The notes under the pieces were generated by a model. The model had not been told where the DNA came from, did not search any database, and saw nothing but the letters and a program-made list of their open reading frames with translations. A program made the position numbers and the translations under genes. From NCBI GenBank assembly GCA_951799425.1, contig OX637402.1, forward strand, positions 2,356,501 to 2,420,500: a stretch of DNA of 64,000 bases, written 5' to 3'. Shown here piece by piece: positions 1 to 64,000 of this stretch (positions within the stretch are counted from its first letter, which is position 1; each line of letters opens with the position of its first letter). The DNA comes from Ilex aquifolium (Eukaryota; Streptophyta; Magnoliopsida; Aquifoliales; Aquifoliaceae).

Positions 1-128
1 TGAACTCTTCACATAGGAGGGCATTTGTGTATTTTTAGTCTATTATACTGCCCTTTCATTTGTACCGGGAATATAATAACACCGAGTAGGTGGTATTGCT
101 TAGTACCATATAGAAGGTATTTAAGTCA

Positions 129-1881
129 CTGTTCACACCGGGTCGGTACTACGACCCGAAAATAATACTGAACGAAAAATGTCAAACAAACAAGATATAA
201 GATGGGCCCCACATACTATTTTCCTAATCCCACCCCGTTATACCACTCATATCCTTGAAACAAACTAGCCCTACTATCCCAATTCAAACGAAACAGGTTT
301 AAATGAATATCCGTATTTCCGGTTCAATGTTATCCCTACAGGTGCATTTGGATAACTGGCAAGGATAGGAAAGGATATGACTTTTTGTTTCCTAACCCAT
401 CCCACCCAAACCCATTCAGCCACTTAATTGGATGGGTTATGTTTGCTATCCAATTCAAACCATTGTTTGGCAAGAAACAATTCAATTTCATGAGACCCAC
501 AGACTTTGATATTTGTTTTTGTAAATATTTACCATTTTACCTATTGACATACCCAATCCAATTTGTTTTTGGTTTTGTTATGAACAAAGTTTTCCATTGC
601 TTAGCATACCCATCAAAACATTAACCACCACAAAACACAAACAAAGCTTATCAGTTTGGATTGATGGGTTAACCTACCAAGATGAAATATTTCTCACATC
701 ACATTTATATATACATTAATATATTAATTAAATTGACAACACGTTCATAAACTGTAATAAATAAAATATACAAAAATACAACAAATTTATTCAATAAAAC
801 CTGCTAAGTGAGATCAACTTCCTGAACTAAATTTATTCAATACAAGACTTCTACAAGATGAGGTGCTAATTGAGGTGCAAGACACATAATAGAGATTTTT
901 ACATGGCTATGGTGAATGAAATTATAAGAGATGTTAGTGTGAGCAAATTTAATCATTAGACCAACATGATTAAGAACATTAGAACCAACAGAGTGAGGAC
1001 CCAATTCAGTCAAGGCCTTAACATGCTTTAGGGCTTCTTCGGTTCTTCCTCAGAGAAACCCCTATTGCCTGCCTACTCTGTCGTGAGTGGCATCGGAAGA
1101 ACTTTGAGACCTAATTCTCATACCAAGTATAATTAAGCAAGCACCTGATAGTCAAAAATTACCCAAAAAAATTAGAATTTTGATCCAACTACAACCACCA
1201 CCAAGAGAAAAAGACAGATGTTGTACTCTTTCAAATCATATGGCTTTGGAGACAGAAAAAAGGGTGGGAACGGTTGGCAAAAGCAGATATGGATCCCTTG
1301 GTGACCCAAAATCTCTTCTTCGTTCGGTCCAGAGAAAAGGAGAGAGAGAGAGAGAGAGAAACTTAGATGCTTACCTTTGAACAGCTTCTCCTTCGTCTTC
1401 GTCGTCGCCTTCACAGGAGCTCTCAACCCAAAAGAATGACTTGAAACGAGAGTGAGAAGAGATGCCTTGAATGTTATTCGAAAAAGGAGAAGGATAAATA
1501 TGTCATTACTCAAGAAAACCCGTCAACTGAGATTAAACCCACGATGGAGGTGGGTTAATTTTAACCCATGTAGAAGGGTTAAATTCTACTGTAGAATCCG
1601 GGTCAAGGTTTGACCCGGGATTTATATCCTAACTCAATAATCAGTTCCCAAACAAAGAATATGTAGGGCCCACTGCATTGTTAACCTAGTCTTATGGGTG
1701 TTAATCCAATTTATCGTACTCCCCAAACATACCCTACGAGCTAGTTTGTTTCAAGGATTAGAGTGGTATAAGGAGGTGGGATTAGAGAAATAGTACGTGA
1801 GACCCACCTTATATCTTGTTTGTTTAGTATTTTATAGCCAGTACTATTTTTCGGGTCGTAATATCGACCCAGTATGAACAG
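129..1881. mobile_element. 1.75 kb element with about 150-bp TIRs
   Basis: The left end (129-273) and the reverse complement of the right end (about 1735-1881) match at most positions, sharing CGGGTCG, TACGACCCGAAAA, CAAACAAACAAGATATAAG and CTTGAAACAAACTAGC. AGTCA occurs just outside both ends. Inside lie an AG microsatellite (about 1341-1362) and short reading frames of no recognised family. It is probably a non-autonomous DNA transposon; the superfamily was not determined. Confidence 0.7.
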
Positions 1882-1889
1882 TAGTCATA

Positions 1890-4082
1890 GGGTGTGTTTG
1901 GCAATTCATGGATGGACTGGACTGACTTGGATTTAAATCCCAAACCAATCCAGTGAAATTCCAATGGCCCGGATATGTTAGGGGGATAAAAGGAAATTGT
2001 GTTATCCAATCCCAAGTTTGGATAGTACATTATGATGTGGTTGATATATGGATAAACTTCAATTTTTTATTAAACATCTAATACCTTTGACATAAATTGA
2101 CCATTTTATCTTTAAATCCTATCCAATTCTATCTCCTGTTTGGCTTGAGAATTGTTGGTTACCATTTTTTTTTTTACTTTTTGATCATTGTTGGTTACCA
2201 ATTTAATATTGTAAAACATTTAAGAATGCTTATGTATTCACCAAATACATGTTATTACACGTTGAATTTATAATATGCTCACAAATTTATTTCATCCGCC
2301 AAAGATATTAAAATATTTAGGACAAAAAATGCCTAAATATAGGAAAAACTACGGCACAACCCAAATTTACATGAACCATAGTAGTAATTAACGATTTTTT
2401 TTTAAAATAAAATTAAATGAAGAAAAAATTATTTCCAATCACAAAAAAAAAATACAAGAAGCCAGTATGAGGAAAACCATATACATACCTCCTTCAAAAC
2501 ATGTTAAAAAGAAAAAAACTTGTGTTACAAAGAAAAAATATATACAACACACATGTACAGTCAAGTTGTGTTCTCCTTTATCAATAAAAAATGAGCACAT
2601 ATTTGTCGTCATTCAACTGCCAGAATTCCAAACCATTCTTTACAATGTTCACATGCACCATGGAATCAGCCTCTTTCACAAATTTACAATCAACTACACC
2701 ATATTCTTCAATTAAGCACAAACCATCCAAATAGCCTCCTGAACGCAGCCTACATGTTCCAACATATATCATGGTTAAAAGTGTCATCCAAACAACCGTT
2801 GCAAAGAAACATGTTAACAACTAAATTTAGATGTACACATTGTTTTAAGATGTATGTAATTTTTACTCCGAATACTTGTTTAAAATGGCTATTGTTATTT
2901 GAGTTATACATCCATCTGAAAATCAAACTGAGCAAGTGATTTTTTTTCCTCGAGTTCAAGAATTTCTCTTCTTCTAAAAACTCTCCCTCTACAAAAGAAA
3001 ATTATACACATCAAACCGAAATTGCGAAACCCTAACAAAATTGTTATTTTAGATAATTATTCTGATCAAACAAACTACATTCAATTTCAAAAACCATGCC
3101 TCACAAATTTGTTAATGTACCTAGCTTCCAAAGTTTTTGTTTTTTGGATTTTGTTATGATTGATCAGATCAGATAAATAAGAAAACCACCACTGCAAAAC
3201 ATTAATTGTTGTCATAAATGTTTGGTTGATTCAAACCATTGATGATTTTTTCCCAACCATATGAAATAACGCATTTTTTGCTCAAACACACATTTATGAA
3301 CAATACAGTATAAAAAGCACATAACCCAAACAAAACAAACAATAAGTCATCAATAAAACAAAACCATTAACCAATCCCCAAGCCACCCCCACCTTCCAAG
3401 CAACCCATTCCAAAATACTAAAAAATTGATTAATTTCAAAAGAAATATTTATTGTCAAAGTATTTTGGAGCAAAAGGCAACGGAATTACCCCAGCCCAGG
3501 TCAGAAAATTACCCATCAAAACACTGGAAACTCATCACAATTAACAGACTTGTTGGAAAATTAATCTTTGTCAGACCACTATAACCCGCAAAACAAATTG
3601 ATACACCTAAAAACTTAAATGAAAACACAAGAATTTTAGAACAAATAAAATAATCTCAGTAAAGTGACATAATAAAATAAACGAGTTTTATTCCTATCAC
3701 ATTTTCTTTAAAAATAACTGGTTGAAAAAAAAAATATCATACCGAAAATTTTCTTTTTAGCATATAGTTAGATCCCAATCTTAAACCACCATTTGATCAA
3801 ACCCAGGTATTGCAATGTAAAGGTTCGCTGTCGAGTATGGGAGAAAACCTAAACAAGAAAGTGGAGAGGATTTCATCTCTCAGCTAGTAGATTACAAAAA
3901 AATACATAGTATTGTACAAACGAAAAAAAATACATAGCACCAAGCTACGTTTTAGACGTTAGCCATTGAGGAAGAGAAGAAGAGAGAGAGACAGAGCAAT
4001 GAAGACAGTTCTCCCTAATTCAAACGAAAGATGAGGGACTAGCAGATCAAAACCAGGCAAGAGATAGAGAGACGAAGGACAC

Positions 4083-4130
<48 letters not shown>

Positions 4131-4477
4131 TACCTTCGACTGAAGGGGATAGGAGGCGCCGTTGTCAAAGTGGGGGACCAGTAGGTGAAAGGGAAGAGAA
4201 AGGGGGTAAAAACCCTACCTTAGTTACTGTTGAATGGGCATTTTAGTAATTTTATTCCTTATCCGGCCGATGGGCTTACTAATCCCAAACTTCAACTGGG
4301 TTTCATGTATCCTGATCAGGCGGGAGAACATACCAATTTCATACGGGCCAATTAATTCAAGCTCAACGAATATCCAATCCCTTTTGGAGAACCCAAAACT
4401 GGGATATGTGGGCCCCTATTATTTTTATCCAATCCAGCTTGTGATATCCACCTCTATCCTTCCAAACAAACACACCT
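1890..4477. mobile_element. PIF/Harbinger-like element, about 2.6 kb
   Basis: It starts GGGTGTGTTTGG and ends CCAAACAAACACACC, the inverted pattern usual for PIF/Harbinger elements, with ATA on both sides as a possible 3-bp target duplication. It begins eight bases after the preceding 129-1881 element. The inside is AT-rich and includes an AG microsatellite at about 4088-4124. I see no DDE transposase or Myb-like frame, so it is likely non-autonomous. Confidence 0.5.
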
Positions 4478-4610
4478 ATAATGCCTTGTAGATGGTATTA
4501 ATGAATACCACCTACCCGGTGATATTATTTTCATGGGTTAAATGAACGGACGGTATAAACATGCAAATTGACACAAATGCCCTCATTTGTTAAGAGTTTA
4601 CATATACAAA

Positions 4611-5048
4611 ATTAATTTTGAATTTTTTCCTTGTATTATGTTTAAGTGTATGGTGTACCTGATTTTTTTTTTAATTTTTTTAAAAAAAAAATTATTTTGA
4701 ATTTTTTCTTTGTATTATGTTTAAGCATACGGTGTTATCGTTTTTTTTTAATTATTTTTAAAAAAATTATTTGGAATTTTTTTTCTTATATTATGTTTAA
4801 ACGTACGGTGTCACCGATTTTTTTTTTATTTTTTTTAAAAAAAATTATTTTGAATTTTTTTTTTGTATTATGTTTAAGCATACAGTATTACCGTTTTTTT
4901 TTTTAATTTTTTTAAAAAAAATTATTTTGAATTATTTTCTTGTATTATGTTTAAGCGTATCGTGTTACAGGTTTTTTTTTTTTTAATTTCTAAAAAAAAA
5001 TTATTTTGAATTTTTTCTTTATATTATGTTTAAACTTACGGTGTTATA
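4611..5048 (+). repeat. Six tandem units of about 77 bp
   Basis: Units begin near 4611, 4691, 4767, 4844, 4921 and 5000. Each has TTATTTTGAATTTTTT, then a TATTATGTTTAAG core, then a CGGTGTTA-like word, then a T run followed by an A run that can pair with each other. Open frames here are low-complexity artefacts. The array sits in the right arm of the outer transposon and resembles subterminal repeats of long-TIR elements. Confidence 0.85.
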
Positions 5049-5229
5049 TAAGATGTGATAGAATATATGATTATTTGTGGAACCCACCATAGTACCTATT
5101 AAACAAACAAATAAGAGGAATGATGAGATAAAAATTTAAGACCGAGTATAATATACCATTGGATAGGAGTGGAATAAAAATAATTTCTAATACCACCCAA
5201 ATCTAATACCGTAAACAAACAGGCCCTAC

Positions 5230-5431
5230 ATGTTATGTATATATGCCGTGCCGTACCGTACCGTAAACCCCCCACCTCCCCCACCTTTATCTCTCTTCAG
5301 CTTTATTTGAAACTTGATTGCTGGGCTCACGTCCTCTACTAGCCAAAGCAAAATCAGTGTCCAGTACTTCAAGAATTAGCCGCTAATTCTGATGTTTTAC
5401 TGTAAATTCTAACCAACATTGGTCCATTTCT
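5230..5431 (+). promoter_or_regulatory. ARC3 5' flank and probable 5' UTR
   Basis: Only about 200 bp separate the end of the transposon stack from the ARC3 start codon. A TATA-like TATGTATATAT lies at 5234-5244, and a CT-rich stretch (TTTATCTCTCTTCAG, 5286-5300) could be at or near the transcription start. No transcript data are available, so the start site is inference. The core promoter either lies in this short stretch or uses transposon sequence. Confidence 0.35.
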
Positions 5432-5763
5432 ATGGATCTTCCTTCTTCGATAACTCTCCACACACTATCTCGTGCCTCTCTCTGCCCTTACGCATCGAAA
5501 AATTCTCACTTACTACATCGTAAAGGGTATCGGATAAGATTGGAATGTAAAGCCAAGCATGTTCGAGTTGAATTGAGTGCCGAGAATGATAAGGATGCTT
5601 CACTGAATGGGAATCGGAATTTGAATCGCGAGAATTCAGTGGAAGTTGGGAGTATATGGGAAAGTTCTGAGTTTTTAGAAGTTATTGGCATTGGAAGCAG
5701 GAAAGACGCCATTGTTGATTTCTGTTTTGGTTCCCCTTTCCTCTCCCCGGCATTGAGATTTTG
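5432..5763 (+). CDS. ARC3: ARC3 exon 1
   Basis: It encodes residues 1-110 plus two bases of a Trp codon. The first ATG gives a Ser/Thr/Arg-rich, acid-poor leader ([13 protein letters not shown]), as expected of a chloroplast transit peptide. The FtsZ-like region opens with [11 protein letters not shown], and the exon ends ALRF plus TG. The donor is GTACGC at 5764. Frame readable past this point runs into CA/CT-rich intron sequence and is not coding. Confidence 0.95.
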
Positions 5764-8700
5764 GTACGCTCTTTGTTATTTTTTTTTTCCAACACACTCA
5801 CGCCCCGTACACATACAAAAACATCCCCCCCCTCCCCCCCAAACAACACACACACACACAGAGATACGCCCCAGGCACATACACAACAAACACAGGTCTT
5901 CAGGGGTATTTTTAGGTAAGTAAAGGCAAGTTTGTTTATCATTTTATTAATTCGGGGCTAATGATACTGCGCGCATGAAATTTTTTAAAACTTTCACTGT
6001 CACTGGCTCTTCCTTTGCACAAAAGGATAGTAATGTACCCAACAACTGGACTACATTAAGTTTTACATCGGTAGGATATCAAAAGATCACAGCACGTTTC
6101 CCCCAGCAATTGTTTAATAGTTACACTTTAGCCCATAAAGAAGTTAGTTTTGTCTCCTGACATGTGGGAGGTCAACATAAGAGAATGAGAGACCATCTAC
6201 CAACTTCTGCACATTGCTATACTTCTGAAAAATTCGTGGTACAATCTGAGACTTCTAAACTTTAAAAGGATAAAGTGAAAAACATAAAAGTATTTTTGTC
6301 CATAATCCGCAACTCGATCCATCTGGTACGAGTTGCTAACATTGTAGGAATGGTATTATTTTTTTAATTTTCTGTTCTCAATAAATAAAATTATTACGTG
6401 CATACATGTACATTTGGCTTTGTTATGGTAGTTGAAAATTCCTAAGCAAATATTGGCTCAAAATTTTGTTTATCAGTTTTTGGGTTGGGATAGGGAGTGA
6501 GGAACTATATGAAAAATATTGTGACATGTTAAACACACTCTCTAGCTGAATTCACGTGGGATGGTACTTATTTTAAATGTGGCAATTGTAAAATTAATGG
6601 TGATTGTACAACTATAAACTAGTAGGCATGGACTAACAAGCTCTGTTCAAAGCTGGATAGGGAGATGCATTGTTGGACAAGATACTACATGATATAAACC
6701 AATGCTTCATGCAGCATCTTACACTCAGTTGCCTCGGGTTGTATCACTTGTGAGAAGTTATATGTTCAAAGCTTTAGAGTTACTCTAGTGTTAGATGCAC
6801 TTGTTAAAGTAGACAATATGAGAGTGAAGGCTTTGCCAAGGATTATTGGGGCAAATGACAATTTTTGGAGAACAAAGTTAAATATATGGAGTGACAATTT
6901 GATAGGTAATATTTTAGATTCTCTTGTCCACCAAACCTGGGAAACTATCTTTAATAGGATATGCGCAGTAAAAAAAGGTTGTGTCGTGAGATAGGTATAA
7001 AAAAAATCCAATAGCCACTTAAGAGGACCCGGGACTGTATAGTAGGAATGGAAAATTGAGAGGATGCACCCTCATGACTGGAATGTGATTTGGGAAACAT
7101 GGAAATAGCATTTGAAATCAGAAATGCCTGTGTACTACGACTAGAGTAACAGTTGTCTGATTGCCAAACGTTTCATTAAAAAATTATGGCAAAATGCTAA
7201 AATCGGAAATACAAAGTATCACAACGGGGACGCCAACAATGAGTAAAATGGCAGCTTGAAATATGGACTTACGAGTACAGGAGAGATGGATTGTTGACAT
7301 AATTGTTCATGCATGGGAACAACCATAGTGTTGCCTGCAAAGGCAAGTCCACATACTATCAACCCAACCAAACATACCAGCCCAGGGTGGAACTTGAACA
7401 AGTTGTCTTGGCTAGAAACAGTTGGAACCTGAGATTCGATCAATCCATGCTTGCCTCCAATACGTCGAAAGCATTCACAAGTGCCATTTTGACAATGAAA
7501 GTGGTCATGTGTATTCCTTTTGTAGGCAATCACATGCCAATTTCATTGGCAGAAGGGCAATTGCAAATGCTGTTGACGTATTGGAGGGCAAACATAGATC
7601 GATCAAATTCCGAGTTTGACATTTTTTCAACCTAGACAAATTGCTCAAGTTCTGCCTCAAGTTTGGATGTTTGGCTGAGTTAACACTATGTGAATTACCC
7701 TTATCGGCCAAGATTGTTGGTCCCATGAGAAAAATTCTATTCAGCATGATCAAATACTTCATTTTTTAAGTACTTGAGTTCATATTTTCTAATTATTATT
7801 TTTTTTTGGCTCATTGTTAGTTTCTCTATTGATCTTATGTTTTTGTTTTTCAATATATTTTTTGTTATTCCAATCATTAGTATATATCTAGTGGGCTATC
7901 CAATGTGGCTTATACTTATGGTCAAGAAGTTCATTTGAAGTAGTATTTCATGTTTTTTGTCTTGCAACAACCTTTTTTATGGTGAAACGTTTCTTTTCTA
8001 CAAAGTTTACCTAGTTTTGGTGGGGAAAAAATATGAACACTGAACAATATCGTTGCAATACTTCATGACTACGTCTTTTACAAAAGCCTATCCTTGTTAT
8101 GCATCTTCTTTAGAGTATGTGACATGCCATATATGACATACTAGTTATCGTCCAGATAGCATATCGGTTTGTGATCCAAGTACCATTGCTAAACCCCTTC
8201 TCCTTGTTGTGAATGTCAAAAAATTTATAAGTCTTCAGACCATGAGTTCACTTCCCATATGCCAAAAAATGTTCTATAGAAAAGTTGCATTCTAAAAAGT
8301 CAAGGTTGTTATGTCATATTACAAAGACTTAAACGTAGTTTGATAGCTTGACAATGGTTATAAATTAGCGAAAAGGATGATCTAGCTTACCTTTTATGTG
8401 AAATAAAGTCCATAAAGGACTCCCTCGAGAAAAGGCATGAACCTTTGCCCTGGCACGTGTTTAATGCAAGTTCTCTAAAAATAGCCTCGTCATGCCCTAA
8501 GAAGGAAGTGGGATAAGGGAGTTGTCTGCCTTCCTTGCAAAACAAGTCTAGAGCATGTTAGGTTACATTAATTTCCTTTTTAATGCCTCAATTTAGTTCC
8601 CTAAAAAATAGATCTCATGTAGAGCTTCAATGTTAAAAATGTAAAGAGAGCTTGTATCCTATATCAAATGATTAGGATCATCCAAAGTTGGTTTGTATGC

Positions 8701-11700
8701 TAGAAGGTTCTCTTCACTCATTGTCAATTAGTTTTGGGTTGGATGCTCTAAGATGATATCAAAGCTAGACCTTAGATGCTCAGTGCACCAAGTTTCTTAT
8801 CAATTTGCATTTGCTTGTATGCATATTTGTCAATTTGTTTATTAGTCCCACGTGCGAGCTTGATCCCACGTAAGAGAGGGTGTAAAGAGAGTTTGTATTC
8901 CACACTAAATGATTAGGATCATCAAATATTGATTTATATGCTTGACGGCCTTCTCCATTGATTGCAAATTAGTTTCGGGTTGGATTCTTTAACAAAAAAT
9001 ATCTAAGATTGAGAATGGTTTGAGAGCATTCATTCAAAATTATGAAAATATATCGGGAGTGGCTTTTTTGGTCTCTCTTTTGCTTATCCACTTCCTATTT
9101 TCTGTAAGATTGATTTGTTCTTGAAACTTGAAACTCATTGGAGGTGAAAATGTTTTGCACGAATTGTCGTTAGTCACAAGACTCATTGTCATTACCAAAT
9201 TTTACAAACCTTTTATAATCAACGTATCTTAGTCTTTTCCCAACTATTTTCCGGTTGACCTTGAATCTTGTTTGCCATTTTCATATTTCTAGAGCCATAT
9301 TTTCTGCCAACCCTTAAGCTGTCATACCTTTTTTTGCTATCACGTTCAAAGCTAATGTCTATATTTTGCATTACCTTTGATATGTATTATGTCACTCGCC
9401 CTCTTCGGTGTAGGATTAGGTCCTAGAAATATGTCCAAATTAGCTATGCCGATCCTATCCTAATTTATTTTTTATTGGTTCTACTTTTACTATTTAATGG
9501 ATATATTAATTCCTAACTTCGTCATTTGTGTTTACCACGCATCCTTCTCTACATCCTCATTTTCACCTCACTTGTTTGTTAGCATGTTGTTTCTTGACTG
9601 TCCAACAGTCAGATGCTCATTTGAACATTAATTCTTCAAGAGCAATAGTTTTACTTGCATACATTTTTTCTTCATGATAGGGTTGGTTATTGGATTTTTC
9701 CTTTATATTCAACCATAGGGGTTCTTAGTGAGGATTGAGAGAGGCGCTAGAATGGCCGACATTGAAGAAGCAACCATTTGAACCTAAAAAGCCCAAGGTT
9801 GGGGGTCAGTGGAGAGAGATGCCCATATACTAAAAGTCGTTTTGATGGTTATGCACAAATAATAGCGGTTTCATGGTAATTTGTTGATCCTTGGAAAAAA
9901 TTTGGTCAAAGGTGCTAATACTGGCAGGAAATATGATACCAGGTAGACTGCCCGAACAAAAAGGTAAAAGAGAGGTTGGTGTGGGATTGTTGGATTGTAG
10001 TCATATTGGTGTTGTATCAAGCAACTTTTAGAATGGGGTTTCAATGATGGATGGGTCTTAGTTGATTTTTTAATAGACTTCTTACCATGGTGGTTTTTTT
10101 GATAAATGGTGGTGGTTTGGGTTAGAGAGAGAGGGCGAAAGATAAAGCTGTAACAGGTGGTGGCATGGTGTTGATTTTGTTGTTCTTATCTGGTTAATGA
10201 ATTTCACTAGTAAGGGGTGGTTGTGGTGGCAATGTTGCTTTAGTGGCGCTGATTGGGTTTCTATGGTTTGAGGGATTTGGTTGAAACTAAATGCAGTTGT
10301 GGACTAGGAGAGCAATTTCACAAATGAAATGGATCAGCAAATAATGGGGGGAAATAGCCACACCCAAATATATTGGTAAATACTTTAGGATTTTGTGTTT
10401 AACTATAATCTCAGTGACAAAAGTAGCACATCAACAACTAAATATGTGTTGTGGCCCAACTTCGGGTGGTCTATGCTTTTTGGCCTATGTCACATTCTCA
10501 AGACCCATTTGCTCACTCTTTAAGATGATTTGGATATAAGTTAATTTTGGCTTGACGTCAGGGTGTTGCAATCTATTATACCACTATACATAACATATGG
10601 CAGACTGCCCTGTGTCAACAAATGAGTTCAGATAAGGTCTGTGAAATCCAGAAAATCGATTTTCACATTTCATGTGGAGTTGCTCTCAAGTCGTCTGTGA
10701 GCAAGTGGAGAGTGCGTCTTCCACGCCTGGGTGGTGGGTTAGGGCAGTTAAGCCTCAATGCTTCTAAGCGCACATCCTAAATCAAATATACATGATTGTT
10801 AATATTGATAAGTTACCAAGTATAAAATATTGTGAACCCACAAGCTATTATATAAAGTAAAGTAAGACTAGAGTACTAAAGGAGGTATCATATTGAAAGT
10901 TACAAAGGTACAACTTTTGGGGTGTGAATTACAACTCCAAAGGGCATGATCGATCAAAAAAAAGTTACAATTTCAAAGTCAAGTTACAACTCGTAAAGGA
11001 GAAGGTACAACTATTTGAAGTAATTTATGATTGATCCTGAATTATCTGAAGCATTTGTAACTTCACTTTTAAAAGGTGTAACTTGACTTTTAAAAGTAAT
11101 AACTTTGGGTACGGTAACAATTCTTTTTTCGGTGCCGTAGTGCTATCCTGTTCATTTGTTCAAAGTTAATTAATTTTGCTTTATTGACATGCTATTGTAA
11201 TACATATAGTTATTTCTTTTGCCCTTATTGGTATGAAGATTTGTTAAGCATTCAATATGTATCTGGATGCACTTATTAGAATCAAATTAACTGGATTGCA
11301 GGAATATTCTTGTGAAGGATTCAGTGAAAGTGCAACTACAACAAAGGTCCCTCAGAAAAGGTTAACTCTTTATAAATAATTCTGCTCATATTAATTGTTA
11401 TATCTCGCTTTTCTTTCTCTTTTAACTTTTTTTTTAGTCGAGCCAAGCCATGTGTGCAAAGAACAATTTTAAAGTCTATTAATGGGTGATTTTCTTGAAC
11501 CTATGGGGTGGGCCTGTTTAGAATAATGGTGGCCCCGAGGACGCAAAATCTACTTTAATAATGGATGATGGAAGAGAGAGAATGGCTTTAGGTCGGCCAA
11601 GGATGTGAAATCTAGTTTGATTCAGGGTTGTATCAGTGAGCTTGTAAGCATGGGTCAATATGATAATGCCCATAGTCAGATGCCAGTTCAGTTCCTTCCA

Positions 11701-14700
11701 CACTGGAGCTTCCCATACAACTTCACTCTGGAGAGGTTCCAAATCTGTCAGTTCCAGAAAACATCTTACCATGGACCTCTGCCCATGTGTCATGGTGATG
11801 ACATCAACTCTCGCCCTTTAGTTCTGGCCAAGGAGTGTGCCACTGAGCATTTAAACCTTGCTAAAAAGGTCCCTTAAGCTGGGCAGACATTGAGCATGCA
11901 ATTTCTGGAGCATATGTAATTTCTGCTGGGAGTCTGGAACCCCACTTTCCTTTGCCATACCCCCTAAAAGGCTGGGGTTGACTTATTCTTTTGAGGAATG
12001 ATTAGACAAGCTAGAATTTCCGTCTGCAACCTTGGGTGCTGCTTGATAGCTTGGGTGCAAGCATGTAGGGGTTGATGATTTTCCAAGTTTAAAAGCTTAG
12101 ACCAGGATGTTTTTGATGCCAGCGAAGTCTTTCTGCCTCAGGACAATAGAATAAGTTTGTGTGACCAAGTGAAGGTTCACAAGTACATAGAGTATCAAAC
12201 ATATTGGTTGTGTCAATGGCTAGGCAATGCATTTTATTTTAAATTCAAGGCTCCCAGTTTGAATTAGTGATTTCTGTTGCGCACAACCCTGGGAGAGTGG
12301 CGGGATTGAATACCCGGATCGAATCAGAGGTCACGCTGACCGTCCTGAACAAATAGGCGGCGTGGGCCACAGGTCGCACATAAGCTGCCGGGTTGCATGC
12401 AAAGAAAGGGGAGAATACCTCTTCTATTGACTAATTGTCTGGTTAGCCAGCCGATAAGAAAGATATGTTCTTTTCTTTCTTACTTGGCTAATAGTTGACA
12501 ATACCCTTCCCAAGTTATTAAAAAGGTGGCTTTCGGCTTTCTGACTATTGGTATTACTGTCTGGCAGACTACTTTAACTAAAGAACTTTCTTTTCCTTTC
12601 TTACTTGACTCTATGAATAGTGACCTTCTTCCTCTTCTTTTCTGTCTTACTAATTCTGCGTTACTTACTGTCTTGTTCGATTATCCGGTTAGGCAGACCT
12701 TCTTTACTTGTCCAGGTTATACGATTTATTAGTTCTCGCCAAAGACCCCACTCCCTGCCACTTTCAGATAGTTCTAAAGGAAGATAAAGAGAAATTGGTA
12801 TGGGGAGAATTTAGCCTAGAGCAAATAAAGCATATTGGCTTAGCGCAAAAGCAAAAGGCAAACAATCACCGGATCAAAAAACTTGCATAGCTAGTTGATC
12901 AGCCAACTGGATGATCTATTTCATAGGGAAGTTCATATTTACAGGAATTAATGCAGCCCAACCACGTTTAAAATAAGGGATTTAGTCTCTAGATTCTCGA
13001 GCATCAAGTGTGGTTCGTCCCCGAACTCCATAGCGGAGCTAGTCACTGGCTACGAGGCGACCGAATTTGATTAAATGTAAAAGCAATAAAAAAACCCATT
13101 AATACAGTAGTAGAAGGATTACGTAGTCTCACTTGCTGCCAACCTCTGACACATTTATGCTTCCTGACCATTCTATGGCAATTTCTATCACCAATGATCC
13201 AGTTGCACCAAGATACATCAGGGTAACATTTTTGTTGAGCTATTAAACTCTACTGGAAGCGCCCAATCTAGTAAACCAAGGAAAGAAATATCCATGCACT
13301 CTATTCCAGATGTCTCACACAGCATAAGCACAATAAGGTGACCAAAGAATTGTGTTGCTTTAAATGTGCTTCAGGAAAAAAATCTATACATCAAAAGAAA
13401 AGTCGAAAAAAACACAAACAAGGGACTAGGAACATTAAGACGGATATGTATAGGCTATAAATATTATAACTAATTCCCGTATAAAAGTTTACAAGCGTTC
13501 AGATATTCTCCACAAGCTTATGTTATTGTTTCATCCTTTGACTGGTCTGGGCCACTTTTTTGAGGTGAAATTGAATGTCAAGCACACACTATCAATAATA
13601 AGGTCTCTAGTCTAAATCAACATCATTTTTGCATTGAAATATCAAATAAACCATTCAACGTTCTTGTACAAGTCTGTTGCACCATGATGTTGTGACTCTA
13701 TGCATAACGTTTTCCTCCCCATGATAGTTACTATTTACTGTCTTTATTGCAGTAAAAATAGGCGGGCTTCTCCCTTTTTAGCTCCTAACAGCATCGTTCA
13801 TTCTTTGAAATCTTTGAATTATGGAATTTCTTATATTCTTATTTATGTTTTGCAGATGACACTCCAAAAACTCTGGAATTTCAAGAAACTTTGCAATCAT
13901 GTTCTAAAGCAGTTATACTTGTTTGTACATTCATTATCTCTCACTACTTGAATCGTTATTTTCTATAGATAAATTTACATTGTGGAATACTTGAAAAATG
14001 CATTGTTTCTTGGAATGGTCCAAACATTTGAATTTCCTAGTGACCTGCAATGAAATGTTCGGGCCAACAGGTGCGAGATAGTGGGTTTGACTATATGAGG
14101 GATTTCATTTTGTGCAAATAATCCTAAAGGCTAGATCTAATATACAGTCCACCCCTCCCCCAACACCCTCGGTTGATGCGGATTCGGTGAATTGTAATGA
14201 AATATTTGTGGCGACTTGAAATTCGCTTGTTTGTGCAAAATTAACTCATTTCCTTTGAGACATATTGAAAGGTGGCGGAACATCCGAAATCAGCTGAAAT
14301 CTTTTGCCACTGTTCCGGCTCTAATCATGCAGATCGGTAACTCGTAGGATTTAGTTTTTAGGCCTTTCAAATTTTTAGGATGAAATAGATTTAGGATGAA
14401 ATAGAACTAAAGGATTTGTGCGTGACAAGAACTTGAGATCCTTGAAACTAAGTAATGGAGATGAACCTTGGCTTTTGTTCATGTATTAGTTTTGGATGCG
14501 TTTTTCATTTTAGTATGGCATGGTGGAGTGTGAGTGTGCAAGTTGAGGAGGAAGGAGGGGTGTAGAGGGAGGTTTTCAAAATCAGGATATTGCATTCCAT
14601 CGATGGGGGAGGCTAAAGGATCGTGACGGTAGGATCGGATCAAGAACCATAAGATCTTACAAGCCGAAAAAATGGGACTAAATATATATGTAACAATGAA

Positions 14701-17700
14701 GAATTCTTGACAATAGAAATAAAAAAACCTAGTATATAAGCATAATGTAGAATTATTATGACGAACATATAGAACTTAGAGATATTAGTCAAACTTAAGA
14801 AACTACCATTTGGGTATTGAAGAGGGTAGAAAAATAGATTTGTTAAAGTCTTTAGGCGGCTGGGCTTAGGGTGTGACGAGGAGGTTGAGGTACCCGAGCA
14901 AGGTAGTCACATGTTCGAATATGATACTAAAGTTTCCGGGAAACATGATTCTGATGATAATGACGAAGTTCAGAAAGAAAAGAAAGAAGAACTAGAGCTA
15001 TCTGAATAGCACCAACAACTTTGACTCATATTGTCTCACCAGTTAGTGGACAAAATGTCAAAGAAGCTACTGTTACTAGAACTTAAATAAGATGCGCAAT
15101 GCAAATTGAGTGAGGTAGAGCACAATTGACTTCTTTTGCCGACCGTTGACAAGTGTATTAAACTTGATGGGCTTGCCTACCTATCGACCACCTCCAAAAC
15201 CTAAGCCTTTAGGCTTTGCCCCCAAAATCGAAAATTCCATCGTTATGTTGGGCATAGCACTAACAGATGCATAACTCTTAGGCATTTTGTTCAAAATCTC
15301 ATTGAGGGTTAGATCTAACTTGATGGGAATTTTATCCAACTCTCAACATCCACTGCTGTTCCATCGAACCTCTCTTTTCACATGGTTCATGAATCCACTT
15401 GCTGACCATGTGAAAAGAGAGGGCAAGGCTCCTATGGAGAGTCAAACGTCTTCAAACATGCCAAAACAACAAGAAGCTAACCTTAATTAGACTTCTCATC
15501 CTTATGGTACACTGCCACCCTCTTATGGAAACTTTGACAAGCAGTCTACGACACCTAAACAACTGCTAGTGACGATTCCTTCTCCTATGGTTATGCCTTT
15601 TTTTGTAGCACAAAATCCTCAACCATCTTAACATTTCAGTCCTCAAGGCAGCAGATTCTCAAGAGTTGGTTACCCTTTCACTAAAACGACTTATGCTACC
15701 CCACGCCAAGCAACATTCGGAAGACATGGTGGGGAAGCCTAGCAGAACGGCTACTCCACACTTGGCTAGGTCCATTCCATTGAGGCTTGATGATCTTTGC
15801 ATCAATACCCTTCCCTTGTGCTATAGACAACATCAATCAATACCACCAGATTAGGAAGAATTTCTCATTCGCAGCCATAGTCCCAACCGAAACAGTCCTT
15901 CTATGTCTCTTATAGACCCAACCAGTTAAAGATAATCTTCCAGCCCAGATCTCGATTATGGAACTTTTGTCCACTTCACAAGTCCATCGGGCTGGCAAAG
16001 GCTAGCACAAGCAAGCCTCCTATGGGTTTTTTCTTCTAGGTTAGGTAACCAAGTTAGTATACTAGCATGAGGGGAAAACGGTATCAAAGCGAGACATAAC
16101 ACAAGTTGATTATCCTCGCTTAGAAAGCTATAACCACTTTCGGATATGTGCACAGTAAAGCGTCACTAGTGCGAGTTGAGTCCATATGCAACGGGGCCAT
16201 TAGACAAGTCGAGTAAAGAAAGTAGTATCAAATAGAGCTGGCTCAAGTACACTAGTGAGGGAGCGATCTCTATGAGGGATGAACCACAATCCAGATGGAA
16301 AGGGAAGACTGGCCAATCTGCCAGCGGGTGTATGCGAGTGAGATGTCAGTGAACTAACAAAGTCAATCCCTTTCCACTTTGTACTCTGGTTCTTGATTCC
16401 TTTTTAGCCCTTTCCAGCCACGTGCGATTGCACTCCTTACTCGGAGAAATTCAATGGAATTTTCCTTACTTGACCGAACAAGAAGAATTTTAGTTATTTC
16501 AACTACATCGAATGATCTTTCGAATTGGTCAATACTATCCTGCTTCTGGCTGCCTCTCTATGCTACCAGTTGTTACTTCATTGAATTTGCTTCATTACAT
16601 TACATAGGCTAGGCTCGCGATTCGACTTTGATCATTATGAACTAGTACTAAAATTGAGTCCTAGGCAACTCGACCTAATTTTAACAGCCGACCATAATAG
16701 AAATAGATATGCACAATGAAAATGGTTCTTTCTTTAGTAAGAAACTATGAACTAATGCCTGAACAAAAATCTTTCATTGCTATGTGGACCTTTACTATTA
16801 TGGGAGGGATGTTCATTTAGTACCGATTCTTAGCGGGGAGTTGATAAGCAAATTCCTATAGATGTCTATTTGTCTGGCTGTCCCCTAAACAAGAGGAAGT
16901 TATAGATGCTATAATGAAACTTCGTAAGAAGGTATCTCGATAAATCTATGAAAAGGGCTCAGGAGAGATAAGAGAGGTAGTATGCCCGGTTCGTTGGGTT
17001 GTACCATTGTAGGACCCCATCATACTCAAAAGAAGTGTTTGACTTGGTTGGCTGGGTCGTGGGCCACAGTTTGAGGGTAATGAGCCTATGACGGGGTGCG
17101 ACAACAGAGGGCACCCAACCGGTTCCTATGAGAGCGGAGCAGGGCGATATTGTTCCTAAACTCGATTTTGATTCCTGGCCCATCCAATGGATATGGGATC
17201 ACGAACACAGTATTGGGAATCTCATCAGCGAATTGCAGAACAAGGAGCATCTTAGGTAACATGCTCTTGAACAAGTGGAGTAGATCGTGTCAATGTTGCA
17301 GAGGAGGAAGGAGGCTAGCGATTTTTGATCTTTACTTTCAAAGAGATATAGACAAGGAAGAGACTGAAAAAGTCGAGAGATTGTTGAATAAATAAATTTG
17401 GTTATTTCAACAAAAAGGCAAGGGAAATGAAAATTAAAGTTGTATCTGGCTTTGACAACTGTTGCTTTTAACTTTTCAACGAGACAAATGAATGAACAAA
17501 GTTTTCAGTAACAGAAAGAGTTTTAGTTTTCTGTAGCTTTTCGCCTGCGAAATTTCCAAATAGACCGGTAAGCGTATGAGTTAAATTATTATAACATTAG
17601 GTTTTTAGAGAATAAAGGGAAACATAGAGAAAGATTAGGAAAAATGTATATTGTATTAGGTTAAAACAACTACACCAACCCATATATATAGTCATACAAC

Positions 17701-20700
17701 GCAAAATACTAATTAATGCATAACATAACACTCTCCCTTAAGTTGGTGCATAGATATCTCTCATGCCCAACTTACAAACAATGAGGTGAAAACCCTTGCT
17801 ACTAAAACTCCCGTACTCCCTTCAGTACTAGCAACAGCCCTAGAAGTCACAGTATGGTCTGACATGTTCATACAATATGAGGGAAAAACAAACCCACAAA
17901 ATTAAGACCCAAAAATTGCACAACAATAACCAAAAAAATCAAGCAATAGCCAAACAACTCAAACAATAGGCAAGGGATCCACTGAGTTGAACAGAAGCAG
18001 AAAACCACGTACCCGACCTCAAAATTGGACAAAATATCTCAAATTTGATCCAACTCCAACGACACCTCATGGACATGCAAGTCTGACCCATTTGCACCCT
18101 ACCTAGGAAGGTCGAAACCCAAACAACAAAGATCTAAGCCAAAAACAACAGCGAAATATAGATAGAGGTGAGAAAGCACTAGCCGAGACTCAAAAATGGC
18201 CAAAAAATACTCCAAATTTGATCAAATTTAAACAAAATAGCTTGGGTAAGGCAGATCTAGTCCATTCGAGTCCAAGCATGTGCGATCGAACCAAAAAAAA
18301 ATAGCCACAGATCCAAAGAATCTCAGATTTGGTCAGAAATCGAAAAAATACTAAAAAATCTTCAAAAAATCGAAAGCACCTTTAGATGATTTCAAAAAAT
18401 TCTAGAAAAATCACCATAAAACTCAGGACTTCGAATCGATCATTCGACGAAAAATAAAAAATTTTGGGCATTCTTCATGGCTGACATCAACATGTCAAAA
18501 GGTGACGTCAACCAGTTAGAAAAAGACGTCAGCCATTTCGTTTAGATATGATAATTTTCAACAACTTTGAGAGGATTCAAATTTAGATCGTTGCTTTGAT
18601 ACCAAGTTGAATTATTATGGTGTTAGGGTTTTAGAGAATAAAGGGTAGAAGAGAGAAATAGATTAGGAAAAGTGTATATTGTATTAGGTTAAAACAATTA
18701 CACCAACATATATATATATAGTCATACAATTCAAAATACTGAACTGCCCTTATTCTAGTATTAACGCATACCATAACAGTATGAGATATCACATAAGGGT
18801 TGGACTTTTAAGTATTAAAGCAATAAATATGGAGTGGGTCAGGACAATAACTGAAGGTGCTTAACAAATAAATCCAACAACTTGGATGAGTAACATCACA
18901 ATTGGGATAGGAATCCTACAACTTGAATCTCGATCTCATATGATTATATGAACCTAGAATTTTTCAAGAGACTCAGATCGAGTTTAGTGTATCGGATTGT
19001 AGGATTGTACAACCTAGATCGAGATTTTGATAACCATGGTAGGGAGAGAGGAAATGGATTTATTGAGTTAAAAGTTTTTTTTTTTTTCATTTTTGGTTCT
19101 TCAACTTTGCTTGTGTCATGCATCGTCTCTTTGCTTCCATGTGGCTGAGGTCAAGCTTGAGATGATTGGTGTATTAGGCAAACTACTAACATAAAATTTA
19201 CTTCGTATCAATAGGAAACCCTTAAAAGTTTTCAGTTGAGGTGTCTTTAGAATTTTGGGTTGATAAGTTCTCCATAAGTGACCCGACCCCTAATAATTGA
19301 GACAAGGTTTGTTGAGTTGAGTTTATTGTAGCATGTCCCAATGATTTGTTTCATCTAACTTTGGTGCAATCTTAAACAAGCAAGGCTTGGCTATGATGTT
19401 AATCACAAGCGATGCCTTCACTAGTTGTCAGCCGTTGTGAGTAGTAAAGATTTATATGCTTTAAGGGATGAATACCAATAAAAACCCGAGACTAGGTGAC
19501 TAGGGATTCACATATCAACTTGGAAATTAAGAAAATGATTGAAAATAATGGATTCAATGGCTAGAAGGAGATTTCCAATGGTTTGGAAGTGTTCAGGTTG
19601 ATCAAGAATAGTTTGGCTTGCTTATTTATTTGACAAGATTATGAGGGATCTATGCTGGTCCATATAACCAATCCAAACTAGATAGGATCCAAGTTGTTAA
19701 GTTGAGCAGAGTGAGACCTTTTCTCAAATTTTTGGAGCTTTGAGTTGTTGCTTCTGTTATAGATAGATTATGGGAAGCTGGATCCTTTATAACCATTTTT
19801 ATTTTTCCCTTTTTTTTTATTTGTCAAACATTTGGATAAGAACAATTTAAGGGATGTACATATTTCTAACTATTTTTTTTTTCTAATTGTCTAACGTTAA
19901 GTTTCTTGTTAATTCGTGCAATTGAGAATTCAGCCAGTAAAAACTTTCATCAAATAATAAAGAGAGAAGGGAAAAAGAGAGAAAATACTACTACAACACA
20001 ATTAGAGAAAATACCACTACAACGCAATTAGTCTATGCAACAACATAGTAGAAAAGATATAGAATAAAGGCCTTATATAGTAGGACAAAGCAGAATAAAG
20101 TAAACGACTAAACTACTCCTAATACTAAATATGATAGAATACTCTAACATCCCCTCAGACTATTGATGTGGTAGCAGAGAATATGAGGAGTTTGCTAAGA
20201 AGAAAACTAAAAGAGTGCTATTGTGTGAGACTTTGAAGAAAAACTTGAATACTCTAACATCCCCCTTCCCCCTCAAATTAATAGCAAAGAATATCAGGAG
20301 CTTGCCAAGAAGAAAACGTGAGACTTTGTAAAAAAATCAGTGAACTGCATAATAAAAGGAAGAAAGGGGGAGAGAGATAGTGACTAGTTAAAGATGATGG
20401 TGAACTAAGTGGCAGAAAATCTCTATACGTTTTGTACACTCATGGAATGCCGAGTTGTGGGCAATCTGAAGAGCACTTGTGTTGTCACAATACATAGGAG
20501 TAGGAGTAAATAAAGAAATGCCAAGATCAGCAAGTAGCCAACATAAACAGAGTATCTCAACTACGGTAAATGCCATAACACGATACTCGGCTTCAACAGA
20601 AGAATGAACTACAATTTGCCTCTTGCTTTTTCAAGAAATTAAAGAATTATCAAGGAAGAGATAAAAACCAGTGGTAGAATTGCGAACCGTAGAGTTACTA

Positions 20701-23700
20701 GCTCAGTTAGTGTTTGCATAAGTTTTGAGTTCTATAGAAGAGGAGGTAGAAAATAATAGATTTTGATACAGAGTACTCTGAAGATACCGAAGAATACGAA
20801 GAACAGCAGCCTAGTAAACAGTGGTAGTTCAAGTAACAAAATGACTAACAACATAAGAGATATCTAATTGAGTAACTGTAAGGTATACCATACTACCAAC
20901 AATAGTGTGATATATAGTAGAATCAGACAATAGGATACCATCAGTGGAGGATTAATGAACATTGAACTGTAATCCATGAAGCACGGACACTCTCAAGTAG
21001 GTTACGTAACCGTGTTAGACACCGATACTCCTCGGACATGTGTCAGATACTTTTTTATCCGTGTCCATAATTAAATGATAAAATTTTAATTTCGGACACG
21101 TGTCCTACACTTCTGTAGAACGTGTTTACTACTATACAATAAATATGTGTTGACATGTAATTAACAAAGCTTAAAAATTTGACTAATAAATATCTTATAT
21201 TATGAGAAAATATATAATTATCAAGACTAGACATGTTAAAGTTGTACTCTAATTATAATAATAAAAGTAAAAAATGCATAAAAGTTTTAAAAAAAAAGAA
21301 TTGAATAAATGAGAGCAATAATTTAAATTACATATGTTGGGTACACGTCTACAAAAAAAATTGATGATTATGATGCTTTAGTCTTAAAATTCACACTAGA
21401 TGGCTAGACATTAAATTTACTTATCATAAAGTACTGAATTTTTTTATGAGTAGTATATCATTATCACTACATTTGTAATAAATTTTATAATCTAATATAT
21501 AAAATACAATTATCTATAACATTTACCCAATGTATCCGTGTCCTACTTTTTTGAGAAACGTCGTGTCTGTGTCGTGTCATATCCATGTCTTGTGTCCATG
21601 CTCCTTAGACTATAATGATGTCTTAACTGTCCGATTATCTAATAAGCGAGCTTGCGGAATAACATTTGATGTATACTTAGATTGAGAGAGAGAGAAACTA
21701 TGGGAGTGGAAGCAATCTCAATCTCTAAGAAATATCGAAGCTGACCTAATCCTTTTATCTCAAAATGATCCTTTAATTGGTTTTTTAATAGCATTATTTC
21801 AACAGTGTTATTACCTATAGTAATCATATTAACATAAAGTAAGAGAGCAATAGAATCCAAAGATGTTGATCGCAGAAAGAGAGCAGAATTATGATCACTA
21901 ACATGAAAACCCAAGTCACATATGACTAAAGAAAAATTGACAAACCATATCCTAGGAGCCTATTTAAGGCTATATAAAGCCGTGTGAAGTTTGCGTACTT
22001 GATCGGGACTATGAGACAATCCCTGGAGTCACATAAACCTCTTCAAATAAATTGCCATAAAGAAAAGCATGTGTATCCATCTGAGACAAGCTCTATTGAC
22101 GAATATTATCCACTGCAATCATGATGCGAACAATGATAATCTTGGCAATAGATGTAACGGTTTCGTTGTATTCTAGGACATATTCTTGAGCAAATCCCTT
22201 GGCTATTAATTGAGTCTTATACCTTTCCACAGAACCACTTGATTTAGTTTTGATTTTATAAACTGTTATGTTTAGTAAATAGAGAATTGGAAGAACAATA
22301 AGAGAGAACAAATTATGAGGCAAAGAAGGTAAAATCATACTCGACCTCTCACTCACAACTTATATTTATAGTGATCCACAAAAATATAAAAGAATAGTAT
22401 ATCCTTAGAGAGGTGTACTTATTACAATAGAAATAATAATAACATATTACTAATACTCTCAACACTCCTCCTCAAGTTAGACTATATATATCATATAATC
22501 GAAGTTTGGAATAAATGGCAGTCAAATGGGAACGATTTAATACTTTGGTGAAAGATATCTGTGAGTTGGTTTTCAGATTTCATCAATGGTGTTGCGGTCT
22601 CTCCATGTAGTAATTTTTCACGAATAAAGTGACAATAACTACTAAACTACCCCTAGTCCTAAATATAATAGACTAAGTTTTCTTGAAAAAAAATTGAGCT
22701 AATATTCGTGGCCAAGGGGAATTGGTTCAAGTATTCGACGAAAGTATAGGAGTGTATAAATTCTACTTTGAAAGTGTCCTTTTTATGCGTTACCATCTAC
22801 TATTTGTGGTGGTGGACTGGTACATATCCACCCTTTGGCATTACTTGCACAAAGTGAAAGCCACATTACACAAAAAACAGGTCTAAGACTAAGAAATAAG
22901 GAAAGAAGGATTCAAGAAGGGTGTTCGGTTCAAGGCAAAGACGAGTAAGCCAACTTGATATTGTGGTATTATTTCCACAAAGAAGAGCTTTCGGATTTTT
23001 GTTACTTCCAATCCTCAGAAAGGATTGAATCAAGGATTTAGAAGTTAAACTTTCTATTAACATCTGTTTCAATTATTTTTTGGGTGTTTTGTTCATGTTG
23101 TACGAGATGAAAGTCTCATAAATAGTTCTCAGATGGGCGTCTGCCTACCTCAACAAAGTCTATGGTTGGGTTTGAAGAATTGCTCGAGATTCAACTGATT
23201 ATGGATCATATTACTACTGAACACATTCATCATCATTATTTTCTGGAAGGCATTACGCATACTGGTTTATACTTTCCTCCAGCATATTATTCTGAAGCTA
23301 ACATTGGTTGGTTAATCCAATCAATTCATCGATGGTTGGTGAGTCTAATGGTCCTAGTGATGATCTTGCATGTATTTCGTGTGTCTCAGCAGTGGATTAC
23401 AAAATCTCACGAATTGACTTGGGTTACTAGTGTGGTCTTGGCTATATTAAGTGCATCTTTTGTCGTAACTGGTTATTCCTTAATTTGGGCCAAATTGTAC
23501 ACTGGGCAGTGAATTCGATATCATCACTTAAGAAAATACTTAGCTTGTTTATTCTTTTCATATAATAGCAGTTCTCCAAATCTTCTGCGTCTCTCATTAT
23601 TTGATCTTTTCAGAAAATAAGTGGTTGGACAAAGCATTATATTTGATACACTGCCATTTGATTGTTACTATTATAGGAATAAATTTAGATATTTATAATT

Positions 23701-26700
23701 GAATAAGTAAAGTATTCACTCGTACACAGGTACAAATTTTTGCATAAAAACCATAATTCACAGTCCTTGCCCTATATTATAATTTGAAAATGTGTTTTGG
23801 ACACAAAAAGTGCCATATGAAGTTTTCCACTTTTCTACTACCCTGCGAAACATAGTTGTTGAAGAATGTATATCTTCTTTTTTGGTTGATTCTGTTCTGT
23901 TTACTCTAGGTCGCTAGTGCAGCCTATGACTCAGAGCACAATGCAGCAATTAATATTTGCAAGGCAGTAAAATCTGCAAATGGTTTAGTGTTTGCCATAA
24001 TTTTGAAGCCTTTCAGCTTTGAAGGACGAAGGCGGCACGATGAGGTATGGTTGCTTGATTGTGAACCAACTTCTCATTGTTTTTCACTGTCAATAATATA
24101 AGGAAGAAGGAAATTACTTATCAGGACCTTCCATTATGCAAATCATGTTCATCTGCCAAGAGAAGTGTTGATGGCTGTTCATTTCTTAAATGGTACAATT
24201 ATTTGTATGGAAAAGTTCCATATAGGTGTGATGCCAAGGTCATTTCTTGGTGGAGACCGTCCTATTTGAAAGCATGATACTAAGGCTTTGGGCTCACTCC
24301 AGTTCAGAGATATTTTATTCTGAGGATAGTGTTTATGGCAGTCCTAGTGTCTTTTTTTTTTTGACAACATGCATGGAATGGATAACAATGCAAGACCAGC
24401 ATCGAACAAGCTTTGAAACTGCCAGACACATTTGACTTTCTGTCAAGCTGTGATGTATGCGACTAACTTTGAAATACTCGTAATAACATGCATGGATATC
24501 AATGCAAGACCAGCATCACTTTGAAACTGCCAGACACATTTGATGTTCTGTCAAGCTGCAAGCACGTCATATATGCGATTTAGTTTGAAATACTCGTTAG
24601 TATTATGTGAGGTTTTTCAACTGGGACTGCAGTGTTTAGGAAACAGCATGTCATATATGCGACTTAGTTTGAAATACTCGTAATATTATGAGAGGTTTTC
24701 CAATAGGCACTGCAGTATGTGGGTAACAATTTTGCTTTTGTGCTCTAGTTCTAGGACTTTAGTCCATGATTTCTATGTTAGTGTAGCCAGCGAAAACATG
24801 ACCTAGATATTGTTTCACTGGCAATTGTCAGCTAACATACCCAATAGATATTGTTGCTGCTGTGGCCTGCAGTACTAGCATTCCTAGGTACACCAGAGTG
24901 TATACTGTCATTTAAATGGAGATTTCACTTTTTAGTTTAAAACATCCACATTATGAGTTGCTATTTGTTGCATGAGGTATGTATTTCGTAATGATAGGCA
25001 GGAATATGTTTGACCATGGACAAAGAGAGGAGTAGCACAAAATTTTGCAAACTGGATTGTATTAGTGTACTCTAGACATACAACTGCAATGACCATTTCA
25101 CACCCTAAGCAATAGAAAATTTGGCCAAACTAATTTATTAAGGTTAGTGTGTGCTTGTTTGCTATGTATACCATATCACATGGCCATAGTTTTACCTAAT
25201 GGTAACAGCTGCCGTAACGATAACAGTAACAGTAACGATGTTTTAATGGATGTTGTACGTAAGGGGCATTATCAGTTATGCAACGGTAATGGAAACTGGA
25301 GGTTGGATTTTTTTCTCAATTCACACCCTTTAAAATTGAATAATGGCCTGATATTTCTCAAATATATCACCAACAAAATAAAATCTAAGTTAAAAAATCC
25401 AAAATACATAAATTTATGCACCAATTTAAACCTGAACTAATAAAAAAAAAAGAAATAAGTCAAAATTTGATTTCCTCCACTTTTGTACCAGGCAATGGAA
25501 GAAACCGCTTAAAAAAATGCACTTAAAACAAATCTAGCATCAATGACAGCACTCTTATAGTCACCAACTTCTTCAATTAGGTTCCACTACTCACTACCAT
25601 TCCTAGTCCAATTACTCCCAGTTTCCAACTTTACTGACTTATTATATACTGGTGTTCGAAGGGGGAAAAAGGAATCTGGGCAAAGCGACTTAAGGGAAAC
25701 GAATCGGTGCTTGATGGGTTACTGCCAACCAGCTTTTAATTCCTATGGATTTTGGAAGGTTCTGGACTGGCTGCAAAACAAAGAACTTGGGAAGGCTGTT
25801 GTTAGCAGAAGAATCTGATCAAGGCCACAAGCAAGTTCTGCTTAGTCCTTCATTATGCTTCAAACTTCTAGAAACTTCAAGATTTGGGTTGTGAAGATTT
25901 TGATATAAGAAACATGTAGATCTTGAGATAAGAGGGTTAAGAATGGACAGAAGTGACTGAAATGTGATTTTTTCGGATTAAAATCATTCGTGTCCGGCGA
26001 TTCACCTGTGTTTTAGGGTTGTATTGGGCCAATTGACCCGTATCGCCCATTACGGCTGTTGCGCACCCATTACGCTACCAAAATGGCTCTTATGAGTGTG
26101 AAAAAAAATTCCAACTGCAAAATTTGGGCCTTAACTTCCCGTTAGGGTCGATTTTTGAAACTATGCTCATTACTAGAATTACTGATTGTTGATTTAGATT
26201 GTTGGTCTTATAAGTTTATGACGTGACAGCCACCAACCTTTATTAGTGATCAAATTATTTCAGAAGGTTGATATTAAACATTTTCGATGAATTAATCAAA
26301 GTGAATTAGTAAGATGGTATTTCTGTAATTATTTTTTTTTGTGTTAATACTATAGATAGGACAATGACCAGACTAGTGACTGCCTATCACATGCTATTTG
26401 GTCTTTCTTTCTCTTTTTAACAGCGCTAACATGGCATCAGAGCATGTTTAATACTGACCCATGTTATTGTGTTGGTATTTGATAGCTTATATTTGGTATT
26501 GGTGCTTAGAGCTCTAGCGGGATTGTTTGTTTTGTTTTTTTGGTTTTGGTTGTCCTCCCTAATATTATTGTGATGGGTGAGAGTGAGCCCGAGTCTCATT
26601 CTATGAAGATGGATTTGGTGTTGTTAATAGGCGAATCAGCAGCAGAAAATTGGAGGACTCTAATTACTTGTTGGGTACTAGGAGGAAGTTGAAGTATATT

Positions 26701-29700
26701 TTGTCTAGTCCCCCATCTCGAGGCAGCATGGAGTACAAGGAATGGGAGTTTTTGAAGTGTTTGTTTATGTCATGGCTATGGAATGGTATGGAGCCATCAC
26801 TTGGTGCTAATTTATTGTTTTGCTACTGCTAAGGGGATTTGAGTTAGTCAGTTAACCATATTGGATGAAAAAATATATCTCCAGTTTATATTATTCATCA
26901 AAACTTGTTTTGTATGTTGCAAAATGATATAATAATGCTGTGAGTAGTACAGTGTCTTCAAAGGGTCATTAGATGAGTTGGATTGGCTTCATTGTATGAC
27001 CACCACTGATGTTGAGATCATTGAGAAACAATGTGAAGAGTCCTATGTTACTAAGTTTCTTTTTGGACTGTATCCAAATCCACCTAATGTGAAGGTATTT
27101 TTCCAAGGAGATGATAGTATCCCTTCATTGAGTATTGTGTATGCTAGAGTTCGTGGTTTTGTACTGGATTCTTATTGGTGTCAAAACTTCAGGAAGGGTA
27201 ATTCAAGTTTAGTGTCTGCTTTAGGGGGACAGGATTCTGATTGCGTAGTGGTTTCGGAGGTCTTAGTTTGGGATATTATAGTTCAAGATTCTAGTTTTTC
27301 GGTAGAGGTCGTAGAAGATATTGAGGTAGATAGAGGCTGTGGTTTTGGTAGTAGCTGGAGTAGATACACTGGTCATGAAAACAGTGTGTAAGTGCTCTAA
27401 TTATCAGGGATAACACCACGTTGTGGACTGTTGCTGTGGTCTACATGGAAACCATGGTAACTTTGGGATAACTTACTTATCAAGTTATGTACTCATTGGA
27501 TACCTCTGTAGCATCTCATTCTGAAGTTAATACTCCCATTCCATCTACTGTTGCATGACTTTTTTTTTGTATATTCAATCAAGGAGCTTTTACATATAGG
27601 TTGAAAAGAAAGATGTCTGACCAGGTTGTGTTTGTTTACAGTAGTGAGAAAGGAATTCTGACAATTTATGAACACGATATTGTAATAAATGGTGATGATA
27701 CAGGGGATACATTTGTTAAACATCCACTTGAGAAATAATTTGCAAATGAAGGACCTAGAGAAATAACAGTATTAAAAAAGAAGAGATATCGTTGTCTCAA
27801 AGAACTATGCCATTCATCATCTATATGATATAGGAGACTTGTTGGTATTGGCAAGTTTATTTATTTGAGAATTACATGATCAACAAGTCCTACACAACAG
27901 TATTGGGAAGGCGAAGGTCATATCTTGAGATACTTGAGGGAGCTCTGGGTAAGGGTTTAGTTTCAAGACTCTATGGGAATTTAGAGATGGTTGGCTTTTC
28001 AGATGCAGGTTGTTCAGGTGACCATCCAGATAGATGGTTCGTGTTAGGTTTTTCTTAACTTGTTTGGAAGACTAAGAAACAAAATGTAATAGTTAGAACC
28101 AGTGCAAAGGCCAAGTATGGCTCACAATATCGGTGAAATGTGGATGAAGTCACAATTACAAGAGGTGTTATTTCTAGGGAAAAGCCTATCAAGATGTATT
28201 GCAATAACTACATGGCTATCATGATGTTTCATAAGAGAACCAAGCACATTGAAGTTGATTGTTATTTTGTTCAGGATATGTTGATAAAGAAGTAGAATAT
28301 TGGACTTTTTTGTTTGGTCAAATACTTAGCTATCAGACATGTTTACTAAGACTGTAGGTAAGGGATATTTTTCTGATCTTTGTAACAAGCATCACATGAC
28401 AGATATCTATGTTCGACCTTGGCGGTGCGTGATGGAGTGTGATATGTATAACAAAGTATTTTTGGTAATTTTTTATTTCTTTATGCATAAAGAGGACAAT
28501 CACCTAATTATTGATTGCCTATCAAATTCTATTTAGATTATCTCTCTCTCAAATAGTCTTACCAACTCTTATATGATCTTCTTTCAAGTTCGTACAATTA
28601 CTTACATGTAGTCGCCATTACACCTTCTGCAGGTCCAGCATTTGGTAGATAAACTTCAGGAGCATACAATTTTCTTTATTGGTAAGAACTTGGAATTCTA
28701 CTTGATGGTGGAACACTAAGTGTAACTATTTCGCTAAATTTTTCTTGATAACGTTTAAGAGATAATTTTAAAGCATTATAATATACATGCCTCACATTTT
28801 GCAGTTAAGAGATCCCTTTGACAAAATTGAATCATATTGCTTGATGTTTGAAATGAATACAAAATTTTAGACCTTTATTGCCTTAGCATTCAACATATTA
28901 TGAGTTTGGATTTTGAATTTTACATTTAGCTATAATTTGTAGCCCTTGCTTTCATATTTTTAATTGCATCACCTACTGAAGCCTTGATTGGTCATATCAA
29001 AATATGATCAGAAACCACATGTACTGCACGTGTGAATGCTTTTGTTTCATTTTTCTTTTCCCTTCTGAAGCAGTTGAAACTTGAATAATTGAATATTAGG
29101 GTTTAGGAAAAGAAATAGGAGAAGAAGAGTGGAAAAAAGAGATTATAAAACAATATTAGGTGTAGGATGTATATTATCTACACCCAACCACCTATTTATA
29201 TTAGATTGACATTGAAGACAATTAAAACATTAGTAAAGTAGAATATAATAGGAAAGCGACCTAGTAAGAAAGGAGAGCAATATGATGTCATCATCGAAAA
29301 AGTGACGTCGGCAGTTTGCGGTGACCAAAGCACGCGTCCAATGTTGATTCACTAGCGATAACCCGTACCTGATGCACGGTGCAATTAAAATAATAATCAA
29401 ATATTGATTGTAGACTCGAAATAATTAAACACTAAAAATGATCGCAATAAGCTGAAAATTTTAAATTTCATCTTTAACACACCACACTTTGCATACATGC
29501 TCAACAAAGTATTATCAATATAAAGATTCTCTCGAAGACAAATTACAATAGAGAGATGGAGAAAACCTAACTTTAATAATCAAAATGCCAGAAATGTAAA
29601 CTGAAAAAGCATAAAATTCATATGTTTGAAACTACATACCTAATTAGAACGCTCAAAAATATTTATTTAAAAATCAACTTGCAAGGTCAGTAAAAAAATT

Positions 29701-32700
29701 GTCCGTGCCAGAAAGCACTGTGTTATGATGAATAAAGAAATCACCAATATTTGATGAAGATATTTTTTTTATCTTTTAAAAAATTTGGAACAAAATTTCC
29801 CCTAAAAATAGGACCCTAAGAAAATATCAACACGTAACACTATTTACAAAATCCAAAGACGACATAGAGACTTAGTATCAACCAATAATACAAAGAAACC
29901 AATCAAATTTAACCACCAAAAAAATTAATTCCAAATCCAAACAAAAAATTTCAATAGTAAGAAAATATAGCAAAAGAGAGGCAAAATAATTGAACACGAC
30001 AATACCCAATTTTTCAATGCAAAACAGATGTGATCAAGCACGTCAGCTATCTGCAATAAAAATAAAACACATGAAAATACTTCCAGCCAAGAAAGTCTCA
30101 AACATCAACATTAAGATACTATGTTTTATTAACTATTCTGGCTAAAAAAAAAAAAAGAGTACTTATAAAAATTGAACTACAACAATCGTTGAAAATGGTT
30201 ATGAAGCATAAGGGACTCACAATAATGTACACAAACTACAAAATTTTCCTTGCAAAGTGCCATATTTTTTGTTGTAAATCCTAAACGTATTTCCTATTGA
30301 AGCGCAAAGTGTCAAAGTTTTTAATTTCGCAAAAAACAAAAAACCAAAATATTTCAAGTAAGTGAATAAGTTATTTATTTCAACCAAATAAGTCGAAATT
30401 GAGTGCCTTCGAACCGTTGAGAGTTGGTGTGATGAGCGAGACAATGTGTAGGGGATAAAGATTTATACCTTCTCAAGATTAAGAAATCAATATGACACCA
30501 CCATAGTTATCAAATCGTGTATCAGAAGGTGTATCGTTTTTTAAAAATAGTGTATCGTATCGTATCGTGTATCGTAAGATACGGCGCAATTTTAAATAAT
30601 TAATAATAAAATATATATACTTTTGAAAAAAAATTATAGACTCATAAAAATATAACATTTCATTAATATTTCACCTACTATTCAAGTCACCAATATAATT
30701 TACTAATTTAAAAAAATTAATGAAGAGTATCAAATTAAATTAATAGTACTTATGTATACTTAAAAGTAAAAAGTTATAATGTAGTGGGGTAGTAAATGTA
30801 ATTCTTTATTATATAACAAAACAACTCAGTCGTGGGTCACGACTCACAAACGAACAGAGACTGAGAGAGAGAAAAGAGGCAAGAGGCGACAGGTGATGAG
30901 CGATGGCGGTGCCGGTGTCGGAGAGAGAGAGAGAAGAAGAAGAAGAAGAAGAAGAAGAAGAAGAAGATACTTGGTGGCAGCGACCTCACAGCGATGAAGA
31001 GAGAGATCGTGAGACAAAGAGAGAGAGATCGTGAGACCTAGGGTTTATCCGAAATTTACAGGTTAGTGTTGCTATTTTTTTAAATTTCAAAAATTTGTTG
31101 ATTTGCTTTTGCTTGGGTGTTTTTGCTGATTTGTGAGTCCACCAAACCCCCAAATTTTGTCTTCATCTCTGTTGCCTTTTCTTTGGCATTTTCTTCTTTT
31201 TATCGATGAGGGTAGTGGTGGACTTTGATTTTGGAGGAATTTCGGCAGTTCCATTAGAATCGTTGGTGGCTGCGACTGATTTACTGTATGCTTTAATAAA
31301 AAAAAAAAAAAATTCGCTTATCGTTTGTATCAGTCGATACGTATCGTATCGTAAAAATGTATTGTGTATCGGACGATACTATACAAAAACGATACAAACT
31401 TCCGATTCGTATCGTTTTACCTCCGTATTGTGACGTATCGTACGATACGTATCGCGTATCGTACGATACTAACGACTATGGACACCACCATGCTCATTTG
31501 ACCTACAAATAATGAAAAATTATCAATTATTAATCTCAATAACAGTATGCTAATAAAAACAAAATTCTCTAGGGGATATAAAAAATTCAATAATAATCAG
31601 TAGCCAAGTTACCAGTTTTTAATTCTGCCATACCAACTACAAAATTTAAAAAAAAAAAAAAAAAGACTATAATTCTACAACACCAAAGCTACCAAAAAAA
31701 ATTCACAATAGACTTAAAAGGAATAGGCGAAAACAAAAGTAATGTTCATAGGATTCTATAACAACAAAAGTAAAAATATTGCGACTTTATTATTTTAGGA
31801 AATTATTCCTAAATTAAAGAATAAAGTGCAAAGCACTAAAATACTAATCCTATAAATCAGACTCTAAATTCTAGAACACTCTAGATATCATCATTCATTA
31901 TTCAAGGAGTCATCTAAGCCTTCAATCCACTGAAATTACTTAGCTCAAATAGGTAATATAATTTCATAGAAAGAGAAAGTATTACATAGGTTTAAGTAAG
32001 TTTAAAAAAAAATAGAAAAATACCCTCCTTATGCGACAAACAAAAATAATTATCTACTGTTAGTTTAAGCTCCAGAACCTATGAAGAGGAATAATTCTTG
32101 TGATAAAATATTTAGCAAAGAGAAAATAGTTAACTAGGACACTTGGAACCCATGAAGAGAAAGAATAAATTAACCACGCAATGAATGAAAAGACAGGATC
32201 ACGTACCCACCATTAATCAGTATGGAAGTAGGGAATTGAGGTAAAATTTGAATGATTCATAAATTTGTCAATAGTGACAATCCAGAAATGGGAAAGAAAT
32301 ACTCCAATAAATGGAATTTTCCTCACCAAGCATTCGCAAGAAGTACCCCTCGATTTTGATAGATAAATACCTATTTCTACCAAGCAACTCAGAATCATAT
32401 TTCACCCAAATAAAATAGCAAACAAAAAGAAAAGAAGATGAATAGTAAAGGAGGAAAATAGGTAGCCCTAACTACCAAATAAGCCTAGTTGAAACCAATT
32501 AACACTAACCTCTTGTAAGCTCCGATACAACCATTAGGTCAATAACTCATAAATCAGTGGAGGCTTAGCCAAGGCCTAAAGATTTAGACAAAGAAATGAA
32601 GAAGAAAACACATAGAAATGAGATAGCAAAAAAAGGGTGTTAATCATCACACCCACTAATCATCACATTTCAACAAATCAAATCCTTCTCAGACATGTTT

Positions 32701-35700
32701 TCAAACATCTTGTGAGCAAGCTCCAAATTGTTGACAGTAGACACAGAGATTAAACTAAAACTCAATTGAACATAAAAAATGACTGCCTTTTTTTCTCTAG
32801 TTAAACATTCTAGTTGTTTGGTTCTAAAATTTAATTTTCGGAACCTATGGCTCATTTGACCGGTGAAGTTCAAAAAGTGAGTTATCATATTTTAGACAAA
32901 TCATGCTTATTGCTTCATAATTTCAGGGGCTAAAATTATTCATCGAGGCAAAACAACAAAGAGATTGAAATCAAGCATTTAAATTGGCCTTTCAAACCTA
33001 AAAATCTTTAAAGTCCACTGCCCAAACCAATTTTGTGCACGTTAAACAACAATCCTAGACAAAGCATACCAATAAAACATAATATTTCTTCTCCTATAAA
33101 TGACAAATAGGTCATGTTTATTTTTCCCCAATCGATTCATAATGAACAAATCCTCAAGACAATTATCAACCAATTAAACAATTATTTACCATGATCACTT
33201 CAGCTAAAACTTCCAGAGGTATGCATGGACAATTAAGATGTCAAATTTGAATACATGGACAATTAAGATGCTTATTAAAATGAGTAGACAATTCATTGAT
33301 ACCAAAATAATAGAAATTCCTATCCTTTTTGTTGCTACTGTGGTATAAAAGAAATTCACTTAATAACAAATGCATTAGATATAATTTTTTGTATTAATAG
33401 TCATATAACTGAAACTATTAATAGTCACATTATTGATTCAGCATAGGTTCTATTTAGGCATCAAAAAAGAAGTGTTCATATGAATATGCATATCGCTAGA
33501 TATGGTTTTTCTTTAAGGATTATTTAAAGGAAAGGTGTGTGTTATGATACTTAGACACATATTATCGAATGAAGCACCGTGTAAAGTGGGTAAGCACTAC
33601 TGACCTGTTCAAGAGTGAGATGGTGCTGTTCATCGTAATATTCCTACGTCTGGCGAGTGGAAAAAGGATGCCTCTTTGATGTTTCCTTCAGGTTCATCAT
33701 TGATCTTGCTCCTATATGATATTGCCCCGGATTTTCACATATACAATAATCATGGCTCACTAATCCTTAGACCACCATTATTAAACTGCTAGCATTTAAG
33801 TTATTCACATGCAACACATTTCAAACACATGTTATGCTCCGTTTGGAGACATTTCATCAAACACATGTTATGCGATAAATTATATCAAACTAAAATAATT
33901 GAATGCAAAAATCCAACCATTCACTCGATTGCTATTCGATCAAAATCCAACTATGGAAAAAATTGACAGAATTGAAAAACCAAAATTGCAAACAAATAGA
34001 GTAGGAAATTCAAAATTTGAAGCACTCACATAACCACTACTCCTCGTCGTCTAATACTCTTTGATGGGCTAACAGTTACACCCAAAAGTTTTAGGCACTT
34101 TTCTATCAACAACCCCTCAATCCAAACAACCCATGATACTTACCCACACCCAAATTTTTAGACCTATAAAAAAAATTACCCAAAAACCAAAAACATTAGG
34201 GGATCACGGTGCACAGAGAGAGAGAACAGTCACGGTGGGCTTTTATGGGGGGTTTGGGGGAGAGAATATGGGGGAGGGGGTGTCTATGAGTGAATCAAGG
34301 GATGGGAAAGAGAGGGGAGGGGAGGACAATACCTTGGTTGTGGCACTGTGGCTCTGGCGGTGGTTCTGTGGCGCTTCGTTGTCTATGGAGAGAGAGAGAG
34401 AGAGGTAGATCGTGTGTCTGTGTGTGCAAAATTGTGTATGTGTCTGTGAATACGTGTTTGTGTGTGTGACGGAGCGCTGCGGAGAGAGAGAGGGGTAGAA
34501 AGAAAAATGAAGGTGATGGTTGTGATGTGATGGAATTGAGGGGGAAAATGTATAGGGATAAAATTCAACTTCCCTTCTGTTTTATTATATAGATTGTGAT
34601 GAGATTTATGGTGATTTTTGTTGAATTTTTTGAAGTCATTTGAATTCACTTTTATATTTTCGAATGTTTTTCGAAAAATCGGAGTTTTTCCTTAGATCTG
34701 GCTGCTTCCTGAAATCCGATGACTGCCAGTGTTAGTTTCCCAAACACAGAGGTGCGAATAGGCTACAGGAGTCCTCTGGTTGTGACCCATGGCTGTTTAA
34801 GGCGTGTGGGAGTGATTCTTGGCTGATTCAAACTGTCGGCTGTATGGTTTCTGGCCTTCTGGGAGTCATTCTTGTGCTACTGGTGTATATTTTGAGCTGC
34901 TGTGTTGGTGTGTTGCACTGGTTTTGTGTTTGGTTTCCTTGGGCTGTGTTTCTGTGTTAGATCCAACTAGATCTGAGTTTTCTTGGCTGTTTTTTGGACT
35001 TTTTTTGTGCTGAAGAGTGACGAATTCACTGGTTTTGGGGCACAACAGTGTGCCGACAGAACTATTTTTGGCTGTATCTGCTTTTGTTTTGGCTATTTTT
35101 GGTTGAATCTACAAATGGGCAGGCTGGATTGCATCTGGGAAGGCTGAATTTTGATATGGGTTGGCTGAATCTGCACCAGGACAGCCTGAATCTGCACCTG
35201 GGGTGGCTGAATTTGCACTTGTTTAGGCTGGATCTACATCCTATTGGTTGGATCTGCATGTTTTTTTATTGTTCCTGATCTCTATGTTGTTGCCTTTGGT
35301 CTCTAGTTAGGCTGTTTTTTGATGCTGCTGGTATGTTTCCTTCACTTTGTTGTGTTGTTGTGGGGTTAATACCGGCAATGTATTCCCCTTTATTGGGCAG
35401 ATCCTTCGGCTCTTCTTGGTTACTGTAATTGTGGTGATTTGCGGATTATTTATCCTCTTATACTCTATTATTGACTAGCTCGTTGTGGGTTTCTTGACGG
35501 TGCCTTGGAATGGTAGTAATGGTCGGCGTTTTGATCGTGGTCATTGCTTTGAGTGGAAGTTTAATTATTGTGGTGGCATAGGACACATTGAGAATTATTG
35601 TTGGGGTAAGTGTGGGAGACCAACATATGCTAATCAAGTTTCTAATAATACTTCTCGGGTACATCAGACCTCTACTCATGGTCCAGTTGTATCTACTACT

Positions 35701-38700
35701 AATTCTCATGCTGATCTTTCATCTCAGCTTCATCAGCTCATCCAATAGTTATCTTTATTTTCTACTCATTTATGTGTTCCTAATACTGACCTTGCTAATG
35801 GAGTCACTCGGCATGGGTGGTTGCTCAACCATCTTCATCTTAGATTATTGATTCAGGAGTTCGTGATTATATGTCCGGTCATTATTCCCTATTCTCTAAT
35901 TTTCGTTCGTTCATGTAACTCATGTATTGTGTTGGCTGATGGTTCCTTTCGACCAGTATATGGGAGTGGCGATCTCCGTCCTACTCATTCTATGTCATTA
36001 ACCTCTTATTTGTTTGTTCCTAATTTTTCTTTAATTTATTATTTGTGAATCAGCTAACTAAGTCATCACACTATTTCGTAACCTTCTCTCTATTCTCTTG
36101 TATTTTTTAGGATCTCAAGATAAAAAAGATGATTGGTATGGGGTATGAGTGCAATGGCCTGTACTACGTAGATCCGGGTGGTTTTGTTCTTGTCTTGAAT
36201 GTTACCGTGTCTCCTGTTCAGTGACACTTCCAACTAGGTCATCTCTCTGTGCAAAAGTTGCGTCAAGTTATCCCTGATTTGAGTTCTTCTTCTGTGTTAG
36301 AATGGGAGACTTGTCAATTAGGCAAGTATTAACGCAGTTCTTTTTCTTCTAGTTCTTCAAGTCGTTAGTCTAGACCGTTTCATTTGGCTCATACGGATAT
36401 TTGGGGTCCTATGATAGTCAAAAGTATTTTTTTGTTTCAGTATTTCATGATATTTGATGATGCACAAAATTGGTTTGCACACCACCTGTCAATTAAGTAA
36501 TATAAAATGCAGTAAAGTAGAGGGAGAGAGAAGACAAGGTTTATAGTGGTTCGGTCAACGTGACCTACATCCACTTTGAATGGCAAGGGTCGCCGGTATT
36601 TTATTAACTCCAGTGTGTAAGGAGAGCAGAGAGTTACAATCTTAGAGAGGGAGAGGAGAGATTTGCCTAATGAGTGTCTTGCCTTCCAAGTGTTGGTGGG
36701 GCTTACATTTTATAGTAGTCTCCTCATAATGGGTATGAATCAAATAGCTGATTCAGTGGTCGTACCGGATTCCAGGACGACTTTAATAGTAGTTTAAATG
36801 GCTTGGCGACCTTTCCTCTTCTCAACGGGCAAAGAAGTTATGGTGCACTCCAAAGGACTTGGTCAAAGGATGAGGGAAGGTAACTCTCTCCAGGCGACGA
36901 GGATGAGGCTCTTGGGATGACCCTTACTCCAAGGTGGCGAGGAGGAGGCTCTTGGGATGACCCTTTATCCAAGGTGGCGAGGAGGAGGCTCTTGGATGAC
37001 CCTTACTCCAAGGTGGCTAGGAGGAGGCTCTTGGATGACCCTTCCATGCTCTCCTACTGATGTAGCTCCTTGAGCCTGATGAGCTTGACCGGGTTGACCA
37101 CATTGGGCTGGACTTGTTGGATCTCTCGGAGTTGGGCTATTAAATTCAGATCGGGCTTTATAATATGAGTTGGGCCTTTGGGCTTGGCCCATCAATATTT
37201 GTTGATGATTTCTCTCGTATGATTTTGTTATTTCTTACAAGGATCAAAATTTCATTTCGGTGCATTATTTCGGTCACCTAGAAAACGAAAACGTTTCGAC
37301 CCGTTTCGAAAATAGAATAAAAATAAATAAAAATTTAAGAATTATTTTTTTAAAACATTGGTCGAAATATGTTAAAATATATTGAAATACCTTGAATTAT
37401 TCCGAAATAATTGTGCAAATGCATTGAAATATAACAAATTACTTCGAAACATTATGGAATACCTCGAAGTATTAGAATTTTGATTTCATCACGGATTCAT
37501 TTCAGTCTCATTGGAAACGGAAACGGAAACGGAAACGGAAACGTTTTAGATGTTTCTACCGTTTCGAAACGATATTTTGATCCTTGATTTCTTATTAAAG
37601 ACCGATCCGAATTATCCAAAGTCTTTACCACTTTTTATAATAAAATTCTGATTCAATTTAATGTTCGTATTAAAGTTCTTCAGTCAGACAATACCCTCGA
37701 GTATACTCAATCATTTATGAAAATCTTTTGTGCTGATCGTGGCATTATCCATCAAACTACTTGTTCTCATACCTCCCAACAAAATGGTGTGCCGAACGAA
37801 AGTATCGTCATTTATTGGGTGTTGCCCGCACTTTAACATTCATTTGTCATGTTGAAATATAAATACTTAAGTTACACGCTCTTTAACAACTTAAGTTTTT
37901 GAAAAATATGGTTGTTTAACATGGTATCAGAGCAGGATGTCTTGTGTTCAAACCTCGCCGCCACCCTAATTATTACAAGATTTCACGTGCTAGGCCCAAA
38001 ATCTAGCCCTCACGTGAGAAGGCGTGTTTAAGAATAAATACTTAACTTACAACCACTCTAACAACTTAAGTTTTTGGAGTAGATGATTATTTAACATGGT
38101 ATCGGAGGTCTTGTGTTCGAATCTTGCGGTCACCCTAATTATTTAAAGATTTTTACATGTTAGGTCTAAAATCTAGCTCCTTTACGTGAGGGGGTGTGTT
38201 CAAGTATAAATATGTAAGTACACAAAGTTTTCATAAATGATTAAATATACGCGAGGGCATTATCAAACCTATGAACTTATGAAACCTATGAACTTATGGA
38301 TATCAAACTGAACCACTGATTTGTTTTCGATCAGAGCACCAAGTAGGATTTCATTATAAAAAGTGATAAAGATCTTAGGCAATTCAGATCGTTTTTTCAT
38401 AAGAAATAACCAAGTCATGCATCCTACCGGAAAGACCACCGCTAGTTTTTACTCCAGTAGCCAAAACCTACCGGTAGGTTTTGTCCAGAATGCCCAGAAC
38501 GCTTGCAACTCATGCTCCACTTGCTTGGGAGTTCCACCATTGATTCTCCCACTTGTCCTCTGACATCCCTTACACATCTACATGCCTCCCAACACCCATG
38601 CTTGGACTTTGGAGGTAATGGCATTAATGAGGATGGGAGAGAAGGGGGCTGCCATGGTGGGTGCCGGCTATGCTCTTCCTAGCCTGTCAAAAGCCAATCA

Positions 38701-41700
38701 ACTCACCTCCCATTGATGGGAGGCCTGCACACAGGCTGGGGGAGCCTCATGGACGAAAATGCATCATCTCTTCTCCATATATTCAGCATTCACAAGCCAT
38801 TGAAGGGAGTGGCTACCTAAGCTTAGGAGTAGTTCCAAGGAAGAAGATTACAAAATACTAAAAATTAGAAATACTTTTGATTCTTGCAAGACTCCAAATA
38901 TCTGTATGGACAACATGAAAAGAACTTGACTGATGACTTGAAGAACTAGGAGGAAAAAAACTACGATGATGCTTGCCTAACTGATAAGCCTCATATTCTA
39001 ACATTGAAGAAGAATTCCAATCATGGATAACTTGACACAATTTTTGCAAGGAGGGATGACCTAGTCGGAAGTGTCACTAAAGTAGAAGACTCGTGAGCAG
39101 TCAAGGTCGAAAAAGAACCATCAGAATCTAAGTAATAAAGGACATTGCTCTCATGTCCCAAACCAATCATCTTATTTGTTTTGAGTTCCTGAAAAACACA
39201 AGAAGATTGAGAAAACATTACTGAACAATATAAGGACTTAGTTAACTGACTCACGAATAATAAGTTAAAGAGAATATTAGGAATAGAGTTACCTCAATTA
39301 GCATAAATGTGAAGAAAGTGAAGATAAGTGTTGGACGAGCTGACGAATCAGGGAAGAACACAATCTGCCCCAAAAAACAACTCCAAGAAGTTGTTCAAGC
39401 AAAACTTTCGCAAACCAAAAAGAGGCGGTGTATCCAAAAAAAGATATGCCCAAAACACCTTCAGTAGCCAAAAGGAGCAAACCCTAAAGTCATAAGTGTG
39501 ACCAGACGCAAAAAAATAAAAAATCATTGTGGTCTAGTTTTTGAGGCAAAAATCATCGAAAAACAAAAATAGACGAGTCAATCACAAACACATTCTATAG
39601 TTTTAGTGAAACTCGTATTTTCTGCAAAACAACCTAATCATGAAGAAACAAGGCACAAACAAGGACTATGGTCATTAGACAATCCTAATCTCATTGGTGA
39701 AGAACAACAATCACAACCAAAGGAATTGAACAATCAGTCATTATAACTCCTCAAGACATGATTTAGGATCCAAAAAAGCCTCACACGACTAATCGTGGTT
39801 CCACAATGAATAGTAACCCGCGAAGAACAGTAACTACAGTGAAAAGTAACTTCTGTGAACAGTACTGTGATGATCAGTTTCAGCAATAACAATGTAGAGA
39901 AGAAAAAAAAAAGAAAAGAAAAGAGAGAGAACGACTATAATAGATGCTCTTATACCAATTTGAAACTAAAATAGTTAAATATTAGGGTTTTAAGTTTAGG
40001 AGAAAGGAGAAGAAGAGAGAGAGAGAGAAAGAGTGAGAAATAATGTATGTGAGCTAGGTTGTCCTACACTCTTATTTATAATAAACTGATAGTATGGGTA
40101 ATTGCAATATTACCCAATGATCAAAATTTTATTTCAGCGTATTGTTTCGGTCACCTAGGAAACGGAAACGTTTCAACATGTTTTGGAAATGTTTCGAACC
40201 GTTTTGAAAACAGAATGAAAAAATAAAAATTTAAGAATTATTTTTTCAAAACATTGGTCGAAATATACCAAAATATCTTGAAATACCTTGAAATATTCTG
40301 AAATAATTTTGCAAATGTATTGAAATATAATAAAACATTTCGAATCATTATGGAACACCTCGAAGTATTAGAATTTCGATTTCATCACTGATTTGTTTCG
40401 GTTTTCTTGGAAACGGAAACGTTTCGGATGTTTTGACCGTTTCGAAACGATATTTTGATCCTTGATATCACCCTACACTACTAATAATATAAAATAAGAA
40501 CTCCAACAACAAAGGTAAAGATAAAAAGGTGCATGAGAGGACAAAAAGTCTTAATATGAAAAAAAGAGTAGAAAAGAAACAAAAAGGTTACAAGATGAAA
40601 AGAAAAAAGCATAACAAGAAAATAAGCTCCAAGTCTCAACGAACATCATACACTTCGACTCGTATCACACTTTTCCATAGAAATGATTGTGCTTGGTTTG
40701 TATTCTATATTTAGTTGTGATATGAGGTGTCATACTATAATTGGTTGCCGGTATCTAAAGGACGGTCATAAGGGTCACATGAATTGAGATAGGAAATATG
40801 GGCCTCCAACATGAGTAGTAGAGTACCAGAAGGTGCATTGGCTCTTTTATGTATTGTATAGACATTAGGGTGCTATTATCGGTCTTGTAGCTCATTCATT
40901 TATTGATTTGCTAAAAATTGTAGAAATAAGATCTAATAAGCTTTGCAAGCCTTTTGCCTCACGTTTTGCTTCAGTTCTCATCGTCTTCTAATTATGAGAG
41001 ATTTCCCTCGGGCTAACTGGTTGGGATGCAAGTACCTTTGTGTCTATACCTTGTTACTTTCTAGAAGCAATACACGTATTATGGCATACCGATTCAATTA
41101 CCATCAAATTCGAACTCCAAATAACAAAATTACGGTCCAGAAATCCATGAAGATCTCTCATGAAGGTAAATAGCTAATTTAGGTGTTTATAGCAAAGCGA
41201 ATAAAACAATAAAATATGAACCACGAATAGAGACAAGAAATCCATGCAGTTCAGAACTTTGATCCACATGCTCCGGCAAGCCAACAATAATTGCTATTGT
41301 TAATGTTAGTTAAGAGCAAGAATGTTTAAGGAGTTCCCTCCACGATTACTTGCAAGGACCCCTAAATTTAAGAACATTGTAGAGGTGTTTGATGTGGTCT
41401 CAAGTCTTAAAGGTAAATTTGGAAAAAAGTGTACTAGTGGCCATTAATTCAAATGAGGAAAAGATTAGTAAGATAGTAGGATTGTTGGGGTGTAAAGTAG
41501 CAGAGTGACCATTGAAGTACTTAGGACTACCGTTGAGGTGGAATTCACTTTTGTAATCTTTTTGGGACCTGGTGGTGGAAAAAGTTGGGAAAAGATTAGA
41601 AAGCTTATATATCCAAAGGAGGGAGGCTAACTCTTGTCCAGTCAGTTTTATCTAGCATTCCTACATACATTTTATCTCTATTTATATTACCAGGGAAAAT

Positions 41701-44700
41701 AGTTGAGACTTGAAAAAATTATGAGGGATTTTCTATGTGAAGTTAGGGGGCAAGGAAGAAAGGATCATTTGATTAGTTGGGGGCGGTGTCTAGATCTAAG
41801 GATAAATGAGGTCTCTCTATTGGTAATTTGAAGGCAAGTGGCTTTGGAGGTTTCCCTTGAAACTAAATTCTTTGTGGCATTTAGATATTTGTAGTAAATA
41901 TGAATTACATGCTAATGGATGAGACACTAATATGGTTGAAAGGAGTGGTTTCCGATGCCCGTGGAAATTCATTTCTCAGGGTTTGGCGAGATTTTCCCCA
42001 AGAGGTGAGGTTAGTGGTGGGTAATGGGGGGAAAGTAGTCTTCCATATGTGTTTCCTCATCTCTATCATTTATCTATGTTTCACAATTCATTCATTATGT
42101 CTATGATTCGGTCATTTATTGTTTATCATATTCTTGGGATTTTGGTTTTCGTAGGAATTTAGATGATAGAGATACAATTGATATGATTTTATTTCTAGAT
42201 ATTCTTAATAACATTGTGTTGAATATTGAGTCGGTGATAAAAGAGAGTGGTTGTCGGAACCATCGAGAGTTTTCTCATGTAGATCTTTCTTTAATTCTTT
42301 AGTGGAGGAAAATTCTTATCCTTCTTTTGATCTTGCTATGATGATATAGAAAGCAAAAGTACATTTCAAGGTGCAAGTTTTTGCATGGACAGTAGCACAT
42401 GGTAAGATTAATATTGACGACTTGCTTCAGAAATGGGAACCTTACAGTTGTCTTTCCCCTTAGTCGTGTGTGGTGTGTGATGTGTAAAGGTGATAGTGAG
42501 AGTGTTGATCATTTATTTTTTCATTGTCCAGTTGCTTTGAATGTGGTATCGATTGTTTCAAGAGGTGGGCCTTAGTTGGGTGATCCCGCTTACATCCAGT
42601 TCCTTATTTATTGAAGATGTTAAAGGTGCCTTACTCTATGGAATTGTGTTATCATTGCTACTATGTGGGTAATTTGGAAGGAGCATAATATAAGAATTTT
42701 TGAAATTCGGAATGAGTCTGTGGAAGGATTGTGGGAGCGTATTTATTTTTTAGCATCGTTTTGGGCTTCAGTTACAAAGGCCTTTAAAGGAATTCGATTT
42801 TTTGCTATACAAGCGGGATTGAGAGATTCATGTGATTTATAGGCATTTCCTAGTATTTTATTGTTATTGTAATTTTCTTTGTTTTTGATTGGATTTCTTA
42901 TCCAATCTCTCTTTACGTATTCTCATTTTTATTTTAATACAAGAGATATGTTTCCTATCAAAAAAAAAAAAAAAAAAAAAACCAAGTGATACACCAACCA
43001 CATGAGAATGTATTTACAATGCTTTAGAACACTATAGTTAAGACTATGAAATTGGTATTAGGGTTTAGGGAAAGGAAAGGAAAGGAAAGGAGGATGAGAG
43101 AAGACAAAGATGGAAAGAGACAATCTGTGTGTAGGCCGTGTGTTGCCCTATACTCTCTTGTTTATAGTAGAGTAATAGTTACAGTAATTACATTATTACC
43201 CTACATCATGGTTATCAACATCCCGATCTGGATCCTAGGATCTTATGATCCTACAATCCGGTGTAAACAAATCGATATGTGTCTCTTGTAGAATCCCAAA
43301 TTCGTAGGATTTTAATGGGATCGTGATCCGAATCTTATAGGATCGTAGGATCTCGATCCAAACTGTGATTTTACCAATCTATGTTGTTGAGTTTGTTTGT
43401 TGGACATATTTAGTTATTGAGCAATCTAATCCATATTTTTCGTTTTAATAGTTAAGGACTCGATCTAAAGGTGAATGTCTTATATAAGAGTGAGTCGGGT
43501 AATTTCAGTGGATGAGAAAAGCTATAAAACGTTTGTTTCGTTTACAAAATGGTCTCTTTCTTCATTCGTCTCTGTCATTGAAAAGTTAAAAGCAATGGTT
43601 AGATTTGATTTTCTTTCTGCAAGTAATCATAGGTAGATAGTCTTCAATTTTTATTCTTTTATGTTTTTTTGTTTGGATGTTGAATAGTTAATGTTATTAT
43701 ACAACAGTCTTTCAACTTTCCAGTCTCTCCTTTGTATCTCTTTCTTTGAAAGTTAAGATCAAAATATTTCACTTCTTCTATTCCTCTTTTGCAAAATCCC
43801 ACAAGATTAATAGTCAATCTCTGATTTTAGACTCTTTTCAATGCTCATATTCTGATGCGCCCATCTGCTTTATCATTGTGCTTCTGGCAACTGTGCCCTT
43901 AAAGTAAGAAGATTAGCTTTTATCAGAAGATGCTGCGTACGGATTGTACCTGTGAGTTGGAGAATGGGAGCTAGTTAATTTTTTGTGACCGAGATGAAGA
44001 AATATAAACATGTGTCTAAAGATGTGAGGATAGATCAGAAGTTGTTTTTGGTTGAGGTTGAGGTTGAGGAAGAGCCTTTAGGGGAAGCTGTTAAGATTAC
44101 TGAAAGATCTCGTCTTTCAAGCTTTTCTATCATCGTGGGATTAGGTGGTATTTCCTGGTTGTGCGATGCGTTGGAGGCGGCAATTCAATGGAGAGGTCCA
44201 GTGACGTTCTTCAGAAAATTTAGATGTTACTCATATAAATTATGGGTTGAAAGGAGTTCCAACAGGAGAGGGCACTTTATTACTATTTCAAAGTTTACAT
44301 CCTCAAGCAAGAGAGATTTCATAGGTGTTCCTTATGGAGAGAACGTGAAAGGATGGAGGAGTTTTCAACGAATGCTTAGTGATATGTTGAAGGGTGATGG
44401 AATTGCTGGAGATGTAGATATGCAGGAGAATGAAATTGTGGAAAATAAGGATACTGATGGGAGTGCAGTTATATGTAAGAGGGAAAGCATCTTTATTCCA
44501 TGGAGGACCATAAATCAAAATCTGAAAATAAAGCTAAATGTTGATATTCAGTTGTTGCCATTTCAGCTTGATAAGCCTGTATTCTTCTGCGAAAACGAGG
44601 AACATGCTGCTTCCATATGGAGTGTAAATGCAATCACGACAGAAAATGTTGGTCTGATTAAATTTTTGAAATGGGTTCCAGAATCTAATTTAGGAAGAAA

Positions 44701-45916
44701 TCGAATTTCGTTTTTGGGAGGATGGATTGGGATTGAAGGTTTACCTTTTCATTTGTGGAAAGAAGAAGTGTTTAGGAAGATTGGCGACTGCTGTGGTGGT
44801 TTCGATCAGGCTGATCATGGTACTCTGTCTCTGTATAATTTGTTCAAGCCAAAATTATGGTGGGAAGATGTGAAAAGTGGCATATACCATCATTATTGAA
44901 TGTTGAATTTCAAGGGAAAATTATCAGATTACTGTTAAGGTAATTTTGAATCTTGGTGGGTCAGTTTCTGATCGAATGAAAATTCGAGAATTGAATGGTA
45001 GCACAAAAACTCGGTACTCCAGACTGAAGGTAGAAGACGATGACATGGCAAGGAAAAGGATATGTGGCATGATAGATAGAGGGGTTGTACAAAATAATCA
45101 TGCACTGGGAGGAGAGAATAAAGGAAATGGGCTGATTTCTTGCATAAGTCAACCAGGGATTGGGCCTGTCATTAATAATTAATACCTGGCAATTAAGGGG
45201 GTAGTTAATGCTAATCACGAATTGTTAGCTGTTAATTCAAATTTCAAAATACAAGGTGAGAGTCCAGCTGTAGGTGGGAGAGTGACTAATGAATTAATTG
45301 CTGATTCGGGGCTTTTGTGCTGTAGAAATGGAGTGGATCCAGGTCCAGTAGATCAGCTTGGACTGGATATCTGCATGAACTGGACCGGATAACGCAGTAG
45401 GTGCCTGAACCGGGTGGGAAGCTACCTGAACCGGATGGAAGCTGTCTGAAACGAACCGAATCGAACCGGGGAACACAGTTGAGATGAACCGGTTTAGTGG
45501 GCTGGACCAACTGGACGCCTAACTGGGCTGCTGGACTGATAGGAATAGCTGGACTGAAGTTAACCCAAACATGCAGCCAAACAAGGGTCTTCCCTTTCAC
45601 ACCAACTGTGATTAGGGCAACGAACACCACCGCCACCAGATGCTGGAACAAGCACAACTCTGGCAACAGCACCACTCAACAATCCAACGACACCACCAAT
45701 AGCCACACAAAGGTTACAACGATCAGACAAATGCCATCGACAAAGACGTAGTCACCAACCCAAATCCAACCAACGCCGAAACCACGATCAGCAACGATGC
45801 ACAACAGGCATCAACACCACTTCGAATCACAGCAAGAAACTACTTGAACACCATCAATTTCATCAACAGAACATCAACTCCAACAGGAGATGAACTTCGT
45901 CAACTTCAACAACACA

Positions 45917-45959
<43 letters not shown>

Positions 45960-48900
45960 TATTATTAGATACCAGAGAGAAAGGAAAAAGAGGGAAGGAC
46001 AAACCCTAAGGACCTTGCGGACCTCGTTCTAATACCATGTAAATGTAGAGAGAGAGAGAGAGAGAGAGAGAGATGTAAGAAATAATTGGAAGAAGTTAAC
46101 CTACCTTCCCTTTCAACTCATATATATATGTATCTCAATATGACTAAAGACTACTATATCCCTCTTAGGATATACTTATTACATAAATGCCACTCTATAT
46201 ATTCTAAGAGTTATTAAGAGCAAATATGGATTACAGATCATGGATGGGACCCTAGTAGGGTTGAAAGGGGAAGTTTTCGATATCCGTGGAAATACATTTC
46301 TCAGGGATTGATGAGACTTTCTCGAAATATTAGGGTGGTGGTGGGAAATGGGATGAAAATTCATTTTTGGGAGGATGTTTGGGTTGGGGAGTCATCTTTC
46401 TCTTATTTGTTTCCTCGTCTCTATCATTTATCTTCTTATCATGATATGACCATTGCTTCTATGATTATATCTTATAGTCAATCATATTCTTGGGTTTTTG
46501 GCTTTCATAGGAATCTTGACGATAGAGATATAAGTGATGTGATACGTCTCTTGAGTATGATTAATGATACCTTCTTATGTCAAGAGTCATCTGATATAAG
46601 AAGGTGGATTCTAGACTCTTTGGGTGTTTTTTCTTGTAAATCTTTTTATGTGTCACTTATTGATGATTCTTCTCATTCGTTTTTTATACCTGCTATGATG
46701 ATTTGGAAAGCTAAAGTGCATATTGAAGTGCAAGATTTTGCATGGACTGTTGCACATAGTAAGATTAATACTATTGATATGCTTCAAAAAATGATGCCTC
46801 ACTCTTGTCTTGCTCCGCAATGTTGTGTTATGTGTAGAGGGGATTATGAAAACATACATCATTTATTCTTACATTGTCCTATTGCTTTTTCATTGTCGTA
46901 CAAGTTGTTCGGATTAGTGAGTTTGTTGTGGGTGATTCCCAAATCCGCTATTTTTTTGTTTGTTCAAGATTTGATAGGGGTTTGAGAGGAGTGATAAGGG
47001 TATGACATTGTGGAATTGTGCTATTCTGAGGGATATTTGGAAGGAAAGAAATGTAAAAATCTTCAAAGATCGTTCTGAGTGTTAGGAAGTTTATGGGATC
47101 ATATTTATTTTTTGGCATCCTTCTGGGCTTCGGTATCTAAGGATTTTAAAGGACACCCACTCTTTGCAATTTTGGCTGGATGACGAGCTTCATGTGATAT
47201 ATAGGATGTTTATATATATTTCTTTATTTTATTTTCATTATGCTTTTCTTTTCTTTTTAGTGGTTGGATTTCTTATCCAACCATTGTCATGTACACTTAA
47301 TTTTGATTAATAAAATTTTTCGTTTCCTATCAAAAAAAAAAAAAAATGCCAAATTGTAGTTTATCATATTTCAATCATAAGTTCTATATCTTTCTATTTG
47401 CATTTATACTATGCTTGTTTTATTCTTGCTTTTTGAGAATTTTATATTTCTACATATATTTTTCGTCTCATTTTCTCAATTGATAAGATCTTAGGATTCT
47501 CGATCTGATCCTATGATCCCAATCCTTAAGTCTTGCCCATTGATCCAAGATAGGTTCCCAATTTTAAAAACCTTGCCCTACACTAATTAATTTATGTCTA
47601 ATACAAAAAAATAACAACTCTAACAACTATGAATGCAAATCTTTGCAAGAATGAACAATTTGTAGGAGAAAAGCCTCTTGTAGAGGCAAACACATCCTCG
47701 CCTAGGCTCTCAAATAAACTGCCAACGGAAGTTGTCCTCTTGGTTGTATTTCCTGAAAGTCCACTTCTCCATATCATAGTTCTAAACTGCATTTTTGAAA
47801 AAGGCTCCCATTAAAGTAAGTTATGACTAGTTATAGATACAAAAGCAACATTGTGATTTTACAATGCCATTGAAACATTGTTAAAGAAATTTAATTCATC
47901 CATTGAGTGAAAGTAATGTGGACCTTGGATATATCTTGGATTTTATAACTTGTATGCTCCAGGCATTGGCTATTATTTTTCTGAGGAAAAATTGTTCATT
48001 CTGTTTACGGTTTCGTTATTCTCAACAATCCTTAGATTAGTTATTCTCAACAATCCTTAGATTAGTTCTCATGTTACAACGAACCAACTTGGAACAAACT
48101 TTTTGAGCCTTGTTAAAATTGCAAACTCTTGTATAATGGAGGTGCCTCCTTTTTTTTGCTCAAAAAGAAAAAAAGAAAAAAGAGATGCCTCCTTTTCTTT
48201 GTAGTCATCAATAAATGGAAATTGTGAAGATATTTGTTGAGTTCCTCAGAACTTGTACTTGGCTATAGAAAAATAGCTTTGATATGGAGTGCTGACCATT
48301 TCTACTGACTACCTCCACTAGCAGCTTTCTGCTAATTTCAATTGTTGATTCTGTTTGTTAAGATTAGGTGCTTATCGACCTGCTAACCTTCAAGCTTGGT
48401 GTTTTCTTGCTTCTTGGGATCAGTGGTGGATACAGATGCACTTCTGGAAAAGGATATGGTAACTCTGGATGAGGCCTTAAAGACAGCAAACAATGCTGTT
48501 TTGATGGCTATAAATGCCATCTCCATTATGATATCTGTAAGTTCTTCCTTCTTTGCTTTTTCTTTGCCCCTCAATATTTTGTTAGGCTTCTAGATGCCTT
48601 TAATTTGTGTTACTATATATTTTTTTATTTACATATTGTTTTTGTTATGACAGGAGATGCACATAAAATTTCTAGATGTACCCAAAAATGAAGTGAAAGA
48701 ACTTAAAGCTCCAGAAATTATAAGAGTAGGTTTTCTGGCCTTCTCACTTTGTGTGAACTACTTATGATTTTTTGTATCCACCTCTATCTGAGTCTAGGGA
48801 GGGTGAGAGGTGCGCAACATTACCTCAGCATGCAAAGAGTCTGTTTCTGTGACTTGGGCCCATAACACCTAGGTCACAGTTGAAATAGAAAAACTAATAT

Positions 48901-51900
48901 TAGGGTTAGAGAGAAGTCGAGAAGGAAGAAAGAAAAAGAGAAGAGAAGGAGAGAATAATCAGTGTGTAGGCCTTTCCCCTACACTCTTATTTACACTAAA
49001 TTGGTAGTATAGGAATTACAATACTACCCTTCACTAAAAATATAAAATAAGAACTCTTAACACTCCCAGTCAAGTTAAAGCATAAAGATCAAAGATGCCC
49101 AACTTAGAGCAAAGATTATTAACGACAGATTGAGTCAATGGTTTGGTAAGGATGTCACCCAGTTGATCACTAAATTTGATGTATGGTTTGATAATCTTCT
49201 TACACATCAAGAGATCTCAAATAAAATGACAGTTCACGTCGATGTATTTGGTATTCTCATTAAATACCAAATTACTAATAATGAAAATAGGTACATGGTT
49301 GTCACAATGCATCTCCGTAGGATACCCATATCATGAAGGAGAGAACGAACCAACATCCCACACGTAGTGATCCATAGCCCGGTATTCAATCTCTGCACTC
49401 GAATGGAAAATCACATTCTGTTTATTGCTACGCCAAGTAACAAGATTACCACCAATAAACATACAATAACATGAGGTAAATCATCTATAAATAAGACTAC
49501 CTACTCAGTCAGCATCAGAGAAGCTAGTAACAATCATAGATTTTTCTGTATACTAAAGAATACGACAGATAACCTCCAAATGAGGCTTACGAGGACCATG
49601 CATGAACTATGGTTCAAAGTATCGATCGATACCCGATACGAGTTGGCTGAGTTTTATCTGATTCGACACCTGCCGAGATGATACTGTTACACGTTGCGTA
49701 CAAACCCTGAGTGTCGCACGACTCGGCCAAGTCATTCAAGTTATATGTGAGTCAATTCTGAGTCGCTGAGTTGTCATCACCGAATCATCCAATATGGTTC
49801 CGCGATGCCGCGGTATGACCTAAATCTCGTCATATTCAACATTTTCTTTTAGGTCATATCGTCCGATACCGCAACACGACTCTACGACCAACGTGTCTTG
49901 GAACTCTCCGAGTCGATGGCCGATACTGTGATTTTGAACTATGACATGAACAGACTAACCATACCAACAACATAGGTAATATTAGGTTGTGTAACTGTAA
50001 GATAAATTAGGTTACCAACCAACCTCCGATAGCGCTCCACATCATCAAAAACTTCATCACTCTCAACCTAAGAAGCATGGACACGGACACGGGACACGGA
50101 TACGACACGACACGGACACGCCGATACGACATTTCTTAAAAAAATAGGACACGGACACGTTGCGGACACGCTACAAAAAAATTATATTTTATATATAACA
50201 TTATATAATTTATTGTAAATATAGTGATAATGATATACAATTCATAAAAAAATCAGTATTTTATGGTAAAAAAAGCCTAATGTCTAGTCATGTGTGAATT
50301 TTTAGACTAAAACATCCTCATTATAGTCAATAATCATCAATTTTTTTTGTAGAGAATGCGTACCTAATATATAATTTAAATAATTGCTCTCATTTTCTCA
50401 ATTCCTCTTTTTTAAAATTTTTATGCATCTTTTGTTTTTATTATTATATTTGGAGTACAACTTTAATATGTCTAGTATTAATAATTATATGTTCTCAAAT
50501 TTTTAAGCTTTGTTAATCACATTTCAACAAATGTCTATTGTTTAGTAATAAACACGTTCTAAAGAAGTGTCCGACACGTCACCAAAGAAGTGTCCGAAAT
50601 AAAAAATTTATCATTTAATTATGGACACGGATAAAAGAGTATCGGACATGTGTACGAGAGTGTCCGAAGAGTGTCGGTGTCCGACACGGATACGACACGT
50701 GTCCGACACGGATACGTCACGTTCTCGAGAGTGTCCGTGCTTCATAGCTCTCAACATCTAACTTAATTGTAGAATCCATAGGAGTATCTGTTAGACATGC
50801 ACCAAGAGTCCCAGTCTCATATAATAAGTCCATTACATAATTTCATTGGCATAAACTCGTACCTTTTTTGGCCGAGCAACCTCGATGGAATCGAGCAATT
50901 ATTAAATATTTGATATGAAAGTACTTTTTTCAAATGGACCTTGAAGTGGGCAATATCATCTGAGTCATTACCTACTACTAATGTTAATGTCCTTAGTATA
51001 CACAATAAGAATAATAACACTTGTCGAAAAACGACAAATAAAAACTAAATGGTCTGAAGCATAGTTGTTAGTATCGTACGATACGCAATACGTATCGTAC
51101 GATACGTTCCGATACGGAGCCAAAACGATACGGATTGTAGGTCTGTATCGTTTTTGCGTCGTATCGTCCGATACACGATATGCTTTTACGATACGATACG
51201 TGCAAAAGCTGTTTTTTTTTTTTTTTTTCTGGAACGACGTCGTTTTGTATTAATAATAGGCTGATTTTTTTTATCCCTGCCACTGAAACGACATCGTTTA
51301 GTGGCTAGGGTTTACAAAAAAAAAATAAAATCCCTCTTTTTCTCTCCTCTGCGATGTTTGCTGCCTAATTTATTTACAAAGCCAAATAATTTTTTTTTTT
51401 GTGAATTATTACAAAGCTGTAGCTGCCTTTTTGGTCCCTAATTTATTTACAAAGCTATTTATTTGATAATTTATTTGGTCCCTAATTTATTTACAAAGCT
51501 ATGGTTGTGAACTTTGCATTATAATATAAGTGAACTATGTTGATGACTTGAATAGTTGGTGGAGTATTAATGAAATTCTATATTTTTATGAGTGTAATCT
51601 TTTTTTTTCAAAGGTATATATATTTTATTACTATTTATTTAAAATTACACCGTATCTTACGATACACGATACGATACACTATTTTTAAAAAACGATACGC
51701 CTTCCGATACACGATTTGATAACTATGGTCTGAAGTAGAGCGTTGAAAATCATACTTAAGTATAACAGTATTAAGCCAAACATGTGGTGGTTGTTTTAGG
51801 CCATATAGTGCTTTGTTCTGACGATACACTAATTGTTCCTTACCAGATAATGTTAAAGCATCCAATCCAAAATCAATTGTCAATAGGTCAGTGGCTTCTC

Positions 51901-54900
51901 AAATGTGTAAACCAACATTGGTAGTCTTAATTATTTGATGTGGGGTATAAGCTCTCTTACCACCCTCCCTCACGTGATACCCGAGCTCACTGTGGGGTCA
52001 ACAAGCAAACAATCATGCATATTGGGAAATTCAAATGGGTAAGAGACTTAACTCATTGGCCACCCTAGAGGCATAGCTCTGATACCACGTTAGAGCATTC
52101 AACTCAAAATCAATTGGCAATGGGTAAAGTGGTCTCAAGTATATAAATCAACCTTAGTGGTCCTAATTATTCAATATGAGATACAAACTCTCTTAATAGA
52201 TACAACATAACCTGGAGGTTGTATAATACATATCTCCCCCTGGAGATTTTCATGTAAAAAGACATTCTTGATGTCCAATTGATACCAGACCAAAAAAAAA
52301 AGATGTCCAATTGATACAAAGGCCAATCACAACTCACTGCAACCTAAATAAGAACTCTAACACAGTTAAGACGGACAATAGGATAGAAAGTCTCACATAA
52401 TTCAGACTATATGTCTGGGTGTAGCCTTTAGCAACAAGACGAGCCTTCAAACGCTTAACTAAACAATCGGGATGATAATTCAATGTGTAGACCCAACGAC
52501 AATCGACTGTCTGCTTATCAAAAGGAAGAGTAGTAAGGTCTCATGGCTAATTCTCATTAAAGGTTTTCATTTCCTTATTCAAGTTCGTTTCCAACTAGGA
52601 GATGTTAATGCATGTTTCAAAGAGTTAGGAACAAGCACAAAAGACAGAGTTGATACAAAATAGCGAAAAGATGAAGAAAGTCGATGAAAATAAATAAAAT
52701 TAGAAATAAGATGCTTGATACGGTTACGAGAACCTTTCCGTAATGCAATAAATAAATTAGAAGATGATGAACTAACTGACTATGTAAAGGTTTGGACCTC
52801 AGGAGAAATAGGTAATGGTTAGGGAGTTGAAGCAAATGGAACCACCAATATGTCAGTGGAACGACGATAAACCTGTAATGACGGAGTAGTAATCGGGGAG
52901 GAAGAAGAAACACAGTTTGGTACAATAGGCAATAAGAGCTCCTCCTTACTGGGAAATACTAAATTTAGGAAAAAAGTATGACTTGGTGCAAAAAAGAAAG
53001 AAGACGATTCCATAATATCAGCAAGAAATAGGATCGTAGCAGCAATAACTTTTCTGAGTACGAGAATATTGTTGAAAACACACTTGACTGAGCGTGGAGA
53101 AGTTTATCGCGGCCTGTGCCAAGGAGGTAAATAAAAGAAATACAACTAAAGACACGAGTAGTGAGACTAAAAGATGTTTTATCATGATAAAGCAACGAGA
53201 AATGAACTTGATTAGACAAGACGGAAGAAGGCATACGATCAAGGATTAAAATTTCGTTTCGGTGCATTGTTTCGGTCACTAGGAAACGGAACGTTTCGAC
53301 ATGTTTCGGAAACATTTTGACCTATTTCGAAAACAGAATTAAAAAAAATAAAAAATTTAAAAATTATTTTTTCAAAACATTGGTCGAAATATATCATAAT
53401 ATCTTGAAATACCTTGAAACATTCCGAAATAATTGTGCAAATGTATTGAAATATAATAAAATATTTCAAAATATTATGGAACACATCAAAGTATTAGAAT
53501 TTTGATTCCATATCACTGATTCGTTTCGATCTTCTTAGAAACAGAAACGTTTCTGATGCTTCGACAGTTTCGTAACGATATTTTGATCCTTGCATACGAT
53601 TAATAAGGTACACCGAAGTAAGAACAACATCAACCTAATATGGCTTTGAGACATGCTAGGAAACACGTATACGAATACGAACACGGGATGTGGATATGAC
53701 ACCATACGAATACGAAAAATACGGCAAAATTTTAAAAAGTATGATACGAATACGATTAGGATAAGTCTTTATAATATATATGTGTGTGTGTGTGTGTATA
53801 CATACTAAGGATATAAGGGATTAAGAGACAAAATACGTTCAAACTAAAACAATTTATGTTGTTGATGTAGGGACTGTCTAATGGTGTTTTGAATTCAATA
53901 TTCTATATAATTCTAAACTTGAATATATGTCATCCTTCGAATGTTTTCAACTTTTACTTAGCATTTAATTATAGACTTTAACATAAGCCACAAAAAATCC
54001 TTATTCAGGCCAAGCAAAATGTAAATAATTGATAAATCTTGTGATAGATGTGATATTTTTTTTTGGGTAACGGGAAATTTCATGGCCTGTCCTCAGCGAG
54101 TGGAGGCGCACTTATGTCGCTCAAACTCGTAACCTGAGTAGAACTAAGGGCAAACCCGGGTGTATGAACCGGCCCCTCAACTCATACACCAGTTAAATCA
54201 GGACTTGCGTTTCGTCGGGAACTCAAGACCTACACCAGAGACCTGGATACGGTTCATCCAAGTAACTGAGGTCTTGTCCTACCAAGCAGCCACACTATTG
54301 CACGCAGGGGACTTCGAACCCCTGACCTCCCACTGGGAAGCCACAGGCTCTGGCCAACTGAGCTAGCCCAGTTGGTTGATAGATGTGATATTTAAATGAA
54401 CATCTTGGAATAAGCAATCTCCATTTATGTGATTTATGGTTTCTACACAACCCACCTCATTAAGTATAAGGAGAATGTATCCACCTTGGAGATATGCGCA
54501 GTCGACGTATAGTCAACAAGTATCCAACAATTTTAAATAACTTATTAATTATTTGATATGTGCCAAAAGTATATGATACGTATTCGTTAGTATTCGACGA
54601 GTATCAGTATCCGATATGTATCGGATATGAATATGTCACCCTGATCAAAGTATTCATGTTTCATAGGGTACATGCATGTTAAACATTAAAGTACGAGCAA
54701 CATCCAACATTTAATATATGGCGGTGTTTACGTTCGGTAACACCATTTGTTGAGATGTACGTAAACATGTAGTTTGATGGATGATATCATGGTCAGCACA
54801 GAACGTACACAAATGATTGAATATACTTAAGAGCATTGTCAAAATGAAATGCTTTAACACGTTTATCAAATTGTACCCGAATTTCATCATAAAAGGTAAC

Positions 54901-57900
54901 AAACAATCTTTATTAAGTTAAAAAATTTAATATAAAAATGGTCCACGTGCAACGCACGTATGCACCAACTAGTATATAAAATAGCCATAAATATTAGGGT
55001 TTCTAGATTTTTGGATTTTAATTTTTAGGGATTAACATATATATATAGGATAGGGTAGGAATACGAAAATTTTGTAGGTATTCTGTATTCCTACCAAATT
55101 TTTTGCGGAATACGAAAAATTCTTCCATTGGCCTACCTGATTCTTTTGGGTAGCTGGTCAATAGAGTCGGGTAAGGTAGGGTAGGGTAGGGTCGGAATTT
55201 GTGGGTAATCGGAAATTTAACACCCCTAGTCCAACGTGATCATCCACGGAATAGACCAGTCAAACTAGATCTACTAATGTATCCTCAGAAGTTGTCATAG
55301 TAAAACCCACAATCAACTAGGCAATAACAGAGAGTAAGGGGACCAAAAAGTCGCCAAACAACCACAATCACACAAACAACCAAGAGGAGAGCCAAAAAAA
55401 GTGTCGAGGATCAAAGCCACAAACACCCAGCGAAGCAAATCACCCCAACATGCCTCAAACATATCACAGAGACCCAAAAACAGCCAAAAGACAGAGATAT
55501 GAACAGTTCAAACACTGTTCCGAAGCTTTTACAGGGAGCTGACAATCTCCAGTGTACAAAAACACATCCAAGGCAATCTCAGAGGGCTGGGCAACTCAAG
55601 AGGTGCTACACTAAGCCAAATCAGAACCCTAGGAGCCATATCCAAGCAACCAAATAGGAGAAAAAACCAGAATCAAGGGATAAAAGAAAATAGCCCCTGT
55701 TTTTTCGAAAAGCATTCAAAAATAGAAAACTTTACCTAGATAGCTTCAAAAAAATTGGCAAAAATCACCATGAGACTCCCCATAAAGAGCCGATCCAGGG
55801 TGTAGCTTCCGGTGACCTGCAGTTGTTGACGTCATGTTGACGTTAGCATGACATCAGCCACTACAAATTGAGTTGAAGGGCTTCCACAGTGTGTTCCAAT
55901 GTTTTTTGATCTTCGATTAATGCTCTGATATCAAATTAAAATAGAAAAAATAATATTAGGATTAGAGAGAATGACAGCGGGAGGAGAATAAGGAGAGAAT
56001 AATTTGTGTGTAGGCTACGATGCCCTACACTCTTATTTATACTAATCTGATGTTATGAGAATTACAATACTATCCTTCACTACTAAAAATCAGAAATAAG
56101 AACTCTAACAGGTACAATGAAGCTACTTTACTCTGCACCAAGGCCTACCCTCAATTATGTCACTTATCTAGTGTCTGTATTGGTTCTAAAAGAAAATGAA
56201 CCTCTATTGTTTCTCTTATGTTTTTTGTTTATCTAATTGCCAACATTGCATTCTGTTATTTGTTATCTATTTTTGCTTGTCCGACATGCGGAGGCTAATG
56301 CTATGATGTACAGATTCTGGAAGGATATAAAGAAGCAAATATTGGATTTGGAGCTGGTTACACCCTCAAAACTTCAATTGTGCGGGCTATATATGACTGC
56401 CCTTTCCTTAGTGTGGGTGTAAAAGTAAGAAAAAGTTGGTATTCCGCAAGTTTTAAGTACGTTGCAGAAGAATGCTTTATTTCTTCTCATGTGGTTGCTT
56501 AGATGTTAAACTTATTTATGATATACTAATTTCCGATCATCATTGGCAATCGGCATATCATGCTAAGAGGTTACCAGGATTGGTTTCCTTCAGACTTTTC
56601 ACTTAGACAAAAAGCTAGAATCTTCTTTTACCTGCTTATACTTCTGATCTACGGCTGTGCTACTTTTTTGATAATTTTTTTGCTCAGGACTTGAATGGAG
56701 TTGTCATATGCATCCTTGCAAGTTCAGGTGTTATCAACAGCAATGATGTGCGCACCATTATTCAAAATTTTCGCCAAACTACAGAGTGCGAGGGGGAAAT
56801 CGTAGTATCTGTAGTTCATGAACCCACTTTAGAGAGCAACCTTATTGTGACAACCCTTATTACTGTAGGGTATGAATGTCTTTCAGAGTAAAATGCTTGC
56901 TGAATGTTGTATATAGCCTTTCTGGTTATGCTGCTTTATGTCTTTTTTTTTTTTTTTTTTTTTGGTACAAGTCTGTTTTTTTTCTTGAAAGTTGAACTCA
57001 ATAGAGCATCCAACTTAAAACCAATTGGCAATGAGTGGAGAGGCCCTTTAAGCATGTTAACCAACCTTGGGTGATTTGTGGGATACAAATTCTCTTTATA
57101 CCTCTCGCATGGGACCTAGACTCGCACGTGGGGCTAAGAAACATACAAACAAACATGCATACCAGAAATTCAAGTGGGTAAGATATTTGCTCATTGACCA
57201 TCCAAGACCCAACTTTGATATCATGTTAGAGGCTTAGAGCATCCAATTCAAAACCAATTGACAATGAGTGGAAAGGCTCCGTAAAATACTAACCAACCTT
57301 GGGTGGTCCTAATTATTCGATAAGAGATACAAACTATTTTTACAGAGCTTGCTAGTGGCCTTGAACCAATTAGGCGGACTTTATTTGATTTGTTTTTCCA
57401 ATTATCTGGTTAAATTTCTGCATTACATTTCCTAATTATTAAATGTGTATGAGGATTGCAGAAGAAATCTTTGACACGAGGTAAAAACATAAGAAATTTT
57501 TTTATTGCAGTAGATAAAGGCGAGAGTACTTGCTATTTTTTATATTTTGTCTATTCACATTGGTGTTACTTTAATTTTATTATTCAATAGCATATAAGGT
57601 TATGAAACTCTCTCAAACGGTGTGGCTAAAATAATATTTCTGATATAAACTTGCTGTATAATAATATATTTAATATTTAGGTGGCCATGTTCATAAATTA
57701 GGTAAAATAACTTATACCTATTTTCCTCAAGCAGCAGGGCTTGCTAATTGTAACAGTCTATCCAGCTGCCACGTGTCATGCCTCCCTGAGTTCTAGATAT
57801 AATATAGGTTGAAGAACTTTGCCTTCAATGAATGAAAACGTTGGAGCTAACCATAGGAATATGTTATAGGCTGCTGGGCACCCTGCCAGCTGCCATGTGT

Positions 57901-60900
57901 CCATTGTTTTACGCGTATATTTAATGTTAGGTTTTTCTATCCTTTTCAATCCATGGCCTAGCAATGGTGTGCACAAGTTTTGATTAAGAACAAATTGATA
58001 TTATTGTTAAGTCGTTAGTACCTATCTGGAAATTGGAATTACCAAATTCGGGCTTTTACATCTGTTAAGATTTTTTTCCTCATCACAGAGAGAGAGAGAG
58101 AGAGAGAGAGACACACACACACACACACACACACAGAGCGAGAGGGGGAGAGAGAGAAGAATATTGTTTCATGCCCTCTACATCTTCGTTGCTATGGTTT
58201 CTGGGTTCAGTGTCAGTTATGACAATTTCTTGTCTCCTTATGATAACTGTTGTGTTATAGTTTAATTCCAGTTATGTATACTTTTGATTATCTTTCACTT
58301 TTTTTTCCTCTTAATTCTAATGCTTAAATGTACTCTGATTATCAGTTTTTCTGGACGGGAGACTACTCATAAAAATAGCATATTCTCTAGACTGGCAGAA
58401 CACTTTCCATTTATTTTCAATCTCTTGAGGAAGCACCATCCACAGTCTCACAACACTAAAGAAAACTATTCACCTGAGCGTTCATGTCTTTCTGAGATGA
58501 TAAATAGACTAGAGTCCACTGAATTGCCTAATATAGTCCCCGTGGACGGCACAGCTGAAGGTTTTGGTATTTACTCTGCCGAACTCCAGATGTTATTGAG
58601 CAACAGTGGTGACGAAATATATCCTCTTAGGTTTTTAGTTTCCTCCCTTCAATTCATCTTCAGATTCTGTAGTACCAAATGTGTCCACAAATTTCGTACT
58701 AATTTTTATTATTGTAGAGGACATGATAGTAGTTCTGAACAAAGCGAAGCTGAATTCTTAGAGGCCAGTGCAGATTCTTCCATGGCTTATGACCGAAACA
58801 CTGGAGGTACGTTTAGGGTAGTTTTAGCATTATTTGGTTCACCTTTGGCTTTGAATCAAGGAACAAAATTTCGTTTCGGTGCATTATTTCGATCACCTAG
58901 GAAATGGAAATGTTTCGACGTGTTTCAAAAAAGTTTCGACCCATTTCGAAAAAAAAATGAAAAAAAAAATTAAGAATTATTTTTTCAAAATATTGATCGA
59001 AATATATCAAAATATCTTGAAATACCTTGAAACATTCCGAAATAATTGTTCAAATGCATTGAAATATGACAAAACATTTCGAAATATTAGAATTTCGATT
59101 TCATCACTGATTCGTTTCGGTCTCCTTGGAAACAGAAACGTTTCGGTCTCCTTGGAAATAGAAACGTTTCGGATGTTTCGACCGTTTCGAAACGGTATTT
59201 TGATCCTTGCTTTGAATCATTTATAAATAGTAAATAAATTGAATAATCACGTTGGAATTCATTATAGGAGCACCCACTTTTCAAAGGGAGATGCTTCTTA
59301 GACATGATATGGGTCCCGGATATCATTTTGCACAGGAGTGGGCCACCAAGGGGGCCACTGATTCTGGAGCTACTCCAGTGCTGGACAGTCCGATGCTTTA
59401 CAGACTTCCCATCGGTGTGAAACCTTCAGAGTTGAAAGATGGTCCCAACGTCTCAAACACTAGTGATCATCCAGAGAAAACAACAATAAATGATATAAAG
59501 GCACAGCCTCAGGTTACTCCAAGTATGCCTTTGGATCCACCGACTGATGCAGGTTTTGAAGCCGTAATGGACATATTTAATAACACATCTGTGTTACTGA
59601 AGGGAGATAACACTAATGTTTCCAAGAAGCAAGGAGTGCTTTCTGTTCGTGCTGCATCTATGCTGGTAAAGGTGTTTCCTTCTTATGCTTTCTATGCTAA
59701 TTGCTCTAGCTAGAAGGCATATAAATATCTGAAGATCTCTCTGTTTTGCAAGTTATAATAATGCTTGACCTTTCAGCGTATTACACATCTTTAGCATTGT
59801 AGTTGAAGAAAGAGTTCTTTCTTTTATCTTCTGATACATTGAATACTTGAAGGAGAAATAAAGATATTTTCCTAGCAGAATGGATTTCACTTTTTTTCCT
59901 TAAATTTGATAGCTTCTAAAATGCCTTGATGAGGTTAGTAATAGTAATTTATTACAGTTAGTGTGGTAAGATGGTGTAAAACCTTGAAGCTATTTACTTG
60001 TAGGGTGGTTAAGTTTCAAAAGTAATTTGAAGTGGTTGCCTTAGTTCCACTATGAAAAGCCAATAATTGAAGCTTTGTTTCCTCCTATATGTCGGTGATA
60101 TCAGAATCGTATGATGACTTGTGTCACTGGAGTCAAATTACACACGAATTTTTGTCTCGTGATGGCACTGAGATCCAACATAGAGACAATATATCGAATA
60201 GGGTATTAGGGTATGGGCAAGAATTAAACACACAGTCGGCACACGAGTTTACAGGCCAACATGACCTGACCATTTACTTCTTAGGCAAGTACAAAGGAAT
60301 CCGGCTAAGGGTTTGTTACAAAACTTGCCCAATCTCTCTTGGGTTGTTGCAGATCATGGTATGTGTATTTAAAGCAAATACATGGCGGTTACAACCCAAC
60401 TGCATAGGCAATGCTGACACCAACCGGCTTTAGCCAAATTAGCTATGCAGTTGACATGCTAGCACCAATCAGATTCGCCCTAAGGGTCTGGGTTGGTTTT
60501 CCCACGACCACCACTCATGTCTGAGCCAATTTGAAGCGCCCTTGCTTGTTGGAGCAACTGGCCCACATGATCAGCACACGTCATCCTTGTCTGCTGATAG
60601 CATCTGATTTCCCTTGCTAGCATGCAAAGCCATGTCTAGCCCATGGTTTGGCCTTTCAAGTATGCAATGCACCTTAATCAAAGCCCACACGGCTATTCCT
60701 TGTTTGCTTGCTTGTGCCCAACGTGTCCATGATGTGCTGCCTCCCTCAGCCATGCATGAGACTTCCGGGATAAACAGGTCCCACCATACCTCGACCCCAC
60801 ATTTCTCGGGTCTCAACTTTTACATGTCTTGCCCACACCCATGACAAACATTCTTGGGGGCGTGTCAAGGCTAAGGGAAATAAGGGTTGCCACCCAAGCA

Positions 60901-63900
60901 TGGTTCAAAGTTACGGTATCGGCCATTGACTCGGAGGATAATGATACACATCGATCGAGGCGTCTCAGCCGTTACGCTCAAAATGCTAGATAGTAAGCTC
61001 AAAAAATTCTAAAAAAATTATGAAAAATATTTAAAAATATAAACAACAACATCCATAGATCATATCTCAAAATACATAATCTAAGAAATTCAACATAGTA
61101 AAAACGAATTATGAGAGTGCTACCAAAAATATTTATCATCATGAATATTCAATTTAAGCATTTAAAAAAATACCTAGCTCATTGCCACATTTTATAATTA
61201 AACAACACATAAAAAATATCCAAAAATTTATTTTGATTTATGTGTGGGAACATATAAGAATTTAAAGAAATTTTAGTTTATATATTTATTGATATAATAA
61301 TCATGTAATCTAATTTTATACTAGTTACATAGGGTTTTAATATACATGGTATACTCCCAATGCCCACAAACTGATATATAAAATTGTATTGACTTGGACC
61401 TCCTTCTTACTCAATGCATCAGTAACTTGATTCAGCCTTCCTAGCCTATGTATCCACACGAAATTAACTCAACAAGAAATTCCTGCCACTAGACCTATTT
61501 TGGGGTCAATTTCTTCATGGACTTGAAGTAGGTGTTCACCACATTCCCATCACAATGGTGAACTTCTCAACAAGTAATGTCTCCAAATCCCCAAGCAATG
61601 CACCACTGCAGGCATTTCCTTCGCATGTGTTGAATAGCGTTGTTTTGCATCCTTAGGCATTTGGCTTTCAAAGGCAACAAGGTGTCCTTCTTGAACTGGG
61701 ACTCATCCTATGGCACGGCCAGAGGTAAGTGCACTTCAAAGAGAAAATCGAAGTCCACGAGTCTTAGCACTGGTGCAGGAGACACTGTATGCTTCAACTT
61801 CTCAAAAGCAGTCTGACAGGTATCATTTCAGTTCCACTTCTGGTCCTTGTTGATCAAATTAGTCAGGGTAGTGCACTTCTTTGAATATCCCTGAATGAAC
61901 TTGCGATAACAATTGACTAAACCAAGAAAAGACCATAGTTCTGACACTTTGGTTGGTGCAGGTCAATCAACAATTGTCTTCACCTTCATTTTCATCCATC
62001 TGAATCTGGCCTTTGTTAATCCAATTTCCCAAGACATCCATTTTTGGTGACAGAATTCACACTTTTCTTTCTTGATATACAACTAGTACTCTCTAAGTCG
62101 TGAGAACAGCTTCCAACGGCTCACTATAGACAACTATGTCGTCTAAGAAAACAACCAGAAATACATCGATGTAATCATAAAAAACATCATTAATTAAATT
62201 GTAGAAAGTTGTCGGGGCATTAGTAAACCCAAACGACAATACAAGGAATACAAAAGAACCATAATGAGTTACACAAGCAGTCTTGGGTTCATCCCTTGCT
62301 GTAATCCTAACATGCCAATGCCTAGCCCTCAGGTCCAGATTTGTGTAGAACGTCACTTTGGAGAGCCTATTGAACAGATCAACAACATTGGGAACATGAT
62401 ACTTATTTTTTATAGTAACCTTGTTCAGGGCCCGATAGCCAATGCACATCTTCAGCGAACCATGCTGCGTTACATAAATTCTATGCCCGGAACTTTTGTC
62501 GAACACCTTAGCTGTGTCATCTTGCACCAAGTCCAGCACACATCCAAGTCTTTTGGGAGCCATCTTGCACAATGGGGTACTTATCCAAGCACACCTGCAT
62601 GTTGGCTGCAGAATGGGGCACCAGTGGGCTAGCCATCCGCATGACTTAGCCATGCCAACAAGCTAAGGGGCTAACATCTAGACACAAGAAATATCAGACA
62701 TCGTTAATGTATCATTCATAGACTAGTCGATATCCGCTGGTATGTGCACTATTCTTTGATTGGCATCAATGTGTTTTAAGCAGTTTATGAACTTTCCTAT
62801 TTTGTTTGAATTTTACTCGAGAAACAGAGGGGGTGTAAAATTTATTATCATCACAAAAATGGTAAAAAGAAAGACTCCAAAGTAGAAGGCATTGTATACC
62901 AGTTGAAAGGCGTCTAGCATTCAATGATTTATATATTGTAATGACTGGTTTGTTTCTATCTTATTGTCGTTTCCTGCAGTTGACATTTATCTTAAAGATT
63001 TCTTTAATTTTAACTGCCCAGTTTGCATGCAGGAAGCTGAAAGAAATTCACAAAAGAAGTGGAGTCCTGTGGTGGAGATGAAATACCGAGGAGGGATATA
63101 CAATGGCCATTGCCAAGGAGGTCTCCCTGAAGGGAAGGTAATGTAATGAAGCACTGTGGTGTTGGGCAAAGCTCTTTTTCTGGGTGCGTTGATTTTTCTG
63201 TTGAGTTAAAGCCAGATTTTTCAGGGTCGTTTATCTTTCGGGGATGGAAGCGTATACAATGGCATGTGGCGATATGGTAAAAGATCAGGTCTCGGTACTT
63301 TCTACTTCAGTAATGGGGATGTGTTCCAGGGATCTTGGAGAGACGATGCTATGCACGGCAAGGTATGGGTGTTTCTACTTGTGCAATCTTAAATGTATTA
63401 TTGTATCTCTTTCTTGCTGAAACCATTCTCAAGTGTATTTTCAACACTTCCTGCCTGTGTTGGTTCTTAGGCACCCCATCTAAGTAGTCAGCTAGTATCA
63501 TGCCCATCTTTCCTGTGTTCTAGAAATTGAAGCCGCCTTCTTGACCATCAACTCCAACATTGCTCTTGCTGTAATCATGTGAATTGCATTATTTTTCATG
63601 ATTCTTGCTCTTCTTGGCTGGATTGTTCTGAAAAGATTATAGAAATTTTCAAACACCTTATGACTCAACTGAAACAGTATTGATGGTAGATTCTTGTCTT
63701 GTTTTACTTTTGCATGACAAGTTGTTTGGTGTTGGTTTGTTATACCCAATAATGTGCAACACTTGTTTAGTTGCTTTTTTTGAATAAAACCCTCAGCAGA
63801 AGAAAACTTTTCTTTAGTTGGTTTCTAAGAATTTAGTTCTGAAAATTTACTTCTGGTGGCTCTGTGTCAGTTATGTTTGTGTAATCATGTAGGGATGGCT

Positions 63901-64000
63901 TTATTTTCGCACTGGGGATCGGTGGTTTGTGAATTTTTGGAAGGGAAAGGCCAATGGGGAAGGACGCTTCTATTCAAAGCTTGGTGATGTTTTCTTTGGC
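5432..64000 (+). CDS. ARC3: ARC3, FtsZ-like/MORN plastid division regulator (15 exons, 3' end outside)
   Basis: ARC3 acts in the chloroplast stroma. It restrains FtsZ filament assembly so that the Z ring forms only at mid-plastid; family work places FtsZ binding in the middle region and PARC6 binding in the C-terminal MORN region. Seen here: a Ser/Arg-rich transit peptide (about residues 1-55), an FtsZ-like region starting at [11 protein letters not shown] (about 85-375), a poorly conserved linker (about 375-630) and at least four MORN units (about 646-747). Diagnostic stretches include [24 protein letters not shown] and GGLPEGKGRL. Coding segments are 5432-5763, 11302-11360, 13856-13920, 23910-24044, 28633-28681, 48424-48536, 48654-48725, 56314-56424, 56688-56869, 58346-58630, 58718-58806, 59268-59665, 63033-63137, 63225-63362 and 63893 to the edge. 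Phases agree at every join with no internal stop, so the gene looks functional. Arabidopsis ARC3 is about 741 residues; a few dozen more are expected beyond the edge. Confidence 0.95.
5764..8638. other. ARC3 intron 1, first part: no recognised gene
   Basis: The start is CA/CT/C-rich (5780-5900). Frames on the minus strand at 7219-7533 and 7505-7762 contain a hydrophobic run ([16 protein letters not shown]) and Cys-rich bits, but I recognise no family and they are short. They may be scraps of an unknown gene or repeat. Nothing else stands out. Confidence 0.5.
8639..8993 (+). mobile_element. TRIM-like small LTR element, copy 1
   Basis: Two direct repeats of about 113 bp (8639-8752 and 8880-8993) share AAAGAGAG, AATGATTAGGATCAT and GGGTTGGAT. 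The left repeat is followed by TGATATCAAAGC, a primer-binding-site-like word. There is no coding capacity. The same family recurs inverted at 51851-52198 and 57003-57345. Confidence 0.7.
8994..11301. other. ARC3 intron 1, remainder: no recognised gene
   Basis: The sequence is AT-rich with many stops in all frames. I find no inverted or direct repeat pair that defines an element. It may contain old, fully decayed repeats. Confidence 0.45.
11302..11360 (+). CDS. ARC3: ARC3 exon 2 (59 nt)
   Basis: The acceptor GATTGCAG precedes 11302. The first base completes the Trp codon, then [14 protein letters not shown] and RSLRK follow, matching the NVLMKDSAKGKVQLQQ segment of Arabidopsis ARC3. The donor is GTTAAC. 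It ends one base into an Asp codon. Confidence 0.93.
11361..13855. other. ARC3 intron 2: unidentified, partly organelle-like
   Basis: About 12290-13150 has even base composition, CTTTCTTACTTG-type runs and GC-balanced stretches unlike the AT-rich introns around it. That texture is common in plant mitochondrial DNA, so a nuclear mitochondrial insertion is possible. I recognise no mitochondrial gene in it. The rest (11361-12290 and 13150-13855) holds nothing I can name. Confidence 0.35.
13856..13920 (+). CDS. ARC3: ARC3 exon 3 (65 nt)
   Basis: The acceptor TTTTGCAG precedes it. The frame carries over from exon 2 and reads [14 protein letters not shown] then SCSKAVIL, matching the SCSKTIILV stretch of the FtsZ-like fold. 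The donor is GTTTGT, weaker than most in this gene. The exon ends in phase 0. Confidence 0.93.
14569..14665. mobile_element. Fragment related to the GATC-word element family
   Basis: GGTTTTCAAAATCAGGA near 14571 followed by AGGATCGTGACGGTAGGATCGGATC resembles the right terminus of the 43207-47575 element read in reverse. No opposite end was found, so this is a truncated or chance match. Confidence 0.3.
14850..15990 (+). mobile_element. Ty3/gypsy gag fossil
   Basis: Short + strand stretches resemble the C-terminal part of a plant Ty3/gypsy Gag: a zinc-finger-like region followed by a Pro/Ser-rich tail near 15500-15660. It is an old fossil with many breaks, and no LTRs were found. The left and right limits are approximate. 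Confidence 0.55.
15991..17400. other. Possible nuclear mitochondrial insertion
   Basis: The stretch has balanced base composition with short runs such as GGAGCGATCTCTATGAGGG and AAGAGATATAGACAAGG that look like plant mitochondrial intergenic DNA rather than nuclear intron. I cannot name a mitochondrial gene here. It adjoins the gypsy gag fossil, so some of it may instead be retrotransposon sequence. Confidence 0.35.
17579..18778 (-). mobile_element. 1.2 kb TRIM-like LTR element with perfect target duplication
   Basis: The LTRs are 17579-17730 and 18605-18778 (about 150-174 bp). The element is antisense. Its primer-binding site TGGTATCAAAGC abuts the right LTR, and a purine-rich AACTTAAGGGAGAG abuts the left LTR. 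GTATG flanks both sides. The 0.87 kb inside has no protein domains. It looks structurally whole as a non-autonomous element and fairly recent. Confidence 0.88.
18882..19039. mobile_element. Short relative of the GATC-word element
   Basis: The right end ...CGAGATTTTGATAACCATG is close to the reverse complement of the 43207 terminus (CATGGTTATCAACATCCCG). The left part CACAATTGGGATAGGAATCC resembles the other terminus. Flanking 8-mers do not match, so the exact ends are uncertain. Confidence 0.4.
19040..19920. other. ARC3 intron 3 segment: nothing recognised
   Basis: AT-rich intron sequence with scattered stops in every frame. No repeats, domains or RNA-like structures were recognised. Confidence 0.45.
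20974..21608 (-). mobile_element. hAT-like MITE, CGGACACG family, copy 1
   Basis: The ends are CCATGAAGCACGGACAC and, reversed, CTAAGGAGCATGGACAC. The flanks are ACTGTAAT and ACTATAAT (7 of 8 identical). Both subterminal regions are dense in GGACACG/CGTGTCC words. The body is AT-rich with no frame. It is inserted in a copia fossil, and a second copy lies inverted at 50068-50747. Confidence 0.85.
22262..22470 (-). mobile_element. Copia LTR remnant (antisense)
   Basis: Read on the minus strand it begins TGTTGAGAGT and ends ACATAACA, about 209 bp, preceded by a purine-rich AACTTGAGGAGGAG. It appears as a lone LTR with some adjoining internal sequence (to about 22620), inserted in or beside the 19935-22672 copia fossil. 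Confidence 0.6.
22690..23515 (+). pseudogene. petB: Plastid petB fragment in the nucleus (NUPT)
   Basis: The frame at 23162-23512 is recognisably cytochrome b6: [33 protein letters not shown] and [11 protein letters not shown]. Relative to plastid petB about 25 residues are missing in the middle, including part of the first haem-binding helix region, and the C-terminal part stops at VTGYSL. Upstream, GTACGAGATGAAAGTCTCAT resembles domain V of the petB group II intron, so the insertion came from DNA and not spliced RNA. It is not functional as b6. The left limit is approximate. Transfer by way of mitochondrial DNA is possible. Confidence 0.88.
23521..23909. other. ARC3 intron 3 end
   Basis: AT-rich intron sequence leading to the TTTACTCTAG acceptor. 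Nothing else was recognised. Confidence 0.5.
23910..24044 (+). CDS. ARC3: ARC3 exon 4 (135 nt)
   Basis: The acceptor is TTTACTCTAG. It encodes exactly 45 residues, including [20 protein letters not shown] and [15 protein letters not shown], the most conserved stretch of the FtsZ-like domain in ARC3 proteins. The donor is GTATGG, phase 0. Confidence 0.95.
24366..24730 (+). repeat. Local tandem duplications in intron 4
   Basis: A unit of about 115 bp is present twice (24366-24481, 24482-24597), with shared ATGCAAGACCAGCATC, GAAACTGCCAGACACATTTGA and GTTTGAAATACTCGT. A second unit (GAGGTTTTTCAACTGGGACTGCAGT and TGTCATATATGCGACTTAG-like words) follows in two partial copies to about 24730. The copies differ by small indels, so the duplications are not recent. 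Confidence 0.8.
25185..26165. mobile_element. Candidate hAT-like element with GTAACGG words
   Basis: It starts CATAGTTTTACC and ends GGTCGATTTTTGAAACTATG, giving inverted CATAGTTT ends. Inside the left end are repeated GTAACG words and inside the right end CATTACG/CGTTAGGG words. The flanking 8-mers CACATGGC and CTCATTAC agree at only 5 of 8 positions, so the target duplication is not proven. Confidence 0.45.
26310..28560 (+). mobile_element. Ty1/copia fossil (sense)
   Basis: LTR-like sequences at about 26310-26422 and 28450-28560 resemble each other. A TGGCATCAGAGC primer site follows the left one. Gag-type sequence (about 26600-27400) and RNase H (about 27900-28330) are recognisable; most of pol between them is absent. 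Old and heavily broken. It ends about 70 bp before ARC3 exon 5. Confidence 0.75.
28633..28681 (+). CDS. ARC3: ARC3 exon 5 (49 nt microexon)
   Basis: The acceptor is CTTCTGCAG. It reads [16 protein letters not shown] plus one base, matching VSELVRKLREHTNFCIV of Arabidopsis. The donor is GTAAGA. It lies only about 70 bp after the 3' end of a copia fossil and before a 19.7 kb intron, so correct splicing depends on a short island of host sequence. Confidence 0.92.
29085..29255 (-). mobile_element. Copia LTR remnant (antisense)
   Basis: TGAATATTAGGGTTTAGG followed by a purine-rich AGGAGAAGAAGAG block and TATTTATATTAGATTGA match the layout of the LTRs at 39959, 43036, 48880 and 55936. The far end is not clean. 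A lone, truncated LTR. Confidence 0.55.
30502..31480. mobile_element. hAT-like element, CGATACG family, copy 1
   Basis: The ends are CATAGTTATCAAATCGTG and, reversed, CATAGTCGTTAGTATCG. It is flanked by perfect 8-bp GACACCAC repeats. Subterminal arrays of GTATCG/CGATAC words fill about 100 bp at the left and 160 bp at the right. The centre has a (GAA)n tract (30931-30966), an AG-rich stretch and CCTAGGGTTTATCC before a GTTAGT splice-donor-like word, which may be the 5' end of a lost transposase gene. It is inserted in the Helitron. Confidence 0.88.
32630..32745 (-). pseudogene. PPR gene fragment captured in Helitron
   Basis: The minus strand reads [20 protein letters not shown], then a stop where PPR proteins usually have Trp, then NVMISGC. 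This is one repeat of a PLS-class pentatricopeptide protein (usual form LELARKVFDEM then DLVSWN-MI-GY). No neighbouring PPR repeats are readable, so only a scrap remains. Gene-fragment capture is a known habit of Helitrons. Confidence 0.6.
35119..35264 (+). repeat. About seven 21-bp tandem repeats
   Basis: The unit is close to GGCTGAATCTGCACCTGGGGT, repeated about seven times with point differences and keeping a 21-base step. It lies in the leader of the copia fossil. The step keeps a seven-codon periodicity, but no protein family was recognised. Confidence 0.8.
36457..37199 (+). mobile_element. Probable solo LTR inserted in copia
   Basis: This roughly 740-bp block interrupts copia sequence, which resumes on the far side after a short repeat (ATATTTG on both sides). 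It contains TATAGTGGTTCGGTC, a phrase common in plant LTRs, and has inverted TGATG/CATCA ends. Three to four copies of a roughly 60-bp unit (AGGAGGAGGCTCTTGG) lie at 36893-37045. No internal region is present, hence solo LTR. Confidence 0.55.
37238..37586 (+). mobile_element. hAT-like MITE, CGTTTCG family, copy 1
   Basis: 349 bp, with ends CAAGGATCAAAATTTC and, reversed, CAAGGATCAAAATATCG. Perfect 8-bp ATTTCTTA repeats flank it. The subterminal regions carry CGTTTCG/CGAAACG words, with a GGAAAC array expanded at the right end. The start CAAGG fits the hAT end pattern YARNG. It is inserted in a copia integrase region. Confidence 0.93.
37849..38225 (+). mobile_element. Tandem TRIM (LTR-internal-LTR-internal-LTR)
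   Basis: Three LTR-like copies (about 37849-37940, 38020-38105 and a partial one from 38197) share TATAAATACTTAA and ACAACTTAAGTTTTT. They alternate with two internal segments that begin near TGGTATC(A/G)GAG and contain CACCCTAATTATT and TTTCACGTG-like words. Shared-LTR tandem arrays are typical of TRIMs. No coding sequence. Confidence 0.75.
38226..38857. other. ARC3 intron 5 segment: unidentified
   Basis: The stretch is richer in GC than its neighbours from 38400 to 38780 and contains a small palindrome, ACCTACCGGTAGGT. Short frames on both strands match nothing I know. It could be captured gene or repeat sequence. Confidence 0.4.
38858..40508 (-). mobile_element. Ty1/copia fossil (antisense), 5' half
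   Basis: The 5' LTR is about 39959-40508, with a MITE inside it. The primer site TTGGTATAAGAGC abuts it at 39946-39958. Gag-pol junction, protease and pre-integrase type sequence occupies about 38858-39480. The 3' half is absent. Broken in several places. Confidence 0.75.
40115..40464 (+). mobile_element. hAT-like MITE, CGTTTCG family, copy 2
   Basis: 350 bp, same family and orientation as 37238-37586. The ends are CAATGATCAAAATTTTATTTC and ...TTTTGATCCTTG. The flanks are ATATTACC and ATATCACC (7 of 8). It lies inside the LTR of the antisense copia fossil. Confidence 0.9.
40509..41320. other. ARC3 intron 5 segment: nothing recognised
   Basis: The first part is A-rich, followed by ordinary intron-like sequence. 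Short frames only, with no domain or repeat pair recognised. Confidence 0.4.
41330..42982 (+). mobile_element. LINE (L1-type) 3' fragment
   Basis: It matches the 3' half of a plant L1 ORF2: the end of the reverse transcriptase (LKYLGLPL-like, 41515-41540) followed by the zinc-binding RVT region ([11 protein letters not shown] near 42385, MCKGDSE near 42480). It ends in a poly(A) run at 42961-42980. It is 5'-truncated, with several stops and frameshifts. It resembles the copy at 46212-47346 closely, including the CCGTGGAAATTCATTTCTCAGG stretch, but has more damage. Confidence 0.82.
43994..44899 (+). CDS. LINE ORF1-like protein (DUF4283 type)
   Basis: An open frame of about 300 codons; the first ATG is at 43994 (a GTG lies nine bases earlier). 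[16 protein letters not shown] and then [11 protein letters not shown] (about 44720-44800) match the DUF4283-type region at the N-terminus of plant L1 ORF1 proteins, which bind nucleic acid. The usual CCHC knuckle is not seen before the stop. A second open stretch (44946-45182) may be its continuation. It lies upstream of the LINE 3' end at 46212-47346 and is probably the 5' part of the same insertion. Host function is unlikely. Confidence 0.65.
   Translation: MKKYKHVSKDVRIDQKLFLVEVEVEEEPLGEAVKITERSRLSSFSIIVGLGGISWLCDALEAAIQWRGPVTFFRKFRCYSYKLWVERSSNRRGHFITISKFTSSSKRDFIGVPYGENVKGWRSFQRMLSDMLKGDGIAGDVDMQENEIVENKDTDGSAVICKRESIFIPWRTINQNLKIKLNVDIQLLPFQLDKPVFFCENEEHAASIWSVNAITTENVGLIKFLKWVPESNLGRNRISFLGGWIGIEGLPFHLWKEEVFRKIGDCCGGFDQADHGTLSLYNLFKPKLWWEDVKSGIYHHY
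45240..46205. mobile_element. LTR-retroelement fragment between LINE parts
   Basis: The minus strand has TGGTATTAGAACGAGG near 46022-46037, a primer-site-like word, next to a region (46038-46205) that resembles an LTR. Inside are a (TA)n tract at 45919-45957, an AG tract at 46048-46072 and CCGGACC/ACCGGGT-rich sequence at 45330-45490. It is a broken fragment that seems to have replaced the middle of the LINE. Confidence 0.45.
46212..47346 (+). mobile_element. LINE 3' end with zinc-binding RT domain
   Basis: An open frame from 46308 to 46985 encodes the zf-RVT region: [44 protein letters not shown] and [19 protein letters not shown] with its Cys-Cys-His-Cys pattern. A stop at 46983 precedes a short 3' tail and a poly(A) run (47332-47346). 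The reverse-transcriptase core is missing. It is less decayed than the 41330-42982 copy. Confidence 0.85.
47624..48423. other. ARC3 intron 5 end
   Basis: Ordinary intron sequence leading to exon 6. A 26-bp stretch near 48023-48072 is duplicated in tandem (TTAGTTATTCTCAACAATCC). No gene or element was recognised. Confidence 0.5.
48424..48536 (+). CDS. ARC3: ARC3 exon 6
   Basis: The acceptor is GGGATCAG. Joined to exon 5 it reads [12 protein letters not shown] then [18 protein letters not shown], nearly identical to Arabidopsis ARC3. It ends SIMIS at a strong donor, GTAAGT. The fit across the 19.7 kb intron is exact in phase. Confidence 0.95.
48654..48725 (+). CDS. ARC3: ARC3 exon 7 (72 nt)
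   Basis: The acceptor is TTATGACAG. It encodes 24 residues, [13 protein letters not shown] then [11 protein letters not shown], equivalent to the MHENFIDVMHKDMKELK segment. The donor is GTAGGT. Intron 6 before it is only 117 bp. Confidence 0.94.
49608..49943. mobile_element. hAT-like MITE, GAGTCG-word family
   Basis: 336 bp, with ends TATGGTTCAAAGTATCG and, reversed, CATAGTTCAAAATCAC. The flanks are GCATGAAC and ACATGAAC (7 of 8). GAGTCG/CGACTC and GATACCG words occur throughout. A related start lies at 60899. It is inserted in the copia element. Confidence 0.78.
50068..50747 (+). mobile_element. hAT-like MITE, CGGACACG family, copy 2
   Basis: 680 bp, with ends CTAAGAAGCATGGACAC and, reversed, CTATGAAGCACGGACAC. 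Perfect 8-bp CTCTCAAC repeats flank it. About 100 bp inside each end is packed with GGACACG/ACACGGA words; the centre is AT-rich and matches the inverted copy at 20974-21608. No coding frame. Confidence 0.93.
51060..51727. mobile_element. hAT-like element, CGATACG family, copy 2
   Basis: 668 bp, with ends CATAGTTGTTAGTATCG and, reversed, CATAGTTATCAAATCG. Perfect 8-bp GTCTGAAG repeats flank it. It has the same palindromic GTATCGTACGATAC arrays as 30502-31480 but in the opposite orientation, with a shorter centre lacking the AG-rich part. A 20-base ACCCTAATTTATTTAC-like unit repeats near 51420-51500. Confidence 0.92.
51851..52198 (-). mobile_element. TRIM-like small LTR element, copy 2
   Basis: Direct repeats at 51851-51960 and about 52091-52198 share CAATCCAAAATCAATTG-type and TCCTAATTATTCAATATGAG-type words. 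GCTCTGATACCACG (a reversed primer-site word) stands before the right repeat. It is inserted in the reverse transcriptase region of the copia element. Same family as 8639-8993. Confidence 0.72.
53240..53592 (+). mobile_element. hAT-like MITE, CGTTTCG family, copy 3
   Basis: 353 bp with ends CAAGGATTAAAATTTCG and TTTTGATCCTTG. Perfect 8-bp CATACGAT repeats flank it. Same orientation as the other three copies. It is inserted in the copia element. Confidence 0.94.
53656..54666. mobile_element. hAT-like element, CGAATACG family, with SINE inside
   Basis: The ends are CTAGGAAACACGTATACG and, reversed, CTATGAAACATGAATAC. The flanks are GAGACATG and GGTACATG (6 of 8). ACGAATACG words at the left and GTATCCGATATG/CGTATTCG words at the right form subterminal arrays. 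A SINE occupies 54059-54376. The termini are similar to the CGGACACG family (CTATGAAGCA), so the two families may be related. Confidence 0.75.
54059..54376 (-). mobile_element. tRNA-derived SINE
   Basis: The minus strand begins with a tRNA-like head: box A TAGCTCAGTTGG (54353-54364) and box B GGTTCGAAGTCC (54309-54320), spaced as in a Pol III promoter. It ends in a short homopolymer at 54059-54064. Perfect 17-bp repeats (TGATAGATGTGATATTT) flank it at 54042-54058 and 54377-54393. The length, about 318 bp, is long for an Au-type plant SINE. It looks whole and fairly recent. Confidence 0.92.
54903..54972 (+). mobile_element. Helitron-like 3' terminus
   Basis: A perfect hairpin, ACGTGC AAC GCACGT (54945-54959), is followed 13 bases on by CTAG and then T. 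This is a Helitron 3' end. A 5' TC end could not be placed, so the element may be a fragment as short as 70 bp. Confidence 0.5.
54973..55935. other. Copia leader region and unassigned intron sequence
   Basis: 55017-55230 contains GGGTAGG/TAGGGTAGGG-rich sequence and may be another small DNA element (right end reversed: TAGGGGTGTTAAATTTCC), but no matching left end or target repeat was found. 55230-55935 is probably copia leader, shared in style with 18440-18600. Confidence 0.35.
56314..56424 (+). CDS. ARC3: ARC3 exon 8 (111 nt)
   Basis: The acceptor is ATGTACAG. It encodes 37 residues including [31 protein letters not shown] and ending GVK. It matches the region where FtsZ proteins carry the GxGxG-like turn and following helix. 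The donor is GTAAGA, phase 0. Confidence 0.95.
56688..56869 (+). CDS. ARC3: ARC3 exon 9
   Basis: The acceptor is TTTGCTCAG. It reads [28 protein letters not shown] and [13 protein letters not shown], the end of the FtsZ-like domain. The donor is GTATGA and the exon ends two bases into a Gly codon. Confidence 0.95.
57003..57345 (-). mobile_element. TRIM-like small LTR element, copy 3
   Basis: Direct repeats at about 57003-57108 and 57238-57345 share AGAGCATCCAA, AACCAATTG and CAACCTTGGGTG. CTTTGATATCATG precedes the right repeat. Same family as 8639-8993 and 51851-52198. It lies in ARC3 intron 9 after a T run (56942-56963). Confidence 0.7.
57346..58345. other. ARC3 intron 9 remainder
   Basis: AT-rich intron. 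CAGCTGCCACGTGTCATG (57765-57782) and CCAGCTGCCATGTGTCC (57887-57903) are near copies of one motif about 120 bp apart. An (AG)n(AC)n microsatellite lies at 58087-58158. No gene was recognised. Confidence 0.5.
58087..58158 (+). repeat. (AG)n(AC)n compound microsatellite
   Basis: About 12 AG units followed by about 12 AC units and then an AG-rich tail. It lies in ARC3 intron 9, about 190 bp before exon 10. Confidence 0.95.
58346..58630 (+). CDS. ARC3: ARC3 exon 10
   Basis: The acceptor is GATTATCAG. It encodes 95 residues of the variable linker after the FtsZ-like domain, with [16 protein letters not shown] similar to IFSGLVPFVLNIF of Arabidopsis. The donor GTTTTT is weak, but exon 11 resumes in phase after an 87-bp intron. 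Reading on past 58630 stays open by chance. Confidence 0.88.
58718..58806 (+). CDS. ARC3: ARC3 exon 11 (89 nt)
   Basis: The acceptor is TATTGTAG. It encodes an acidic, Ser-rich linker segment, [13 protein letters not shown]. The donor GTACGT lies directly before the MITE-bearing intron 11. Sequence similarity to other ARC3 proteins is low here, so the call rests on phase and splice sites. Confidence 0.83.
58857..59209 (+). mobile_element. hAT-like MITE, CGTTTCG family, copy 4
   Basis: 353 bp with ends CAAGGAACAAAATTTCG and TTTTGATCCTTG. Perfect 8-bp CTTTGAAT repeats flank it. It makes up most of the 461-bp ARC3 intron 11; without it the intron would be 100 bp. It contains a duplicated CGTTTCGGTCTCCTTGGAAA unit near its right end. 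Confidence 0.95.
59268..59665 (+). CDS. ARC3: ARC3 exon 12 (398 nt)
   Basis: The acceptor is TTCATTATAG. It reads [39 protein letters not shown] and ends LSVRAASML, where Arabidopsis has LSARASSML just before the MORN region. The donor is GTAAAG, phase 0. This is the longest exon in the window. Confidence 0.94.
59666..60898. other. ARC3 intron 12, first part
   Basis: 59666-60090 is plain intron. About 60100-60890 is GC-richer and could be an LTR belonging to the antisense Ty3/gypsy fossil to its right (a GGGGGCGTGTC stretch at 60856 stands near its end), but no paired copy is in the window. Confidence 0.35.
60899..61010. mobile_element. One end of a GAGTCG-word element
   Basis: CATGGTTCAAAGTTACGG followed by GGTATCGGCC, GACTCGGAG and ATCGATCGAGG resembles the start of the 49608-49943 element. 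No opposite end was found; the right limit is arbitrary. Confidence 0.45.
61380..62653 (-). mobile_element. Ty3/gypsy pol fossil (antisense)
   Basis: Reverse transcriptase is recognisable at about 62093-62530 ([34 protein letters not shown]). Late RT/RNase H type sequence continues to about 61380. There are a few breaks in the RT part and more further left. No paired LTRs. It lies in ARC3 intron 12. Confidence 0.85.
62654..63032. other. ARC3 intron 12 end
   Basis: Ordinary AT-rich intron sequence up to the GCATGCAG acceptor of exon 13. Nothing else was recognised. Confidence 0.5.
63033..63137 (+). CDS. ARC3: ARC3 exon 13, first MORN unit
   Basis: The acceptor is TGCATGCAG. It encodes [16 protein letters not shown] then [19 protein letters not shown]; the second half is MORN unit 1 (YxGxxxxGxxxGxG-like). 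Arabidopsis has SSKRWSPILEMQYRGG here. The donor is GTAATG. Confidence 0.95.
63225..63362 (+). CDS. ARC3: ARC3 exon 14, MORN units 2-3
   Basis: The acceptor is TTTTTCAG. It encodes 46 residues: [28 protein letters not shown] and [17 protein letters not shown], two MORN repeats with the usual Tyr-x-Gly and Gly-x-Gly spacing. The donor is GTATGG. Intron 13 is 87 bp. Confidence 0.95.
63363..63892. other. ARC3 intron 14
   Basis: 530 bp of T-rich intron. The minus-strand frame at 63498-63749 has no recognisable family and is taken as chance. Confidence 0.6.
63893..64000 (+). CDS. ARC3: ARC3 exon 15 (partial), MORN units 3-5
   Basis: The acceptor is AATCATGTAG. It reads [29 protein letters not shown] and LGDVFFG up to the window edge, the fourth MORN unit and the start of the next. 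The frame is open at the edge. The stop codon and 3' UTR are outside. Confidence 0.93.

Follow-up and report, generated by a model that had tools for sequence, protein, structure and literature searches.

Among the described hAT systems, Hermes has BED fingers that bind subterminal repeats, and most hATs carry such repeats near their tips (PMC10368747). The maize Ac transposase binds subterminal AAACGG repeats (PMC3260210). The BED-type domains of hATs have many specificities, often for CGG or CGC, and the motifs of four hAT-encoded BED-type domains match the subterminal regions of their own elements (PMC8097297).

The window (the whole stretch of 64,000 nucleotides that was analysed) contains 11 small elements, which we sorted into six families, A–F (Table 1). 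Quite probably they are non-autonomous hAT transposons; this confidence applies jointly to the whole of our best explanation.

Table 1. Elements in the window with their flanking target repeats and subterminal words
Element	Family	Position	Strand	Target repeat	Match	Word or remark
A20974	A	20974..21608	- (tentative; relative to A109 as matched)	ACTGTAAT/ACTATAAT	7/8	GGACACG
B30502	B	30502..31480	-	GACACCAC	8/8	CGATACG
C37238	C	37238..37586	.	ATTTCTTA	8/8	CGTTTCG
C40115	C	40115..40464	.	ATATTACC/ATATCACC	7/8	
F43207	F	43207..43851	+			right end absent; in genome copies, word CGATCC and right end CCTTG
D49608	D	49608..49943	+	GCATGAAC/ACATGAAC	7/8	CGATAC + GAGTCG
A50068	A	50068..50747	-	CTCTCAAC	8/8	
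B51060	B	51060..51727	+	GTCTGAAG	8/8	internal-deletion derivative of a B102-like element
C53240	C	53240..53592	.	CATACGAT	8/8	
E53656	E	53656..54666	-		6/8	
C58857	C	58857..59209	.	CTTTGAAT	8/8	

An earlier note on this DNA had counted six perfect 8-bp target repeats, and a recount gave the same number (B30502, C37238, A50068, B51060, C53240 and C58857). Three further repeats match at seven of eight positions and one at six. For D49608, the top offset of the script was 49611–49934; the bounds in Table 1 were kept because genome copies end in CATGG...CCATG. Matches of F43207 in genome copies reach ~43851, and only its left end lies in the window; complete F copies continue for ~180–240 bases beyond this limit, up to a second array. 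An identical copy of A50068 was seen at another genome site, flanked by a different repeat. E53656 contains a nested dispersed repeat at ~54057–54381.

First-look candidates in the genome, unconfirmed as copies, numbered 2163–2199 for C, 1258 for A, 791 for B, 563 for D, 223 for F and 140 for E. Perfect 8-bp repeats flanked 23 of 30 genome copies of A, 11 of 12 of B and 7 of 8 of C, as well as 4/8 (D), 3/6 (F) and 1/5 (E). A genome scan with the D-end pattern gave 611 + 607 matches vs 2 + 1 for the reversed control. A hand count among 100 of the 1218 places found 5 facing pairs at ~330 bp and 12 at 1.17–1.37 kb. Two longer D-end pairs (5.0 and 7.7 kb) were rejected as whole elements, both ends being of the same type.

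Empty sites were examined for B51060. All 38 other listed matches cross the joined flanks unbroken, and in the eight sites that were read the repeat collapsed to a single 8-mer in each case; the earlier note had named sites that fail to collapse as a refutation. hAT insertions favour T at position 2 and A at position 7 of the target. In the pooled perfect repeats (n=57), T2 occurred in 39 (P = 2e-8) and A7 in 27 (P = 0.011), with an assumed background of 0.32 for each base. A7 was found in none of the four perfect D repeats.

The ends had been described as YWNNG. This holds for all window elements whose ends were seen, except for the left end of A20974, which reads CCATG. The tips are CAAGG in C and F, CATAG in B, CATGG in D and CTATG in A and E. 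The textbook hAT end is YARNG, which fits C and F but not A, B, D and E, though A and B elements carry PF05699. YARNG is a frequent hAT end form and not a defining feature.

The transposase-bearing relatives give direct support to the class assignment of four families. DUF659-type hAT relatives with matching ends were found in the same genome for families A, B, C and E. Among the DUF659 loci (533 first-look candidates, 11 of 150 listed read), some have the ends and the words that mark families A and B, and a C-like end occurred as well. At L105, L106 and L107 (three of the 11), no such end was found within 2.2 kb, and the array at L104 was not above its shuffles (3 vs 4). Four transposase-bearing elements were read whole (A109, A110, B102 and B103). 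Each is flanked by a perfect 8-bp repeat, each has its words restricted to the terminal 250 bases, and each keeps the N-terminal finger residues CxxC...R...H...C. In the domain scan, four exons contained PF04937, and the two C-terminal exons examined both had PF05699 above its cut-off (47.7 bits in A109 and 58 bits in B102, cut-off 21.4). The BED finger scored weakly, with PF02892 at 19.3 bits in B102 (cut-off 20.6) and no listing for A109, A110 or B103.

Several window elements match transposase-bearing relatives. In family A, bases 555–627 of A20974 resemble A109 element positions 3701–3781 (77%), and bases 1–126 of A50068 resemble positions 3795–3661 (82%), with short pieces similar to the other end of A109. 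Both ends of B30502 resemble B102 reversed (85–86%), and bases 1–291 and 440–668 of B51060 resemble the two ends of B102 (79% and 88%). A 76-bp stretch of C37238 resembles the end of L101, a DUF659 locus (78%). Bases 16–126 of E53656 resemble A110 element positions 3919–3810 (73%), A110 being a sister of A's full element A109. B is plainly an internal-deletion derivative of a DUF659-type hAT.

For A, B, C and E, the matching ends of transposase-bearing relatives support the assignment to hATs. D and F, which yielded no transposase partner, are placed by ends, 8-bp repeats and layout. The tips of B, C, D and F look alike by eye. D and F most likely belong to the same class as the other four families. 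The description of the families as otherwise unrelated was too strong: besides the similar tips and the match of E to A110, a single type of transposase connects A, B, C and E.

P-like elements also make 8-bp repeats, and the families could belong to different superfamilies that are alike by convergence. The CATAG and CATGG tips also fit a P-type end, and CTATG of A and E fits neither textbook form. Against this, DUF659 occurs in the relatives of A, B, C and E, and PF05699 is over the cut-off for A109 and B102. The scan of these two at E up to 0.01 gave no family besides PF04937, PF05699 and zf-BED, and no P-type transposase among them. No relative from another superfamily, which the earlier note had named as a refutation, appeared among the DUF659 and PF05699 loci examined. 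Convergence of different superfamilies is extremely improbable.

A first partner search covered 1.5 kb on each side of the 30 best PF05699 loci (from 150 scored of 1396 candidates), whose domains, judged by eye, we take to be Ac/ricesleeper-like. A fuzzy scan found no family ends near these 30 loci, except for one weak D-type match with 3 mismatches at L033. Some CG hexamer occurred at least five times in a 180-base downstream stretch at 27 of the 30 loci vs 5 of 60 flank controls, many of the 30 being close copies of one another. Leading words at 14 PF05699 loci were GCCCGC, AGCCCG, AGCTCG, AACCGA and CGGGTA, and two (L028 and L033) had none. No whole F element was found at the sampled hAT loci.

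For the arrays of the window elements, the commonest CG hexamer was compared with 100 dinucleotide-preserving shuffles per element. The test is strict because the shuffles retain the high CpG content. The hexamer count was above every shuffle in 8 of the 11 window elements (count vs shuffle maximum): 6 vs 5 in A20974, 15 vs 6 in A50068, 17 vs 7 in B30502, 16 vs 7 in B51060, 9 vs 7 in C37238, 8 vs 7 in C40115, 6 vs 5 in C53240 and 12 vs 7 in C58857. The dense CG-word arrays of the earlier note are borne out for these eight. D49608 (5 vs 6), E53656 (6 vs 8) and F43207 (3 vs 4) were not above the shuffles. One genome copy each was also tested: D (L081, 8 vs 6) and F (10 vs 6) were above, and the E copy tied (5 vs 5).

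Two pairs of sister elements, the only ones read whole, were aligned slot by slot. One base of the word differs in 19/19 slots of the A pair (GACAC/GATAC) and in 14/15 slots of the B pair (GATAC/GATTC), whereas the other four word bases differ in 5/76 and 3/60. Most slots hold their coordinates, and the spacers differ in 66/159 and 37/115 columns. The change is made in place and is seen on both strands at either end. Most slots stay where they are and nearly every one exchanges the same base; therefore, the layout outlives the word. In these two pairs the idea that the word changes while the layout is kept is supported. The expansion of arrays that had been supposed along with it is unnecessary because most slots keep their place and change in situ.

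The words are likely to be binding sites of the transposase, by analogy with the described hATs. Alternatively, the arrays could be homogenised by repeat copying (slippage or gene conversion), so that words turn over without any change of the transposase. Tandem-like runs of words do occur (e.g. 50079–50131 and 50677–50722 in A50068). Moreover, all 30 family A miniature loci carry two words together (8–18 GACACG plus 2–5 GATACG), which copying could sort either way. However, unit copying would tend to move spacers and spacing, and the slots are mostly in place while the spacers differ; also unlike unit copying is the in-place change of a single base, which affects both strands and each end. 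We regard homogenisation by copying as unlikely, though less so than the other alternatives.

The switch could also reflect mutation bias, i.e. C-to-T decay of methylated DNA. C-to-T was the commonest change in copies, the A pair differs by C/T, and E copies contain the decay-like GATATG alongside GATACG. The B pair, however, differs by A/T, and in the A pair just one of the two C in GACAC differs (19/19 vs 0/19 for the other). Decay as the cause of the switch is thus scarcely credible. In the copies there was no consistent CG excess of C-to-T. The words diverged slightly more than the rest in A (0.036 vs 0.024) and B (0.018 vs 0.012) and are therefore under no visible constraint after insertion.

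The CpG content of the window elements was 0.8–2.6 times expectation vs 0.57 for the window, which makes the words CG-rich targets, and they might act as a promoter or methylation signal, or as sites for a host factor, instead of serving the transposase. A common host factor would favour one word, but the word differs among sister elements and lineages; nor is CG-specific decay consistent in the copies. A host role is very unlikely.

With transposase binding as the preferred reading, several copies of the N-terminal zinc finger would most likely dock on the subterminal arrays. Docking would locate both ends and bring them together, and cutting at the tips would follow. Each lineage of transposase would read a CG-containing word of its own, and a shift in finger specificity would leave the slots in place while nearly all of them swap the same base. 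The sister pairs show one difference each among the four Hermes base-contact positions; taken alone, this finger evidence is no better than chance, since such divergence would give that or more by chance. That a finger change drove the word switches has about an even chance. We tentatively propose a readable recognition code in the DUF659-type hATs of this genome, at somewhat less than even odds. An invariant Arg, four residues ahead of the zinc His, would go with the CG-framed word, and single changes at, for example, -1 or -5 would switch one core base. The whole array, with about 15–20 slots, would follow in place at both ends, and many solved finger/word pairs would be kept in one genome, mixed arrays being the intermediates.

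Here, sister elements with intact slots, a one-base word switch and the encoding protein attached occur in one genome. A change of transposase specificity that many sites at both ends have to follow is a case of protein–DNA co-evolution, which is rarely caught in the act. With hundreds of DUF659 loci among the first-look candidates, many finger/word comparisons are possible, and small hAT families may be assignable to a transposase via their subterminal word. Our literature search, which covered few subscription journals, returned no report of hAT ends in which the word switches slot by slot.

The layout, which the earlier note had called unusual, is ordinary for hATs: subterminal repeats are usual in them (PMC10368747 and PMC3260210), and other hATs in this genome have CG-word repeats as well. 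What stands out is the idea of a word that changes under a kept layout. As in Ac/Ds, we found a hAT with 8-bp repeats and a short CG-containing word, which in Ac/Ds lies in the terminal 200 bp and is bound by the Ac transposase; small derivatives of Ac/Ds are mobilised by the full element (PMC3260210). Unlike in Ac/Ds, the word is another one and the protein is of another hAT type, and the accessible part of PMC3260210 describes no switched-word sister pair. The CGG-binding hAT proteins are mostly from animal hAT-19, and protein motifs rather than slots of sister elements were compared there (PMC8097297). Hermes resembles our proposal in that its BED fingers dock to several of the repeats near its tips; this insect element, however, has ends that are asymmetric and contain few AAGT sites, and its CCHC finger is spaced differently (PMC10368747), whereas the elements described here have long CG-word arrays at both ends.

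The earlier note had listed 11 small elements in at least six families; here they form six (A–F, single elements being named by family and start position). All 11 were recovered in the window, at or near the coordinates it gave, including the six with perfect 8-bp flanking repeats; three others had repeats of 7/8 and one of 6/8. F43207 has no right end, and F copies elsewhere in the genome have one. The subterminal arrays of short CG-containing words were compared with 100 dinucleotide-preserving shuffles of each element. The CG words exceeded every shuffle in all eight elements of families A, B and C, but not in the D, E and F elements of the window. With one genome copy per family, D and F exceeded all shuffles, and E tied.

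Positions of the window elements, full-length elements and further features, with the ends found at DUF659 loci
Feature	Position	Length	Description
Family A	window 20974, 50068		element starts
Family B	window 30502, 51060		element starts
Family C	window 37238, 40115, 53240, 58857		element starts
Family D	window 49608		element start
Family E	window 53656		element start
Family F	window 43207		element start
Copia-like stretch	window 49300-53250		degenerate Ty1/copia-like element, minus strand
Nested repeat	window 54057-54381	~325 bp	dispersed repeat inside E element; SINE-like by eye
Exon-like stretches	window 56314-58650		host-gene-like by eye
petB-type stretch	window 23174-23512		cytochrome b6 type translation
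Tandem repeat	window 4608-5046		77-bp unit, 5.6 copies
A109	C1:37161082-37164876	3795 bp	perfect 8-bp repeat
A110	C9:26927598-26931525	3928 bp	perfect 8-bp repeat
B102	C1:17582808-17586541	3734 bp	perfect 8-bp repeat
B103	C4:22614049-22618352	4304 bp	perfect 8-bp repeat
L100			CATGG tip, CGTTTCG word
L101			C-like end, 2 mismatches in 22
L102			exact family B end
L103			B-like end, different word
L104			B-like end, different word, tip damaged
L108			CATGG tip, further word CGGTAACG
L109			exact family A end
L110			A-type end, different word

The small hAT elements are clustered: D49608, A50068, B51060 and C53240 lie in the older copia-like element (RVT_2 matches of 29.9 and 24.4 bits, below the cut-off of 31.6), with E53656 close behind. 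The repeat nested in the E element has 40 other places in the genome that match that part only. By eye, C58857 lies in or near an intron of the host gene to which the exon-like stretches would belong; two pieces of these gave no match in Pfam. The petB-type stretch (PF00033, 64.5 bits) is probably an old plastid DNA insertion.

The insertion site of B51060 is itself in the degenerate Ty1/copia-like stretch. Its two flanks were joined as a query, and 40 of 226 candidates were scored. Two of these places were the window's own halves; each of the other 38 crosses the junction unbroken. All eight sites read hold a single 8-mer without the insert, as a target-site duplication had implied, and two of them read exactly GTCTGAAG.

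Copies were searched in 800 Mb on 103 contigs, a size which, like the copia-like and petB-like sequences, would suit a plant genome. Perfect 8-bp repeats flanked A at 23/30 loci, B at 11/12 and C at 7/8 when the element ends were fixed from the query. The remaining B locus fits once shifted by one base, the remaining C locus has 7/8, and of the seven A loci left, one has 7/8 after a one-base end move and six have no repeat. Perfect repeats numbered 4/8 for D (another three at 7 of 8 bases), 3/6 for F (another one) and 1/5 for E (another two). Of the 57 perfect repeats, 39 have T as the second base and 27 have A as the seventh, a target bias that is a hAT preference. A50068 and one copy on contig C1 are identical in sequence and carry different flanking repeats, meaning that family A moved recently. 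Facing pairs of D ends, among 100 places listed, fell into two size classes of ~330 bp (5) and 1.17–1.37 kb (12); a longer D subfamily exists.

Transposase candidates at first look numbered 1396 for PF05699 (hAT C-terminal dimerisation domain) and 533 for DUF659 (PF04937), and 150 were scored in each. Downstream of 11 DUF659 loci, with 0.8–0.9 kb extra read for L100, L101 and L108, a family-type end was present at eight; L105, L106 and L107 had no such end within 2.2 kb. Arrays exceeded shuffles at seven of the eight (full elements used where read), L104 being the exception. Four full-length elements were delimited, the sister pairs A109/A110 and B102/B103. DUF659 was detected in the long exon of all four, and PF05699 was above cut-off in both C-terminal exons scanned (A109, B102). 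B51060 matches B102 at both ends (bases 1–291 at 79%, 440–668 at 88%). A50068 matches A109 at 82% over 135 bases at one end and in pieces of 18–32 bp at the other. Copies of family E match A110, with both ends aligning in locus L099 (76% and 68%), and C37238 matches the L101 end at 78% over 76. The hAT assignment is supported for A, B, C and E, whose ends match those of transposase-bearing relatives; no partner was found for D and F among the loci sampled, and these two are assigned by analogy only.

The changing word under a kept layout, also suggested in the earlier note, is supported by both sister pairs. The exact 7-letter words of the four full elements are confined to the terminal 250+250 bases (15/15, 11/11, 13/13 and 8/8). 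Over both ends, A109 has GACACG 17 times and GATACG once, A110 0 and 16 times; B102 has CGATAC 23 times and CGATTC 0 times, B103 3 and 16 times. Most of the aligned word places (slots) share coordinates in the sister-end alignments, which the A-pair right end shows most clearly; the B-pair left end aligns poorly past ~100 bases. One word base differs in 19/19 slots of the A pair (A110: 14 GATAC, 4 GGTAC, 1 CAGAC) and in 14/15 of the B pair (11 GATTC, 1 GAGTC, 1 GATTT, 1 GAATC, 1 unchanged GATAC). The switched base is the third of the word in the A pair and the fourth in the B pair. The remaining four word bases differ in only 5/76 and 3/60, low counts favoured by the dropping of slots that were not word-like (1/20 and 1/16), and columns outside slots in 66/159 and 37/115. 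Protein identity is 64.5% and 60.3% within the pairs and 29–31% between them; hence, a switch of this kind occurred twice, in lineages far apart. Mixed arrays are present in the miniature elements of family A at 30/30 loci (GACACG 8–18, GATACG 2–5), a possible intermediate of the switch. About 200–280 bases from the left tip of B102 and B103 (loci L113, L114), a ACGACGTCGT-like palindrome occurs twice, just inward of the left array and outside the words, with one change in one B103 copy; it is perhaps a promoter element.

For traces of methylation, sequence change was compared in 23 A, 13 B, 11 C and 8 D sequences, window copies included and seven A loci and one D locus with unclear ends omitted. 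C-to-T change per site in CG/CHG/CHH was 0.042/0.044/0.040 (A), 0.030/0.032/0.021 (B), 0.077/0.054/0.113 (C) and 0.103/0.095/0.109 (D), with A-to-G rates of 0.002–0.018. A consistent CG excess was not found in these four families. Divergence of the words is slightly above that of the remaining sequence in A, B and C and below it in D, so constraint after insertion was not visible.

The N-terminal regions of the four transposases have in common CxxC, the zinc His with an Arg at the fourth residue ahead of it, and a later Cys. In Hermes, base-specific side chains are Q64, S66, N67 and R70, ahead of His 71 (PMC10368747), i.e. positions −7, −5, −4 and −1 from the zinc His. If these positions are carried over to the four fingers, −5 (T/F) is the only one of them to differ in the A pair and −1 (N/H) the only one in the B pair; each pair has further differences elsewhere in the finger. 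One difference among four contacts is no more than chance would give at this divergence, and the last Cys is not spaced as in Hermes. The contact difference is therefore a testable suggestion and not evidence alone. We give co-evolution of word and finger about an even chance, and a recognition code in the finger/word pairs is a tentative reading that we put somewhat below even.

At 30 further PF05699 loci (L009–L038), hATs which we take to be Ac/ricesleeper-like, a CG hexamer occurred at least five times per 180-base downstream stretch in 27, versus 5/60 flank controls. The leading words downstream of the hAT domain differ (e.g. GCCCGC, AGCTCG, AACCGA). The layout is thus not special to the DUF659 type. 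A slot-by-slot word switch between sister elements of one genome was not found in the open-access texts searched, as far as these were available. BED-type specificity is known to diversify (PMC8097297). Families A–F belong to a known kind, and the layout itself, which the earlier note had called unusual, is ordinary: transposase-bound subterminal repeats are known for Ac (PMC3260210) and Hermes, and most hATs are said to have such repeats (PMC10368747).
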